This document shows, piece by piece, positions 1 through 64,000 of a stretch of 64,000 nucleotides of DNA. Numbering within the stretch: the stretch's first letter is position 1; each line of letters begins with the position of its first letter. The translations under genes and the position numbers were made by a program. Under the pieces are notes generated by a model, which ran no database searches, was not told the origin of the DNA, and saw nothing but the letters and a program-made list of their open reading frames with translations. The stretch is from Phymorhynchus buccinoides (Eukaryota > Mollusca > Gastropoda > Neogastropoda > Raphitomidae), in assembly GCA_017654935.2 (NCBI GenBank), contig CM065700.1, positions 50,807,927 to 50,871,926 of the forward strand, given 5' to 3'.

Positions 1-117
1 TGAATCGATGGCTGCAACGGACAAAAACATGCAGGTTGAATGTCAACAAAGCACAATTTCCTAATATCTTTCTTTCTCTTTCTTTGTTGATCGATCAGAT
101 TCCTTTCATATGAGTGC

Positions 118-563
118 TGTCAAAGTCAGATGAAGTTCAGTCCATGTTTTCTATTTTCAATGTTATTGTTTTGTGGATATCCTACTTTCGTTTTTAAATG
201 ATTGTTTATTTTTATTTATTGCTGCTTTCATATATCCATGTACTATGCTTAAACAACAAATATAAACTTAAAATGAGTTTTTAATGTACTTCATAATATT
301 TATTTTCTTCATTATTACGTAATCAGTGTAAACAAATTGTTACTTCCGCCCCCAACTGCTCAATGTACCAATCAATAATCTGTGGTTCTTAGTGTATGTA
401 TTGTGTAGTACAAATCCATTGATTTATTTATTTTGCTCACTGTAGGTAGTGTCATGTATTCTGATTATAAGTTGACGGCGTTATTCATACCTTTTTTGTT
501 CTCCATTAAATCCGTGTTCAAATTTTACGTCAATCTGACTATTGAATTGATGCGACAGTGACA
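118..563 (+). repeat. 5' LTR
   Basis: A 446-bp repeat with TG...CA ends, AT-rich and without a nested insertion. It serves as the empty-site reference for the element inside the 3' LTR: the target stretch GAGTTTTTAATG is uninterrupted here at about 275-286. Confidence 0.85.
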
Positions 564-1064
564 GTCAACTTATACTTGTAACATCGAACTTCGAAGTCAT
601 GATTGCAAGCAGTTATTTGTTAGTTACTTTGAACGAACTGTACTGTGAACAAAATGGTGTTTCTTTGCAAGTTATTCTGCATTGATACTGTCGTTTTTAG
701 GCCCAATGCCTTCATAATAGATCTCGTCTAGTGTTTTATTGACATTTTCTTCTTCTTTATGATGGCAATCAATACATCAATACTTGACGTCATTCACGCT
801 TCTACGTAACATTTATGACGTCAGACAATTCAAAAAGTGTGCCACGAGAACTTTATTAGAAAGACCCCACATAGACAAAAGCAACACAAGAAAAATTGTT
901 TACTGTGAACTGTGCTGTCATCAAATTAGTGTTTGTTTATAAATGATTTTATAATTAGAACCGTTTTCTAATCATTTTGAATATTCAATTGACAATGGTT
1001 TGTGACATTCAAAGGAAATGACATGTAAATAGGCCACAGATTGAATTATAACATTCAAACAACA

Positions 1065-1892
1065 ATGTCAGAAACAAGCGAAGAAAAACAGACCTGTAAA
1101 GTGTAATAAAATCATTACAAAGGAGATACCTTTCGTTGGTCTACAAAATGTGTTTCCCTTCCCAAAAAGAAAGTGTGAAAACAAAGCTACGCAGTGTGGT
1201 GATGCACATTGTGGAATGCCAGAACTTTTCAAAAACCTTTCCATTTGTGGTGATGATGAGGTTTTCCATTCCCAGCAGAAAGAAGCCAGTTCCTGTCTAC
1301 AACCTTCATCAAAGTTTCCCCCTGATGATTCTGAATCTGAAGTCGCGTTAGATCCACCAGAAACTTCAACCACATCCAAACCGTGCAAACGTGAACCAAA
1401 CTGGAATCACGCTGACCTCTTTGTGAAAGTGACTCTGTTTCTATTTGTGATCAGTCTTTTTGTTACTTCCACTGGTTTACAGCAAAGACACAAAACCCAC
1501 GTTGCTATCCTCTGTTAAATGATTGTTGGTGCAAAAAGGTTATATTTTGTGATGGTGGGAGCTTTCAGAAAGGCTCCTTTTCTGTGTGTGAAAAGCAATG
1601 TCAGTTTTTCAACAACTCTCCTCATGCCAACTATGTGAAAGATGTACAAGAAATACAACCACAAAAATCAGTCATGGATACACTCATACCTGTCTCCCAA
1701 CACGTTCATACATCACTCAACACACTGTTTGCTAGCACAATGACCATTGTAACGCCATACTCAACTGACATGATCAACCTCAGTGATCCAGTGATCCCTG
1801 AGCCATCAACACCAAACCATGCCCCAACTATGAAGTCCCCATTTCCCCCTTTCCCAGAGAAACATGACGGTGGGAGTTGTTGCACACACTAA
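1065..1892 (+). pseudogene. Broken cysteine-rich coding remnant inside LTR element
   Basis: A run of open frames covers this stretch but switches frame at least twice. An ATG at 1065 opens 13 codons. The next frame stays open to 1518 and has clustered cysteines (1170-1245), an acidic/Ser-Pro stretch and a strongly hydrophobic segment at about 1415-1470. Downstream, a third frame from about 1485 to 1892 has a second cysteine cluster (about 1500-1620) and then a Ser/Thr/Pro-rich tail. The pattern resembles an extracellular cysteine-rich receptor or secreted protein, but I recognise no family. It may be host sequence captured by the retroelement, an env-like relic, or an unrelated internal ORF. 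The frame changes suggest it no longer encodes one protein. Confidence 0.35.
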
Positions 1893-2080
1893 TTGTCAAA
1901 ATCCCACACTGTGAATGTCAGTTATTACAGACATTCAATGATTATGGACTTGCTTCACTACACCACATTTACTATTGCTAACCATTTATTCCGATTCTGA
2001 GCGCATTACAAAATGTGAAAACCAAGTGACTAATTTATTTATATGAACATCAACTTTAACCTTGTTTCAAAACAAGACAT

Positions 2081-2710
2081 TTTGACATCAAGACAATGTA
2101 AAATTCTGTGACTGTATTGTGTGATTTGTTAGAAGAAACTTAACTGAATCTTTGACATCAAGACAATGTAAAATTCTGTGACTGTATTGTGTGATTTGTT
2201 AGAAGAAACTTAACTGAATCTTTGACATCAAGACAATGTAAAATTCTGTGACTGTATTGTGTGATTTGTTAGAAGAAACTTAACTGAATCTTTGACATCA
2301 AGACAATGTAAAATTCTGTGACTGTATTGTGTGATTTGTTAGAAGAAACTTAACTGAATCTTTGACATCAAGACAATGTAAAATTCTGTGACTGTATTGT
2401 GTGATTTGTTAGAAGAAACTTAACTGAATCTTTGACATCAAGACAATGTAAAATTCTGTGACTGTATTGTGTGATTTGTTAGAAGAAACTTAACTGAATC
2501 TTTGACATCAAGACAATGTAAAATTCTGTGACTGTATTGTGTGATTTGTTAGAAGAAACTTAACTGAATCTTTGACATCAAGACAATGTAAAATTCTGTG
2601 ACTGTATTGTGTGATTTGTTAGAAGAAACTTAACTGAATCTTTGACATCAAGACAATGTAAAATTCTGTGACTGTATTGTGTGATTTGTTAGAAGAAACT
2701 TAACTGAATT
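2081..2710. repeat. 70-bp tandem array, 9 copies
   Basis: Nine head-to-tail units of exactly 70 bp beginning TTTGACATCAAGACAATG, almost without sequence difference, inside the LTR retrotransposon just upstream of its AT-rich 3' internal region. The homogeneity indicates a recent expansion. Confidence 0.95.
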
Positions 2711-3120
2711 TTTATCAGAGTTTGATTAAAATAAATGTTTGTTTTATCATTCCATTCATTAATATATGTCTATATTTATACAATTTTAACAAGTTTGATG
2801 TATGTGTTAATAGTAAAATATGTTTTATTGTAAAACCAATTTTTTTAATAATTATTGTAATTAAATTCTTCTTAACTATACGTTTCATACAATTCATTGT
2901 TATTCGCAAATTTAATACTTTTAACTACATTTGTTCGAAAGAAACTGAAATGTTTTTTAAATCGACAAACAACTTGACTCATTATCATAGGCCTAATGAT
3001 ACATCTAAGCAAAAAGGTGTCTCAAATTGTTAATGTAATAAATTTCCAGGATTTTGTACAAACCAAATTTATTGTCAAAGTATGTTATTTATTGTTACAA
3101 ATCCTGTAAATTGGTGGGAG

Positions 3121-3975
3121 TGTCAAAGTCAGATGAAGTTCAGTCCATGCTTTCTATTTTCAATGTTATTGTTTTGTGGATATCCTACTTTCGTTTTTAA
3201 ATGATTGTTTATTTTTATTTATTGCTGCTTTCATATATCCATGTACTAAGCTTAAACAACAAATATAAACTTAAAAAGAGTTTTGGTAAAGCTCAAGATG
3301 TGCCACCCCCCCTACCTATCTCGGTTAATTCTATTTTTCCGTTATTGCCTTTCTTACCATACATAAAGCTGTATTTTAGGATTTTTTTTTAGCTAATAAC
3401 CTTTTTGGAATACTAACCCTATCCCTAACCCTAGCCCTAAACCTAACCCTACCCACCACCCTATAAGACGGAAAAACGCAACGAACCACAACTGTGACAA
3501 ATCGCGGTGTACTGCAGTACATAGTGGGGGGTAGGGTTAGGTTTAGGGCTAGGGTTAGTATTCAAAAAAGGTTATTAGCTAAAAATGTTCCTAAAATACA
3601 GCTTTATGTATGGTAAGAAAGGCAAAAACGGAAAAATAGAATTAACCGAGAAATGCAGGGGGGGTGGCACATCTTTACCTTTACCAGAGTTTTTAATGTA
3701 CTTCATAATATTTATTTTCTTCATTATTACGTAATCAGTGTAAACAAATTGTTACTTCCGCCCCCAACTGCTCAATGTACCAATCAATAATCTGTGGTTC
3801 TTAGTGTATGTATTGTGTAGTACAAATCCATTGATTTATTTATTTTGCTCACTGTAGGTAGTGTCATGTATTCTGATTATAAGTTGACGGCGTTATTCAT
3901 ACCTTTTTTGTTCTCCATTAAATCCGTGTTCAAATTTTACGTCAGTCTGACTATTGAATTGATGCGACAGTGACA
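3121..3975 (+). repeat. 3' LTR, interrupted by a foldback element
   Basis: Same 446-bp LTR as the left copy, once the 401-bp insert and one 8-bp duplication are subtracted (855 - 409 = 446). The observed differences from the 5' LTR are single substitutions. Confidence 0.85.
3285..3685. mobile_element. Foldback (hAT-like?) MITE with telomere-like motif
   Basis: The ends read GGTAAAG... and ...CTTTACC, and the element is a long inverted repeat with arms of about 165-175 bp around a short loop (about 3458-3522). The arms carry degenerate CCCTAA/TTAGGG strings (3418-3455 and 3530-3560). The direct repeat AGAGTTTT flanks it on both sides (3277-3284, 3686-3693). The 8-bp target duplication would fit the hAT superfamily, but there is no transposase, so the assignment is inferred. 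The uninterrupted 5' LTR is a natural empty site. Confidence 0.8.
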
Positions 3976-3980
3976 AGTGC

Positions 3981-5297
3981 AGATGCATCATGCTGTCACT
4001 ATGCTCGTAACTAAGAAATAGTTACACCCAACATGTCCACCTCCGGCTGGAGAAAATGTTTCCAAGAGTTTCTGGAACAAAGACAGGAGAATGGACCAGT
4101 AACTGAGTAACTTCAGTAAGGCAGAACGATAGTAGGTGACGGAAAGTAAGGGGAAAAGGCAGGAGAATGGGCCAGTAACTGAGTAAGGCAGAAAGACAGT
4201 AGGTGACGGAAAGTAAGGGAAAAAGGCAGGAGAATGGGCCAGTAACTGAGTAACTTCAGTAAGGCAGAAAGACAGTAGGTGACGGAAAGTAAGGGAAAAA
4301 GGCAGGAGAATAGGCCAGTAACTGAGTAACTTCAGTAAGGCAGAACGATAGTAGGTGACGGAAAGTAAGGGGAAAAGGCAGGAGAATGGGCCAGTAACTG
4401 AGTAACTGAGTATCTTCAGTAAGGCAAAATGATAGTAGGTGACGGAAAGTAAGGGGAAAAGGCAGGAGAATGGGCCAGTAACTGAGTAACTGAGTAACTT
4501 CAGTAAGGCAGAACGATAGTAGGTGACGGAAAGTAAGGGGAAAAGGCAGGAGAATGGGCCAGTAACTGAGTAACTTCAGTAAGGCAGAACGATAGTAGGT
4601 GACGGAAAGTAAGGGGAAAAGGCAGGAGAATGGGCCAGTAACTGAGTAACTGAGTATCTTCAGTAAGGCAAAACGATAGTAGGTGACGGAAAGTAAGGGG
4701 AAAAGGCAGGAGAATGGGCCAGTAACTGAGTAACTGAGTAACTTCAGTAAGGCAGAACGATAGTAGGTGACGGAAAGTAAGGGGAAAAGGCAGGAGAATG
4801 GGCCAGTAACTGAGTAACTTCAGTAAGGCAGAACGATAGTAGGTGACGGAAAGTAAGGGGAAAAGGCAGGAGAATGGGCCAGTAACTGAGTAACTTCAGT
4901 AAGGCAGAACGATAGTAGGTGACGGAAAGTAAGGGGAAAAGGCAGGAGAATGGGCCAGTAACTGAGTAACTGAGTATCTTCAGTAAGGCAGAACGATAGT
5001 AGGTGACGGAAAGTAAAGGAAAAAGGCAGGAGAATGGGCCAGTAACTGAGTAACTTCAGTAAGGCAGAAAGACAGTAGGTGACAGAAAGTAAGGGGAAAA
5101 GGCAGGAGAATGGGCCAGTAACTGAGTAACTTCAGTAAGGCAGAATGACAGTAGGTGACGGAAAGTAAGGGAAAAGGCACTTAGGCAGTCAAAGAGTGAT
5201 AGATTACAGGAAGAACTTACAAGCACAGACCTTCCATAAAGTGGAGGAACTATTTGTACGAAAGACAAACACACCCCTGTCTCCATGGGGGCATAAT
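3981..5297 (-). repeat. SINE-like repeat copy with expanded internal module
   Basis: A minus-strand member of the dispersed family best seen at 13074-13407. Its promoter-proximal end (about 5180-5297, with the CTTCCATAAAGTGGAGGAAC and CCATGGGG motifs) matches other copies. The central module, with motifs GGCAGGAGAATGGGCCAGTA and GATAGTAGGTGACGGAAAG, is repeated about 14 times at a 61-85 bp spacing (4085-5180). The distal end (3981-4080) matches the copy at 36555-36660 rather than 13074, so at least two subfamilies exist. Confidence 0.75.
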
Positions 5298-5576
5298 TTC
5301 CTACAAAACTATTATAAGCCCATGCTAAATATCTGTGCCTTAAATCTTAATCTATGAATTTATTGTAAGTACTGTATGTGTTGTTGTATACAACATACTC
5401 ACAGGCAAACACATGTTTAAATACGAACTCACTTTGCCTGAAAGGACAGAAAAGACCTGTAGACAAAGAGGGGGTGAGATGGGGCAACACCCCTTTATTA
5501 GGACAGGATATAGTGGGAAACCCCATGCTTTATAGAATCAGTCTTCACAAAGCTGAAGTGGGGTACTCTAGTTTAT
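5298..5576. other. Unique sequence, no gene seen
   Basis: AT-rich then mixed sequence between the SINE-like copy and a GAA microsatellite. I see no supported gene; the 66-codon open frame here has no recognisable features. Confidence 0.4.
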
Positions 5577-5652
5577 GAAAGAAGAAGAAGAAGAAGAAGA
5601 AGAAGAAGAAGAAGAAGAAGAAGAAGAAGAAGAAGAAGAAGAAGAAGAAGAG
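5577..5652. repeat. (GAA)n microsatellite
   Basis: Near-perfect GAA trinucleotide run, grading into GAGAGCGAGAAAGAGAG. The purine strand could form triplex DNA. Confidence 0.95.
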
Positions 5653-5974
5653 AGAGCGAGAAAGAGAGACTCAGACTGAGTCAGAGAGAGGCAGACAGAT
5701 CACAGGTAGATAAGGACAGCTAGAGAAGAGATAGAGAGACCAGGGCTCCCAGGGACACCTATTTGGGGGTCTATGAAGTACTAAATTTCTAAAGGACCCT
5801 CTAAAAGAATGTGCAGGGGGTCCCAGGGATGCACTAGAAAAAAATTATTTTTAGCATTTGCAATGCCACTGGGACCCTCTATCCCGCCTCAAGGACCCTC
5901 TATAACTATAAGTGAAGGAGTCCCTGGGACCCCTTGTTTTGCGGGATGATTGGGAGCCCTGGAGACTAAGAAGT

Positions 5975-5975
5975 A

Positions 5976-6065
<90 letters not shown>

Positions 6066-6090
6066 CTCAGAGAGAGAGAGAGAGAGTGGA
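5975..6090. repeat. (GA)n microsatellite
   Basis: Long GA dinucleotide run with minor interruptions near both ends. Confidence 0.95.
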
Positions 6091-6124
6091 ATTGCCTCCC
6101 TGAATCGGTTGCAGTGCTCAGCAG

Positions 6125-6443
6125 CATCTCTGACAACCCTTGAACTTTTTTTAATTTTTTTTAGTTGAAGCGAGGCTGCTACAGCACCATCTGTGACAAC
6201 CCTTGAAGCCAGGCTGCCACACCATCTCTCTGACAACCCTTGAAGCCAGGCAGCCACACCATCTATGACAACCCTTGAAGCCAGGCTGCCACACCATCTC
6301 TGACAACCCTTGAAGCCAGGCTGCCACACCATCTCTGATAACCCTTGAAGCGAGGCTGCTACAGCACCATCTGTGACAACCCTTGAAGCCAGGCTGCCAC
6401 ACCATCTCTGACAACCCTTGAAGCCAGGCAGCCACACCATCTA
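6125..6443. repeat. 35-38 bp minisatellite, left part
   Basis: About nine units of TGACAACCCTTGAAGCCAGG plus CTGCCACACCATCTC or CTGCTACAGCACCATCTC. The array continues at 8077 on the far side of the Tc1-like insertion. Open frames across it are low-complexity artefacts. Confidence 0.9.
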
Positions 6444-8076
6444 AGCTATCCACAAAAAGTTAAGGATCACTTGCAAACTAATTCATAACTTTCCAAATAA
6501 GAAAGCCAATGCGTTGAATTTTGGCCAACATTTAATTCAATGCTTTAGTGATAACGATACACAATTGCCTTCAATTTCGAGCAATCGTTTGGTCTGTACA
6601 TTTGATCAAAGTGGGTACGTATCGAAATTTGATTTCCCAAAGTCATTGAAATCACAAGACAGGGCATTCTGATGCTCCCAAAAGTTCAGTAATGCGTGTA
6701 TCCGCCATGGCTGTTCTGGCACTCGACGCAGCGAGTCCTCATGGAGTTGACCAGGGTGGTGAAGATCCTCTGTGGAAGCGCCTGCCACTCAGCCTGCAGC
6801 ATCTGGTAGAGGTGCTGGGCATCCCTGGGAGGGGGGTGGTTGCTCCTCACTTTGCGATCCAGCTCATCCCAGAGGTTCTCAATCGGGTTGAGGTCGGGAC
6901 TGCATGCTGGCCACTCCATTCTGTTGACTCCAGACTGCTGCAGGAAGTCGTTGACCACCCTTGCCCTGTGGGGGCGAGCGTTGTCATCCTGGTAGACAGC
7001 CGGCGGTCCCATCTGCTGCAGTGTAGGCACAGCCAGCGGTCGAAGGATCTCATCCCGGTATCGGAGGCCAGTCAGGTTACCCTGTACATGATACAAGGGT
7101 GTTCTGTGGTGAAGGCTGAAGGCCCCCCAGACCATTACAGAACCTCCACCAAAGGCCACCTTTTCTTGGACAGTGGCGTCAATAAAGCGTTCCCCTGGGC
7201 GCCTCCAGACCCTCAGTCGGCCGTCGTTGTGGTTCAGGGTGAAGCGTGATTCATCACTGAACAGGACCTGGGACCATTGCTGACGTGTCCACCTCACGTG
7301 ACGTCTGCAGAAGGCGCGGCGTGCTGCCCTATGGGCTGGAGTTAAGCGTGGCCGTACAGCTGGGCGACGAGAACGGAGGTTAAACCCATGAAGGCGGTTC
7401 CGTATGGTCTGCTGGCTGATGTTGATGTTAGTAGCCACCCTCAGCTGCCTTCGAATGATGCTGGAAGAGGCTGTTCTTGTCTGCAGGGCTTGTCGTTCAA
7501 TGAGACGATCTTCACGTGGAGTTGTCTTCTTCGGTCGACCAGATCTGCGTCTTTCATGGACCCTCCCAGTGGCTGTGAAGCGTTGAATCAGTCTGACAAT
7601 GACCGAGATGGACACCTGAAGTCGCCTGGCCACTTCTCGCTTGGGAACACCATCTTGGAACCATGCAACAGCTCGTCCCCTATCCAACTCGCTCAATTTT
7701 CGTCGTGGAGGCATTGTCAAATCAGGCCTAATACTGGTGGTATGTCTTCTTATAAAGCCAAGCAAGAGACAGCATCTCACACATAAACAGCAGTGCTTGC
7801 ACGTGCATAATGGTTTTTCCATCTGGCTTGTGCAATGTGTTCATGCAGAACGATCCAAAACAAGGTCCTTTTTCGCAAGTTTCCGCTTTTTCTTTTACTG
7901 CCAAGCTCAGTAATAGAGAATCACATGCAATGTTTCCACTAACACAACATCGCCCACTTACAGCTGAACAAGAATTCATAACAATTTGGTTTGACTGAGA
8001 AAAAAATAACAGGAGCGAACGGAGTTTATTGCGCACCTGTTTTCTCATAGTGATCCTTAACTTTTTGTGAGTAGTG
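6444..8076 (-). mobile_element. Tc1-like transposon, apparently complete
   Basis: The element lies between two TA dinucleotides (6442-6443 and 8077-8078), the target duplication of Tc1/mariner elements. Its inverted ends share ACAAAAAGTTAAGGATCAC. It splits a minisatellite unit of the ATCTATGACAACCC variant, so the pre-insertion sequence is obvious. It encodes one uninterrupted DD34E transposase on the minus strand. About 1.63 kb is a normal full length. Intact coding, both ends and a clean target duplication suggest a young, possibly active copy. Confidence 0.9.
6686..7714 (-). CDS. Tc1-family DD34E transposase
   Basis: This 342-residue protein catalyses cut-and-paste transposition: it binds the terminal inverted repeats and excises the element for reinsertion at TA. 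Residues 1-60 look like the first helix-turn-helix of the paired-like DNA-binding region, GRPKKTT at 59-65 is the AT-hook-like linker, and a second helix-turn-helix follows to about 115. The catalytic triad is visible: D154 in LFSDESRF, D244 in QDDNARPH and E279 in DLNPIENLW, with exactly 34 residues between D244 and E279. The GGGSVMVWG motif at 189-197 is also typical. I chose the ATG at 7714 because MPPRRKLSE is the usual Tc1 start; the frame extends 36 codons further upstream without family resemblance. Length is normal for the family and no frameshift or stop is present. Confidence 0.93.
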   Translation of the reverse strand: MPPRRKLSELDRGRAVAWFQDGVPKREVARRLQVSISVIVRLIQRFTATGRVHERRRSGRPKKTTPREDRLIERQALQTRTASSSIIRRQLRVATNINISQQTIRNRLHGFNLRSRRPAVRPRLTPAHRAARRAFCRRHVRWTRQQWSQVLFSDESRFTLNHNDGRLRVWRRPGERFIDATVQEKVAFGGGSVMVWGAFSLHHRTPLYHVQGNLTGLRYRDEILRPLAVPTLQQMGPPAVYQDDNARPHRARVVNDFLQQSGVNRMEWPACSPDLNPIENLWDELDRKVRSNHPPPRDAQHLYQMLQAEWQALPQRIFTTLVNSMRTRCVECQNSHGGYTHY

Positions 8077-10110
8077 TATGACAACCCTTGAAGCCAGGCT
8101 GCCACACCATCTCTGACAACCCTTGAAGCGAGGCTGCCACACCATCTCTGACAACCCTTGAAGCCAGGCTGCTACAGCACCATCTCTGACAACCCTTGAA
8201 GCCAGGCTGCCACACCATCTCTGACAACCCTTGAAGCCAGGCTGCTACAGCACCATCTCTGACAACCCTTGAAGCGAGGCTGCAACAGCACCATCTCTGA
8301 CAACCCTTGAAGCCAGGCTGCTACAGCACCATCTCTGACAACCCTTGAAGCCAGGCTGCTACAGCACCATCTCTGACAACCCTTGAAGCGAGGCTGCAAC
8401 AGCACCATCTCTGACAACCCTTGAAGCCAGGCTGCTACACACCATCTCTGACAACCCTTGAAGCCAGGCTGCTACAGCACCATCTCTGACAACCCTTGAA
8501 GCCAGGCTGCTACAGCACCATCTCTGACAACCCTTGAAGCCAGGCTGCTACAGCACCTTCTCTGACAACCCTTGAAGCCAGGCTGCTACAGCACCATCTC
8601 TGACAACCCTTGAAGCGAGGCTGCTACACCATCTCTGACAACCCTTGAAGCGAGGCTGCTACAGCACCATCTCTGACAACCCTTGAAGCCAGGCTGCTAC
8701 AGCACCATCTCTGACAACCCTTGAAGCCAGGCTGCTACAGCACCATCTCTGACAACCCTTGAAGCCAGGCTGCTACAGCACCATCTCTGACAACCCTTGA
8801 AGCCAGGCTGCTACAGCACCATCTCTGACAACCCTTGAAGCCAGGCTGCTACAGCACCATCTCTGACAACCCTTGAAGCCAGGCTGCTACAGCACCATCT
8901 CTGACAACCCTTGAAGCCAGGCTGCTACAGCACCATCTCTGACAACCCTTGAAGCCAGGCTGCTACAGCACCATCTCTGACAACCCTTGAAGCGAGGCTG
9001 CAACAGCACCATCTCTGACAACCCTTGAAGCCAGGCTGCTACAGCACCATCTCTGACAACCCTTGAAGCCAGGCTGCTACAGCACCATCTCTGACAACCC
9101 TTGAAGTGAGGCTGCTACAGCACCATCTATGACAACCCTTGAAGCCAGGCTGCTACAGCACCATCTCTGACAACCCTTGAAGTGAGGCTGCTACAGCACC
9201 ATCTCTGACAACCCTTGAAGTGAGGCTGCTACAGCACCATCTCTGACAACCCTTGAAGCCAGGCTGCTACAGCACCATCTATGACAACCCTTGAAGTGAG
9301 GCTGCTACAGCACCATCTATGACAACCCTTGAAGTGAGGCTGCTACAGCACCATCTCTGACAACCCTTGAAGTGAGGCTGCTACAGCACCATCTCTGACA
9401 ACCCTTGAAGTGAGGCTGCTACAGCACCATCTATGACAACCCTTGAAGTGAGGCTGCTACAGCACCATCTCTGACAACCCTTGAAGTGAGGCTGCTACAG
9501 CACCATCTATGACAACCCTTGAAGCCAGGCTGCTACAGCACCATCTCTGACAACCCTTGAAGCCAGGCTGCAACAGCACCATCTCTGACAACCCTTGAAG
9601 TGAGGCTGCTACAGCACCATCACTGACAACCCTTGAAGCCAGGCTGCTACAGCACCATCTCTGACAACCCTTGAAGCCAGGCTGCTACAGCACCATCTCT
9701 GACAACCCTTGAAGCGAGGCTGCTACACCATCTATGACAACCCTTGAAGTGAGGCTGCTACAGCACCATCTCTGACAACCCTTGAAGCCAGGCTGCTACA
9801 GCACCATCTATGACAACCCTTGAAGCCAGGCTGCTACAGCACCATCTCTGACAACCCTTGAAGCCAGGCTGCTACAGCACCATCTCTGACAACCCTTGAA
9901 GTGAGGCTGCTACAGCACCATCTATGACAACCCTTGAAGCCAGGCTGCTACAGCACCATCTCTGACAACCCTTGAAGCCAGGCTGCTACAGCACCATCTC
10001 TGACAACCCTTGAAGCCAGGCTGCTACAGCACCATCTATGACAACCCTTGAAGTGAGGCTGCTACAGCACCATCTCTGACAACCCTTGAAGCCAGGCTGC
10101 CACACCATCT
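8077..10110. repeat. 35-38 bp minisatellite, right part
   Basis: About 54 further units of the same minisatellite. Variants GAAGCCAGG, GAAGCGAGG and GAAGTGAGG cluster along the array: the TGAGG form dominates after 9100. This is expected from local duplication. Confidence 0.95.
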
Positions 10111-10512
10111 CAGTTCCTGAACGAGGGCCAGCACCAGCAGGGCTCTCGGCCACAAATCTCCAGCAATGAAAACCTCCCCCCCCCCCCCCCCCCCCCATCA
10201 TTGATGCAGCATCATGCTGGGACCTGATCAGCGGGACCTGTCTTGCTGGGTCACCCCCCAAAAAACACCAAAAAAAGTTTTATGAAAAACCGCTATGGAT
10301 ATGGATATGGATTTTTTTATTCCCGGACTGGATTTTCTGCCTTTGTGAATACTACTTGTTTTTCTCTTCTCCTCTTTTTCTTTATCTGGTCACATCTCCA
10401 AAGTGTGTACAGTTATTTCTATATAAAGAAGTTGGTCACAACCAAAAAAGAAGGAGAAAGTGACATGCTTTCTCAGTTAGGATGGCCCACACTTGAGCAC
10501 CGCAGAAAGTCT
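10111..10512. other. Unique sequence with poly-C tract
   Basis: A short GC-rich stretch contains a run of about 26 C (10170-10195), then mixed sequence. No gene supported. Confidence 0.5.
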
Positions 10513-10622
<110 letters not shown>

Positions 10623-10799
10623 TCCTGTACCTATGAAGTCTGCTTTCTTGATCGTGCTCTCGATCAAAGGAAACAGCTGCTCAAAGCTGCTTCTTGTGAC
10701 TTCACACATTTTTGCACAGTTCTTTTACAAATCAAACTCTTTTACTCAGTGCACTGAAATTGACAGCACCATGCATAGTCTGTGACCGCATGTGTATTT

Positions 10800-11190
10800 C
10801 ACGAGGTGCAGTTGTAAACAATTTACTGATTGGCTATAATGCTGTGAAGTTAAAAACACGAACTCAATTATCAATATTTCATTTTCTTTAAATCTAGAAA
10901 GCTCAACAAATATTTATGTTATTTGTAGTGTAAATGAATGATGCTATTGTTCTGATTTATGTGTAAACATTTACGTAATATGATCCATGTTCTTTTTTAT
11001 GTTAATCAGCCAATAGGTGTTTTCCAGGTAATCTTTTTTACTTGTAGCTTTCAACCAATCAGCGGATTGCTGACATGTGGAAGCAAGGTGTGTTTAGACA
11101 TGGCGGATAGTGGGACTCCAAAGCGTTCTTGACAACTACTACTTTGGTGCTAAAAATCGTCCTCCTTGTGACTTGCATTACTAACTACTA
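10800..11190 (+). promoter_or_regulatory. Probable TCTN2 promoter and 5' UTR
   Basis: Non-repetitive sequence directly before the signal-peptide exon. CCAAT boxes occur at 11054-11058 (AACCAATCAGCGG) and about 11009-11013, with an inverted one (ATTGG) at about 10828. No TATA box is convincing. I looked for a ciliary-gene X-box and saw no clear match. Assignment rests on position and CCAAT boxes only. Confidence 0.45.
11100..11132 (+). CDS. Possible upstream ORF, 10 codons
   Basis: An ATG in a good start context (GACATGG) opens ten codons and stops 58 bp before the tectonic ATG. If the transcript starts upstream of it, it could lower translation of the main frame. The transcription start is unknown, so this is tentative. 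Confidence 0.35.
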   Translation: MADSGTPKRS

Positions 11191-11269
11191 ATGATGGGGC
11201 CCAAAATGATTGCTTTCTTTTGTCTCCAGTTAATGCTGCTTTATACCGGTGTGCTTGCACAAGCTCCAG
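11191..11269 (+). CDS. TCTN2: TCTN2-like exon 1: signal peptide
   Basis: Two ATGs in tandem; the second (11194) has the better start context. The 26 codons encode a short polar start, a hydrophobic core (IAFFCLQLMLLYTGVLA) and an AQA-like cleavage site, a secretory signal peptide. The exon ends CCAG|GTAACT in phase 1, which matches the acceptor of exon 2. Confidence 0.8.
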
Positions 11270-11366
11270 GTAACTGAAATAGTTTAAAACAATCAACAGA
11301 AAGTAGAATATGAATCTAAACTAGTCTCAACACATCTCGCGGGGATGGTTAACATTCTACCTGCAT

Positions 11367-11566
<200 letters not shown>

Positions 11567-12110
11567 CGCTGTGTGTGTACATGTGTTTGCATACTTGTCT
11601 GTGTGTTTCTACAGCTTAATCGCATGTGAACCCATCCAAGTTCTTTGTATCAGGATCAGGATTTATAGTCCAAAGGGCCACTGTGTGGCATAACATCGAC
11701 GGAAACTTGGGGAGAGCACCTACAGAGAAGCAGATGCATGCCACAGGGCCACCTCCCCCAAGTACTTCCTCCATGACCAAGAAAGCTGCAGAGAGTGACC
11801 TCCACTAAATCAGAGCTTCAGATTGTTTTCAGACTTTATGGGTCATATGACCCATGGCTGCTCAAATTGAGGGGTCAATTTTCAAAATGATAGGGCGCGC
11901 TATAGTTCTTCATCTTCGCAGTGCGTGGCCACAATCAACACACTGATTATTATGCCACGGAACCGGGGAGGCTCAACCACATATACCGGAAGAAAAGGCC
12001 AGGAGGCCAGAGAAGATTAAAGTAAGAGAAGAGAGGACAGATGAAAGAAAAAGGCTAACTTGGTGGGAATCTGTTGGGGGGGGGGGGGGGGAGAGAGAGT
12101 GGGGGAGGTT

Positions 12111-12347
12111 TTATACTGATGACCCCTGAGTGGCTGATGACCCCTGAGTGGGGCCACCATCCGCAGCAGGTGCAGCAGGTGGGTGTCTGTTGAGTAACTT
12201 CCAGACTCTGGCTGTGAAACTCTTTGGAGTTCTAGCCTCCACTGCTGATGCTGGCAGGTCATTCCACTCCTTGATTATTAATGAAAAAATGGAGCTTTGA
12301 GTTTGACGGTACTGCGTCTGACACTGGGGGATGAGGAGCTGTTGCAA
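12111..12347 (-). pseudogene. LINE 3' ORF end fragment
   Basis: The minus-strand frame contains IIKEWNDLPASAVEARTPKS followed by FTARV, the typical carboxy end of CR1/L2/Jockey-type reverse transcriptase ORFs (W-N-x-L-P ... S-F-x-x-x). Only this tail is present, consistent with 5' truncation. Confidence 0.65.
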
Positions 12348-12403
12348 GTGACGCCTAGTTTAATTATTATGCATCAATTTCAATATACATTGTATGTGTG
12401 TGT

Positions 12404-12493
12404 ACCATCAGAGAATGGAGCACCCTACACCCAGAAGCCATCCAGGCCCCTTCTGCCAAAGCCTTCTTTGGAAGGCTGCTTGCAGAGCACTAA
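12404..12493 (+). pseudogene. LINE 3' ORF end fragment, opposite strand
   Basis: Thirty codons, ending TAA, read TIREWSTLHPEAIQAPSAKA then FFGRLL. This again is the W-N/S-x-L-P...AP...F pattern that closes non-LTR reverse transcriptase ORFs. It lies about 60 bp from the minus-strand LINE tail at 12111-12347, so two LINE ends face one another. Confidence 0.55.
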
Positions 12494-12603
12494 GCAAACA
12501 TCAGACCCTGGGGTAGGCAGTGGTTGGGCCGGCATCATGCTGGGCACCGCTGAACAGTCCTTGTCTGGCCGGTTGTCTGGCTGTCTACCCACCCTATCTT
12601 TCT

Positions 12604-12605
<2 letters not shown>

Positions 12606-12688
<83 letters not shown>
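12606..12688. repeat. (CT)n microsatellite
   Basis: CT dinucleotide run in intron 1. Confidence 0.95.
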
Positions 12689-12690
<2 letters not shown>

Positions 12691-13073
12691 TTTTTGTTTT
12701 TTTCTCTTCTTTGACCTCTTCGCCCTTTTCAGTTGCAATAATGTGCAACAAAGAACCAACTACATGACAAGTGTAAAGTGACGTTATTTTATTCACAAGA
12801 GACAAAACAAAACTACTGGATATTGTAGTAATGGTCAAAAATGACTTAAGCGACTAAATGGAAGAAGAAGAAGAAATGTTATGTGTCAGGATCATCAACA
12901 GACATGCGGAGAATATCTGCAAAAAGAAACCTGAAGAGCTTTAACTGCTGAACCAATGAAGATGAAATTTGGTTTGGCCAACAAAGTATGATGATCTTTA
13001 TATCAGTTTGCCCAAATGACAAGCCAAAATGATAAAGGTCATAGTTTAGATCCAGAACATTGAAAAGAGCACT

Positions 13074-13407
13074 CTCCCCTTGGGGATACCAGGGGGTTCT
13101 TTCATAAAAATAGTTTACCCACCTTCTGGAAGTTCTGTGCTTGTAACTTCCTCTATCTGCCACTCTTTTTTTCTCTTCCTTTTCTCTTTGCTTTCTATCA
13201 TCTACTGTATTTCTGACTTATTGGCCCATTATTTTCTGCCTTGTTTTAAAAAAAATCTACCAAATACCTTTTCTCCTTTGAACTCCTCCGGAATCAGAAT
13301 GTGTCGGCTGTACGCAGTGGGGAGACCAGTGAAAACTGAAAAACGGACACATATGTACCTTAGCCATTGTGGCCATATGGCCTGGGATTGGGAACGCAGA
13401 AGAAGAA
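13074..13407 (+). mobile_element. SINE-like element with GAA tail and 12-bp target duplication
   Basis: Flanked by GAAAAGAGCACT at 13062-13073 and 13408-13419. It begins CTCCCCTTGGGGATACC, contains TTCTGGAAGTTCTGTGCTTG, a single CTGACTTATTGGCCCATT module and GTGGGGAGACCAGTGAAAAC, and ends in AAGAAGAAG. The target duplication and simple tail mark target-primed reverse transcription. It lacks the internal expansion of its relatives and is the best reference for the family. I could not identify a tRNA-like head. Related copies: 3981-5297, 30818-34722, 36550-36830, 46076-46305, 61095-61540 and 61690-62260. Confidence 0.8.
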
Positions 13408-13613
13408 GAAAAGAGCACTAGTTAGCCATTTAAGCCAAACCACAGGTCAGGTCAGGTCAGAGAATGAGGACAACTAGGCCTCGCGGCCTCTTAATGTACT
13501 GCTAATGAATAGTACATGTACTATTATTGCTGCTGCTCTTCGCTTCCTAAATAAAATTCAGTTAGATTCTCAAATGATTCAAACATAAGCATCTCTGTGC
13601 TATATTTTTACAG

Positions 13614-13777
13614 ATGTTGGGAGAATTTTCATAGGAACCCAAGGGAACCGTTCAGATCCCACAGCCTACACGTTCAATGGAAATGCCATAGGTCTGGCCG
13701 GCCTATCCGGCTTATCCATCCCCTTCGCTGCTGTTGTCTTCCAGGCAGACGGCACTGAAGGCAGCAAAACCAGTGAG
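13614..13777 (+). CDS. TCTN2: TCTN2-like exon 2
   Basis: Acceptor TATTTTTACAG, donor GTGAG|GTAACA. It completes a split Asp codon and ends in phase 0 after 54 codons. Encodes a lumenal or extracellular segment with an N-glycosylation motif (NRS) and a hydrophobic stretch SIPFAAVVF. The last 32 bases and the donor are repeated about 21 times in the intron; read-through into copy 2 meets TGA within four codons, so the first donor must be used. Confidence 0.85.
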
Positions 13778-15688
13778 GTAACATGACACATTTATCTCCA
13801 GAATTAGTAAGACAGTTAATAGCATTGTCATTGTCAGACGGCACTGAAGGCAGCAAAACCAGTGAGGTAACATGACACATTTATCTCCAGAATTAGTAAG
13901 AAAGTTAATAGCATTGTCATTGTCAGACGGCACTGAAGGCAGCAAAACCAGTGAGGTAACATGACACATTTATCTCCAGAATTAGTAAGACAGTTAATAG
14001 CATTGTCATTGTCAGACGGCACTGAAGGCAGCAAAACCAATGTGGTAACATGACACATTTATCTCCAGAATTAGTAAGACAGTTAATAGCATTGTCATTG
14101 TCAGACGGCACTGAAGGCAGCAAAACCAGTGAGGTAACATGACACATTTATCTCCAGAATTAGTAAGACAGTTAATAGCAGTGTCATTGTCAGACGGCAC
14201 TGAAGGCAGCAAAACCAATGTGGTAACATGACACATTTATCTCCAGAATTAGTAAGACAGTTAATAGCATTGTCATTGTCAGACGGCACTGAAGGCAGCA
14301 AAACCAGTGAGGTAACATGACACATTTATCTCCAGAATTAGTAAGACAGTTAATAGCATTGTCATTGTCAGACGGCACTGAAGGCAGCAAAACCAGTGAG
14401 GTAACATGACACATTTATCTCCAGAATTAGTAAGACAGTTAATAGCATTGTCATTGTCAGACGGCACTGAAGGCAGCAAAACCAGTGAGGTAACATGACA
14501 CATTTATCTCCAGAATTAGTAAGACAGTTAATAGCATTGTCATTGTCAGACGGCACTGAAGGCAGCAAAACCAATGTGGTAACATGACACATTTATCTCC
14601 AGAATTAGTAAGACAGTTAATAGCATTGTCATTGTCAGACGGCACTGAAGGCAGCAAAACCAGTGAGGTAACATGACACATTTATCTCCAGAATTAGTAA
14701 GACAGTTAATAGCATTGTCATTGTCAGACGGCACTGAAGGCAGCAAAACCAGTGAGGTAACATGACACATTTATCTCCAGAATTAGTAAGACAGTTAATA
14801 GCAGTGTCATTGTCAGACGGCACTGAAGGCAGCAAAACCAATGTGGTAACATGACACATTTATCTCCAGAATTAGTAAGACAGTTAATAGCATTGTCATT
14901 GTCAGACGGCACTGAAGGCAGCAAAACCAATGTGGTAACATGACACATTTATCTCCAGAATTAGTAAGACAGTTAATAGCATTGTCATTGTCAGACGGCA
15001 CTGAAGGCAGCAAAACCAGTGAGGTAACATGACACATTTATCTCCAGAATTAGTAAGACAGTTAATAGCATTGTCATTGTCAGACGGCACTGAAGGCAGC
15101 AAAACCAGTGAGGTAACATGACACATTTATCTCCAGAATTAGTAAGACAGTTAATAGCATTGTCATTGTCAGACGGCACTGAAGGCAGCAAAACCAGTGA
15201 GGTAACATGACACATTTATCTCCAGAATTAGTAAGACAGTTAATAGCATTGTCATTGTCAGACGGCACTGAAGGCAGCAAAACCAATGTGGTAACATGAC
15301 ACATTTATCTCCAGAATTAGTAAGACAGTTAATAGCATTGTCATTGTCAGACGGCACTGAAGGCAGCAAAACCAGTGAGGTAACATGACACATTTATCTC
15401 CAGAATTAGTAAGACAGTTAATAGCATTGTCATTGTCAGACGGCACTGAAGGCAGCAAAACCAGTGAGGTAACATGACACATTTATCTCCAGAATTAGTA
15501 AGACAGTTAATAGCAGTGTCATTGTCAGACGGCACTGAAGGCAGCAAAACCAATGTGGTAACATGACACATTTATCTCCAGAATTAGTAAGACAGTTAAT
15601 AGCATTGTCATTGTCAGACGGCACTGAAGGCAGCAAAACCAATGTGGTAACATGACACATTTATCTCCAGAATTAGTAAGACAGTTAG
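13746..15688. repeat. 89-bp array copying exon 2 donor, about 22 units
   Basis: The unit starts AGACGGCACTGAAGGCAGC (exon 2 tail), includes the GTGAG|GTAACA donor and continues into intron. The first unit is the real exon end. Two unit types (CCAGTGAG and CCAATGTG before GTAACA) form a higher-order block of eight units (712 bp) repeated from 14305 and 15017. Confidence 0.95.
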
Positions 15689-16105
15689 TGGCAATGTGGT
15701 GAACTTGTGTAGCAGTTCAGGTGGTTTAATTTTGATGGCATGTGAAAATGATGTCCTGAAATTTATCAAACTCCCTAACATTACTTCTAAGATTAAAAAA
15801 AAATGGAATGAGTTTTATGAATGAATAATTAATGTACATGAGCAATTTTTTCTTTGCCAGCAAATGCTCTGTGTGTGTATGTGTACATGTGCGCATGTGT
15901 GTGTGTGCATCCTGTGTGTGTGTGCATATTTATGTGTTTTAGGGATGTGTACACATATGTGTGTCATTGAGTGTGTGTATGTGTGTTGTGGAGATGGGTG
16001 TCTGTGTGTATTTTCTGTCCTGAATTGATCAGATTTTGATCTATGTTACTGTCAGTAGCATCTGAAATATCTCTATTGTTATTATGATGCTGATGATATT
16101 CCCAG
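15689..16105 (+). other. Intron 2, unique and TG-rich part
   Basis: A short AT-rich stretch and imperfect TG repeats (15875-16010) before exon 3. Nothing gene-like. Confidence 0.6.
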
Positions 16106-16215
16106 ATTAATGTGAGCTGCACCAATGAGTTTGACGGAGCCACCGGCTACACTCAGCTTGACTTTGTCCCAACGAATCTCCCTGCTGCTGCCGCTGAAGG
16201 AAATGTTCCTTTTAG
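16106..16215 (+). CDS. TCTN2: TCTN2-like exon 3
   Basis: Acceptor ATTCCCAG, donor TTTTAG|GTGTGA, phases 0 and 2. Encodes a polar segment beginning INVSC (N-glycosylation motif and a cysteine) followed by FDGATGYTQLDFVPTNLP. This is one of the few exons without a flanking copy array. Confidence 0.8.
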
Positions 16216-17321
16216 GTGTGACACTTTTTAACATCATATTTTGTTTGCTCTTAGAAAAGAGAGAGAGAGAACACGAACACAATTTTTTATTAAGGGAAAA
16301 TAGATAAGCAACAAAGCTTCTTTTCACTATGCCCTCACAACAAAGGGAAACTAAAGAAAAAGAAAAATATTAATCAAACAGAAAGAAAAGCGAGAAAAGA
16401 AAAAGGAGAAATGTAATTATAAATAAATTCAAACACATAATGTAAATACAAAGCAAATGTGCAACAACATCTATACCTTTATCATAAGCACCAGCAAAAC
16501 ACATTCAGAAACACACTCTCATAGGTTAGTCTACTAGAGACGCTTCAGAATCGTTTTTATTGACATTGACAAGTACAGTCCTTATGTCAAGGGGGATTAC
16601 CAGCCGCATCAGGAATTCATGCAAAAGCGAAAATTAGTAAATTGTCTACTAGATAGAGAGAGAGTGGGGGGGGGGGGGGGGGGGGGATGGATGAGTTAAT
16701 TATGGAATGTGTATACAGTTTGTGTGTGTGTGAGATAATATGTGCCCATGCATATGTGTATGTGTGTTGTTACAATATTACAATCTTGGTTCTATGTATG
16801 CAGTCTAGTCATGGTATTGGCTTTAATAATGCAATGATTTCCTGTTCACAAGTCTATATTCCTTGTATTTTACACTATGGCCTTGTCTTTTCAAGTCATC
16901 TCTGTTTTCCAATTATTCTAGCTCCTCTTTTGTGGACAGTATGTTTTGTTGTTTTTATCTCATTTACAGCTTTTTAAACAACTGTCAATTGATAAGCGAT
17001 TTATTAATTGAGTTATGTAATTTTTTCACATTATTTTGCTGTCTACAGGTCTTATTGGATGCTTTTATTCTGCATTTTTATATATGATTTCACTGTTAAG
17101 TATAATTTGTATGTACCTGAATAATTTGTGTATTTTTCCCCAAATTATTTTGAGGTGCCTTTGTATCGCGCTATATAAACATTCATTGTTATTATCATTA
17201 TTATTAACTTTGACGGGACGGGGGGGGGCTTAATGGTGTGGCATTTTTGTGTTTCTTTTCTCCCTTTCACTCTCTCTGAGTCTCCTGCTCTCTCTCTCTC
17301 CTCTGTGTCTCTCTCTCTCTT
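16216..17321 (+). other. Intron 3, left part
   Basis: AT-rich unique sequence, a poly-G run (16666-16686), TG repeats and a retroelement 3' tail at 17150-17207 (GCGCTATATAAACATTCATT then ATT repeats). No gene supported. Confidence 0.6.
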
Positions 17322-17856
17322 CCACTATGTATTTCTTTCTCTCTCCTGTCATTCCATGTTTGTGGCCAGGTTGAAGCAAGCTGGGCGTGGGGCAGTAGTG
17401 CAGTGCTATGGCACACCCATAGACTCTCTCTTCCACTATGTATTTCTTTCTCTCTCCTGTCATTCCATGTTTGTGGCCAGGTTGAAGCAAGCTGGGCGTG
17501 GGGCAGTAGTGCGGTGCTATGGCACACCCATAGACTCTCTCTTCCACTATGTATTTCTTTCTCTCTCATGTCATTCCATGTTTGTGGCCAGGTTGAAGCA
17601 AGCTGGGCGTGGGGCAGTAGTGCGGTGCTATGGCACACCCATAGACTCTCTCTTCCACTATGTATTTCTTTCTCTCTCCTGTCATTCCATGTTTGTGGCC
17701 AGGTTGAGGCAAGCTGGGCGTGGGGCAGTAGTGCGGTGCTATGGCACACCCATAGACTCTCTCTTCCACTATGTATTTCTTTCTCTCTCATGTCATTCCG
17801 TGTTTGTGGCCAGCTTGAGGCAAGCTGGGCGTGGGGCAGTAGTGCGGTGCTATGGC
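17322..17856. repeat. 111-bp array copying exon 4 acceptor, 5 units
   Basis: Each unit holds a CT-rich tract, the acceptor TTTGTGGCCAG and the first 42 or so bases of exon 4, then CACACCCATAGACTC. The last unit is the true exon start. The period is 37 codons and the gene frame stays open through all five units. Confidence 0.93.
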
Positions 17857-17948
17857 AGCTCAGACCCCAGTCTGCAGTGCCCTGCAACCAACAACCAGAG
17901 CATCCCGCAGCCACAGTTCTGCCCTGACACCTCTGTGTCTGACCCTGT
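17814..17948 (+). CDS. TCTN2: TCTN2-like exon 4
   Basis: Acceptor GTTTGTGGCCAG, donor CCTGT|GTAAGA, phase 2 at both ends. Encodes VVRCYGSSDPSLQCPATNN and more, with three cysteines and an N-glycosylation motif (NQS). Four upstream acceptor copies could lengthen this exon in frame by 37 residues each; I chose the last because it alone leads without repeat sequence into the unique part. Confidence 0.75.
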
Positions 17949-17989
17949 GTAAGATAGTGTGTATGTGTGTGTGTGTGTAAAACAAATTT

Positions 17990-18416
17990 ACAAATGAATA
18001 CATCAGTTCAATGGCAAAAGATCCTCGCGTCATGGTATCCATATCGCGGTACGCACGCAGTTGACGTGAATCACGCTCGTCACCACAGTCTGTGTCATCT
18101 TCATCTCGTGTGGCCACTTCTTGCTGTGTTGACATTGATGAACTTAGCTGTACTGCACCACACTCCCTCCCCTTCCCACTCATGTCTGGTTCGCTTTCAC
18201 CGTCAGTATTGCAGACAGTATCAACTTCTCCCGCACCTAGGCCTAAGTCCTTCTCACAAACCAGTGTGACTGCCTCTTTGCTTATTTCGTTCTGACACAT
18301 GTCACTCTGTTGAGCTTCACTGCTGTGTGCAGCGCGTGGAGAGGAAAGGGAGACAACCTCTAAATTTTGACACTTCTCAGAAATACGCCCTGTTGGATTC
18401 CAAACAAGGGGAGATA

Positions 18417-18420
<4 letters not shown>
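17990..18420 (-). pseudogene. Unidentified non-repetitive open frame
   Basis: A minus-strand frame stays open for about 140 codons across non-repetitive sequence with mixed, coding-like composition (acidic, Ser/Glu-rich; contains DEDDTDCGDERDSRQL). It runs into simple repeats at both ends, with no start or stop of its own. It could be part of a transposon ORF or a retrocopied exon. I recognise no family. Confidence 0.3.
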
Positions 18421-18454
<34 letters not shown>

Positions 18455-18717
18455 TGACACACCAAGTACCAGACCAGAAACATGTAGATGAAAAGTTTTA
18501 TTTTCTGAAATTGAAAGCCTTGTGTTGTCTTGCTCTCAGTATAGTTTGTTTTATACATTTGTTAACCATGATAACACCCTGGGTATTTGATCCTGTGTTA
18601 GGCTGTGTACACATTTACCAAAACATCCACACGGAAACCCATCCACAATTTGCATAAAAAGATTAACAGTAAGTAAGAAATAATCAGATGGGATTTGCGG
18701 ATGGGTTTGATGAGTAA

Positions 18718-21142
18718 TGTGCACACTCCTTCATCTTTTTTAGTTCTAGATATTGTTGATGGGCTTCACGAGTCATGTGCACACTCCTTCATAGTTCTTA
18801 GTTCTAGATATTGTTGTTGATGGGCTTCACGAGTCATGTGCACACTCCTGCATAGTTCTAGATATTGTTGTTGATGGGCTTCACGAGTCATGTGCACACT
18901 CCTTAGTTCTAGATATTGTTGTTGATGGGCTTCACGAGTCATGTGCACACTCCTTCATAGTTCTTAGTTCTAGATATTGTTGTTGATGGGCTTCACGAGT
19001 CATGTGCACACTCCTTCATAGTTCTTAGTTCTATATATTGTTGTTGATGGGCTTCACGAGTCATGTGCACACTCCTTCATAGTTCTTAGTTCTAGATATT
19101 GTTGTTGATGGGCTTCACGAGTCATGTGCACACTCCTTCATAGTTCTTAGTTCTAGATATTGTTGTTGATGGGCTTCACGAGTCATGTGCACACTCCTTC
19201 ATGTTTCTTAGTTCTAGATATTGTTGTTGATGGGCTTCACGAGTCATGTGCACACTCCTTCATGTTTCTTAGTTCTAGATATTGTTGTTGATGGGCTTCA
19301 CGAGTCATGTGCACACTCCTTCATAGTTCTTAATATTGTTGTTGATGGGTTTGACAAGTCATGTGCACACTCCTTCTTAGTTCTAGATATTGTTGTTGAT
19401 GGGCTTCACGAGTCATGTGCACACTCCTTCATAGTTCTTAGTTCTAGATTGTTGTTGATGGGCTTCACGAGTCATGTGCACACTCCTTCATAGTTCTTAG
19501 TTCTAGATATTGTTGTTGATGGGCTTCACCAGTAATGTGCACACTCCTTCATAGTTCTTAGTTCTAGATATTGTTGTTGATGGGCTTCACGAGTCATGTG
19601 CACACTCCTTCATAGTTCTTAGTTCTAGATATTGTTGTTGATGGGCTTCACGAGTCATGTGCACACTCCTTCATAGTTCTTAGTTCTAGATATTGTTGTT
19701 GATGGGCTTCACAAGTCATGTGCACACTCCTTCATAGTTCTTAGTTCTAGATATTGTTGTTGATGGGCTTCACGAGTCATGTGCACACTCCTTCATAGTT
19801 CTTAGTTCTAGATATTGTTGTTGATGGGCTTCACGAGTCATGTGCACACTCCTTCATAGTTCTTAGTTCTAGATATTGTTGTTGATGGGCTTCATGAGTC
19901 ATGTGCACACTCCTTCATAGTTCTAGATATTGTTGTTGATGGGCTTCATGAGTCATGTGCACACTCCTTCATAGTTCTTAGTTCTAGATATTGTTGTTGA
20001 TGGGCTTCACGAGTCATGTGCACACTCCTTCATAGTTCTTAGTTCTAGATATTGTTGTTGATGGGCTTCACGAGTCATGTGCATACTCCTTCATGTTTCT
20101 TAGTTCTAGATATTGTTGTTGATGGGCTTCATGAGTCATGTGCACACTCCTTCATAGTTCTTAGTTCTAGATATTGTTGTTGATGGGCTTCACGAGTCAT
20201 GTGCACACTCCTTCATAGTTCTTAGTTCTAGATATTGTTGTTGATGGGCTTCACGAGTCATGTGCACACTCCTTCATAGTTCTTAGTTCTAGATATTGTT
20301 GTTGATGGGCTTCATGAGTCATGTGCACACTCCTTCATAGTTCTTAGTTCTAGATATTGTTGTTGATGGGCTTCACGAGTCATGTGCACACTCCTTCATG
20401 TTTCTTAGTTCTAGATATTGTTGTTGATGGGCTTCACGAGTCATGTGCACACTCCTTCATAGTTCTTAGTTCTAGATATTGTTGTTGATGGGCTTCACGA
20501 GTCATGTGCACACTCCTTCATAGTTCTTAGTTCTAGATATTGTTGATGGGCTTCACGAGTCATGTGCACACTCCTTCATAGTTCTTAGTTCTAGATATTG
20601 TTGATGGGCTTCACGAGTCATGTGCATACTCCTTCATGTTTCTTAGTTCTAGATATTGTTGTTGATGGGCTTCATGAGTCATGTGCACACTCCTTCATAG
20701 TTCTTAGTTATAGATATTGTTGTTGATGGGCTTCACGAGTCATGTGCACACTCCTTCATGTTTCTTAGTTCTAGATATTGTTGTTGATGGGCTTCACGAG
20801 TCATGTGCACACTCCTTCATGTTTCTTAGTTCTAGATATTGTTGTTGATGGGCTTCACGAGTCATGTGCACACTCCTTCATAGTTCTTAGTTCTAGATAT
20901 TGTTGTTGATGGGCTTCACGAGTCATGTGCACACTCCTTCATAGTTCTTAGTTCTAGATATTGTTGTTGATGGGCTTCACGAGTCATGTGCACACTCCTT
21001 CATAGTTCTTAGTTCTAGATATTGTTGTTGATGGGCTTCACGAGTCATGTGCACACTCCTTCATGTTTCTTAGTTCTAGATATTGTTGTTGATGGGCTTC
21101 ACGAGTCATGTGCACACTCCTGCATAGTTCTTAGTTCTAGAC
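18718..21142. repeat. 61-bp tandem array, about 40 units
   Basis: Units contain GATATTGTTGTTGATGGGCT, TCACGAGTCATGTGCACACT and TTCATAGTTCTTAGTTCTA. A few units are shortened by 9-20 bp. It does not match a neighbouring exon, so this array is not obviously junction-derived. Confidence 0.95.
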
Positions 21143-21265
21143 TGTTGTTGGTGCAGATTCTGGGTGTGTTTCCCTGTGGAAGTTTTGGTCAATGTGCACA
21201 GAGCCTTAGGGCGCTACTTGTACATCTCTATTTTATCAAGACACTTCGACAGACAATCAGTCATA

Positions 21266-22862
21266 GCATAGCATAGCATAGCATAGCATAGCATAGCATA
21301 GCATAAATGGCACTATAGGCTATTTGGTTTAGCCTTTTGCCCTCTAAATATGTTTTTGATTTTTGTTAGGTTTGGCTTCATTCACTGATGACTACTAAGG
21401 CATCTGTATTTAATTTTTTATTCATTTTTTTATTTTTAATCTGTATATTAACTGAATACATTTTGGTTTTGGACAAACTTGTCTATGATATTTTTGAATG
21501 AATTTTAATGACTTTGCATTAACTGCTTCACCAGGAAGGTTATTGCATGTATTTATTACTCAGATCAAAAGTTATAATGATTAAAAAAGTGTTGTGCTAG
21601 TCTGGTGTTGGTATCTTTTTTGTATAGTTTGAAATTATGGCCACAGGTTCTATCATCCTCACAAAGAGTTAGTAGGCTGTTAGTAGTAGAATAATCGTAT
21701 AAATGGTGACATATCTTATAAACTTCAATCATATCACCCCTGAGCCTTCTATGCTCTAGGCTAGGTATCCATAGATAAATAAGCCTGTCCTCATAGGTCA
21801 TATCATTTGTACCAACAATCTTTTTTGTAAACCTACTCTGAACTCCCTCTAGCATATCTTTGTGTTTTCTCAAATGTGGACACCATACTAATATAAGTCT
21901 CACCAAAGTCTTAAATAAAGGAATCATTATAACTTTTGATTTGTTAGTAATAGTGCTAACATATAAGTAACAAGCAGACCGGACATCCTGTTGGCTTTTA
22001 ATACAATATTTTTGATGTGAAGCTCGAAAGTCAAGCCCGGGTCCACAAACACCCCAAGATTTGTATCAACATCTGTAGGTTCCAGCACCCGTTTATCTTC
22101 ATTATTTTTCATATAATATGTATGCTTGGGATTATTCTTACCGAGGTGCATAACCTTACACTTTTGACTATTAAATTTCATGAGCCAAGTATCAGTCCAT
22201 GAAACTAAGTTGTCAATGCACGTTTGAACTCTGTTTTTTATTCATCATCGTTTTCCACGTTATTGTATGCCTTAGTGTCATCAGCAAAGATCTTCATATT
22301 ACAGTCTACATAAGTTGGTAAATCATTTATAAAGTACAGGAATAAAATGAGACCCAGGACACTACCCTGTGGGACCCCATTAGTGACATCTATCTTTTTG
22401 GAGCTAGATCCATTTGTAGTTACATATTGTGTGCGCTCACTCAAGAAATCTTTGATCCATTCCAACAGTCTTCCTCCTTCTCCATAACCCGCTAGCTTCA
22501 AAATAAGTCTGGAATGTGAAACCGTATCGAACGCTCTCTGAAAATCTAGGTAAACGGCATCCACCAGCTTACCTTCCTCCAGGGAGCCAATCCAATCTTC
22601 CTAAGGTGACTAATAGTTGTGTAACAAGATTATCCCCGGGTCAAACCAAATTGGTCTTTGGATAAAATATCATTCTCAATTAAATGATCACACAGCTTGT
22701 CACAGATAAAACCTTCAAAAAGCTTACAAACGATGGAGGTAAGGCTCACTGGGCGGTAGTTCCCAGGACTACTCATCACCCTTTTTAAATGTTGGTGTAA
22801 CTTGAGCTACTTTCCAGCGAGCAGGTAATTTGCCTACTAGTACAGATTTACAGATTGTCATG
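21266..22862 (-). pseudogene. LINE (CR1/Jockey-like) reverse transcriptase remnant
   Basis: Minus-strand pieces in order: LPARWKVAQVTPTFKKGDE, YLDFQRAFDTVSHSRL (motif A), GVPQGSVLG (motif B), IFADDTKAY (motif C, the FADD box), then LGVFVDPGLTFELHI and a carboxy-terminal segment with RFTKKIVGTND and LEHRRLRGDM. Several frameshifts and stops break it, and the amino-terminal endonuclease part is missing, so it is 5'-truncated and dead. The 3' side ends in about eight ATAGC pentamers (21266-21304), consistent with a microsatellite LINE tail. Confidence 0.85.
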
Positions 22863-22891
22863 GACGATGATGAACCTTGATTCTGTTTCAG

Positions 22892-23002
22892 CACCATTAC
22901 ACTGACTCCATCCCCTGTGGCCAGTGTCTGCCAGCGTGTCATAGTGCCTCCACGATTTACCTCTGCTCTCACTGTGACTGGCACCTTCACTGTACACCTC
23001 AG
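22892..23002 (+). CDS. TCTN2: TCTN2-like exon 5
   Basis: Acceptor TTGATTCTGTTTCAG, donor CACCTCAG|GTAATG, phase 2 in and out. Encodes TITLTPSPVASVCQRVIVPP then RFTSALTVTGTF, a beta-strand-like segment with one cysteine. The exon tail plus donor is copied about twelve more times downstream; the last copy has the stronger donor GTAAGA but its frame has a stop, so the first copy is the real one. Confidence 0.82.
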
Positions 23003-23108
23003 GTAATGTCTGTCTGTCTGTCTGTCTGTCTGCCAGCATGTCATAGTGCCTCCACGATTTACCTCTGCTCTCACTGTGACTGGCACCTTCACTGTACACC
23101 TCAGGTAA

Positions 23109-23141
<33 letters not shown>

Positions 23142-23218
23142 GCCAGCATGTCATAGTGCCTCCACGATTTACCTCTGCTCTCACTGTGACTGGCACCTTC
23201 ACTGTGCACCTCAGGTAA

Positions 23219-23251
<33 letters not shown>

Positions 23252-23324
23252 GCGTGTCATAGTGCCTCCACGATTTACCTCTGCTCTCACTGTGACTGGC
23301 ACCTTCACTGTACACCTCAGGTAA

Positions 23325-23357
<33 letters not shown>

Positions 23358-24147
23358 GCCAGCATGTCATAGTGCCTCCGCGATTTACCTCTGCTCTCAC
23401 TGTGACTGGCACCTTCACTGTACACCTCAGGTAATGTCTGTCTGTCTGTCTGTCTGTCTGCCAGCATGTCATAGTGCCTCCGCGATTTACCTCTGCTCTC
23501 ACTGTGACTGGCACCTTCACTGTACACCTCAGGTAATGTCTGTCTGTCTGTCTGTCTGTCTGTCTGCCAGCGTGTCATAGTGCCTCCACGATTTACTGTA
23601 GCTCTCACTGTGACTGACACTTTCACTGTACACCTCAGGTAATGTCTGTCTGTCTGTCTGTCTGTGTGTCATAGTGCCTCCACGATTTACCTCCGCTCTC
23701 ACTGCAACAGGCACATTCTCTGTACACCTCAGGTAATGTCTGTAGGTCTGCGTGTCAGTATGTCTCCCTGATTCACTGTAGCTCCCACTGCAACAGGCAC
23801 CTTCATTGTACACCTCTATTAATGTCTGTTTGTCTGCCTGTCTGTCTGTCTGCATGTCAGTATGTCTCCCTGATTCACTGTACACCTCAGGTAATGTCTG
23901 TCTGTCTGTCTGCATGTCAGTATGTCTCCCTGATTCACTGCAGCTCCCACTACAACAGGCACCTTCACTGTACACCTCAGGTAATCTCTGTCTGTCAGTA
24001 TGTCTCCCTGATTCACTGTAGCTCCCACTGCAACAAGCACCTTCACTGTACACCTCAGGTAATCTCTGTCTGTCTGTGTGTCAGTATGTCTCCCTGATTC
24101 ACTGTAGCTCCCACTGCAACAAGCACCTTCACTGTACACCTCAGGTA
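22925..24147. repeat. Exon 5 quasi-exon array, about 13 units
   Basis: Units of 80-112 bp pair a TCTG run ending TGCCAG (looks like a polypyrimidine tract with 3' splice site) with the last 68 bases of exon 5 and CACCTCAG|GTAATG. The TCTG run length varies, and the later units are more diverged. Confidence 0.93.
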
Positions 24148-24317
24148 AGAAAGCCATGATGAGCATGGGATCTAATTGCCGTGATCTAATTAATTGTCCT
24201 GTGCAGTTTGCTGCTTTTGTGACATGTCAAAAGTCACATCATTAGTGTAAGAAATCACCCCAACAACACCCATTTTGATTAAATCAAATGTGTGTGTGTG
24301 TGTGTTGCTTATTGCAG

Positions 24318-24412
24318 TGAGGCAGTGAGAGAGCAGAGTGTTGAGGTGACGTGTGACCAGGTAGACCCCAGCACCTTGCACTACTGTCAGGGAGGTTCTT
24401 GCTGCACGCCCA
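24318..24412 (+). CDS. TCTN2: TCTN2-like exon 6
   Basis: Acceptor TGCTTATTGCAG, donor GCCCA|GTGAGT, phases 2 and 1. Encodes SVEVTCDQVDPSTLHYCQGG followed by SCC, four cysteines in a short span, typical of the disulphide-rich lumenal part of tectonics. Confidence 0.83.
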
Positions 24413-24836
24413 GTGAGTACACTGTCTTCAACAGTTTTCTCATCATATAATAATACTCGTTTCTAGACTAGAACTAGTAGAAGACAGAGAAGCATTACGC
24501 CCAGTGAGTACACTGTCTTCACCAGTTTTCTCATGATATAATAATACTCGTTTCTAGACCAGAAGACAGAGAAGCATGACGTCCAGTGGGTACACTGTCT
24601 TCACCAGTTTTCTCAAATACTCGTTTCTAGACCAGAAGGCAGAGAAGCGTGACACCCAGTGGGTGAACACTGTCTTCACCAAGGATTGCGGACAATGGAT
24701 TTAAATTCCATGTATTCGTTTCCTCCCAGACCAGAAGTAAAGAGAAGCAGTGACACCCAGTGGGTGAACCCACTATCTTTTGACGTGAAGGATTGCGGAC
24801 AATGGATTTAAATTCCATGTATTTCGGTGTTCCTCC
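24413..24836. repeat. Degenerate copies of the exon 6 donor
   Basis: Four diverged blocks each repeat a GCCCAGTGAGTACACTGTCT-like stretch (for example CCCAGTGGGTGAACACTG), with shared TCGTTTCTAGACCAGAAG. The donor weakens to GTGGGT in the distal copies. Confidence 0.75.
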
Positions 24837-24837
24837 C

Positions 24838-27797
24838 AGACCTGTGTAAATGGAACCTGATTGCAGTTAGGGAAGTTAGAGGTATTGGAAGGAGAGGGCT
24901 AAGTTCCACTGTCCACTACAGACCTGTGTAAATGGAACCTGATTGCAGTTAGGGAAGTTAGAGGTATTGGAAGGAGAGGGCTAAGTTCCACTGTCCACTA
25001 CAGACCTGTGTAAATGGAACCTGATTGCAGTTAGGGAAGTTAGAGGTATTGGAAGGAGAGGGCTAAGTTCCACTGTCCACTACAGACCTGTGTAAATGGA
25101 ACCTGATTGCAGTTGGGGAAGTTAGAGGTATTGGAAGGAGAGGGCTAAGTTCCACTGTCCACTACAGACCTGTGTAAATGGAACCTGATTGCAGTTAGGG
25201 AAGTTAGAGGTATTGGAAGGAGAGGGCTAAGTTCCACTGTCCACTACAGACCTGTGTAAATGCGAACCTGATTGCAGTTGGGGAAGTTAGAGGTATTGGA
25301 AGGAGAGGGCTAAGTTCCACTGTCCACTACAGACCTGTGTAAATGGAACCTGATTGCAGTTAGGGAAGTTAGAGGTATTGGAAGGAGAGGGCTAAGTTCC
25401 ACTGTCCACTACAGACCTGTGTAAATGGAACCTGATTGCAGTTAGGGAAGTTAGAGGTATTGGAAGGAGAGGGCTAAGTTCCACTGTCCACTACAGACCT
25501 GTGTAAATGGAACCTGATTGCAGTTAGGGAAGTTAGAGGTATTGGAAGGAGAGGGCTAAGTTCCACTGTCCACTACAGACCTGTGTAAATGGAACCTGAT
25601 TGCAGTTAGGGAAGTTAGAGGTATTGGAAGGAGAGGGCTAAGTTCCACTGTCCACTACAGACCTGTGTAAATGGAACCTGATTGCAGTTAGGGAAGTTAG
25701 AGGTATTGGAAGGAGAGGGCTAAGTTCCACTGTCCACTACAGACCTGTGTAAATGCGAACCTGATTGCAGTTAGGGAAGTTAGAGGTATTGGAAGGAGAG
25801 GGCTAAGTTCCACTGTCCACTACAGACCTGTGTAAATGGAACCTGACTGCAGTTGGGGAAGTTAGAGGTATTGGAAGGAGAGGGCTAAGTTCCACTGTCC
25901 ACTACAGACCTGTGTAAATGGAACCTGATTGCAGTTGGGGAAGTTAGAGGTATTGGAAGGAGAGGGCTAAGTTCCACTGTCCACTACAGACCTGTGTAAA
26001 TGGAACCTGATTGCAGTTGGGGAAGTTAGAGGTATTGGAAGGAGAGGGCTAAGTTCCACTGTCCACTACAGACCTGTGTAAATGGAACCTGATTGCAGTT
26101 GGGGAAGTTAGAGGTATTGGAAGGAGAGGGCTAAGTTCCACTGTCCACTACAGACCTGTGTAAATGGAACCTGATTGCAGTTGGGGAAGTTAGAGGTATT
26201 GGAAGGAGAGGGCTAAGTTCCACTGTCCACTACAGACCTGTGTAAATGGAACCTGACTGCAGTTGGGGAAGTTAGAGGTATTGGAAGGAGAGGGCTAAGT
26301 TCCACTGTCCACTACAGACCTGTGTAAATGGAACCTGATTGCAGTTGGGGAAGTTAGAGGTATTGGAAGGAGAGGGCTAAGTTCCACTGTCCACTACAGA
26401 CCTGTGTAAATGGAACCTGATTGCAGTTAGGGAAGTTAGAGGTATTGGAAGGAGAGGGCTAAGTTCCACTGTCCACTACAGACCTGTGTAAATGCGAACC
26501 TGATTGCAGTTAGGGAAGTTAGAGGTATTGGAAGGAGAGGGCTAAGTTCCACTGTCCACTACAGACCTGTGTAAATGCGAACCTGATTGCAGTTAGGGAA
26601 GTTAGAGGTATTGGAAGGAGAGGGCTAAGTTCCACTGTCCACTACAGACCTGTGTAAATGGAACCTGATTGCAGTTGGGGAAGTTAGAGGTATTGGAAGG
26701 AGAGGGCTAAGTTCCACTGTCCACTACAGACCTGTGTAAATGGAACCTGATTGCAGTTAGGGAAGTTAGAGGTATTGGAAGGAGAGGGCTAAGTTCCACT
26801 GTCCACTACAGACCTGTGTAAATGGAACCTGATTGCAGTTAGGGAAGTTAGAGGTATTGGAAGGAGAGGGCTAAGTTCCACTGTCCACTACAGACCTGTG
26901 TAAATGCGAACCTGATTGCAGTTAGGGAAGTTAGAGGTATTGGAAGGAGAGGGCTAAGTTCCACTGTCCACTACAGACCTGTGTAAATGGAACCTGACTG
27001 CAGTTGGGGAAGTTAGAGGTATTGGAAGGAGAGGGCTAAGTTCCACTGTCCACTACAGACCTGTGTAAAATGGAACCTGATTGCAGTTAGGGAAGTTAGA
27101 GGTATTGGAAGGAGAGGGCTAAGTTCCACTGTCCACTACAGACCTGTGTAAATGGAACCTGATTGCAGTTGGGGAAGTTAGAGGTATTGGAAGGAGAGGG
27201 CTAAGTTCCACTGTCCACTACAGACCTGTGTAAATGGAACCTGATTGCAGTTGGGGAAGTTAGAGGTATTGGAAGGAGAGGGCTAAGTTCCACTGTCCAC
27301 TACAGACCTGTGTAAATGGAACCTGATTGCAGTTGGGGAAGTTAGAGGTATTGGAAGGAGAGGGCTAAGTTCCACTGTCCACTACAGACCTGTGTAAATG
27401 GAACCTGACTGCAGTTGGGGAAGTTAGAGGTATTGGAAGGAGAGGGCTAAGTTCCACTGTCCACTACAGACCTGTGTAAATGGAACCTGATTGCAGTTGG
27501 GGAAGTTAGAGGTATTGGAAGGAGAGGGCTAAGTTCCACTGTCCACTACAGACCTGTGTAAATGGAACCTGATTGCAGTTGGGGAAGTTAGAGGTATTGG
27601 AAGGAGAGGGCTAAGTTCCACTGTCCACTACAGACCTGTGTAAATGGAACCTGATTGCAGTTAGGGAAGTTAGAGGTATTGGAAGGAGAGGGCTAAGTTC
27701 CACTGTCCACTACAGACCTGTGTAAATGGAACCTGATTGCAGTTGGGGAAGTTAGAGGTATTGGAAGGAGAGGGCTAAGTTCCACTGTCCACTACAG
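24838..27797. repeat. 82-bp tandem array, about 36 units
   Basis: Units read ACCTGTGTAAATGGAACCTG, then GGGAAGTTAGAGGTATTGGA and GTTCCACTGTCCACTACAG. Highly uniform; variants are a GTTAGGG/GTTGGGG difference and an extra C in AATGCGAACC. No exon match found. Confidence 0.96.
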
Positions 27798-27997
27798 AGC
27801 CCCAGACACAGTCCATTTTAAGTCAATATACCCTAGCACCAACAGGCTGTGGGACCTCCCTTTCATAGCATCTGGGTGGCATGCTGGTTGTTTAATGTCA
27901 CATTCCAGGACTTAAAAAACCCAATCACAAACAGTTTGATGAAAGATAATGAATGGACCCAGTCCCTTGTCTTGTCACATTGTTATCTGTTTTTCAG

Positions 27998-28053
27998 ATC
28001 ATAACGTCAGTGTGACTCCTGCTAATGTAACCCTAGGGGGCACAACAGCAACG
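27998..28053 (+). CDS. TCTN2: TCTN2-like exon 7
   Basis: A 56-bp exon: acceptor TCTGTTTTTCAG, donor ACAACG|GTGAGT, phases 1 and 0. Encodes NHNVSVTPANVTLGGTTAT with two N-glycosylation motifs (NVS, NVT). Confirmed by phase agreement with both neighbours. Confidence 0.8.
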
Positions 28054-28440
28054 GTGAGTTCTCTTCCCCATCTCATTTCTCCTTCTTCTTTAAAATGTGT
28101 GGCGTGAGGCCCCCTCTCCCTTTTCCTCTCTTCTGTTTGTGTGTGTGTCAATTTTGTACTTTGTACATGCAGTGTGTGTGTGTACGTGCAACAATATTTC
28201 CATCTATCTGTGTGTGTATATGTGCAACAATATTTCCATCTATGTGCATTTGCGCACATGTGTGTGTGTGCTTGTGTTTAACATATTTTTGACGTTCATT
28301 TGTTTCTATTGATGGTTTATTAATTTATTAATAACTTATTTATTATTGCAAGCGCTTAGGGCTTATTTAAGATTAAGTGCTAGAAATGCCCATTATTATT
28401 ATTATTATTATTATTACTATTATTATTATCTATGCGCCAG
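28054..28440 (+). other. Intron 7, left part
   Basis: TG-rich repeats, then a retroelement 3' tail (about 28320-28425: AAGCGCTTAGGGCTTATTTA and ATT repeats). No gene. Confidence 0.6.
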
Positions 28441-28454
28441 CTCACACACTACAT

Positions 28455-29892
28455 TCGGTTTCTGACCCTCTCTCTTCAGATCCCTAGGTATAAGCTTTCA
28501 ACTGTTGGTCGGCTCTCTCTCTGACCCTCTCTCTTCAGATCCCTAGGTATAAGCTTTCAACTGTTGGTCGGCTCTCTCTCTGACCCTCTCTCTTCAAATC
28601 CCTAGGTATAAGCTTTCAACTGTTGGTCGGCTCTCTCTCTCTCTGACCCTCTCTCTTCAGATCCCTAGGTATAAGCTTTCAACTGTTGGTCAGCTCTCTC
28701 TCTGACCCTCTCTCTTCAGATCCCTAGGTATAAGCTTTCAACTGTTGGTCGGCTCTCTCTCTCTCTGACCCTCTCTCTTCAGATCCCTAGGTATAAGCTT
28801 TCAACTGTTGGTCGGCTCTCTCTCTCTCTGACCCTCTCTCTTCAGATCCCTAGGTATAAGCTTTCAACTGTTGGTTTCTGACCCTCTCTCTTCTAATCCC
28901 TAGGTATAAGCTTTCAACTGTTGGTCGGCTCTCTCTCTGACCCTCTCTCTTCAGATCCCTAGGTATAAGCTTTCAACTGTTGGTCGGCTCTCTCTCTCTC
29001 TGACCCTCTCTCTTCTAATCCCTAGGTATAAGCTTTCAACTGTTGGTCGGCTCTCTCTCTCTCTGACCCTCTCTCTTCTAATCCCTAGGTATAAGCTTTC
29101 AACTGTTGGTCGGCTCTCTCTCTCTCTGACCCTCTCTCTTCTAATCCCTAGGTATAAGCTTTCAACTGTTGGTTTCTGACCCTCTCTCTTCAGATCCCTA
29201 GGTATAAGCTTTCAACTGTTGGTCGGCTCTCTCTCTCTCTGACCCTCTCTCTTCTAATCCCTAGGTATAAGCTTTCAACTGTTGGTTTCTGACCCTCTCT
29301 CTTCTAATCCCTAGGTATAAGCTTTCAACTGTTGGTCGGCTCTCTCTCTGACCCTCTCTCTTCTAATCCCTAGGTATAAGCTTTCAACTGTTGGTTTCTG
29401 ACCCTCTCTCTTCTAATCCCTAGGTATAAGCTTTCAACTGTTGGTCGGCTCTCTCTCTGACCCTCTCTCTTCTAATCCCTAGGTATAAGCTTTCAACTGT
29501 TGGTTTCTGACCCTCTCTCTTCTAATCCCTAGGTATAAGCTTTCAACTGTTGGTCGGCTCTCTTTTGCTGTTCTCAGGACCAACCTCCTGGAACAAACTT
29601 CCTCTCTCCCTCCGTCAGCGACTGACCCTCTCTGCTTTCAAATCCAATCTGAAAACCCACCTGTTTCCCAGTCGATGAAACTCACTTTCTCTCTCTTTCC
29701 TCTCTCTCTTGCTTTTAGATCTGTTTCTGTCGTAGACTAGCTATTTATGTCAAATGGTTTTCTGCTATTTTCCTGTTCATCTATGCATAGCATTTTTGTT
29801 TGAATGTGTTGCGAACGTTAATGTGTGTGTGCGCTTCTATTTGATTTCGATCAAGATTTAGTGCCGTATAAATACGCTATGTTGTTGTTGTG
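28455..29892 (+). repeat. LINE 3' end with tandem-expanded segment
   Basis: About 19 units of 51-63 bp contain CTAGGTATAAGCTTTCAACT and GACCCTCTCTCTTC. The last unit continues without a break into a LINE reverse-transcriptase tail (29570-29678, NKLPLSLRQRLTLSAFKSNL then KTHLF and a stop) and a 3' UTR ending GTGCCGTATAAATACGC. The repeated segment therefore appears to be part of the LINE. Confidence 0.8.
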
Positions 29893-29960
29893 TGTGTGTG
29901 TTTACTGCCATCAACAAGAGCTACAAATTGTTAAGATGATGATGATATTTTTAATTACAG

Positions 29961-30087
29961 ATGAGCTACACTATCAGAAGAACCAATGTCAGTGGGCTTA
30001 TCAGCTGTGTGGGTGTGCGCTGCAATGCCACTTCCTCTGGACGTCTGGCAGAGGGATACTTCCAGTATGCTGGACTGTCTTCTTCAG
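29961..30087 (+). CDS. TCTN2: TCTN2-like exon 8
   Basis: Acceptor TTTAATTACAG, donor TCTTCAG|GTGTGC, phases 0 and 1. Encodes MSYTIRRTNVSGLISCVGVR followed by CNATSSGRLAEGYFQYAGL, with two cysteines and glycosylation motifs NVS and NAT. No junction array on either side. Confidence 0.83.
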
Positions 30088-30121
30088 GTGTGCTCATGGT
30101 TTAGTCATTGGTTGGTTGATT

Positions 30122-30126
<5 letters not shown>

Positions 30127-30160
<34 letters not shown>

Positions 30161-30725
30161 AACAACCATGCAGTCCACTTACCACTGCCTAAACTTCCAG
30201 ACTGATCACAATGGAGATTAGTGTGTGTGTGTGTCAACAACCATGCAGTCCACTTACCATTGCCTAAGCTTCCAGACTGATCACAATGGAGATTAGTGTG
30301 TGTCAACAACCATGCAGTCCACTTACCATTGCCTAAGCTTCCAGACTGATCACAATGGAGATTAGTGTGTGTCAACAACCATGCAGTCCACTTACCATTG
30401 CCTAAGCTTCCAGACTGATCACAATGGAGATTAGTGTGTGTGTCAACAACCATGCAGTCCACTTACCATTGCCTAAGCTTCCAGACTGATCACAATGGAG
30501 ATTAGTGTGTGTCAACAACCATGCAGTCCACTTACCATTGCCTAAGCTTCCAGACTGATCACAATGGAGATTAGTGTGTGTCAACAACCATGCAGTCCAC
30601 TTGCCATTGCCTAAACTTCCAGACTGATCACAATGGAGATTAGTGTGTGTGTGTGTGTCAACAATCATGCAGTCCACTTACCACTGCCTAAACTTCCAGA
30701 CTGGTCACAATGAAGATTAGCAGAA
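30127..30725. repeat. About 76-bp tandem array with TG tract, 8 units
   Basis: Units contain CAACAACCATGCAGTCCACT, TACCATTGCCTAAGCTTCCA and GACTGATCACAATGGAGATT, linked by TG runs of varying length. Confidence 0.93.
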
Positions 30726-30842
30726 GTTTTTGCATTATATCAACGACAAACGACACAAAAATGTTTTTTAGCTTGTTTCTGATTTGCGAATTCCTCCGCT
30801 TTTCTTTTCTATTTTTCTATGCCCTTCTTCCGTGTTCTCTGG

Positions 30843-32968
30843 CGATATGGCCATAATGAGTGAGGCCTGTATGTGGCCATAATGAGTGAGGCCTGTATGT
30901 GGCCATAATGAGTGAGGCCTGTATGTGGCCATAATGAGTGAGGCCTGTATGTGGCCATAATGAGTGAGGCCTGTATGTGGCCATAATGAGTGAGGCCTGT
31001 ATATGGCCATAATGAGTGAGGCCTGTATATGGCCATAATGAGTGAGGCCTGTATATGGCCATAATGAGTGAGGCCTGTATGTGGCCATAATGAGTGAGGC
31101 CTGTATATGGCCATAATGAGTGAGGCCTGTATATGGCCATAATGAGTGAGGCCTGTATATGGCCATAATGAGTGAGGCCTGTATATAATGAGTGAGGCCT
31201 GTATGTGGCCATAATGAGTGAGGCCTGTATATGGCCATAATGAGTGAGGCCTGTATATGGCCATAATGAGTGAGGCCTGTATGGCCATGGCCATAATGAG
31301 TGAGGCCTGTATATGGCCATAATGAGTGAGGCCTGTATATGGCCATAATGAGTGAGGCCTGTATGTGGCCATAATGAGTGAGGCCATATATGAGTGAGGC
31401 CTGTATGGCCATGGCCATAATGAGTGAGGCCTGTATGGCCATAATGAGTGGCCATAATGAGTGAGGCCTGTATATGGCCATAATGAGTGAGGCCTGTATA
31501 TGGCCATAATGAGTGAGGCCTGTATGTGGCCATAATGAGTGAGGCCTGTATGTGGCCATAATGAGTGAGGCCTGTATATGGCCATAATGAGTGAGGCCTG
31601 TATATGGCCATAATGAGTGAGGCCTGTATATGGCCATAATGAGTGAGGCCTGTATATGGCCATAATGAGTGAGGCCTGTATATGGCCATAATGAGTGAGG
31701 CCTGTATATGGCCATAATGAGTGAGGCCTGTATATGGCCATAATGAGTGAGGCCTGTATATGGCCATAATGAGTGAGGCCTGTATATGGCCATAATGAGT
31801 GAGGCCTGTATATATGAGTGAGGCCTGTATATGGCCATAATGAGTGAGGCCTGTATATGGCCATAATGAGTGAGGCCTGTATGTGGCCATAATGAGTGAG
31901 GCCTGTATATGGCCATAATGAGTGAGGCCTGTATATGGCCATAATGAGTGAGGCCTGTATATGGCCATAATGAGTGAGGCCTGTATATGGCCATAATGAG
32001 TGAGGCCTGTATATGGCCATAATGAGTGAGGCCTGTATATGGCCATAATGAGTGAGGCCTGTATATGGCCATAATGAGTGAGGCCTGTATATGGCCATAA
32101 TGAGTGAGGCCTGTATATGGCCATAATGAGTGAGGCCTGTATATGGCCATAATGAGTGAGGCCTGTATATGGCCATAATGAGTGAGGCCTGTATATGGCC
32201 ATAATGAGTGAGGCCTGTATATGGCCATAATGAGTGAGGCCTGTATATAATGAGTGAGGCCTGTATATGGCCATAATGAGTGAGGCCTGTATATGGCCAT
32301 AATGAGTGAGGCCTGTATGATAATGAGTGAGGCCTGTATATGGCCATAATGAGTGAGGCCTGTATGATAATGAGTGAGGCCTGTATATGGCCATGAAGTG
32401 AGGCCTGTATTTGGCCATAATGAGTGAGGCCTGTATGATAATGAGTGAGGCCTGTATGTGGCCATAATGAGTGAGGCCTGTATGCTGAGTGAGGCCTGTA
32501 TATGGCCATAATGAGTGAGGCCTGTATATGGCCATAATGAGTGAGGCCTGTATATGGCCATAATGAGTGAGGCCTGTATATGGCCATAATGAGTGAGGCC
32601 TGTATATGGCCATAATGAGTGAGGCCTGTATATGGCCATAATGAGTGAGGCCTGTATATGGCCATAATGAGTGAGGCCTGTATATGGCCATAATGAGTGA
32701 GGCCTGTATATGGCCATGAGTGAGGCCTGTATCGGCCATAATGAGTGAGGCCTGTATAGGCCATAATGAGTGAGGCCTGTATATGGCCATAATGAGTGAA
32801 CCTGTATATAATGAGTGAGGCCTGTATATGGCCATAATGAGTGAGGCCTGTATATGGCCATAAATGATTAGAGGAACTAGTGAGGCCTGTATACGCCATA
32901 ATGAGTGAGGCCTGTATATGGCAGAGTGAGGCATAAAGAGGGTGAGTGAGGCCTGTATATGGCCATAA
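30843..32968. repeat. 26-bp satellite, about 80 units
   Basis: Unit ATGGCCATAATGAGTGAGGC plus CTGTAT, with variants and truncated units. It resembles the 3' module of the SINE-like family (GGCCATAATGGGTGAGGTAC in reverse complement of 62190-62235), the likely seed. The period is not a multiple of three and has no minus-strand stop in any frame, which creates three overlapping spurious 700-codon frames. Confidence 0.95.
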
Positions 32969-33428
32969 TGGGGTATGTGTCCAGTTTTCTGTTTTCACTG
33001 GTCTTCTTCTTCCCGTTGATGCCTGACCTTCATCAAGTTGAAGATTCTGCTGATGAAGTTGAAGATTCTGCATGAAGTTGAAGATTCTGCTGATGTTGGA
33101 GTAAAAAAAAGAAAAAAGATGGTCGTGCGCACAGCCAAGCCAAAGCTAGTTAGAAACGAATAATAAGTAATTAAATAGACATAAATTAGTGGACGCTGAG
33201 GGTGCGGGGAGGGATGCCAATAAATAAAAGGTACAAAATGTGCCCAGCATTAGTGGAGCTGTCGGACAAGCTAAAATGATTTTCAACCCCCAGCAAGCTG
33301 GAGACCTAGTCCGGCCCCAACCCAGCCTAATGCTGGGCCAGGCCCACAGTGGTCCCACAGTGGTCTCCCTGCTGCATACAGCTGATACATTCTGATTTCG
33401 GAGGAGCTCAAAGGGAATTTTTTTTTAA

Positions 33429-34098
33429 CACATTGACGGCGGGCTGCGTTTGGAGTCGCGGCCCTTGAACATCACTCACTGCCGGGCCGCGTTTAAAGTC
33501 GCCCAACAGTATAAGGTAGAAAACTCATGCAAAACTCTTGACCACAGTTTTCCTTACTTTCGCGAGTAGTTTCCCTTTAAGCTCACTTCCGTTTTCTTCC
33601 ATTTCTTTGTGTTCACACGCCAATTACAAACGAAAATGCCAAACCATCGTGGTCTAACGAGAGAGGAGATTCTCCACATTCTGGATTTGGATGAACTTGA
33701 TGATAACAATCCAAAATACTCGTTTTCTGACTCAGAAAGTGATGAAAGTAGCGAGGAGGAGCATGAAAACGAAGCTAGCGTGTCTAGTAGTACTAGTACA
33801 AGTCAAGAGACTGAGAGTGTTGGTCGTGGTAGGGATGGCGACAGGGGGTGTCGTTTTCCCCCATTTTTCCCCATTTTTCAAGTCGGCATGTAAAAAGCGT
33901 TATTCCTATCAACTTAAAAAATACACAGACGACTTCGGCAGCCTTTTTTCAGTAAGTAGACAAAATCTGGTTGCAAAAGGACATCATTCAGCTTCGTAAG
34001 ACGCGTTTGTTTACAACCAGCCAATTTCTATAAAGAGGGTCGCGGCAGGGCTGGGCCTGCACAGAGAATAGGCCGAGGCAGCGTCAGTCACAATAGTG
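33429..34098 (+). mobile_element. piggyBac-like non-autonomous element
   Basis: Bounded by TTAA at 33425-33428 and 34099-34102, the hallmark target of piggyBac transposases. Ends begin CACATTGACGGCGG and, on the other strand, CACTATTGTGACTG. The flanks join to a continuous SINE-like sequence when the element is removed. About 670 bp with only a transposase start inside, so a deletion derivative. Confidence 0.65.
33636..33893 (+). pseudogene. Truncated piggyBac-like transposase N-terminus
   Basis: Frame starts MPNHRGLTREEILHILDLDE and continues into an acidic Ser/Glu-rich stretch (SDSESDESSEEEHENEAS), like the amino terminus of many piggyBac-type transposases. It ends after 85 codons; the catalytic DDD domain and cysteine-rich tail are absent. 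The family assignment leans mainly on the TTAA borders. Confidence 0.5.
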
Positions 34099-34119
34099 TT
34101 AAGGCAGAAGGATGGGACA

Positions 34120-34690
34120 ATAAGACAGAAAAATAGTAGATGACAGTAAGATGTGGAGAAGACCGAGTCAAAAAGAGTGGTAGATTAGAGGAAGTTGTTA
34201 GCCCAGAACTTCAGAAAGATAGTAGATGACAGTAAGACGTAGAGTCAAAAAGAGTGGTAGATTAGAGGAAGTTGTTAGCCCAGAACGTCAGAAAGATAGT
34301 AGATGACAGTAAGACGTAGAGTCAAAAAGAGTGGTAGATTAGAGGAAGTTGTTAGCCCAGAACGTCAGAAAGATAGATGACAGTAAGACATAGAGTCAAA
34401 AAGAGTGGTAGATTAGAGGAAGTTGTTAGCCCAGAACTTCAGAAAGATAGTAGATGACAGTAAGACATAGAGTCAAAAAGAGTGGTAGATTAGAGGAAGT
34501 TGTTAGCCCAGAACGTCAGAAAGATAGTAGATGACAGTAAGACGTAGAGTCAAAAAGAGTGGTAGATTAGAGGAAGTTGTTAGCCCAGAACGTCAGAAAG
34601 ATAGTAGATGACAGTAAGACATAGAGTCAAAAAGGGTGGTAGATTAGAGGAAGTTGTTAGCCCAGAACTTCAGAAAGTGGGAGAACTGTT
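34120..34690. repeat. 76-bp array within SINE-like copy, 7-8 units
   Basis: Units contain GTGGTAGATTAGAGGAAGTT, AGCCCAGAACGTCAGAAAGA and GTAGATGACAGTAAGAC. Each is a different module of the SINE-like family from that expanded at 4085-5180. Confidence 0.93.
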
Positions 34691-34894
34691 TGTACTGAAA
34701 AATACCCCAGTATCCCCGTGGGGGTGGGGGGTGTTGGTTTGTTCAAATATGATTTTATGTGTGCATGAAATTGTGTGAAAGGAAAGAGTTTAGGAAAGGC
34801 AGAGAATGAAAGAGAATGTGCGTATGATAATATTTTTTTGGTCTGCAAGTAGTTTCCTATAGAAATGTCCTGTCTGTCTGTTTGACGTCTAATT

Positions 34895-35425
34895 AGGCCT
34901 AGCCTCTTACAGACAGTAAAAATGATGAATAATGGTGATATTTATGTGTGTCGCAGATTCCAGCTCAGAAGGCCTAGCCTCTTACAGACAGTAAAAATGA
35001 TGAATAATGGTGATATTTATGTGTGTCGCAGATTCCAGCTCAGAAGGCCTAGCCTCTTACAGACAGTAAAAATGATGAATAATGGTGATATTTATGTGTG
35101 TCGCAGATTCCAGCTCAGAAGGCCTAGCCTCTTACAGACAGTAAAAATGATGAATAATGGTGATATTTATGTGTGTCGCAGATTCCAGCTCAGAAGGCCT
35201 AGCCTCTTACAGACAGTAAAATTGATGAATAATGGTGATATTTATGTGTGTCGCAGATTCCAGCTCAGAAGGCCTAGCCTCTTACAGACAGTACAAATGA
35301 TGAATAATGGTGATATTTATGTGTGTCGCAGATTCCAGCTCAGAAGGCCTAGCCTCTTACAGACAGTACAAATGATGAATAATGGTGATATTTATGTGTG
35401 TCGCAGATTCCAGCTCAGAAGGCCT
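34895..35425. repeat. 75-bp array copying exon 9 acceptor, 7 units
   Basis: Each unit holds TTTATGTGTGTCGCAG|ATTC and CAGCTCAGAAGGCCT, the 3' splice site plus first 15-18 bases of exon 9. In the gene frame an upstream acceptor meets TAA within the unit, so only the last acceptor gives an open exon. Confidence 0.95.
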
Positions 35426-35495
35426 GTTGCAGTCAGTGACACCAGAGTTACACATGGAGCCCCAGTACCTGTCTGTGTACAACACCTCCTTCCAG
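35407..35495 (+). CDS. TCTN2: TCTN2-like exon 9
   Basis: Acceptor GTGTGTCGCAG, donor CTTCCAG|GTCAGT, phases 1 and 0. Encodes SSSEGLLQSVTPELHMEPQY then LSVYNTSFQ, with glycosylation motif NTS. Flanked by copy arrays on both sides: seven acceptor copies upstream and about 60 donor copies downstream. Confidence 0.83.
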
Positions 35496-36505
35496 GTCAG
35501 TCCTCCTTCCAGGTCAGTCCTCCTTCCAGGTCAGTTCTCCTTCCAGGTCAGTCCTCCTTCTAGGTCAGTTCTCCTTCCAGGTCAGTCCTCCTTCCAGGTC
35601 AGTCCTCCTTCCAGGTCAGTCCTTCCAGGTCAGTCCTCCTTCCAGGTCAGTTCTCCTTCTAGGTCAGTCCTCCTTCCAGGTCAGTTCTCCTTCTAGGTGA
35701 GTTCTCCTTCTAGGTCAGTTCTCCTTCCAGGTCAGTTCTCCCTCCAGGTCAGTTCTCCTTCCAGGTCAGTTCTCCTGTGTCAGTTCTCCTTCTAGGTCAG
35801 TCCTCCTTCCAGGTCAGTTCTCCTTCCAGGTCAGTTCTCCTTCCTGGTCAGTTCTCCTTCCTGGTCAGTTCTCCTTCCAGGTCAGTTCTCCTCGGTCAGT
35901 TCTCCTTCCAGGTCAGTTCTCCTTCCAGGTCAGTTCTCCTTCCAGGTCAGTTCTCCTTCCAGGTCAGTTCTCCTTCTAGGTCAGTTCTCCTTCTGTGTCA
36001 GTTCTCCTTCCAGGTCAGTTCTCCTTCCAGGTCAGGTCTCCTTCCAGGTCAGTTCTCCTGTGTCAGTTCTCCTTCTAGGTCAGTTCTCCTTCCAGGTCAG
36101 TTCTCCTTCTAGGTCAGTTCTCCTTCCAGGTCAGTTCTCCTTCCAGGTCAGTTCTCCTTCCAGGTCAGTTCTCCTTCCTGGTCAGTTCTCCTTCCAGGTC
36201 AGTTCTCCTGTGGTCAGTTCTCCTTCCAGGTCAGTTCTCCTTCCAGGTCAGTTCTCCTTCCAGGTCAGTTCTCCTTCCAGGTCAGCTCTCCTTCCAGGTC
36301 AGTTCTCCTAGGTCAGTTCTCCTTCCAGGTCAGTTCTCCTTCCAGGTCAGTTCTCCTTCCAGGTCAGTTCTCCTTCCAGGTCAGTTCTCCTTCCAGGTCA
36401 GTTCTCCTTCCAGGTCAGTCCTCCTTCCAGGTCAGTCCTCCTTCCAGGTCAGTCCTCCTTCCAGGTCAGTTCTCCTTCCAGGTCAGTTCTCCTTCCAGGT
36501 CAGTG
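35488..36505. repeat. 17-bp GT...AG array at exon 9 donor, about 60 units
   Basis: The unit GTCAGTTCTCCTTCCAG carries a donor at its start and a polypyrimidine tract with AG at its end. Unit 1 is the last bases of exon 9 plus its donor. Shortened units (CTGTGTCAG, CTCGGTCAG) and C/T variants are scattered through it. Confidence 0.95.
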
Positions 36506-36549
36506 TAGCCATCAACTCTCTTCTTCGTCGTCGATCCCTCAGACAGGCT

Positions 36550-36830
36550 CCTGTCATAAGAGCGCAGATGCGTCATGCTGCCGTTGTGTACCTAACTGAG
36601 AAATCGTTAAGCCCAGCATGTCCATTTTTGGCTTGAGAAAATCTTTGTAAATGTTTCTTGAAAAAATGCGGGAGAATGGGCCAGTAAGGCAGAAAGATAG
36701 TAGATGACAGTAAGCAAAGGGAAAAGGCAGAGTCAAAGAGAGTGACAGATTAGAGGAAGTTCCAAGCGCAGAACTTCCAGAAGGTAGGGGAACTATTTGT
36801 CCCTGCATTCTCAAAGGGGAACACCATGAT
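36550..36830 (-). repeat. SINE-like repeat copy
   Basis: Shares GCAGATGCGTCATGCTGCCG, GGGAGAATGGGCCAGTAAGG and GAACTTCCAGAAGGTAGGGG with other members. Only one central module, no expansion. Confidence 0.75.
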
Positions 36831-37027
36831 AACATATTCTGTGGCATCCTGTTTATTTTGTTTAAGTTAGCAATTATTTTAAGCAGATGTTTTACTTTTT
36901 TCTCAGCCATTGTGAATGTTTCTATGATGAAAACACAGGGTTTTGTTTATCATAATTGTAGATTAAAACTAAAACTTTAAAGTCATAGTTGGTTTTCTTT
37001 CCTCTGTGCACATTGTGTATTGTGACA

Positions 37028-37990
37028 ATAAGGGAAGAGACTGACATGTGTCAACTGAAATAAGGGAAGAGACTGACATGTGTCACTGAAATAAGGGAAG
37101 AGACTGAAATAAGGGAAGAGACTGACATGTGTCAACTGAAATAAGGGAAGAGACTGACATGTGTCAACTGAAATAAGGGAAGAGACTGACATGTGTCAAC
37201 TGAAATAAGGGAAGAGACTGACATGTGTCAACTGAAATAAGGGAAGAGACTGACATGTGTCAACTGAAATAAGGGAAGAGACTGACATGTGTCTGAACTG
37301 AAATAAGGGAAGAGACTGACATGTGTCAACTGAAATAAGGGAAGAGACTGACATGTGTCAACTGAAATAAGGGAAGAGACTGACATGTGTCAACTGAAAT
37401 AAGGGAAGAGACTGACATGTGTCAACTGAAATAAGAGAAGAGACTGACATGTGTCAACTGAAATAAGGGAAGAGACTGACATGTGTCAACTGAAATAAGG
37501 GAAGAGACTGACATGTGTCAACTGAAATAAGGGAAGAGACTGACATGTGTCAACTGAAATAAGGGAAGAGACTGACATGTGTCAACTGAAATAAGGGAAG
37601 AGACTGACATGTGTCAACTGAAATAAGGGAAGAGACTGACATGTGTCAACTGAAATAAGAGAAGAGACTGACATGTGTCAACTGAAATAAGGGAAGAGAC
37701 TGACATGTGTACTGAAATAAGGGAAGAGACTGACATGTGTCAACTGAAATAAGGGAAGAGACTGACATGTGTCAACTGAAATAAGGGAAGAGACTGACAT
37801 GTGTACTGAAATAAGGGAAGAGACTGACATGTGTCAACTGAAATAAGGGAAGAGACTGACATGTGTCTACTGAAATAAGGGAAGAGACTGACATGTGTCA
37901 ACTGAAATAAGGGAAGAGACTGACATGTGTCTACTGAAATAAGGGAAGAGACTGACATGTGTCAACTGAAATAAGGGAAGTGACTGACAT
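37028..37990. repeat. 32-bp tandem array, about 30 units
   Basis: Unit AAATAAGGGAAGAGACTGAC plus ATGTGTCAACTG; some units lose CA or gain CT in GTGTCAACTG. No exon relation seen. Confidence 0.95.
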
Positions 37991-38114
37991 TATTCAACTG
38001 AAATTTTATGCAATGCAAAACATCTGTAGTGAGCAAGTTGTCCTAGGCATTAATTGGTAAAAAAAATCTAAAGAATGATGATAGATTTTAAATTGTGATT
38101 TGTCCTGTCCCTGT

Positions 38115-38430
38115 GTGCAGTCATTGCTGTGCAGACTTTGATGTTCAGTGCCTGGCGGTGGTAGTCAGCTCTTTACTTGTAGAATGACGATGTCTAGATT
38201 TACCATGATCATTTCCTTTCATGATCATGTCCCTGTGTGCAGTCGTTGCTGTGCAGACTTTGATGTTCAGTGCCTGGCGGTGGTAGTCAGCTCTTTACTT
38301 GTAGAATGACGATGTCTAGATTTACCATGATCATTTCCTTTCATGATCATGTCCCTGTGTGCAGTCGTTGCTGTGCGTGGACAGAGACTGATTTTGAGGT
38401 TCACTGTCAAGCCTCAGTGGTCAGCACTTT
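38115..38430 (+). pseudogene. Three decayed copies of exon 10 start
   Basis: Each copy repeats CTGTGTGCAGTCRTTGCTGT (acceptor and start of exon 10) followed by diverged matches to GACTTTGATGTTCAGTG and CAGTGGTCAGCACTTT. The first two are 122 bp apart and share GATTTACCATGATCATTTCC; the third retains more of the exon. All carry frame-breaking changes. Confidence 0.7.
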
Positions 38431-38668
38431 ACCGTAAACGCTGGACTTTAGGATGCATCTGCATATAAGCCGCATCCCTTAAATTATAGTCCAGCTTAGA
38501 GTCTAAAGAAGCTCAAAATAGTCTGAAGAATGTATCCAGAAAACAGATTTAGTCTTACTGATAAATATGGAATGGAAAAAAAACCCACAGACAAGCCGCA
38601 TCTGTCGATAAGCCGCATGGACCAAATTAGAGGGGGAAAGTAGCAGCTTATAGTCCATATTTTACGGT
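38431..38668. mobile_element. Short MITE with ACCGTAAA ends
   Basis: Starts ACCGTAAACGCTGGACT and ends, on the opposite strand, ACCGTAAAATATGGACT. ACTTT flanks both sides, a possible 5-bp target duplication. Interior has repeated ATAAGCCGCAT motifs. It interrupts the third decayed copy of exon 10. No coding; superfamily not assigned. Confidence 0.6.
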
Positions 38669-38759
38669 ACTTTCAGAACAACGATAGATTTAAGGTGATA
38701 ATGCCCTTTAATACTTACGATGATTATGTCGTTTAATGATCCTTTTTTTCTGTGTGCAG

Positions 38760-38946
38760 TCGTTGCTATATGTGGACACAGACATTAACTTTGAAGTCCA
38801 GTGTCAGGCCTCAGTGGTCAGCACTCTAGATGAAGCCCTGGACAGAACCTTGCCTGCCAACATCGACTGTTCCTTTATTTCTGCCAATGGTACATCCACA
38901 CCCTCGGCCACCACCACACCTATACCCACCACTGCCTCCTCCACAC
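38760..38946 (+). CDS. TCTN2: TCTN2-like exon 10: start of Thr/Pro-rich linker
   Basis: Acceptor TTTTCTGTGTGCAG, donor CCACAC|GTTAGT, phases 0 and 1. The first 42 codons (SLLYVDTDINFEVQCQASVV ... CSFISANGT) look like folded lumenal sequence; the last 20 are Ser/Thr/Pro ([17 protein letters not shown]), mucin-like and probably O-glycosylated. Donor GTTAGT is unusual but in phase with exon 11. Confidence 0.8.
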
Positions 38947-40690
38947 GTTAGTATCTTGGTGTTTCATTGTCAGTGCCTATATCTCTGCCAATGGTACATC
39001 CACACCCTCGGCCACCACCACACCTATACCCACCACTGCCTCCTCCACACGTTAGTATCTTGGTGTTTGATTGTCAGTACCTATATCTCTGCCAATGGTA
39101 CATCCACACCCTCGGCCACCACCACACCTATGCCCACCACTGCCTCCTCCACACGTTAGTATCTTGGTGTTTGATTTGTCAGTGCCTTTATCTCTGCCAA
39201 TGGTACATCCACACCCTCAGCCACCACCACACCTATGCCCACCACTGCCTCCTCCACACGTTAGTATCTTGGTGTTTGATTGTCAGTGCCTTTATCTCTG
39301 CCAATGGTACATCCACACCCTCAGCCACCACCACACCTATACCCACCACTGCCTCCTCCACACGTTAGTATCTTGGTGTTTGATTGTCAGTGCCTTTATC
39401 TCTGCCAATGGTACATCCACACCCTCAGCCACCACCACACCTATGCCCACCACTGCCTCCTCCACACGTTAGTATCTTGGTGTTTGATTGTCAGTGCCTT
39501 TATCTCTGCCAATGGTACATCCACACCCTCAGCCACCACCACACCTATGCCCACCACTGCCTCCTCCACACGTTAGTATCTTGGTGTTTGATTGTCAGTG
39601 CCTTTATCTCTGCCAATGGTACATCCACACCCTCAGCCACCACCACACCTATACCCACCACTGCCTCCTCCACACGTTAGTATCTTGGTGTTTGATTGTC
39701 AGTGCCTATATCTCTGCCAATGGTACATCCACACCCTCAGCCACCACACCTATGCCCACCACTGCCTCCTCCACACGTTAGTATCTTGGTGTTTGATTGT
39801 CAGTGCCTTTATCTCTGCCAATGGTACATCCACACCCTCAGCCACCACACCTATGCCCACCACTGCCTCCTCCACACGTTAGTATCTTGGTGTTTGATTG
39901 TCAGTGCCTTTATCTCTGCCAATGGTACATCCACACCCTCAGCCACCACCACACCTATGCCCACCACTGCCTCCTCCACACGTTAGTATCTTGGTGTTTG
40001 ATTGTCAGTGCCTTTATCTCTGCCAATGGTACATCCACACCCTCAGCCACCACCACACCTATGCCCACCACTGCCTCCTCCACACGTTAGTATCTTGGTG
40101 TTTGATTGTCAGTGCCTTTATCTCTGCCAATGGTACATCCACACCCTCAGCCACCACCACACCTATGCCCACCACTGCCTCCTCCACACGTTAGTATCTT
40201 GGTGGTTGATTGTCAGTGCCTATATCTCTGCCAATGGTACATCCACACCTATGCCCACCACTGCCTCCTCCACACGTTAGTATCTTGGTGTTTCATTGTC
40301 AGTGCCTTTATGTCTGCCAATGGTACATCCACACCCTCAGCCACCACCACTCACCCACCACTGCCTCCTCCACACATTAGTATCTTGGTGTTTGATTGTC
40401 AGTGCCTTTATCTCTGCCAATGGTACATCCACACCCTTGGCCACCACCACACCTATGCCCACCACTGCCTCCTCCACACGTTAGTATCTTGGTGTTTGAT
40501 TTGTCAGTGCCTTTATTTCTGCCAATGGTACATCCACACCCTCAGCCACCACCACACCTATGCCCACCACTGCCTCCTCAACACGTTAGTATCTTGGTGT
40601 TTGATTTGTCAGTGCCTTTATCTCTGCCAATGGTACATCCACACCCTCAGCCACCACACCTATGCCCACCACTGCCACCTCCACACGTTA
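38868..40690. repeat. 104-bp array copying exon 10 end, 18 units
   Basis: Unit: about 77 bases of exon 10 Thr/Pro tail, CCACAC|GTTAGT, and CTTGGTGTTTGATTGTCAG, which resembles a weak acceptor. Unit variants (TCGGCC/TCAGCC, ATACCC/ATGCCC, one 3-bp ACC loss) are mixed. The quasi-exon of 77 bases would break frame if spliced in. Confidence 0.95.
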
Positions 40691-40696
40691 GTATCT

Positions 40697-41392
40697 TGGT
40701 ATCTGTGCTTGGTCCTGTCTTGTTTACTTTGTATACATTACCTCTTGCCAATGTCATCGACCAACACAACATGAAACATCACTTCTATGCAGATGACTCA
40801 CAACTCCAAAATAGTACAACCCCTGAAGATCTAGATTCCATTCTTTCAGAAAGTAACAACTGCTATATTGATATTCAAAATTGGATGGTTCAAAATTCAA
40901 TTAAATGGTGAAAAAACCGAAGCAATGCTTGTAGGAACAAAAAGCAAACTAGCCTCTGTTTCCATAGAGTCAATCCAACTGGGTAGCAATATCATTCCCC
41001 TCTCAGACTCTGTCAAAAACTTAGGCGTCACTTTGGACAATACCCTTTCCATGCAGATTTTCCTGACTCAGACCTGTCAGTCCTGCTACTATCAAATTCA
41101 TCGCATTGGCTATATTCGTAAATATATCTCAGATGAAGCCACAGCAAAACTTGTTACTTCCCTCATCCTATCTCGTCTTGACTACTGCAATGCTCTCCTT
41201 TCTGGCCTATCAGTCTCTTCTCTATCTTGTCTCCAGCGTATTCAAAACACAGCTGCCCGTCTTGTCCTTAGGAAGAAAAAGTTTGATCACGTTAGCCCTC
41301 TTCTCCGTTCTTTGCACTGGCTTCCTGTCGCAGACAGAATTAAGTATAAATTAAACACCCTTTGCTATAAATCTACAGTGAAACCCGTTTAG
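40697..41392 (+). pseudogene. LINE reverse transcriptase remnant
   Basis: Starts inside the RT domain at [18 protein letters not shown], then [10 protein letters not shown] (YADD catalytic box), a frameshift near 40905, NLGVTLDNTLSM, then SRLDYCNALLSGLSVSSLSC, LQRIQNTAARLV and LHWLPVADRIKYKLNTLCYK. This order is typical of L2/CR1/Jockey-type non-LTR elements. It is cut at both ends and abuts the exon 10 array. Confidence 0.88.
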
Positions 41393-41500
41393 TACGAATT
41401 CCAGGGGAGAGGGCCAATTTACTCATTGTAAGCTTTGCTCGTTCAAACCATTTTATCGATTTTGGCAACCCTGACGAACCTATCAATCGCTCCTCACATC
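41379..41500 (+). mobile_element. Possible pogo/Tigger-like terminal fragment
   Basis: TACAGTGAAACCCGTTTAGT begins at a TA and is followed by ACGAATTCCAGGGGAGAGGG, the style of pogo/Tigger inverted ends. No matching right end was seen in the window. Confidence 0.3.
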
Positions 41501-41813
41501 TTTCAAAAATTCAATACTCAACTAAAAAAGCAATATGGCGTCCAAACCGGAAAATAATTGACAGCTGAGCCTCGTTCTGAAGCGAAAGTAAGGTTGTTTC
41601 CATTTTTAGTAACGGGAACAACGTCCACGAAGCGTTGGTTTTGAGTACCCCTCTCTGAGCAACACAGGGCGCCTGCAGTTGCAGTGGAGAATATCTGCTT
41701 GGCGACACGGTGCGCCTGCAGCGTGCTAAAGGTTCAGTGCAGAAACACTTGATCAAGCGGCTTTCTTCTCTGAAGCCCCCTGCTGTCCAGCTCTCTGTAG
41801 AGTTTCTTTTTAC

Positions 41814-42525
41814 ACTTCTGTCTTAAGGCACAGCATTGTGACTGAGCTCTGATTCCTTGCATTCCATGACTTGATGATGCCATAGTCATGCTTCTGTCTT
41901 TAAGGCACAGCATTGTAACGGAGCTCTGATTCCTTGCATTCCATGACTTGATGATGCCGTAGTAATGCTTCTATCTTTAAGGCACAGCATTGTAACGGAG
42001 CTCTGATTCCTTGCATTCCATGAGTTGATGATGCCATAGTAATGCTTCTGTCTTTAACTTAAGGCACAGCATTGTAACGGAGCTCTGATTCCTTGCATTC
42101 CATGAGTTGATGATGCCATAGTCATGCTTCTGTCTTTAACTTAAGGCACAGCATTGTAACGGAGCTCTGATTCCTTGCATTCCATGAGTTGATGATGCCA
42201 TAGTCATGCTTCTGTCTTTAAGGCACAGCATTGTAACTGAGCTCTGATTCCTTGCATTCCATGAGTTGATGATGCCATAGTCATGCTTCTGTCTTTAAGG
42301 CACAGCATTGTAACTGAGCTCTGATTCCTTGCATTCCATGAGTTGATGATGCCATAGTCATGCTTCTGTCTTTAACTTAAGGCACAGCATTGTAACGGAG
42401 CTCTGATTCCTTGCATTCCGTGAGTTGATGATGCCATAGTCATGCTTCTGTCTTTAACTTAAGGCACAGCATTGTAACGGAGCTCTGATTCCTTGCATTC
42501 CGTGAGTTGATGATGCCATATTAAT
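41814..42525. repeat. 77-85 bp tandem array, 9 units
   Basis: Units contain CTTCTGTCTTTAAGGCACAG, GAGCTCTGATTCCTTGCATT and GTTGATGATGCCATAGTCAT; some carry an extra TTTAACTTAAGG. Confidence 0.93.
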
Positions 42526-43300
42526 GCAAAATAGGAATTAAGAGAGTAGTAAAGAAAGTAGTAAAAAACAATTTTCTGTGTGTCTAAGCCTGATCATTTG
42601 GAGACTGCTGGACTGTGGAGAGGGGAAGTATTGTTGTGCTGTCTATGTTGTTTAAAAAAGACATTTTTGTTGAAATATTACATGTTGTTTTGTCTCGTCA
42701 ATAAAATAACGTAACTTTGCACTTGTGTATTTGTTTGTGTGGTGCGAGTAGTAAACACTTCAAGCAGTTGATTGCTGCGTTGTTACTATGTTAGATCGCT
42801 TCCTTGCGTGAAGGGGCTGCTCTTCAAATAGAATGTACACAGCTCTGGAGACTAAACAAAATCACTCTCAATGCTGCATTGAAAATGTTCAGCCTTGGCA
42901 ATTTTTGAAGATTACAGAATTTGAAGAGCGGTTATGAAGCGGTTAAACTAATTTCAATTTCTCAGGCACTATAGACTGTTGCCATCTTCAGGAAAATAGA
43001 CACCCGTAGGCTTTGGAGAGAAAAGGTTGTGAAACACTTTTTTCTAAAGGAGCAGGATGTCCTGAATCCATGTGTGTGTGCATATGGTGTTTGTGTGTGT
43101 GTATGTGTGTGTGTGTCTGTCTAACTTGTCTGTCTGTCTGTCTCAATGTGTGTTGGTGATAGTTTTTATAGTTTTTAACTCCTAGAACCAATCAACCAAA
43201 CTGTTTTCCATTATCCATTAACACTTGTTGATCTGTTTCTTTCCTCCCATGCCACGTTTGGATAAAATGGCGGTAAGAGATCACAGAACACATTGTTTTT
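42526..43300 (+). other. Unique intron 10 sequence
   Basis: AT-rich sequence with TG/TCTG repeats (43073-43150). No supported gene. Confidence 0.5.
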
Positions 43301-43560
43301 TTCCATTGATGTTGTTTTCTTTGTTTCGTTCATGGGGGCACGTGTTTCTATATCATTTGAAATGCTATTTTGTGTTTCTTTTCTTGGTGTTGATGTTGTT
43401 TTCTTTGTTTCGTTCATGGGGGCACGTGTTTCTATATCATTTGAAATGCTATTTTGTGTTTCTTTTCTTGGTGTTGATGTTGTTTTCTTTGTTTCGTTCA
43501 TGGGGGCACGTGTTTCTATATCATTTGAAATGCTATTTTGTGTTTCTTTTTTTGGTGTTG
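43301..43560. repeat. 84-bp tandem array, 3 units
   Basis: Three near-identical copies of GATGTTGTTTTCTTTGTTTC, GGGGGCACGTGTTTCTATAT and CATTTGAAATGCTATTTTG. The 28-codon period leaves frames open on both strands, without other coding signs. Confidence 0.93.
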
Positions 43561-43654
43561 GAGTTGTTTATGCAAAAGTAGGGCAAAAAATTTGCATGTG
43601 AAAAAAATGCCTTGGTTTGATGGTGGGGTACTCCCAGCTGGAGAGCGCGTTGCC

Positions 43655-46078
43655 GCAAGTGCAGCACCACTCATTTGTTGCATTAGTATCGCCCCTTTGG
43701 AGCGCAGCACCACTCATTTGTTGCGTTAGTATCGCCCCTTTGGAGCGCAGCACCACTCATTTGTTGCATTAGTATTGCTCCTTTGGAGCGCAGCACCACT
43801 CATTTGTTGCGTTAGTATCGCCCCTTTGGAGCGCAGCACCACTCATTTGTTGCATTAGTATTGCCCCTTTGGAGCGCAGCACCACTCATTTGTTGCGTTA
43901 GTATTGCCCCTTTGGAGCGCAGCACCACTCATTTGTTGCGTTAGTATCGCCCCTTTGGAGCGCAGCACCACTCATTTGTTGCATTAGTATTGCCCCTTTG
44001 GAGCGCAGCACCACTCATTTGTTGCATTAGTATCGCCCCTTTGGAGCGCAGCACCACTCATTTGTTGCATTAGTATCGCCCCTTTGGAGCGCAGCACCAC
44101 TCATTTGTTGCATTAGTATCGCCCCTTTGGAGCGCAGCACCACTCATTTGTTGCATTAGTATTGCCCCTTTGGAGCGCAGCACCACTCATTTGTTGCATT
44201 AGTATCGCCCCTTTGGAGCGCAGCACCACTCATTTGTTGCATTAGTATCGCCCCTTTGGAGCGCAGCACCACTCATTTGTTGCATTAGTATCGCCCCTTT
44301 GGAGCGCAGCACCACTCATTTGTTGCATTAGTATTGCCCCTTTGGAGCGCAGCACCACTCATTTGTTGCATTAGTATTGCCCCTTTGGAGCGCAGCACCA
44401 CTCATTTGTTGCATTAGTATTGCCCCTTTGGAGCGCAGCACCACTCATTTGTTGCATTAGTATTTGTTGCGCCCCTTTGGAGCGCAGCACCACTCATTTG
44501 TTGCATTAGTATAGCCCCTTTGGAGCGCAGCACCACTCATTTGTTGCATTAGTATTGCCCCTTTGGAGCGCAGCACCACTCATTTGTTGCATTAGTATAG
44601 CCCCTTTGGAGCGCAGCACCACTCATTTGTTGCATTAGTATCGCCCCTTTGGAGCGCAGCACCACTCATTTGTTGCATTAGTATTGCCCCTTTGGAGCGC
44701 AGCACCACTCATTTGTTGCATTAGTATTGCCCCTTTGGAGCGCAGCACCACTCATTTGTTGCATTAGTATTGCCCCTTTGGAGCGCAGCACCACTCATTT
44801 GCCCCTTTGGAGCGCAGCACCACTCATTTGTTGCATTAGTATTGCCCCTTTGGAGCGCAGCACCACTCATTTGTTGCATTAGTATTGCCCCTTTGGAGCG
44901 CAGCACCACTCATTTGTTGCATTAGTATTGCCCCTTTGGAGCGCAGCACCACTCATTTGTTGCATTAGTATTGCCCCTTTGGAGCGCAGCACCACTCATT
45001 TGTTGCATTAGTATTGCCCCTTTGGAGCGCAGCACCACTCATTTGTTGCATTAGTATCGCCCCTTTGGAGCGCAGCACCACTCATTTGTTGCATTAGTAT
45101 TGCCCCTTTGGAGCGCAGCACCACTCATTTGTTGCGTTAGTATTGCCCCTTTGGAGCGCAGCACCACTCATTTGTTGCATTAGTATCGCCCCTTTGGAGC
45201 GCAGCACCACTCATTTGTTGCATTAGTATCGCCCCTTTGGAGCGCAGCACCACTCATTTGTTGCATTAGTATCGCCCCTTTGGAGCGCAGCACCACTCAT
45301 TTGTTGCGTTAGTATCGCCCCTTTGGAGCGCAGCACCACTCATTTGTTGCATTAGTATTGCCCCTTTGGAGCGCAGCACCACTCATTTGTTGCATTAGTA
45401 TTGCCCCTTTGGAGCGCAGCACCACTCATTTGTTGCGTTAGTATTGCCCCTTTGGAGCGCAGCACCACTCATTTGTTGCATTAGTATTGCCCCTTTGGAG
45501 CGCAGCACCACTCATTTGTTGCATTAGTATCGCCCCTTTGGAGCGCAGCACCACTCATTTGTTGCATTAGTATTGCCCCTTTGGAGCGCAGCACCACTCA
45601 TTTGTTGCATTAGTATTGCCCCTTTGGAGCGCAGCACCACTCATTTGTTGCATTAGTATTGCCCCTTTGGAGCGCAGCACCACTCATTTGTTGCATTAGT
45701 ATCGCCCCTTTGGAGCGCAGCACCACTCATTTGTTGTATCGCCCCTTTGGAGCGCAGCACCACTCATTTGTTGCGTTAGTATCGCCCCTTTGGAGCGCAG
45801 CACCACTCATTTGTTGTATCGCCCCTTTGGAGCGCAGCACCACTCATTTGTTGCATTAGTATTGCCCCTTTGGAGCGCAACACCACTCATTTGTTGTATC
45901 GCCCCTTTGGAGCGCAGCACCACTCATTTGTTGCATTAGTATCGCCCCTTTGGAGCGCAGCACCACTCATTTGTTGTATCGCCCCTTTGGAGCGCAGCAC
46001 CACTCATTTGTTGCATTAGTATTGCCCCTTTGGAGCGCAGCACCACTCATTTGTTGCGTTAGTATTGCCCCTTTGGAG
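43655..46078. repeat. 43-bp tandem array, about 56 units
   Basis: Unit CGCCCCTTTGGAGCGCAGCA plus CCACTCATTTGTTGCATTAG and TAT. C/T variants at the first base and GCATTAG/GCGTTAG variants are intermixed; the right end includes shortened units lacking GCATTAG. Confidence 0.96.
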
Positions 46079-46305
46079 AAGGCAGGAGAATGGGCCAATA
46101 AGTCATAACAATAGTAGCTGATAGTAAGATCAGGAAAAGGCAGGAGAATGAGCCAATAAGTCATAACAATAGTAGCTGATAGTAAGATAAGAAAAAGGCA
46201 GAGTCAAAGACAGTGACAGTTAGAGTAAGTTTCTAGCACAGAACTTCCAGAAGGGGGGGAACTACTTGTATTGAAAGATCCCCAGCACCCCGTGTGGAGG
46301 GGGGC
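46076..46305 (-). repeat. SINE-like repeat fragment with duplicated module
   Basis: Head portion of the 13074 family: two GGCAGGAGAATGGGCCAATA modules, then CACAGAACTTCCAGAAGG and CCCCAGCACCCCGTGTGG. It abuts the 43-bp array. Confidence 0.75.
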
Positions 46306-46315
46306 TTTGGATAGA

Positions 46316-46580
46316 ATGTGATGTGCTTTGGATAGAATGTGGTGTGCCTTGGATAGAATGTGGTGTGCCTTGGATAGAATGTGGTGTGCTTTTGATAGAA
46401 TGTGGTGTGCTTTGTATAGAATGTGGTGTGCTTTGGATAGAATGTGGTGTGCTTTGGATAGAATGTGGTGTGCTTTGGATAGAGTGTGGTGTGCTTTGGA
46501 TAGAATGTGGTGTGCTTTGGATAGAATGTGGTGTGCTTTGGATAGAATGTGGTGTGCTTTGGATAGAATGTGGTGTGCCT
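46316..46580. repeat. 21-bp tandem array, 13 units
   Basis: Unit GCTTTGGATAGAATGTGGTG plus T; a 7-codon period leaves several open frames. Confidence 0.95.
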
Positions 46581-47006
<426 letters not shown>

Positions 47007-47383
47007 TCCCTTTGTGTGTGTGTGTGAGAGAGGGGGGGAGGGAGAGACTGACGGTTTTGTTTTCGCATCTATTTTTTCTTCTTCTTGAATAATTGTTTGA
47101 TGATTATTTTTGCATGCTTCATTACTTTCGTGTTGAATATTTGAATGTTTTTGCATGTTTGTTTGAGGGCAAGATGTACATAAGCCTTTTGTGTGCTTAC
47201 TCTTTTTCCCTCAATAAAAAAACTTTCGTTTGTTCGTTCTCTCTCTCCATCTCTCTCCATCTCTCTCACTCTCTCTGTCTCTCTCTCTCTCTCTAAGGAC
47301 ATAATGGAAGACTAGGCCCAGCCTAAATTCTTTTCTGAGTTCTGAGTTATCTCTCTTGATTCCTCCCCCTCCTCCAGTTCTCT

Positions 47384-47539
<156 letters not shown>

Positions 47540-47725
47540 GAGAATATATTATGGCCCATTATGTTATGAAGAAACTACACACATTCCTAGTGCATGCAAG
47601 TTATGTGTATGATGTCAGATTAAAGTTATGAGAAGCAGTCTTTGAAGAACAGAGGCAATCCCATAAATCTTTAATTTCTGAAGAGTAGGCTTTTTGTGCG
47701 AGCAGAAAAAAATTGTGCTGCTGTC

Positions 47726-47909
47726 TAACATTGAGCACATAGCTTCAGTGAAACATGTGAACTGCTGTGTTGTGATTTACAGCGGATTTGACCACGTTTA
47801 CACCTGACGTCAACACTAACATTGAGCACATAGCTTCAGTGAAACATGTGAACTGCTGTGTTGTGATTTACAGCGGATTTGACCACGTTTACACCTGACG
47901 CCAATGCTA
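47726..47909. repeat. 91-bp duplication of exon 11 acceptor, 2 units
   Basis: CTAACATTGAGCACATAGCT through TGTTGTGATTTACAG and the first 36 bases of exon 11 occur twice. The first acceptor (exon start 47783) would lead into the second unit rather than the rest of the exon. Confidence 0.9.
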
Positions 47910-48010
47910 CCACTGGACTCTCCACCCTCCCTCCTACCACAACTCTCCCCACCCCACCCATAGACCCCTCCTCACCATGGAGAGCTGTGGACTCTGCCTT
48001 CATTATTTCT
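47874..48010 (+). CDS. TCTN2: TCTN2-like exon 11: Thr/Pro-rich linker
   Basis: Acceptor TGTGATTTACAG, donor ATTTCT|GTGAGT, phases 1 and 0. Encodes a continuation of the mucin-like linker (DANATTGLSTLPPTTTLPTP) and then PWRAVDSAFIIS. Glycosylation motif NAT. The acceptor is duplicated 91 bp upstream and the donor is recopied downstream. Confidence 0.82.
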
Positions 48011-48840
48011 GTGAGTGTTTGTCTGTCTGTCCGTCTGTCTGTCTCACAAACATATACCCCCCATAGACCCCACATCTTCTTAGCCTGTAGATGATTCCTT
48101 TACCATTTCTGTGAGTGTCCATCTGTCTGTCTGTCCATCTGTCTGTTCATCTGTCCGTCTGTCTGTCCATCTGTCTGTCCATCTGTCTGTCTGTCTGTCT
48201 GTCCATCTGTCTGTCCATCTGTCTGTCTGTCTTTCTCACACACATATACCCCCATAGACCCCACATCTTCCTGTTTAGCTGTGGATGATTCCTTTACCAT
48301 TTCTGTGAGTGTCCATCTGTCTGTCTGTCTGTCTGTAATAATAATAATAATACATAGTATTTACATAGCGCCTTTCTTTAGAATTAAACTCAAGGCGCTC
48401 ACATTCACTGATTCACACGCAATTGGGCTAGCATACACATTCATTCAATCATCATCTAATTAATGTGAAAAGTTAGAGAGAGAAAGCTCTTTGAAACAAG
48501 TGAGTTTTCTTTCGGGTTTTGAAAGCGGAAAGTGCTGAATTGTGACGGAGGTGAACAGGCAAGGAGTTCCAGACAGTGGGGGCGCTAAAACTGCGTTGTC
48601 CAAAAGACTTTAAATTCACTTTAGGAACTTTCTACAGTTTGGCATGGGAAGATCAGAGTGAGCGAGAAGGAGTGTAAGTGTGGAGAGCACTGGAGAGGTA
48701 GGATGGTAGGGTCTGTTCAAAGTGGCGGAATGCAAGGACTGTCTGTCCGTCTGTCTCACACACATAGACCCCACATCTTCTTAGCTGTGAGTGTCCATCT
48801 GTCTGTCCGTCTGTCTGTCTCTCTGTCTGTCTCCTAACTC
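47996..48840. repeat. Exon 11 donor copies with TCTG tracts
   Basis: Two further copies of GATTCCTTTACCATTTCTGT followed by GAGTGTCCATCTG and long TCTG/TCCG runs. A retroelement (48338-48745) has split the array. Confidence 0.85.
48338..48745 (-). mobile_element. Non-coding retroelement with (ATT)n tail
   Basis: Reads, on the minus strand, toward AAAGGCGCTATGTAAATACT and a TTATTATT tail, the common end of tRNA-core SINEs and some LINEs. It sits inside the TCTG array. No coding capacity. Confidence 0.55.
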
Positions 48841-48984
48841 TCAGCCATTGCCCCTGTTCAGAGAATAGTGGTGACTACATCTTGCTTTGTTGTTAAATGT
48901 GTCTGATATTTGTGTGTGTGTGTGTGTGTTTTGCATGCATATGTGTCTGTGTGCATGTGTGTGTGCATGTATTTGATCAAACAG

Positions 48985-49180
48985 GAGGACACCAAGTACT
49001 CCGTTGTACGGACGCAACGTGAGCTGTCAGCCATAGCTCCTGTTCAGGAAGTCGTGGTGACCACGTGTTGCTCCGTGATTAAGGACGCCGACGCTGCCAG
49101 TAGTGCCTACACCAACCTCAAAGTGGCCTCTGTGGCTGTGGCCGGTCTGGTGCCCACACTGAACAGGACAGGGGGTGCCA
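48985..49180 (+). CDS. TCTN2: TCTN2-like exon 12
   Basis: Acceptor TTGATCAAACAG, donor GTGCCA|GTGAGT, phases 0 and 1. Encodes EDTKYSVVRTQRELSAIAPV, then VVVTTCCSVIKDADAASSAY and ASVAVAGLVPTLNRT, with a CC pair and a glycosylation motif (NRT). Its tail and donor are recopied about ten times in the following intron. Confidence 0.83.
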
Positions 49181-50450
49181 GTGAGTATAAGGAGAAAGAG
49201 AGAGGGGGAGGGAAAGGGGTGGAGGGAGAGGGGGGGAGGTGTGTGTCAAAGTGGCCTCTGTGGCTGTGGCCAGTCTGGTGCCCACACTGAACAGGACGGG
49301 GGGGGAGCCAGTGTGTATCAGGAGAGAGAGAGAGGGGGGAGAGAGAGGGGGGGGAGGGAGAGGGGGGGAGGTGTGTGTCAAAGTGGCCTCTGTGGCTGTG
49401 GCCGGTCTGGTGCCCACACTGAACAGGACGGGGGGAGCCAGTGTGTATCAGGAGAGAGAGAGAGAGGGGGAGAGAGAGAGAGAGAGGGGGGAGAGAGAGA
49501 GAGAGAGGGAGAGAGAGAGGGGGGAGAGAGAGGGAGGGAGGAGAGGGGGGGGGGAGAGAGAGGGGGGGGGGAGAGAGAGGGGGGGGGGAGAGAGGGGGGG
49601 GGGGGTGTGTGTCAAAGTGGCCTCTGTGGCCAGTCTGGTGCCCACACTGAACAGGACGGGGTGAGCCAGTGAGTGTCAGGAGAGAGGGGGGGGAGAGAGA
49701 GAGGGGGGGAGGAGGAGAGAGAGAGGGGGGGGGAGAGAGAGAGGGGGGGGGGTGTGTGTCAAAGTGGCCTCTGTGGCCAGTCTGGTGCCCACACTGAACA
49801 GGACGGGGTGAGCCAGTGAGTGTCAGGAGAGAGGGGGGGAGAGAGAGAGGGGGGGGGGAGAGAGAGAGAGGGGGGGGGGAGAGAGAGAGAGGGGGGGGGG
49901 GAGAGAGGGGGGGGGGGAGGTGTGTGTCAAAGTGGCCTCTGTGGCCAGTCTGGTGCCCACACTGAACAGGACGGGGTGAGCCAGTCAGTATCAGGAGAGA
50001 GGGAGAGAGAGGGGGGGGGAGAGAGAGAGGGGGGGGAGAGAGAAGGGGGGGAGGTGTGTGTCAAATTGGCCTCTGTGGCCGTGGCCGGTCTGGTGCCCAA
50101 ACTGAACAGGACGAGGGGAGCCATTGAGTGTCAGGAGAGAGGGAGAGAGAGAGGGGGGGGGGGGGAGAGAGAGGGGGGGAGAGGTGTGTGTCAAAGTGGC
50201 CTCTGTGGCCAGTCTGGTGCTCACACTGAACAGGGCGGGGGGAGCCAGTCAGTATCAGGAGAGAGAGTGGGGGGAGGGAGAGGGGGGGGGGAAGGAGAGG
50301 TGGGGAGGTGTGTGTCAAAGTGGCCTCTGAGGCTGTGGCCAGTCTGGTGCCCACACTGAGCAGGACGGGGGGAGCCAGTGTGCATCAGGAGAGAGAGAGG
50401 GGGGAGGGAGAGGGGGGGGAGGTGTGTGTCAAAGTGGACTGAACAACACT
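49181..50450. repeat. Exon 12 donor copies with G-rich purine tracts
   Basis: About ten units of 100-220 bp: GTCAAAGTGGCCTCTGTGGC ... ACACTGAACAGGACGGGG (exon 12 end), a GCCAGTGTGT or GCCAGTGAGT donor, and GAGAG/GGGGGG tracts of very variable length. Two unit classes differ by presence of GCTGTGGCC. Confidence 0.93.
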
Positions 50451-50640
50451 GGGGGGTGCGGGTGCGTGCTTGTGTTGATAATAATAATAAAAATGACAAT
50501 GATGATGATGACAATCATTTGCAGTCAGTGGCACTCCCAGTTTGCCTACAGAGAATGATTGTGATGGTGATGATGGTGATGGTGATGGGGGTGATGATGA
50601 TGATGATGATGATGACGATGACAATGACAATGATTTGCAG

Positions 50641-50756
50641 TCAGTGGGACTCCCAGTGAGGAGCGTTTCATCGTCAACCCAGCCTACCGAGAGGTGGCTC
50701 CCTGTCCCTGTGACCTGACCTACCTGACTTGTGACATCAACTGCTGCTGTGACGAT
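50641..50756 (+). CDS. TCTN2: TCTN2-like exon 13: diagnostic cysteine block
   Basis: Acceptor ACAATGATTTGCAG, donor GACGAT|GTGAGT, phases 1 and 0. Encodes SGTPSEERFIVNPAYREVAP then CPCDLTYLTCDINCCCDD. The C-x-C-D-L-T...C-D-x-x-C-C-C-D signature is characteristic of tectonic proteins and is the main basis for naming the gene. A partial copy of the acceptor with CAGTGGCACTCCCAG lies 116 bp upstream (50525). Confidence 0.92.
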
Positions 50757-51089
50757 GTGAGTGCACTTTTCATATTACACATCATTGATTTTAAAATGTG
50801 TTGGATGATTATCTGTGCCTATTTGTGATCCTTTGTGGTCCTGTGCGGAGAAGGAAGGTGGCACAAGGTTATGGCAATCGCTTGCCAATTTGATTCGTGA
50901 GTGACTGGGGTTCCAATCCCAGCCTCGCTCTTTGTTTCTACCCCCCCCCCCCTCCCTCGCCCATACACATCCCCTTCCCTGAAAAGAAGGTTGACACTGC
51001 GCTGCTGCAGCTTCAGTGCCGTCTCCCAATGGGACAGAGACGACTGACTGTGACTAGACACTACTACTGCACCGTACCACACCACAAAG

Positions 51090-51466
51090 TAAGGAGTTAT
51101 ACTGTGTGTGTGTCTGTTCAGGAGTGTACAGAGGCCCAGACACAGACGACTGACTGTGACTAGACACTACTACTGCACTGTACCACACCCTCAGAGTAAG
51201 GAGTTATACTGTGTGTGTGTCTGTTCAGGAGTGTACAGAGGCCCAGACACAGACGACTAACTGTGACTAGACACTACTACTGCACCGTACCACACCACAA
51301 AGTAAGGAGTTATACTGTGTGTGTGTCTGTTCAGGAGTGCACAGAGGCCCAGACACAGACGACTGACTGTGACTAGACACTACTACTGCACCGTACCACA
51401 CCCTCAGAGTAAGGAGTTATACTGTGTGTGTGTCTGTTCAGGAGTGCACAGAGGCCCAGACACAGA
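51090..51466. repeat. About 118-bp array copying exon 14 acceptor, 4 units
   Basis: Units contain GTGTGTGTCTGTTCAG|GAGT, the first 30 bases of exon 14 (CACAGAGGCCCAGACACAGA) and a tail GACTGTGACTAGACACTAC. The last acceptor opens the real exon; upstream ones meet an in-frame TGA or TAA after CAGACGAC. Confidence 0.93.
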
Positions 51467-51665
51467 CGTTCAGCGGCTGTATCCCGGGATTATTGGGCGG
51501 CCAGGATCCCGACACAGACCTTAGGCGGTGCGGGTCGACCCAATTCCCCAAGGAGGACTGGTTCCCGCTGATGTGCGTGGAGTTTGAGTCCAACGCTCTG
51601 CTGGGCCGCTTCTACACGGGGGAGAACACAGTGACCTCTGTCACTGCTGTTGAATACACTTACAG
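51442..51665 (+). CDS. TCTN2: TCTN2-like exon 14
   Basis: Acceptor TGTCTGTTCAG, donor CTTACAG|GTAATA, phases 0 and 2. Continues the tectonic core: ECTEAQTQTFSGCIPGLLGG, CGSTQFPKEDWFPLMCVEFE, then LLGRFYTG. The D-W-F-P-x-x-C-V and L-G-x-F-Y motifs are shared with tectonic family members. Both junctions are tandemly copied. Confidence 0.9.
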
Positions 51666-52925
51666 GTAATACAGACCTCTGTCACTGCTGTTGAATACAC
51701 TTACAGGTAATACAGACCTCTGTCACTGCTGTTGAATACACTTACAGGTAATACAGACCTCTGTCACTGCTGTTGAATACATTTACAGGTAATACAGACC
51801 TCTGGTGTGGACATTACATAATACACTTACAGGTAATACAGACCTCTGTCACTGCTGTTGAATACACTTACAGGTAATACAGACCTCTGTCACTGCTGTT
51901 GAATACACTTACAGGTAATACAGACCTCTGTCACTGCTGTTGAATACACTTACAGGTAATACAGACCTCTGTCACTGCTGTTGAATACACTTACAGGTAA
52001 TACAGACCTATGTCACTGCTGTTGAATACACTTACAGGTAATACAGACCTATGTCACTGCTGTTGAATACACTTACAGGTAATACAGACCTCTGTCACTG
52101 CTGTTGAATACACTTACAGGTAATACAGACCTATGTCACTGCTGTTGAATACACTTACAGGTAATACAGACCTCTGTCACTGCTGTTGAATACACTTACA
52201 GGTAATACAGACCTCTGTCACTGCTGTTGAATACACTTACAGGTAATACAGACCTCTGTCACTGCTGTTGAATACACTTACAGGTAATACAGACCTATGT
52301 CACTGCTGTTGAATACACTTACAGGTAATACAGACCTCTGGTGTGGACATTACATAATACACTGACAGGTAATACAGACCTCTGGTGTGGACATTACGGA
52401 ATACACTTACAGGTAATACAGACCTCTGTCACTGCTGTGGACATTAAGGAATACACTTACAGGTAATACAGACCTCTGTCACTGTTGTGGACATTAAGGA
52501 ATACACTTACAGGTAATACAGACCTCTGTCACTGCTGTGGACATTACGGAATACACTTACAGGTAATACAGACCTCTCACTGCTGTGGACATTAAGGAAT
52601 ACACTTACAGGTAATACAGACCTCTGTCACTGCTGTGGACATTAAGGAATACACTTACAGGTAATACAGACCTCTGGTGTGGACATTACGGAATACACTT
52701 GCAGGTAATACAGACCTCTGGTGTGGACATTACGGAATACACTTACAGGTAATACAGACCTCTGGTGTGGACATTACGGAATACACTGACAGGTAATACA
52801 GACCTCTGTCACTGTTGTGGACATTAAGGAATACACTGACAGGTAATACAGACCTCTGGTGTGGACAGTCAGCTGACAGAGCACAGTGAATACACTGACA
52901 GGCAATACAGACATTGGTTGTGGCC
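51626..52925. repeat. 41-bp array copying exon 14 donor, about 30 units
   Basis: Unit: TCTGTCACTGCTGTTGAATA then CACTTACAG|GTAATACAGACC. In the right half a variant replaces the middle with GGTGTGGACATTACGGAATA. As GTAATACAG...CTTACAG, each unit starts GT and ends AG. Confidence 0.95.
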
Positions 52926-53395
52926 ATGATGAGTCTTTACACACACACACACCCTGTCATGCACACACACATGCTTGTACTCATGCATGCATGCACTCAC
53001 GCATACACAAGCACACACACACTCACACACACATGCATAGCACACACATGCATAGCACACACATGCATAGCACACACATGCATAGCACACACGTGCATAG
53101 CACACACACAAAGAATCAAGCATCATGGTGCCTATTGCTAAATTAGTTCCTTTAATAATGACCAATCAAAAATGCCTACTACATGCATGGATAAAGCAAC
53201 ACATCAGGAAAAGCAGGAATCCTGAATTGGCTTTGTTATTTTTGAGGAAACCCTAACATTTCAATACTTTATAATCATTGACAAATTGTCATCACAGTGG
53301 AATGAAAAAAAGCTTGGCTTTACTGGTTTTGTTTTTTAACAGACCAAACTGTCTGCATGCTCTGATTTTAGAAGTAAAACTGTTAAAAAAAACCC
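52926..53395 (+). other. CA-rich repeats and unique sequence in intron 14
   Basis: CACACA microsatellites with a short ATGCATAGCACACAC array (53020-53110), then AT-rich unique sequence. No gene. Confidence 0.7.
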
Positions 53396-53409
53396 AGGAA
53401 AAACCCTTC

Positions 53410-54115
53410 AGCTTCAGGGGTTTGGCTCTCTGACCCCACAAGTGACTTCACCCCTTGACACTGCCAGGGCGACCCGCTGCACCCCAGTCTCTCTGACCCC
53501 ACAAGTGACTTCACCCCTTGACACTGCCAGGGCTGCACCCCAGGCTCTCTGACCCCACAAGTGACTTCACCCCTTGACACTGCCAGGGCTGCACCCCAGG
53601 CTCTTTGACCCCACAAGTGACTTCACCCCTTGACACTGCCAGGGCGACCCGCTGCACCCCAGTCTCTCTGACAAGTGACTTCACCCCTAGACACTGCCGG
53701 GGCTGCACCCCAGGCTCTCTGACCCCACAAGTGACTTCACCCCTTGACACTGCCAGGGCGACCCGCTGCACCCCAGTTCTGACCCCACGAGTGTCTTCAC
53801 CCCTTGACACTGCCAGGGCGACCCCTAGACCCCACAAGTGACTTCACCCCTACCGCCAGGGCAACCCCTGGACACCACAAGTGACTTCACCCCTTGATAC
53901 TGACCTGAACCCACAAGTGACTTCACCCCTTGACACTGCCAATGCAAACTCTCTGAACCCACAAGTGACTTCACCCCTTGACACTGCCAGGGCGTCCCCA
54001 GGCTCTCTGACCCCACAAGTGACTTCACCCCTTGACACTGCCGGGGCTGCACCCCAGGCTCTCTGACCCCACAATTGACTTCACCCCTTGACACTGCCAG
54101 GGCGACCCCAGGCCT
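53410..54115. repeat. About 60-bp tandem array, 12-13 units
   Basis: Units contain CTCTGACCCCACAAGTGACT, TCACCCCTTGACACTGCCAG and GGCGACCCGCTGCACCCCAG, with frequent internal deletions. Confidence 0.93.
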
Positions 54116-54372
54116 TCCTGCTTTTAATGTGTCCATGTTTCACCCTTGTTCATGTGTTTCCACTGTCCCACAAAATCACAAATGTAAATCAGCAGTTGAG
54201 CAGTTCAGTTTTAGATTATTTAACGAAGGCAACTTGGGTGCTGTTGCATTTTTGTGTGTGGATGATCTTTTCTTCTCTGTGATCTAGGCCTGCATATACA
54301 ACATAATAATGTGACCGAGTTTGGAATAGCGGAATGTTAAAAAGATGAACGAAATGCATTACTGGTTTTCAG

Positions 54373-55205
54373 GGAAGCAGAGCCTCGTTTCTTCGACCTC
54401 AACTCCATCCGTTACAAAGACGGCAGCTCCATCCTGACTGTGTCGGCCTCCAGTGAAGCTGGCACCCTGTCCCTCCCCCAGCCCTCCTCCTCAGGACCCT
54501 GCCTGCCCTCCTCCCCCGTCCTCTTCCTCAGAGAGACACAGTCCACGTGTACTGGGACCCTCACCCCAGAAACGTGTGCTGATCTGACGACGTTTAGTTC
54601 GCGTGTCTATGTCCAGGCCAGCTCTCTCTTCAACCCTGCCTGCCCCAGATCGTTCAGCGTCCGTGCCACTGGTGACTCCAATGACGGAAGTCTGGTTGAT
54701 GCCAAGGTCAATTACCATTGCGCCACCAATGTCGTTGATTACATCAAAGATTTAACCCAAACTTTTCCCGATGTTGTGACGCCAACGACAGTCTCTAACT
54801 TCCCATCCAATTTGCAAGACCTCAACTGTTCCAATCCGTGCGGCCAAGATTCGTCCTGCCTGGATTATAACGATAATTTGGGTGATTCTACTGACCCCCC
54901 CCTTCCCCCGCGCTGTTCTTACGACAACAGTTTTGAACTGCCCCCCACCCCCACCTACAACCCGTTGACCCAGAGCTGCAACAACGTGGTTTTAGAGGTC
55001 CAATACCGATTGTCCTGGGCCAACCAAACCATCACGGGGCTCACTGCCAATGTGCTTTTAGGCAGCGTGTCACTGGCTTCAGCAAACAGTAGCGTCCTCA
55101 GCCAGAAGTTTGGAGTCAGCTTTGTCCACCACTATGACGGTCCCAGCAACCAGACCGACAACTATCAGAATGTCACCACCCCCTACCAGCGATCAGGAAG
55201 ACCAG
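54373..55205 (+). CDS. TCTN2: TCTN2-like exon 15: large core exon
   Basis: 833 bp, acceptor ACTGGTTTTCAG, donor AGACCAG|GTAAAT, phases 2 and 1. Encodes RFFDLNSIRYKDGSSILTVS, LSLPQPSSSGPCLPSSPVLF, then cysteine-containing segments, VVLEVQYRLSWANQTITGL and SSVLSQKFGVSFVHHYDGPS. The order matches the tectonic core after the DWFP motif (transport-like beta-sandwich region; function of each part unknown). Several glycosylation motifs. Unusually long for this gene; it may represent fused ancestral exons. Reading frame fully open. Confidence 0.93.
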
Positions 55206-55655
55206 GTAAATGAACAACTATCAGAATGTCACCACCCCCTACCAGCAATCAGGAAGACCAGGTAAATGAACAACTATCAGAATGTCACCACCCCTACCAG
55301 CAATCAGGAAGACCAGGTAAATGAACAACTATCAGAATGTCACCACCCCCTACCAGCAATCAGGAAGACCAGGTAAATGAACAACTATCAGAATGTCACC
55401 ACCCCTACCAGCAATCAGGAAGACCAGGTAAATGAACAACTATCAGAATGTCACCACCCCCTACCAGCGATCAGGAAGACCAGGTAAATGAACAACTATC
55501 AGAATGTCACCACCCCCTACCAGCGATCAGGAAGACCAGGTAAATGAACAACTATCAGAATGTCACCACCCCTACCAGCAATCAGGAAGACCAGGTAAAT
55601 GGACAACTATCAGAATGTCACCACCCCTACCAGCGATCGGGAAGACCAGGTAAAT
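55160..55655. repeat. 56-bp array copying exon 15 donor, 9 units
   Basis: Unit: CAACTATCAGAATGTCACCA, CCCCTACCAGCRATCAGGAA, GACCAG|GTAAATGAA. The first unit is exon end; 55-bp variants lack one C. Read-through meets TGA immediately after the first donor. Confidence 0.95.
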
Positions 55656-55674
55656 TAAATACTGATCGTGGGTT

Positions 55675-57108
55675 TGTTATATCCAGGTAGGCTGTTATAT
55701 CCAGGTAGGTTGTTATATCCAGGTAGGCTGTTATATCCAGGTAGGCTGTTATATCCAGGTGGGCTGTTATATCCAGGTAGGCTGTTATATCCAGGTAGGC
55801 TGTTATATCCAGGTAGGTTGTTATATCCAGGTAGGCTGTTATATCCAGGTAGGCTGTTATATCCAGGTGGGCTGTTATATCCAGGTAGACTATTATATCC
55901 AGGTAGGCTGTTATATCCAGGTAGGCTGTTATATCAGGTAGGCTGTTATATCCAGGTAGGCTGTTATATGCAGGTAGGCTGTTATATCCAGGTAGGCTGT
56001 TATATCCAGGTAGGCTGTTATATCCAGGTAGGCTGTTATATCCAGGTAGGCTGTTATATCCAGGTAGGCTGTTATATCCAGGTAGGCTGTTATATCCAGG
56101 TAGGCTGTTATATCCAGGTAGGCTGTTATATCCAGGTAGGCTGTTATATCCAGGTAGGCTGTTATATCCAGGTAGGCTGTTATATCCAGGTAGGCTGTTA
56201 TATCCAGGTAGGCTGTTATATCCAGGTAGGCTGTTATATCCAGGTAGGCTGTTATATCCAGGTAGGCTGTTATATCCAGGTAGGCTGTTATATCCAGGTA
56301 GGCTGTTATATCCAGGTAGGCTGTTATATCCAGGTAGGCTGTTATATCCAGGTAGGCTGTTATATCCAGGTAGGCTGTTATATCCAGGTAGGCTGTTATA
56401 TCCAGGTAGGCTGTTATATCCAGGTAGGCTGTTATATCCAGGTAGGCTGTTATATCCAGGTAGGCTGTTATATCCAGGTAGGCTGTTATATCCAGGTAGG
56501 CTGTTATATCCAGGTAGGCTGTTATATCCAGGTAGGCTGTTATATCCAGGTAGGCTGTTATATCTGTGTTATATCCAGGTAGGCTGTTATATCCAGGTAG
56601 GCTGTTATATCCAGGTAGGCTGTTATATCCAGGTGGGCTGTTATATCCAGGTAGGCTGTTATATCCAGGTAGGCTGTTATATCCAGGTAGGCTGTTATAT
56701 CCAGGTAGGCTGTTATATCCAGGTGGGCTGTTATATCCAGGTGGGCTGTTATATCCAGGTGGGCTGTTATATCCAGGTAGGCTGTTATATCCAGGTAGGC
56801 TGTTATATCCAGGTGGGCTGTTATATCCAGGTAGGCTGTTATATCCAGGTGGGCTGTTATATCCAGGTAGGCTGTTATATCCAGGTAGGCTGTTATATCC
56901 AGGTAGGCTGTTATATCCAGGTAGGCTGTTATATCCAGGTAGGCTGTTATATCCAGGTAGGCTGTTATATCCAGGTAGGCTGTTATATCCAGGTAGGCTG
57001 TTATATCCAGGTAGGCTGTTATATCCAGGTGGGCTGTTATATCCAGGTAGGCTGTTATATCCAGGTGGGCTGTTATATCCAGGTGGGCTGTTATATCCAG
57101 GTAGGCTC
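55675..57108. repeat. 18-bp GT...AG array, about 79 units
   Basis: Unit GTAGGCTGTTATATCCAG, with GTGGGC variants clustered near the ends and one break at 56562-56571. Each unit starts with a GT and ends in CAG. The six-codon period explains 180-300 codon spurious frames. Confidence 0.96.
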
Positions 57109-57609
57109 AGTAAATGAACAACTGATTTTTGTTGTTGTCGTCATTGTTTTGAGTTCAATTCCAGACAATATTGAATGCTCTGCGAAGTCTGTTGTTTGAG
57201 ATGTGATCCTGTTTATGTGTTTTTGTTCTTTGATTGGAGTTTTGTTGTTTTTGTTTTGTCTTTTCCTTCTATTGGTAACCCGCTGCAAAGTAAGGCTGGT
57301 AATGTTTTTACTGACGTTTGTCTCTTGTTCCTGGCTGGCTGGCTATGTATTTTAACGCCATAGTCTTTGAATGGAGGGACCTCGAAGGCTGAAAGCTAGG
57401 CCTAGTTAAAAGATGAAGGTCATTGGTCAAAGGTCAAGATCAGTGGAGCAGAGAATGTGGCTGGTGATGTAGCGTCTCTAGTGTTGGTTATTCCATCAAG
57501 GAGTTTTCCAATCCGTGTGTTGGGAGTTTTTATGAAATTTGTCCTGAACAGTAAATTTGCAGTGACGGTGTTCTAGACTCAGATTTCAGCAATCATGTAA
57601 TGAGTGTGC
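57109..57609 (+). other. Unique intron 15 sequence
   Basis: T-rich unique sequence; no gene, RNA or repeat recognised. Confidence 0.5.
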
Positions 57610-60600
57610 AGCTGGGACAGACAACCCTCACAATCCAACAGCACAGTCCCCATGGTAGATATAGGGGCAGCTGTAGTGTTACAGTGTGGGACAGACTAAC
57701 CTCACAATCCAACAGCACAGTCCCCATGGTAGATATAGGGGCAGTTGTAGTGTTACAGTGTGGGACAGACAACCCTCACAATCCAACAGCACAGTCCCCA
57801 TGGTAGATATAGGGGCAGTTGTAGTGTTACAGTGTGGGACAGACTAACCTCACAATCCAACAGCACAGTCCCCATGGTAGATATAGGGGCAGTTGTAGTG
57901 TTACAGTGTGGGACAGACTAACCTCACAATACAACAGCACAGTCCCCATGGTAGATATAGGGGCAGTTGTAGTGTTACAGTGTGGGACAGACTAACCTCA
58001 CAATACAGCAGCACAGTCCCCATGGTAGATATAGGGGCAGCTGTAGTGTTACAGTGTGGGACAGACTAACCTCACAATACAACAGCACAGTCCCCATGGT
58101 AGATATAGGGGCAGTTGTAGTGTTACAGTGTGGGACAGACTAACCTCACAATCCAACAGCACAGTCCCCATGGTAGATATAGGGGCAGTTGTAGTGTTAC
58201 AGTGTGGGACAGACTAACCTCACAATCCAACAGCACAGTCCATAGTCCCCATGGTAGATATAGGGGCAGTTGTAGTGTTACAGTGTGGGACAGACTAACC
58301 TCACAATACAGCAGCACAGTCCCCATGGTAGATATAGGGGCAGTTGTAGTGTTACAGTGTGGGACAGACTAACCTCACAATCCAACAGCACAGTCCATAG
58401 TCCCCATGGTAGATATAGGGGCAGTTGTAGTGTTACAGTGTGGGACAGACTAACCTCACAATACAGCAGCACAGTCCCCATGGTAGATATAGGGGCAGTT
58501 GTAGTGTTACAGTGTGGGACAGACTAACCTCACAATCCAACAGCACAGTCCCCATGGTAGATATAGGGGCAGTTGTAGTGTTACAGTGTGGGACAGACAA
58601 CCCTCACAATCCAACAGCACAGTCCCCATGGTAGATATAGGGGCAGTTGTAGTGTTACAGTGTGGGACAGACTAACCTCACAATACAGTGTGGGACAGAC
58701 AACCTCACAATCCAACAGCACAGTCCCCATGGTAGATATAGGGGCAGTTGTAGTGTTACAGTGTGGGACAGACTAACCTCACAATCCAACAGCACAGTCC
58801 CCATGGTAGATATAGGGGCAGTTGTAGTGTTACAGTGTGGGACAGACTAACCTCACAATACAACAGCACAGTCCCCATGGTAGATATAGGGGCAGTTGTA
58901 GTGTTACAGTGTGGGACAGACTAACCTCACAATACAACAGCACAGTCCCCATGGTAGATATAGGGGCAGCTGTAGTGTTACAGTGTGGGACAGACTAACC
59001 TCACAATACAACAGCACAGTCCCCATGGTAGATATAGGGGCAGTTGTAGTGTTACAGTGTGGGACAGACTAACCTCACAATCCAACAGCACAGTCCCCAT
59101 GGTAGATATAGGGGCAGTTGTAGTGTTACAGTGTGGGACAGACTAACCTCACAATACAACAGCACAGTCCCCATGGTAGATATAGGGGCAGTTGTAGTGT
59201 TACAGTGTGGGACAGACTAACCTCACAATACAGTCCCCATGGTAGATATAGGGGCAGTTGTAGTGTTACAGTGTGGGACAGACTAACCTCACAATCCAAC
59301 AGCACAGTCCATAGTCCCCATGGTAGATATAGGGGCAGTTGTAGTGTTACAGTGTGGGACAGACTAACCTCACAATACAACAGCACAGTCCCCATGGTAG
59401 ATATAGGGGCAGTTGTAGTGTTACAGTGTGGGACAGACTAACCTCACAATCCAACAGCACAGTCCCCATGGTAGATATAGGGGCAGTTGTAGTGTTACAG
59501 TGTGGGACAGACTAACCTCACAATCCAACAGCACAGTCCCCATGGTAGATATAGGGGCAGTTGTAGTGTTACAGTGTGGGACAGACTAACCTCACAATAC
59601 AACAGCACAGTCCCCATGGTAGATATAGGGGCAGTTGTAGTGTTACAGTGTGGGACAGACTAACCTCACAATACAACAGCACAGTCCCCATGGTAGATAT
59701 AGGGGCAGTTGTAGTGTTACAGTGTGGGACAGACTAACCTCACAATACAACAGCACAGTCCCCATGGTAGATATAGGGGCAGTTGTAGTGTTACAGTGTG
59801 GGACAGACTAACCTCACAATACAACAGCACAGTCCCCATGGTAGATATAGGGGCAGTTGTAGTGTTACAGTGTGGGACAGACTAACCTCACAATCCAACA
59901 GCACAGTCCCCATGGTAGATATAGGGGCAGTTGTAGTGTTACAGTGTGGGACAGACTAACCTCACAATACAACAGCACAGTCCCCATGGTAGATATAGGG
60001 GCAGTTGTAGTGTTACAGTGTGGGACAGACTAACCTCACAATCCAACAGCACAGTCCCCATGGTAGATATAGGGGCAGTTGTAGTGTTACAGTGTGGGAC
60101 AGACTAACCTCACAATCCAACAGCACAGTCCCCATGGTAGATATAGGGGCAGTTGTAGTGTTACAACGTGGGACAGACTAACCTCACAATACAACAGCAC
60201 AGTCCCCATGGTAGATATAGGGGCAGTTGTAGTGTTACAGTGTGGGACAGACTAACCTCACAATACAACAGCACAGTCCATAGTCCCCATGGTAGATATA
60301 GGGGCAGTTGTAGTGTTACAGTGTGGGACAGACTAACCTCACAATACAGCAGCACAGTCCCCATGGTAGATATAGGGGCAGTTGTAGTGTTACAGTGTGG
60401 GACAGACTAACCTCACAATACAACAGCACAGTCCCCATGGTAGATATAGGGGCAGTTGTAGTGTTACAGTGTGGGACAGACTAACCTCACAATACAACAG
60501 CACAGTCCATAGTCCCCATGGTAGATATAGGGGCAGTTGTAGTGTTACAGTGTGGGACAGACTAACCTCACAATACAGCAGCACAGTCCCCATGGTAGAT

Positions 60601-60672
60601 ATAGGGGCAGTTGTAGTGTTACAACGTGGGACAGACTAACCTCACAATACAACAGCACAGTCCCCATGGTAG
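57610..60672. repeat. 74-bp tandem array, about 41 units
   Basis: Unit GTGTGGGACAGACTAACCTC, ACAATACAACAGCACAGTCC, CCATGGTAGATATAGGGGCA, GTTGTAGTGTTACA. Variants include AATCC/AATAC, an 81-bp form with an extra CATAGTC and a few shortened units. Confidence 0.96.
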
Positions 60673-60679
60673 GGGCTTC

Positions 60680-61045
60680 ATGTCAAGTAAACCCGAGTTC
60701 GAACCTGGCTACAGGGGATTTTTCCTCTCACATTACATTAGGCCTTACGGTCTGAGTCTTTCATATGAGACGATAAACCAAGGCCCTGTGTGCCCATGCA
60801 CTTAGCACACGTTCAGCCCAGTGGCTACGAAAAAGTTGTCATTTGGTCAAATTTACCCCCTCCGTTTCCTTCCTCATCAGTCACAAAAATCGTATGTAAA
60901 AAAAAAAATTGGGTGGCGCGCCTCTGGCTGCGACACGCTCTCCAGGTGGGAGCAACCCAAATTTCACAGAGACGCCTCTGTGACTTTAAAGTACCTAATA
61001 CCTAAAACCATGAACTCCTTAGCAAAAATGATCAATCCTGGGGCA
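60680..61045 (+). mobile_element. tRNA-derived SINE-like element
   Basis: Contains GAGTTCGAACCTGGC, a good RNA polymerase III B-box, followed by GAGACGATAAACCAAGGCCC, TGTGTGCCCATGCACTTAGC and TACGAAAAAGTTGTCATTTG, a layout typical of tRNA-derived SINEs. The A-box side is lost where it joins the 74-bp array. The end is uncertain. Confidence 0.6.
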
Positions 61046-61094
61046 GTGGGTGGATGCCTCATGCCTCCATACGGGGAGCTGGCCCCCCTCCATT

Positions 61095-61540
61095 AGTCTC
61101 TCCCCATGGGGATGCCGGGGGGTCTTTCGTAAAAATAGTTCCCCCACCTTCTGGAAGTTCTGTGCTTGTAACTTCCTTTAATCTGCCACTCTCTTTGACT
61201 CTGCCTCCTTTGCTTTCTGTCATCTACTATCTTTCTGACTTACTGGCCCATTCTCCTGCCTTTTCCCTTTGCTATCTGTCATCTACTATCTTTCTGACTT
61301 ACTGGCCCATTCTCCTGCCTCCTTTGCTTTCTGTCATCTACTATCTTTCTGACTTACTGGCCCATTCTCCTGCCCTTATTCCCAAAAATCTTCCAAATAA
61401 CTTTTCTCCTTTGAGCTCCTCCGAAATTGGAATGTGTCGGCTGTATGCTGCAGGGAGACCCGTGGAAACTGAAAATGGATACATATGTACCTTAACCATT
61501 ATGGCCTTTTGGCCTGGGAACGCAGAAGAAGAAGATCAAT
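61095..61540 (+). mobile_element. SINE-like copy with triplicated module
   Basis: Member of the 13074 family with both ends: CTCTCCCCATGGGGATGCCG head and GGGAACGCAGAAGAAGAAG tail. The CTGACTTACTGGCCCATTCT module occurs three times. It ends about 40 bp before exon 16. Confidence 0.82.
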
Positions 61541-61577
61541 CCATTTAAGTGATGCTGCAGGACTGATTTTGTTGCAG

Positions 61578-61688
61578 GCTACAATTTTGGCATGCCAGTG
61601 TCCACTGGCTGTAACTCGACCAATGAAACGTCAGGCGTCCACTCCATCGACCAGAGTGAGGCTCACCAGATGGCCGTGTTCAGCCCAG
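61578..61688 (+). CDS. TCTN2: TCTN2-like exon 16
   Basis: Acceptor GATTTTGTTGCAG, donor AGCCCAG|GTAACA, phase 1 in and out. Encodes GYNFGMPVSTGCNSTNETSG then VHSIDQSEAHQMAVFSPG. The G-Y-x-F-G-x-P-V motif is shared by tectonics. Two glycosylation motifs (NST, NET). SINE-like copies lie within 40 bp upstream and about 10 bp downstream. Confidence 0.9.
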
Positions 61689-61695
61689 GTAACAA

Positions 61696-62260
61696 ATAGT
61701 TCCCCCACCTTCTGGAAGTTCTGTGCAAGCAACTTCTTCTAATCTGCCACTCTCTTTGACTCTCTTCTCTCCTTGTCGGTTCTTTCAATGCAAATATATA
61801 GTTCCCCTGCCTTCTGTGCTTGTAACTGCTAATCGGTCACTCTTTGACTCTGCCTTTTGTCTTTGCTTACTGTCATCTATTATCATTCTGCCTTATTGGC
61901 CCATTCTCCTGCCTTTTGTCTTTGCTTACTGTCATCTATTATCATTCTGCCTTATTGGCCCATTCTCCTGCCTTTTGTCTTTGCTTACTGTCATCTATTA
62001 TCATTCTGCCTTATTGGCCCATTCTCCTGCCTTTTGTCTTTGCTTACTGTCATCTATTATCATTCTGCCTTATTGGCCCATTCTCCTGCCTTTTTACAAA
62101 AATGAAATCTTCCAAATAATTTTCTCCTTTGAGCTTCTCCGAAATCAGAATGTGTTGACTGAATGCAGCGGGGAGACCAGTGAAAACTGAAAACTGGACA
62201 CATATGTACCTCACCCATTATGGCCATATGGCCTGGGAGGGCAGGAGAAGAAGACAATTG
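61696..62260 (+). repeat. SINE-like copy, rearranged, 4-5 module copies
   Basis: Starts TAGTTCCCCCACCTTCTGGA seven bases into intron 16. The head is duplicated (61696 and 61801), and the GCCTTATTGGCCCATTCTCC module is repeated four times with TTTTGTCTTTGCTTACTGTC. The tail matches the family (GGGGAGACCAGTGAAAACTG). Confidence 0.8.
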
Positions 62261-62339
62261 GTTTGGAGTAGGAAAACAAGGAACCTTAGAGAGCTCAGGA
62301 CTGCACAAACATTTGTAAGACTGCGTTGATCATGGTTTT

Positions 62340-62752
62340 GTGTGTTGCTTTTGTTTTTTCATTATACTTTTCACACACATTGAAGGCATTCATATTAGTT
62401 TCAATGTGTGTTGCTTTTGTTTTTTCATTATACTTTTCACACACATTGAAGGCGTTCATATTAGTTTCAATGTGTGTGCTTTCATCAGTGTTGGCCTTTT
62501 CACACACATTGAAGGCGTTCATATTAGTTTCAATGTGTGTGCTTTCATCAGTGTTGGCCTTTTCACACACATTGAAGGCGTTCATATTAGTTTCAATGTG
62601 TGTGCTTTCATCAGTGTTGGCCTTTTCACACACATTGAAGGCATTCATATTAGTTTCAATGTGTGTGCTTTCATCAGTGTTGGCCTTTTCACACACATTG
62701 AAGGCGTTCATATTAGTTTCAATGTGTGTGTGCTTTCATCAGTGTTGGCCTT
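62340..62752. repeat. 61-64 bp tandem array, 7 units
   Basis: Units contain TTTTCACACACATTGAAGGC and TTCATATTAGTTTCAATGTG; the first two carry GCTTTTGTTTTTTCATTATA, the rest CTTTCATCAGTGTTGGCC. Confidence 0.93.
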
Positions 62753-62779
62753 TTCTCATTATTCTGCATTCTGTTTCAG

Positions 62780-62897
62780 GCGGTGACGGGTTGTGTGCCA
62801 ACGCCAGACGCCGGTTCCTGACTTTCGGGGAAGACGTGCAATCCAGCTGCCTGCTGCGACTGACGATAGACGACATCAACGACTGTGACGCCCTCAG
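62780..62897 (+). CDS. TCTN2: TCTN2-like exon 17, last in window
   Basis: Acceptor ATTCTGTTTCAG, donor CCCTCAG|GTCAGT, phases 1 and 2. Encodes GGDGLCANARRRFLTFGEDV then QSSCLLRLTIDDINDCDALR. The G-x-G-L-C...FGE-x-x-x-S-x-C-L-L pattern matches the tectonic carboxy core. The exon tail and donor are copied about 15 times downstream. The next exon lies outside. Confidence 0.9.
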
Positions 62898-63785
62898 GTC
62901 AGTGTCTGTGTGCTGCGACTGACGATAGACGACATCAACGACTGTGACGCCCTCAGGTCAGTGTCTGCATGCTGCGACTGACGATAGACGACATCAACGA
63001 CTGTGACGCCCTCAGGTCAGTGTCCGCGACTGACGATAGACATCATCGACTGCCACGCCCTCAGGTCAGTGTATGCATGCTGCGACTGACGATAGACGAC
63101 ATCAACGACTGTGACGCCCTCAGGTCAGTGTCTGTGTGCTGCGACTGACGATAGACGACATCAACGACTGTGACGCCCTCAGGTCAGTGTCTGTGTGCTG
63201 CGACTGACGATAGACGACATCAACGACTGTGACGCCCTCAGGTCAGTGTCTGTGTGCTGCGACTGACGATAGACGACATCAACGACTGTGACGCCCTCAG
63301 GTCAGTGTCTGTGTGCTGCGACTGACGATAGACGACATCAACGACTGTGACGCCCTCAGGTCAGTGTCTGTGTGCTGCGACTGACGATAGACGACATCAA
63401 CGACTGTGACGCCCTCAGGTCAGTGTCTGTGTGCTGCGACTGACGATAGACGACATCAACGACTGTGACGCCCTCAGGTCAGTGTCTGTGTGCTGCGACT
63501 GACGATAGACGACATCAACGACTGTGACGCCCTCAGGTCAGTGTCTGTGTGCTGCGACTGACGATAGACGACATCAACGACTGTGACGCCCTCAGGTCAG
63601 TGTCTGTGTGCTGCGACTGACGATAGACGACATCAACGACTGTGACGCCCTCAGGTCAGTGTCTGTGTGCTGCGACTGACGATAGACGACATCAACGACT
63701 GTGACACCCTCAGGTCAGTGTCTGTGTGCTGCGACTGATGATAGATAACATCAACGACTGTGACGCCCTCAGGTCAGTGTCTGTG
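62840..63785. repeat. 59-bp array copying exon 17 donor, about 16 units
   Basis: Unit: GTCAGTGTCTGTGTGCTGCG, ACTGACGATAGACGACATCA, ACGACTGTGACGCCCTCAG. The first unit is the exon end. Early units are more variable (one shortened), later ones nearly identical. Each permuted unit starts GT and ends AG. Confidence 0.95.
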
Positions 63786-63811
63786 TGCCATTCCAGCCTT
63801 GACAGGATTGT

Positions 63812-64000
63812 AAAGGAGTCATAGTTATTGTATGAAGGAGTCATAGTTATTGTATGAAGGAGTCATAGTTATTGTATGAAGGAGTCATAGTTATTGTATA
63901 AAGGAGTCATAGTTATTGTATGAAGGAGTCAGTTATTGTATAAAGGAGTCATAGTTATTGTATGAAGGAGTCATAGTTATTGTATGAAGGAGTCATAGTT
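63812..64000. repeat. 22-bp tandem array, continues past the edge
   Basis: Unit GGAGTCATAGTTATTGTATG plus AA, with one shortened unit; not related to exon 17. Confidence 0.93.

Follow-up and report, generated by a model that had tools for sequence, protein, structure and literature searches.

The closest described systems are the amphioxus 'mirages', in which exon-intron boundaries of the Adh3, globin, troponin C and PGBD5 genes have been duplicated in tandem in a minisatellite-like fashion (PMC3087553, PMC3902484). They have been offered as a route to new introns, and the accessible parts of these reports cover few genes and measure neither a rate nor a positional bias. In this study, we analysed tandem arrays at the splice junctions of a gastropod, Phymorhynchus buccinoides, starting from 64,000 nucleotides of contig CM065700.1 (the window). 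Structurally, the arrays that we found are mirages as described in amphioxus; what is new is their lineage, their density and the measurement of an exon-edge bias. The snail arrays have a unit that spans the boundary (at 28 of 79 modelled junctions), occur at both boundaries and carry splice signals within their units. As far as the accessible amphioxus text describes them, mirages likewise consist of tandem units of about 10-160 bp across 5' and 3' exon edges, with splice signals copied in many units, and are proposed as a source of new introns. Mirages are further characterised by undisturbed regular splicing and by lengths that are unstable between haplotypes. The two cases differ in that ours is a mollusc rather than a cephalochordate and has many affected junctions per gene rather than few reported genes. 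We measured the exon-edge excess against null models, a measure that does not appear in the accessible mirage reports, whereas those reports include RT-PCR and instability evidence and the snail arrays are known from the sequence of one assembly. A search of open-licence literature found no report of molluscan exon-edge minisatellites, which is a weak negative.

Two further systems bear on these arrays. In the model of intron gain by tandem genomic duplication at AGGT, as outlined in the accessible text of a review (PMC3443670), duplicated exon sequence gives rise to a new intron, which is bounded by duplicated AGGT and lies at a position where relatives have none. The snail arrays resemble it in that splice-site sequence is copied, and donor units starting after AG could in principle give GT...AG stretches; unlike that model, they lie at the edges of introns already required by the gene model. 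Human segmental-duplication paralogues can be altered by internal tandem repeats with an average unit of 30 bp x 4, half of them in coding sequence (PMC2812944). There too minisatellites lengthen exons or introns and can activate cryptic splice sites, and the accessible part of that report describes no exon-edge bias.

Junction arrays in a tectonic gene

The gene in the window was identified as tectonic (DUF1619) by matches to PF07773 (E 9.7e-18) and PF25752 (E 1.3e-13), and its closest relatives are the proteins of caenogastropod snails (Babylonia 51%, Nucella 49%, Littorina 46%). Splice-aware alignment to a snail tectonic protein placed exons 2-17 in the window with GT-AG introns and found no location there for exon 1. 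The exon numbering follows the preliminary description, and all junctions in the analysis are predicted rather than observed in RNA. Two donors were set by hand. The exon 17 donor was moved from 62903 to 62898 (CAG/GTCAGT) and lies inside its array either way; the exon 10 donor was placed at the first copy, 38946, where the alignment had jumped to a later copy at 39363, both being inside the array. The affected junctions are as follows, TRF marking the arrays that this program reported and scores marking diverged copies.

13746..15687, + strand: exon 2 donor array, 89 bp x 21.8 (TRF); GT intact in 22/22 junction copies; exon 2 at 13614-13777
17313..17857, + strand: exon 4 acceptor array, 111 bp x 4.9 (TRF); AG intact in 5/5 junction copies; exon 4 at 17814-17948
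22925..24148, + strand: exon 5 donor array, unit about 102 bp (TRF); GT intact in 11/12 junction copies; exon 5 at 22892-23002
24406..24681, + strand: exon 6 donor array, unit about 82-91 bp, 3 junction copies (TRF); exon 6 at 24318-24412
34895..35425, + strand: exon 9 acceptor array, 75 bp x 7.1 (TRF); AG intact in 7/7 junction copies; exon 9 at 35407-35495
35486..36504, + strand: exon 9 donor array, 17 bp x 60.9 (TRF); GT intact in 57/57 junction copies found
38106..38388, + strand: diverged copies of the start of exon 10 with its acceptor, lying upstream of the true acceptor; score 24 against a shuffle maximum of 11.5
38872..40700, + strand: exon 10 donor array, 104 bp unit (TRF); GT intact in 17/18 junction copies; exon 10 from 38760, hand-set donor 38946
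47725..47904, + strand: exon 11 acceptor array, 91 bp x 2.0, 98% match (TRF); exon 11 at 47874-48010
48280..48329, + strand: diverged copy of the exon 11 donor; score 22.5 against a shuffle maximum of 12.5
49118..50437, + strand: exon 12 donor array, unit about 132 bp with G+A tracts (TRF); GT intact in 8/9 junction copies; exon 12 at 48985-49180
50501..50541, + strand: second copy of the exon 13 acceptor; score 31 against a shuffle maximum of 12.0; exon 13 at 50641-50756
51033..51468, + strand: exon 14 acceptor array, 107 bp x 4.1 (TRF); AG intact in 4/4 junction copies; exon 14 at 51442-51665
51633..52867, + strand: exon 14 donor array, 41 bp unit (TRF); GT intact in 28/28 junction copies
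55158..55655, + strand: exon 15 donor array, 56 bp x 9.0 (TRF); GT intact in 9/9 junction copies; exon 15 at 54373-55205
62852..63788, + strand: exon 17 donor array, 59 bp unit; exon 17 from 62780, hand-set donor 62898

The exon 11 acceptor array is a young two-copy case. The exon 10 donor array carries higher-order periods of 208 and 312 bp over its 104 bp unit, and TRF reported an array of 122 bp x 2.2 at 38106-38376, in the region of the diverged exon 10 acceptor copies. At exon 17, the GT of the alignment donor is present in 15/15 junction copies found. Only 7 exon bases lie inside the exon 6 donor array.

By strict overlap, 13 of the 32 tectonic junctions lie inside tandem arrays, namely nine of 16 donors (exons 2, 5, 6, 9, 10, 12, 14, 15 and 17) and four of 16 acceptors (exons 4, 9, 11 and 14). 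For the remaining 19, we compared the alignment score of intron-side copies with the maximum of 60 shuffles per junction. Three, the exon 10 acceptor, exon 11 donor and exon 13 acceptor, had clear diverged copies that include the junction (shuffle maxima 11.5-12.5); the exon 12 acceptor, exon 15 acceptor and exon 16 donor scored slightly above their shuffle maxima, with matches that leave the junction out. The results reproduced exactly the 16 of 32 junctions listed in the preliminary description, and its units and copy numbers agree with TRF (for the exon 10 donor, 104 bp and 18 junction copies).

The same description held that such overlap would rarely arise by chance, since exons make up about 5% of the span. 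That share cannot serve as a null, given that 65.5% of the 13-64 kb interval consists of arrays. About two of every three random bases fall in an array, and 13/32 is therefore below the raw expectation; the excess becomes visible only after collapsing. A per-base null in raw coordinates (about 21/32 expected for tectonic, 21.3/83 for myosin exons) overstates chance and was rejected because arrays expand after seeding. We therefore reduced each array to one unit before random placement. Against this collapsed-frame null, the 13 tectonic junctions compared with 3.8 expected, a count reached in 0/5000 simulations and in 0/10000 in a repeat, and the claim of overlap beyond chance stands on this basis.

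Exon-edge arrays in other genes

The pattern had been described as running throughout one gene, which is too narrow, as it recurs in myosin-VIIa-like genes and in myosin and kinesin exons. Under the collapsed-frame null, 11 of 29 junctions were spanned in the myosin-VIIa-like gene C29 (3.3 expected, 1/10000 simulations) and 4 of 18 in its paralogue C2 (0.7 expected, 28/10000). Spurious leading and filler exons of both alignments were removed before counting. Full models were made for three genes only, tectonic having been chosen in the preliminary description and C29 after its arrays were seen; pooled, they gave 28 spanned junctions (16 donors and 12 acceptors) against 7.8 expected, with a simulation maximum of 21 in 10000. 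The pooled excess survived six array filters, a ban on exon-interior seeds and circular shifts (0 of 2000-3000 each). Comparing the two myosin paralogues by eye, we found no homologous junction modelled in both that carries an array in both.

Exons picked by Pfam score extended the comparison, and the excess was again found. For myosin, 13/83 edges lay in arrays against 6.1 expected (P 0.005), in 42 of 68 matches (30 with loci and 12 fetched, mostly in listing order) that include C29 and C2 exons, so that the sets are not independent. Three pairs of these loci (L015/L018, L016/L019 and L023/L024) overlap or represent recent copies, the predicted donor edges of L012, L013, L051 and L056 score poorly, and L049 has no donor. 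For kinesin, 7/40 edges lay in arrays, in 20 of 127 matches hand-picked from the upper list with stop-free frames and omitting look-alike copies and a few others; the distance profile of these exons started with 8/40 at the junction and had fallen to 0-6% at distances of 100 bp or more. Among the random pieces, L046 and L064 were all N and several others partly N.

Possible origin of the excess

In the examined genes, exon edges carry tandem arrays roughly three times more frequently than neighbouring intron DNA does, and we lean, somewhat beyond an even chance, towards preferential duplication at the exon-intron border as the cause; such duplications would be tolerated because the exon-adjacent copy is predicted to stay spliceable. 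A duplication would be born with one breakpoint in the exon and the other in the intron, and the array would then grow by unequal exchange or slippage. Exon definition would select the outermost splice sites, so that the remaining copies would be removed with the intron. As a first guess at the cause, breaks or template switching may be favoured at transcribed exon edges. The preliminary description had left a choice between mutational bias and tolerance at exon edges. The over-representation is real and a birth bias fits it better; tolerance alone is insufficient, because it could at most lift exon edges to the level of deep intron, which they exceed about threefold.

Next, the junction excess was compared across copy-number and percent-match classes, both of which are poor clocks if arrays are homogenised. 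With rising copy number the ratios were 4.1 (fewer than 3 copies, 0/4000), 3.0 and 3.9; by percent match they were 3.7 (at least 97% match, 2/4000), 3.6 and 3.6. Few-copy arrays were rejected as the most junction-biased class, because the ratio is flat across copy classes; 12/24 few-copy arrays were junctional against 7/24 of those with at least 8 copies, a difference that was not significant (p 0.24). Survival bias, in which births are uniform and edge-spanning arrays last longer since whole-array deletion would also take a needed splice site, is the less likely account, though one that deserves weight. By reasoning, such deletion is barred at junctions only, and arrays of at least 5 copies are at least as biased as others (12 junctions against 2.4 expected). 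Under survival the excess should rise with age, yet it is already about fourfold below 3 copies and grows with neither copies nor divergence; percent match is also alike in junctional and other arrays (91 vs 90.5, p 0.57). These results favour a birth bias over survival, without proof. The arrays of at least 5 copies lie mostly at donors (10 vs 2 at acceptors), a skew that a symmetric birth process does not account for.

The excess is restricted to about 75 bp from the junction, and donors and acceptors are both affected. In the three genes, array coverage was 35% at the junction and dropped to 8-14% at 75 bp and beyond (28/80 at the junction, 18/80 at 50 bp, 6/78 at 100 bp and 9-11/78 at 150-500 bp). 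Two dispersed-looking repeat families in the introns are in keeping with sequence turnover, in which younger transposon insertions dilute deep intron while older exon-flanking sequence has collected arrays for longer. We consider this improbable, since dilution would taper gradually, whereas the excess has disappeared by 75-100 bp and array density stays level between 150 and 500 bp; moreover, arrays near an exon that do not span its edge show no excess at 100 bp.

To assess the splice-site copies, we examined the dinucleotides at the copied junctions. GT or AG was kept in 259/262 junction copies, as would be expected if selection maintained the arrays for redundant splice sites or repeated exon ends. 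The splice dinucleotide was invariant in 17/20 arrays against 15.1 expected from neighbouring columns (P 0.20), no significant excess, and we hold such selection to be very improbable. The exon-adjacent copy is the modelled one in 28/28 arrays (2 hand-set), compatible with the homology model, and the tectonic model has no need of the inner GT...AG copies. Chance overlap or an assembly artefact in a repeat-rich genome can practically be set aside, for although raw overlap is expected where arrays fill so much of the gene span, the collapsed and circular-shift nulls never reach the observed pooled count, the pattern recurs in exons on many contigs, and the copies carry variants and higher-order periods.

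Other candidate features of the arrays were also considered. A preferred AG/GT breakpoint was rejected, the exon share of the unit being scattered from 0.09 to 1.0. GC content was rejected as the sole seeding driver, because non-junction units (0.432, 0.407 and 0.445) are at most slightly GC-richer than unique intron (0.424, 0.424 and 0.405). Strong donor motifs occurred in 10/76 non-junction arrays in sense and 2/76 in antisense orientation, and in 0/20 of those in tectonic. Four of the 10 sense motifs are myosin exon ends by eye, and the other six are unexplained or GT-rich. A best-candidate search that skipped very common words found the exon 2 array unit at no other locus, two units giving 11 matches, all within the array; judged by its sequence, this array does not appear to be an introner-like or transposable element, which would recur at many loci.

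Implications for exon edges and introns

A broader reading makes exon edges hotspots of tandem-duplication birth throughout the genome, where a border-tied mutational process places minisatellites on at least about 1/6 of junctions and provides material from which new splice sites and introns could form; we put this forward tentatively, as slightly more doubtful than an even bet. Arrays at about 1/6 to 1/2 of the examined junctions would provide many natural replicates within one genome. They have inflated the length of the tectonic gene (33.4 kb of 51 kb), and they pose a hazard for annotation, since copied exon tails may be taken for extra exons. RNA and a few re-sequenced individuals could show which copy is spliced, how often a copy turns into exon or intron, and whether new duplications do start at exon edges.

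The tectonic gene and its tandem arrays

The window occupies 50.81-50.87 Mb on a contig of 51.7 Mb; the genome totals 2.12 Gb. The draft exon translation matched two Pfam families, TCTN_DUF1619 (E 9.7e-18) and DUF1619_N (E 1.3e-13). The nearest proteins belong to Nucella (49%), Babylonia (51%), Littorina (46%), Batillaria (47%) and Pomacea (41%), which makes a caenogastropod the probable source. We modelled the gene by splice-aware dynamic programming, with the Babylonia protein as query and the window and the next 10 kb downstream as target. The model recovered exons 2 to 17, with all introns GT-AG, and the gene extended beyond the window end; the exon 10 and exon 17 donors were assigned by hand after alignment. 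Junctions in all genes are predicted, from homology and splice-site consensus.

Arrays (TRF, units of at least 10 bp) covered 58.6% of the whole window; between 13 and 64 kb, 40 arrays totalled 33.4 kb and the share was 65.5%. Exons 2-17 have 32 junctions, and 13 of these lay within an array. Among the remaining 19, local alignment revealed diverged junction-containing copies for three: the exon 10 acceptor, the exon 11 donor and the exon 13 acceptor. These 16 are exactly the junctions listed by eye in the preliminary description, which had judged them too many for chance because exons make up so little of the span. That proportion is the wrong yardstick; so is the raw array share, which would predict about 21/32. 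We collapsed each array to one unit, since an array is a single seeding event that later grew, and placed single units at random in the resulting 20.1 kb of gene. The expected number was 3.79 (sd 1.74), and 13 was reached in 0 of 5000 simulations. The excess thus stands, on this null and not on the original argument.

Further repeats were observed in the window. A sequence of about 60 bp (GGAAAAGGCAGGAGAATG...) is common to short tandem arrays in different introns, in both orientations; its 46-kb and 61-62-kb copies are 77-88% complementary. It looks like a dispersed repeat that is also arranged in tandem. Two arrays upstream of the tectonic gene have the core unit TGACAACCCTTGAAGCCAGGCTGC in common.

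Other features of the window
38264-38434: upstream diverged copy of the exon 10 start and acceptor, a candidate pseudo-exon (...TETDFEVHCQASVVSTL vs TDINFEVQCQASVVSTL in the true exon)
46075-46201, 61201-61383, 61850-62094: GGAAAAGGCAGGAGAATG-type arrays, both orientations
4079-5179, 34165-34677: GGAAAAGGCAGGAGAATG-type arrays, by eye
6165-6442: TGACAACCCTTGAAGCCAGGCTGC array, 35 bp x 8
8079-10111: TGACAACCCTTGAAGCCAGGCTGC array, 38 bp x 54
57613-60672: the window's longest array, 74 bp x 41 (higher-order period 222 bp), in intron 15 and off junctions
40835-41389: 185-aa open frame past the exon 10 donor array, resembling a reverse-transcriptase fragment by eye, with no Pfam match at E 0.01

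Junctional arrays in other genes

Two myosin-VIIa-like genes with alignment-based models, C29 and C2, had arrays spanning 11 of 29 junctions (null 3.3, 1/10000 simulations) and 4 of 18 (null 0.7, 28/10000), respectively. Pooled with the tectonic gene, 28/79 junctions were spanned against 7.8 expected. This excess survived unit, copy-number and identity filters, a ban on exon-interior seeds, and clustering-preserving circular shifts (0/2000-3000 each).

Exons were also taken from Pfam matches. The myosin-head set (42 of 68 matches used, across many contigs), some of whose exons belong to C29 and C2 and which is therefore not independent of them, had 13/83 junctions in arrays versus 6.07 expected (P 0.005). 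This count is probably an underestimate, because several arrays classed as other at these loci cover adjacent myosin exon ends by eye. Among the kinesin exons (20 of 127 matches, from the upper part of the list), 7/40 junctions were in arrays (5 acceptors, 2 donors). The phenomenon had been described for one gene; the tectonic excess is real, but its restriction to that gene is not, as myosin and kinesin exons have it too. The Pfam-picked sets, at about 1 junction in 6, give the fairer frequency, because the tectonic gene was picked in the preliminary description and C29 was chosen by us once arrays had been seen.

At one myosin exon locus (L054, 1787-2288, reverse complement), an array of 193 bp x 2.1 lies closely downstream of the exon. 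The array unit reproduces most of the exon plus the donor, with frameshifts by eye, and the exon copies are unreadable as coding in the present frame.

Collapsed coverage in the three modelled genes was 28/80 at the junction, 18/80 at 50 bp, 11/79 at 75 bp, 6/78 at 100 bp and 9-11/78 at 150 to 500 bp. The kinesin profile fell from 8/40 at the junction to 0-6% at 100 bp and beyond; the myosin Pfam profile gave 13/83 at the junction, 21/83 at 25 bp, 2/80 at 100 bp and 8/79 at 200 bp. Mean array coverage of random genomic pieces (n=13, readable sequence) was 2.8%. The array excess is bound to the exon-intron border.

Anatomy and origin of the junctional arrays

The 28 junctional arrays (16 donors, 12 acceptors) had units of 17 to 228 bp. 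Exon sequence made up 9% to 100% of the unit, indicating that there is no fixed breakpoint. Arrays of at least five copies were mainly at donors (10 vs 2). The exon-adjacent copy was the modelled one in 28/28 arrays, two of them hand-set. GT or AG was intact in 259/262 junction copies. This invariance was no higher than neighbouring columns predict (17/20 arrays vs 15.1 expected, P 0.20), so the inner splice sites show no sign of selection.

Junctional arrays might simply be longer-lived, but the excess should then rise with age, and no rise was seen. Observed/expected ratios were 4.1, 3.0 and 3.9 for arrays of <3, 3-8 and >=8 copies, and 3.7, 3.6 and 3.6 at matches of >=97%, 90-97% and <90%. 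The excess is therefore fully present among the youngest-looking arrays, copy number and percent match being imperfect age clocks. Percent match was alike in junctional and other arrays (91 vs 90.5, p 0.57). The raw contrast between few-copy arrays (12/24 junctional) and arrays of >=8 copies (7/24) was not significant (p 0.24). By eye, none of the homologous junctions modelled in both C29 and C2 was spanned in both; at one C2-spanned junction, the C29 homologue has a degenerate array 24 bp past the donor. Taken together, the flat ratios, the equal match and the paralogous junctions not spanned in common favour repeated, independent births at exon edges. A shared mobile element looks unlikely, judging by the exon 2 array, whose unit was found solely in that array.

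We do not assign these exon-edge arrays to intron gain by tandem duplication, as PMC3443670 presents it. According to two papers (PMC3087553, PMC3902484), "mirages" occur in the amphioxus Adh3, globin, troponin C and PGBD5 genes, with splicing undisturbed and length unstable. The snail arrays, known here from sequence, have the same structure and show the sequence-level features of these mirages.
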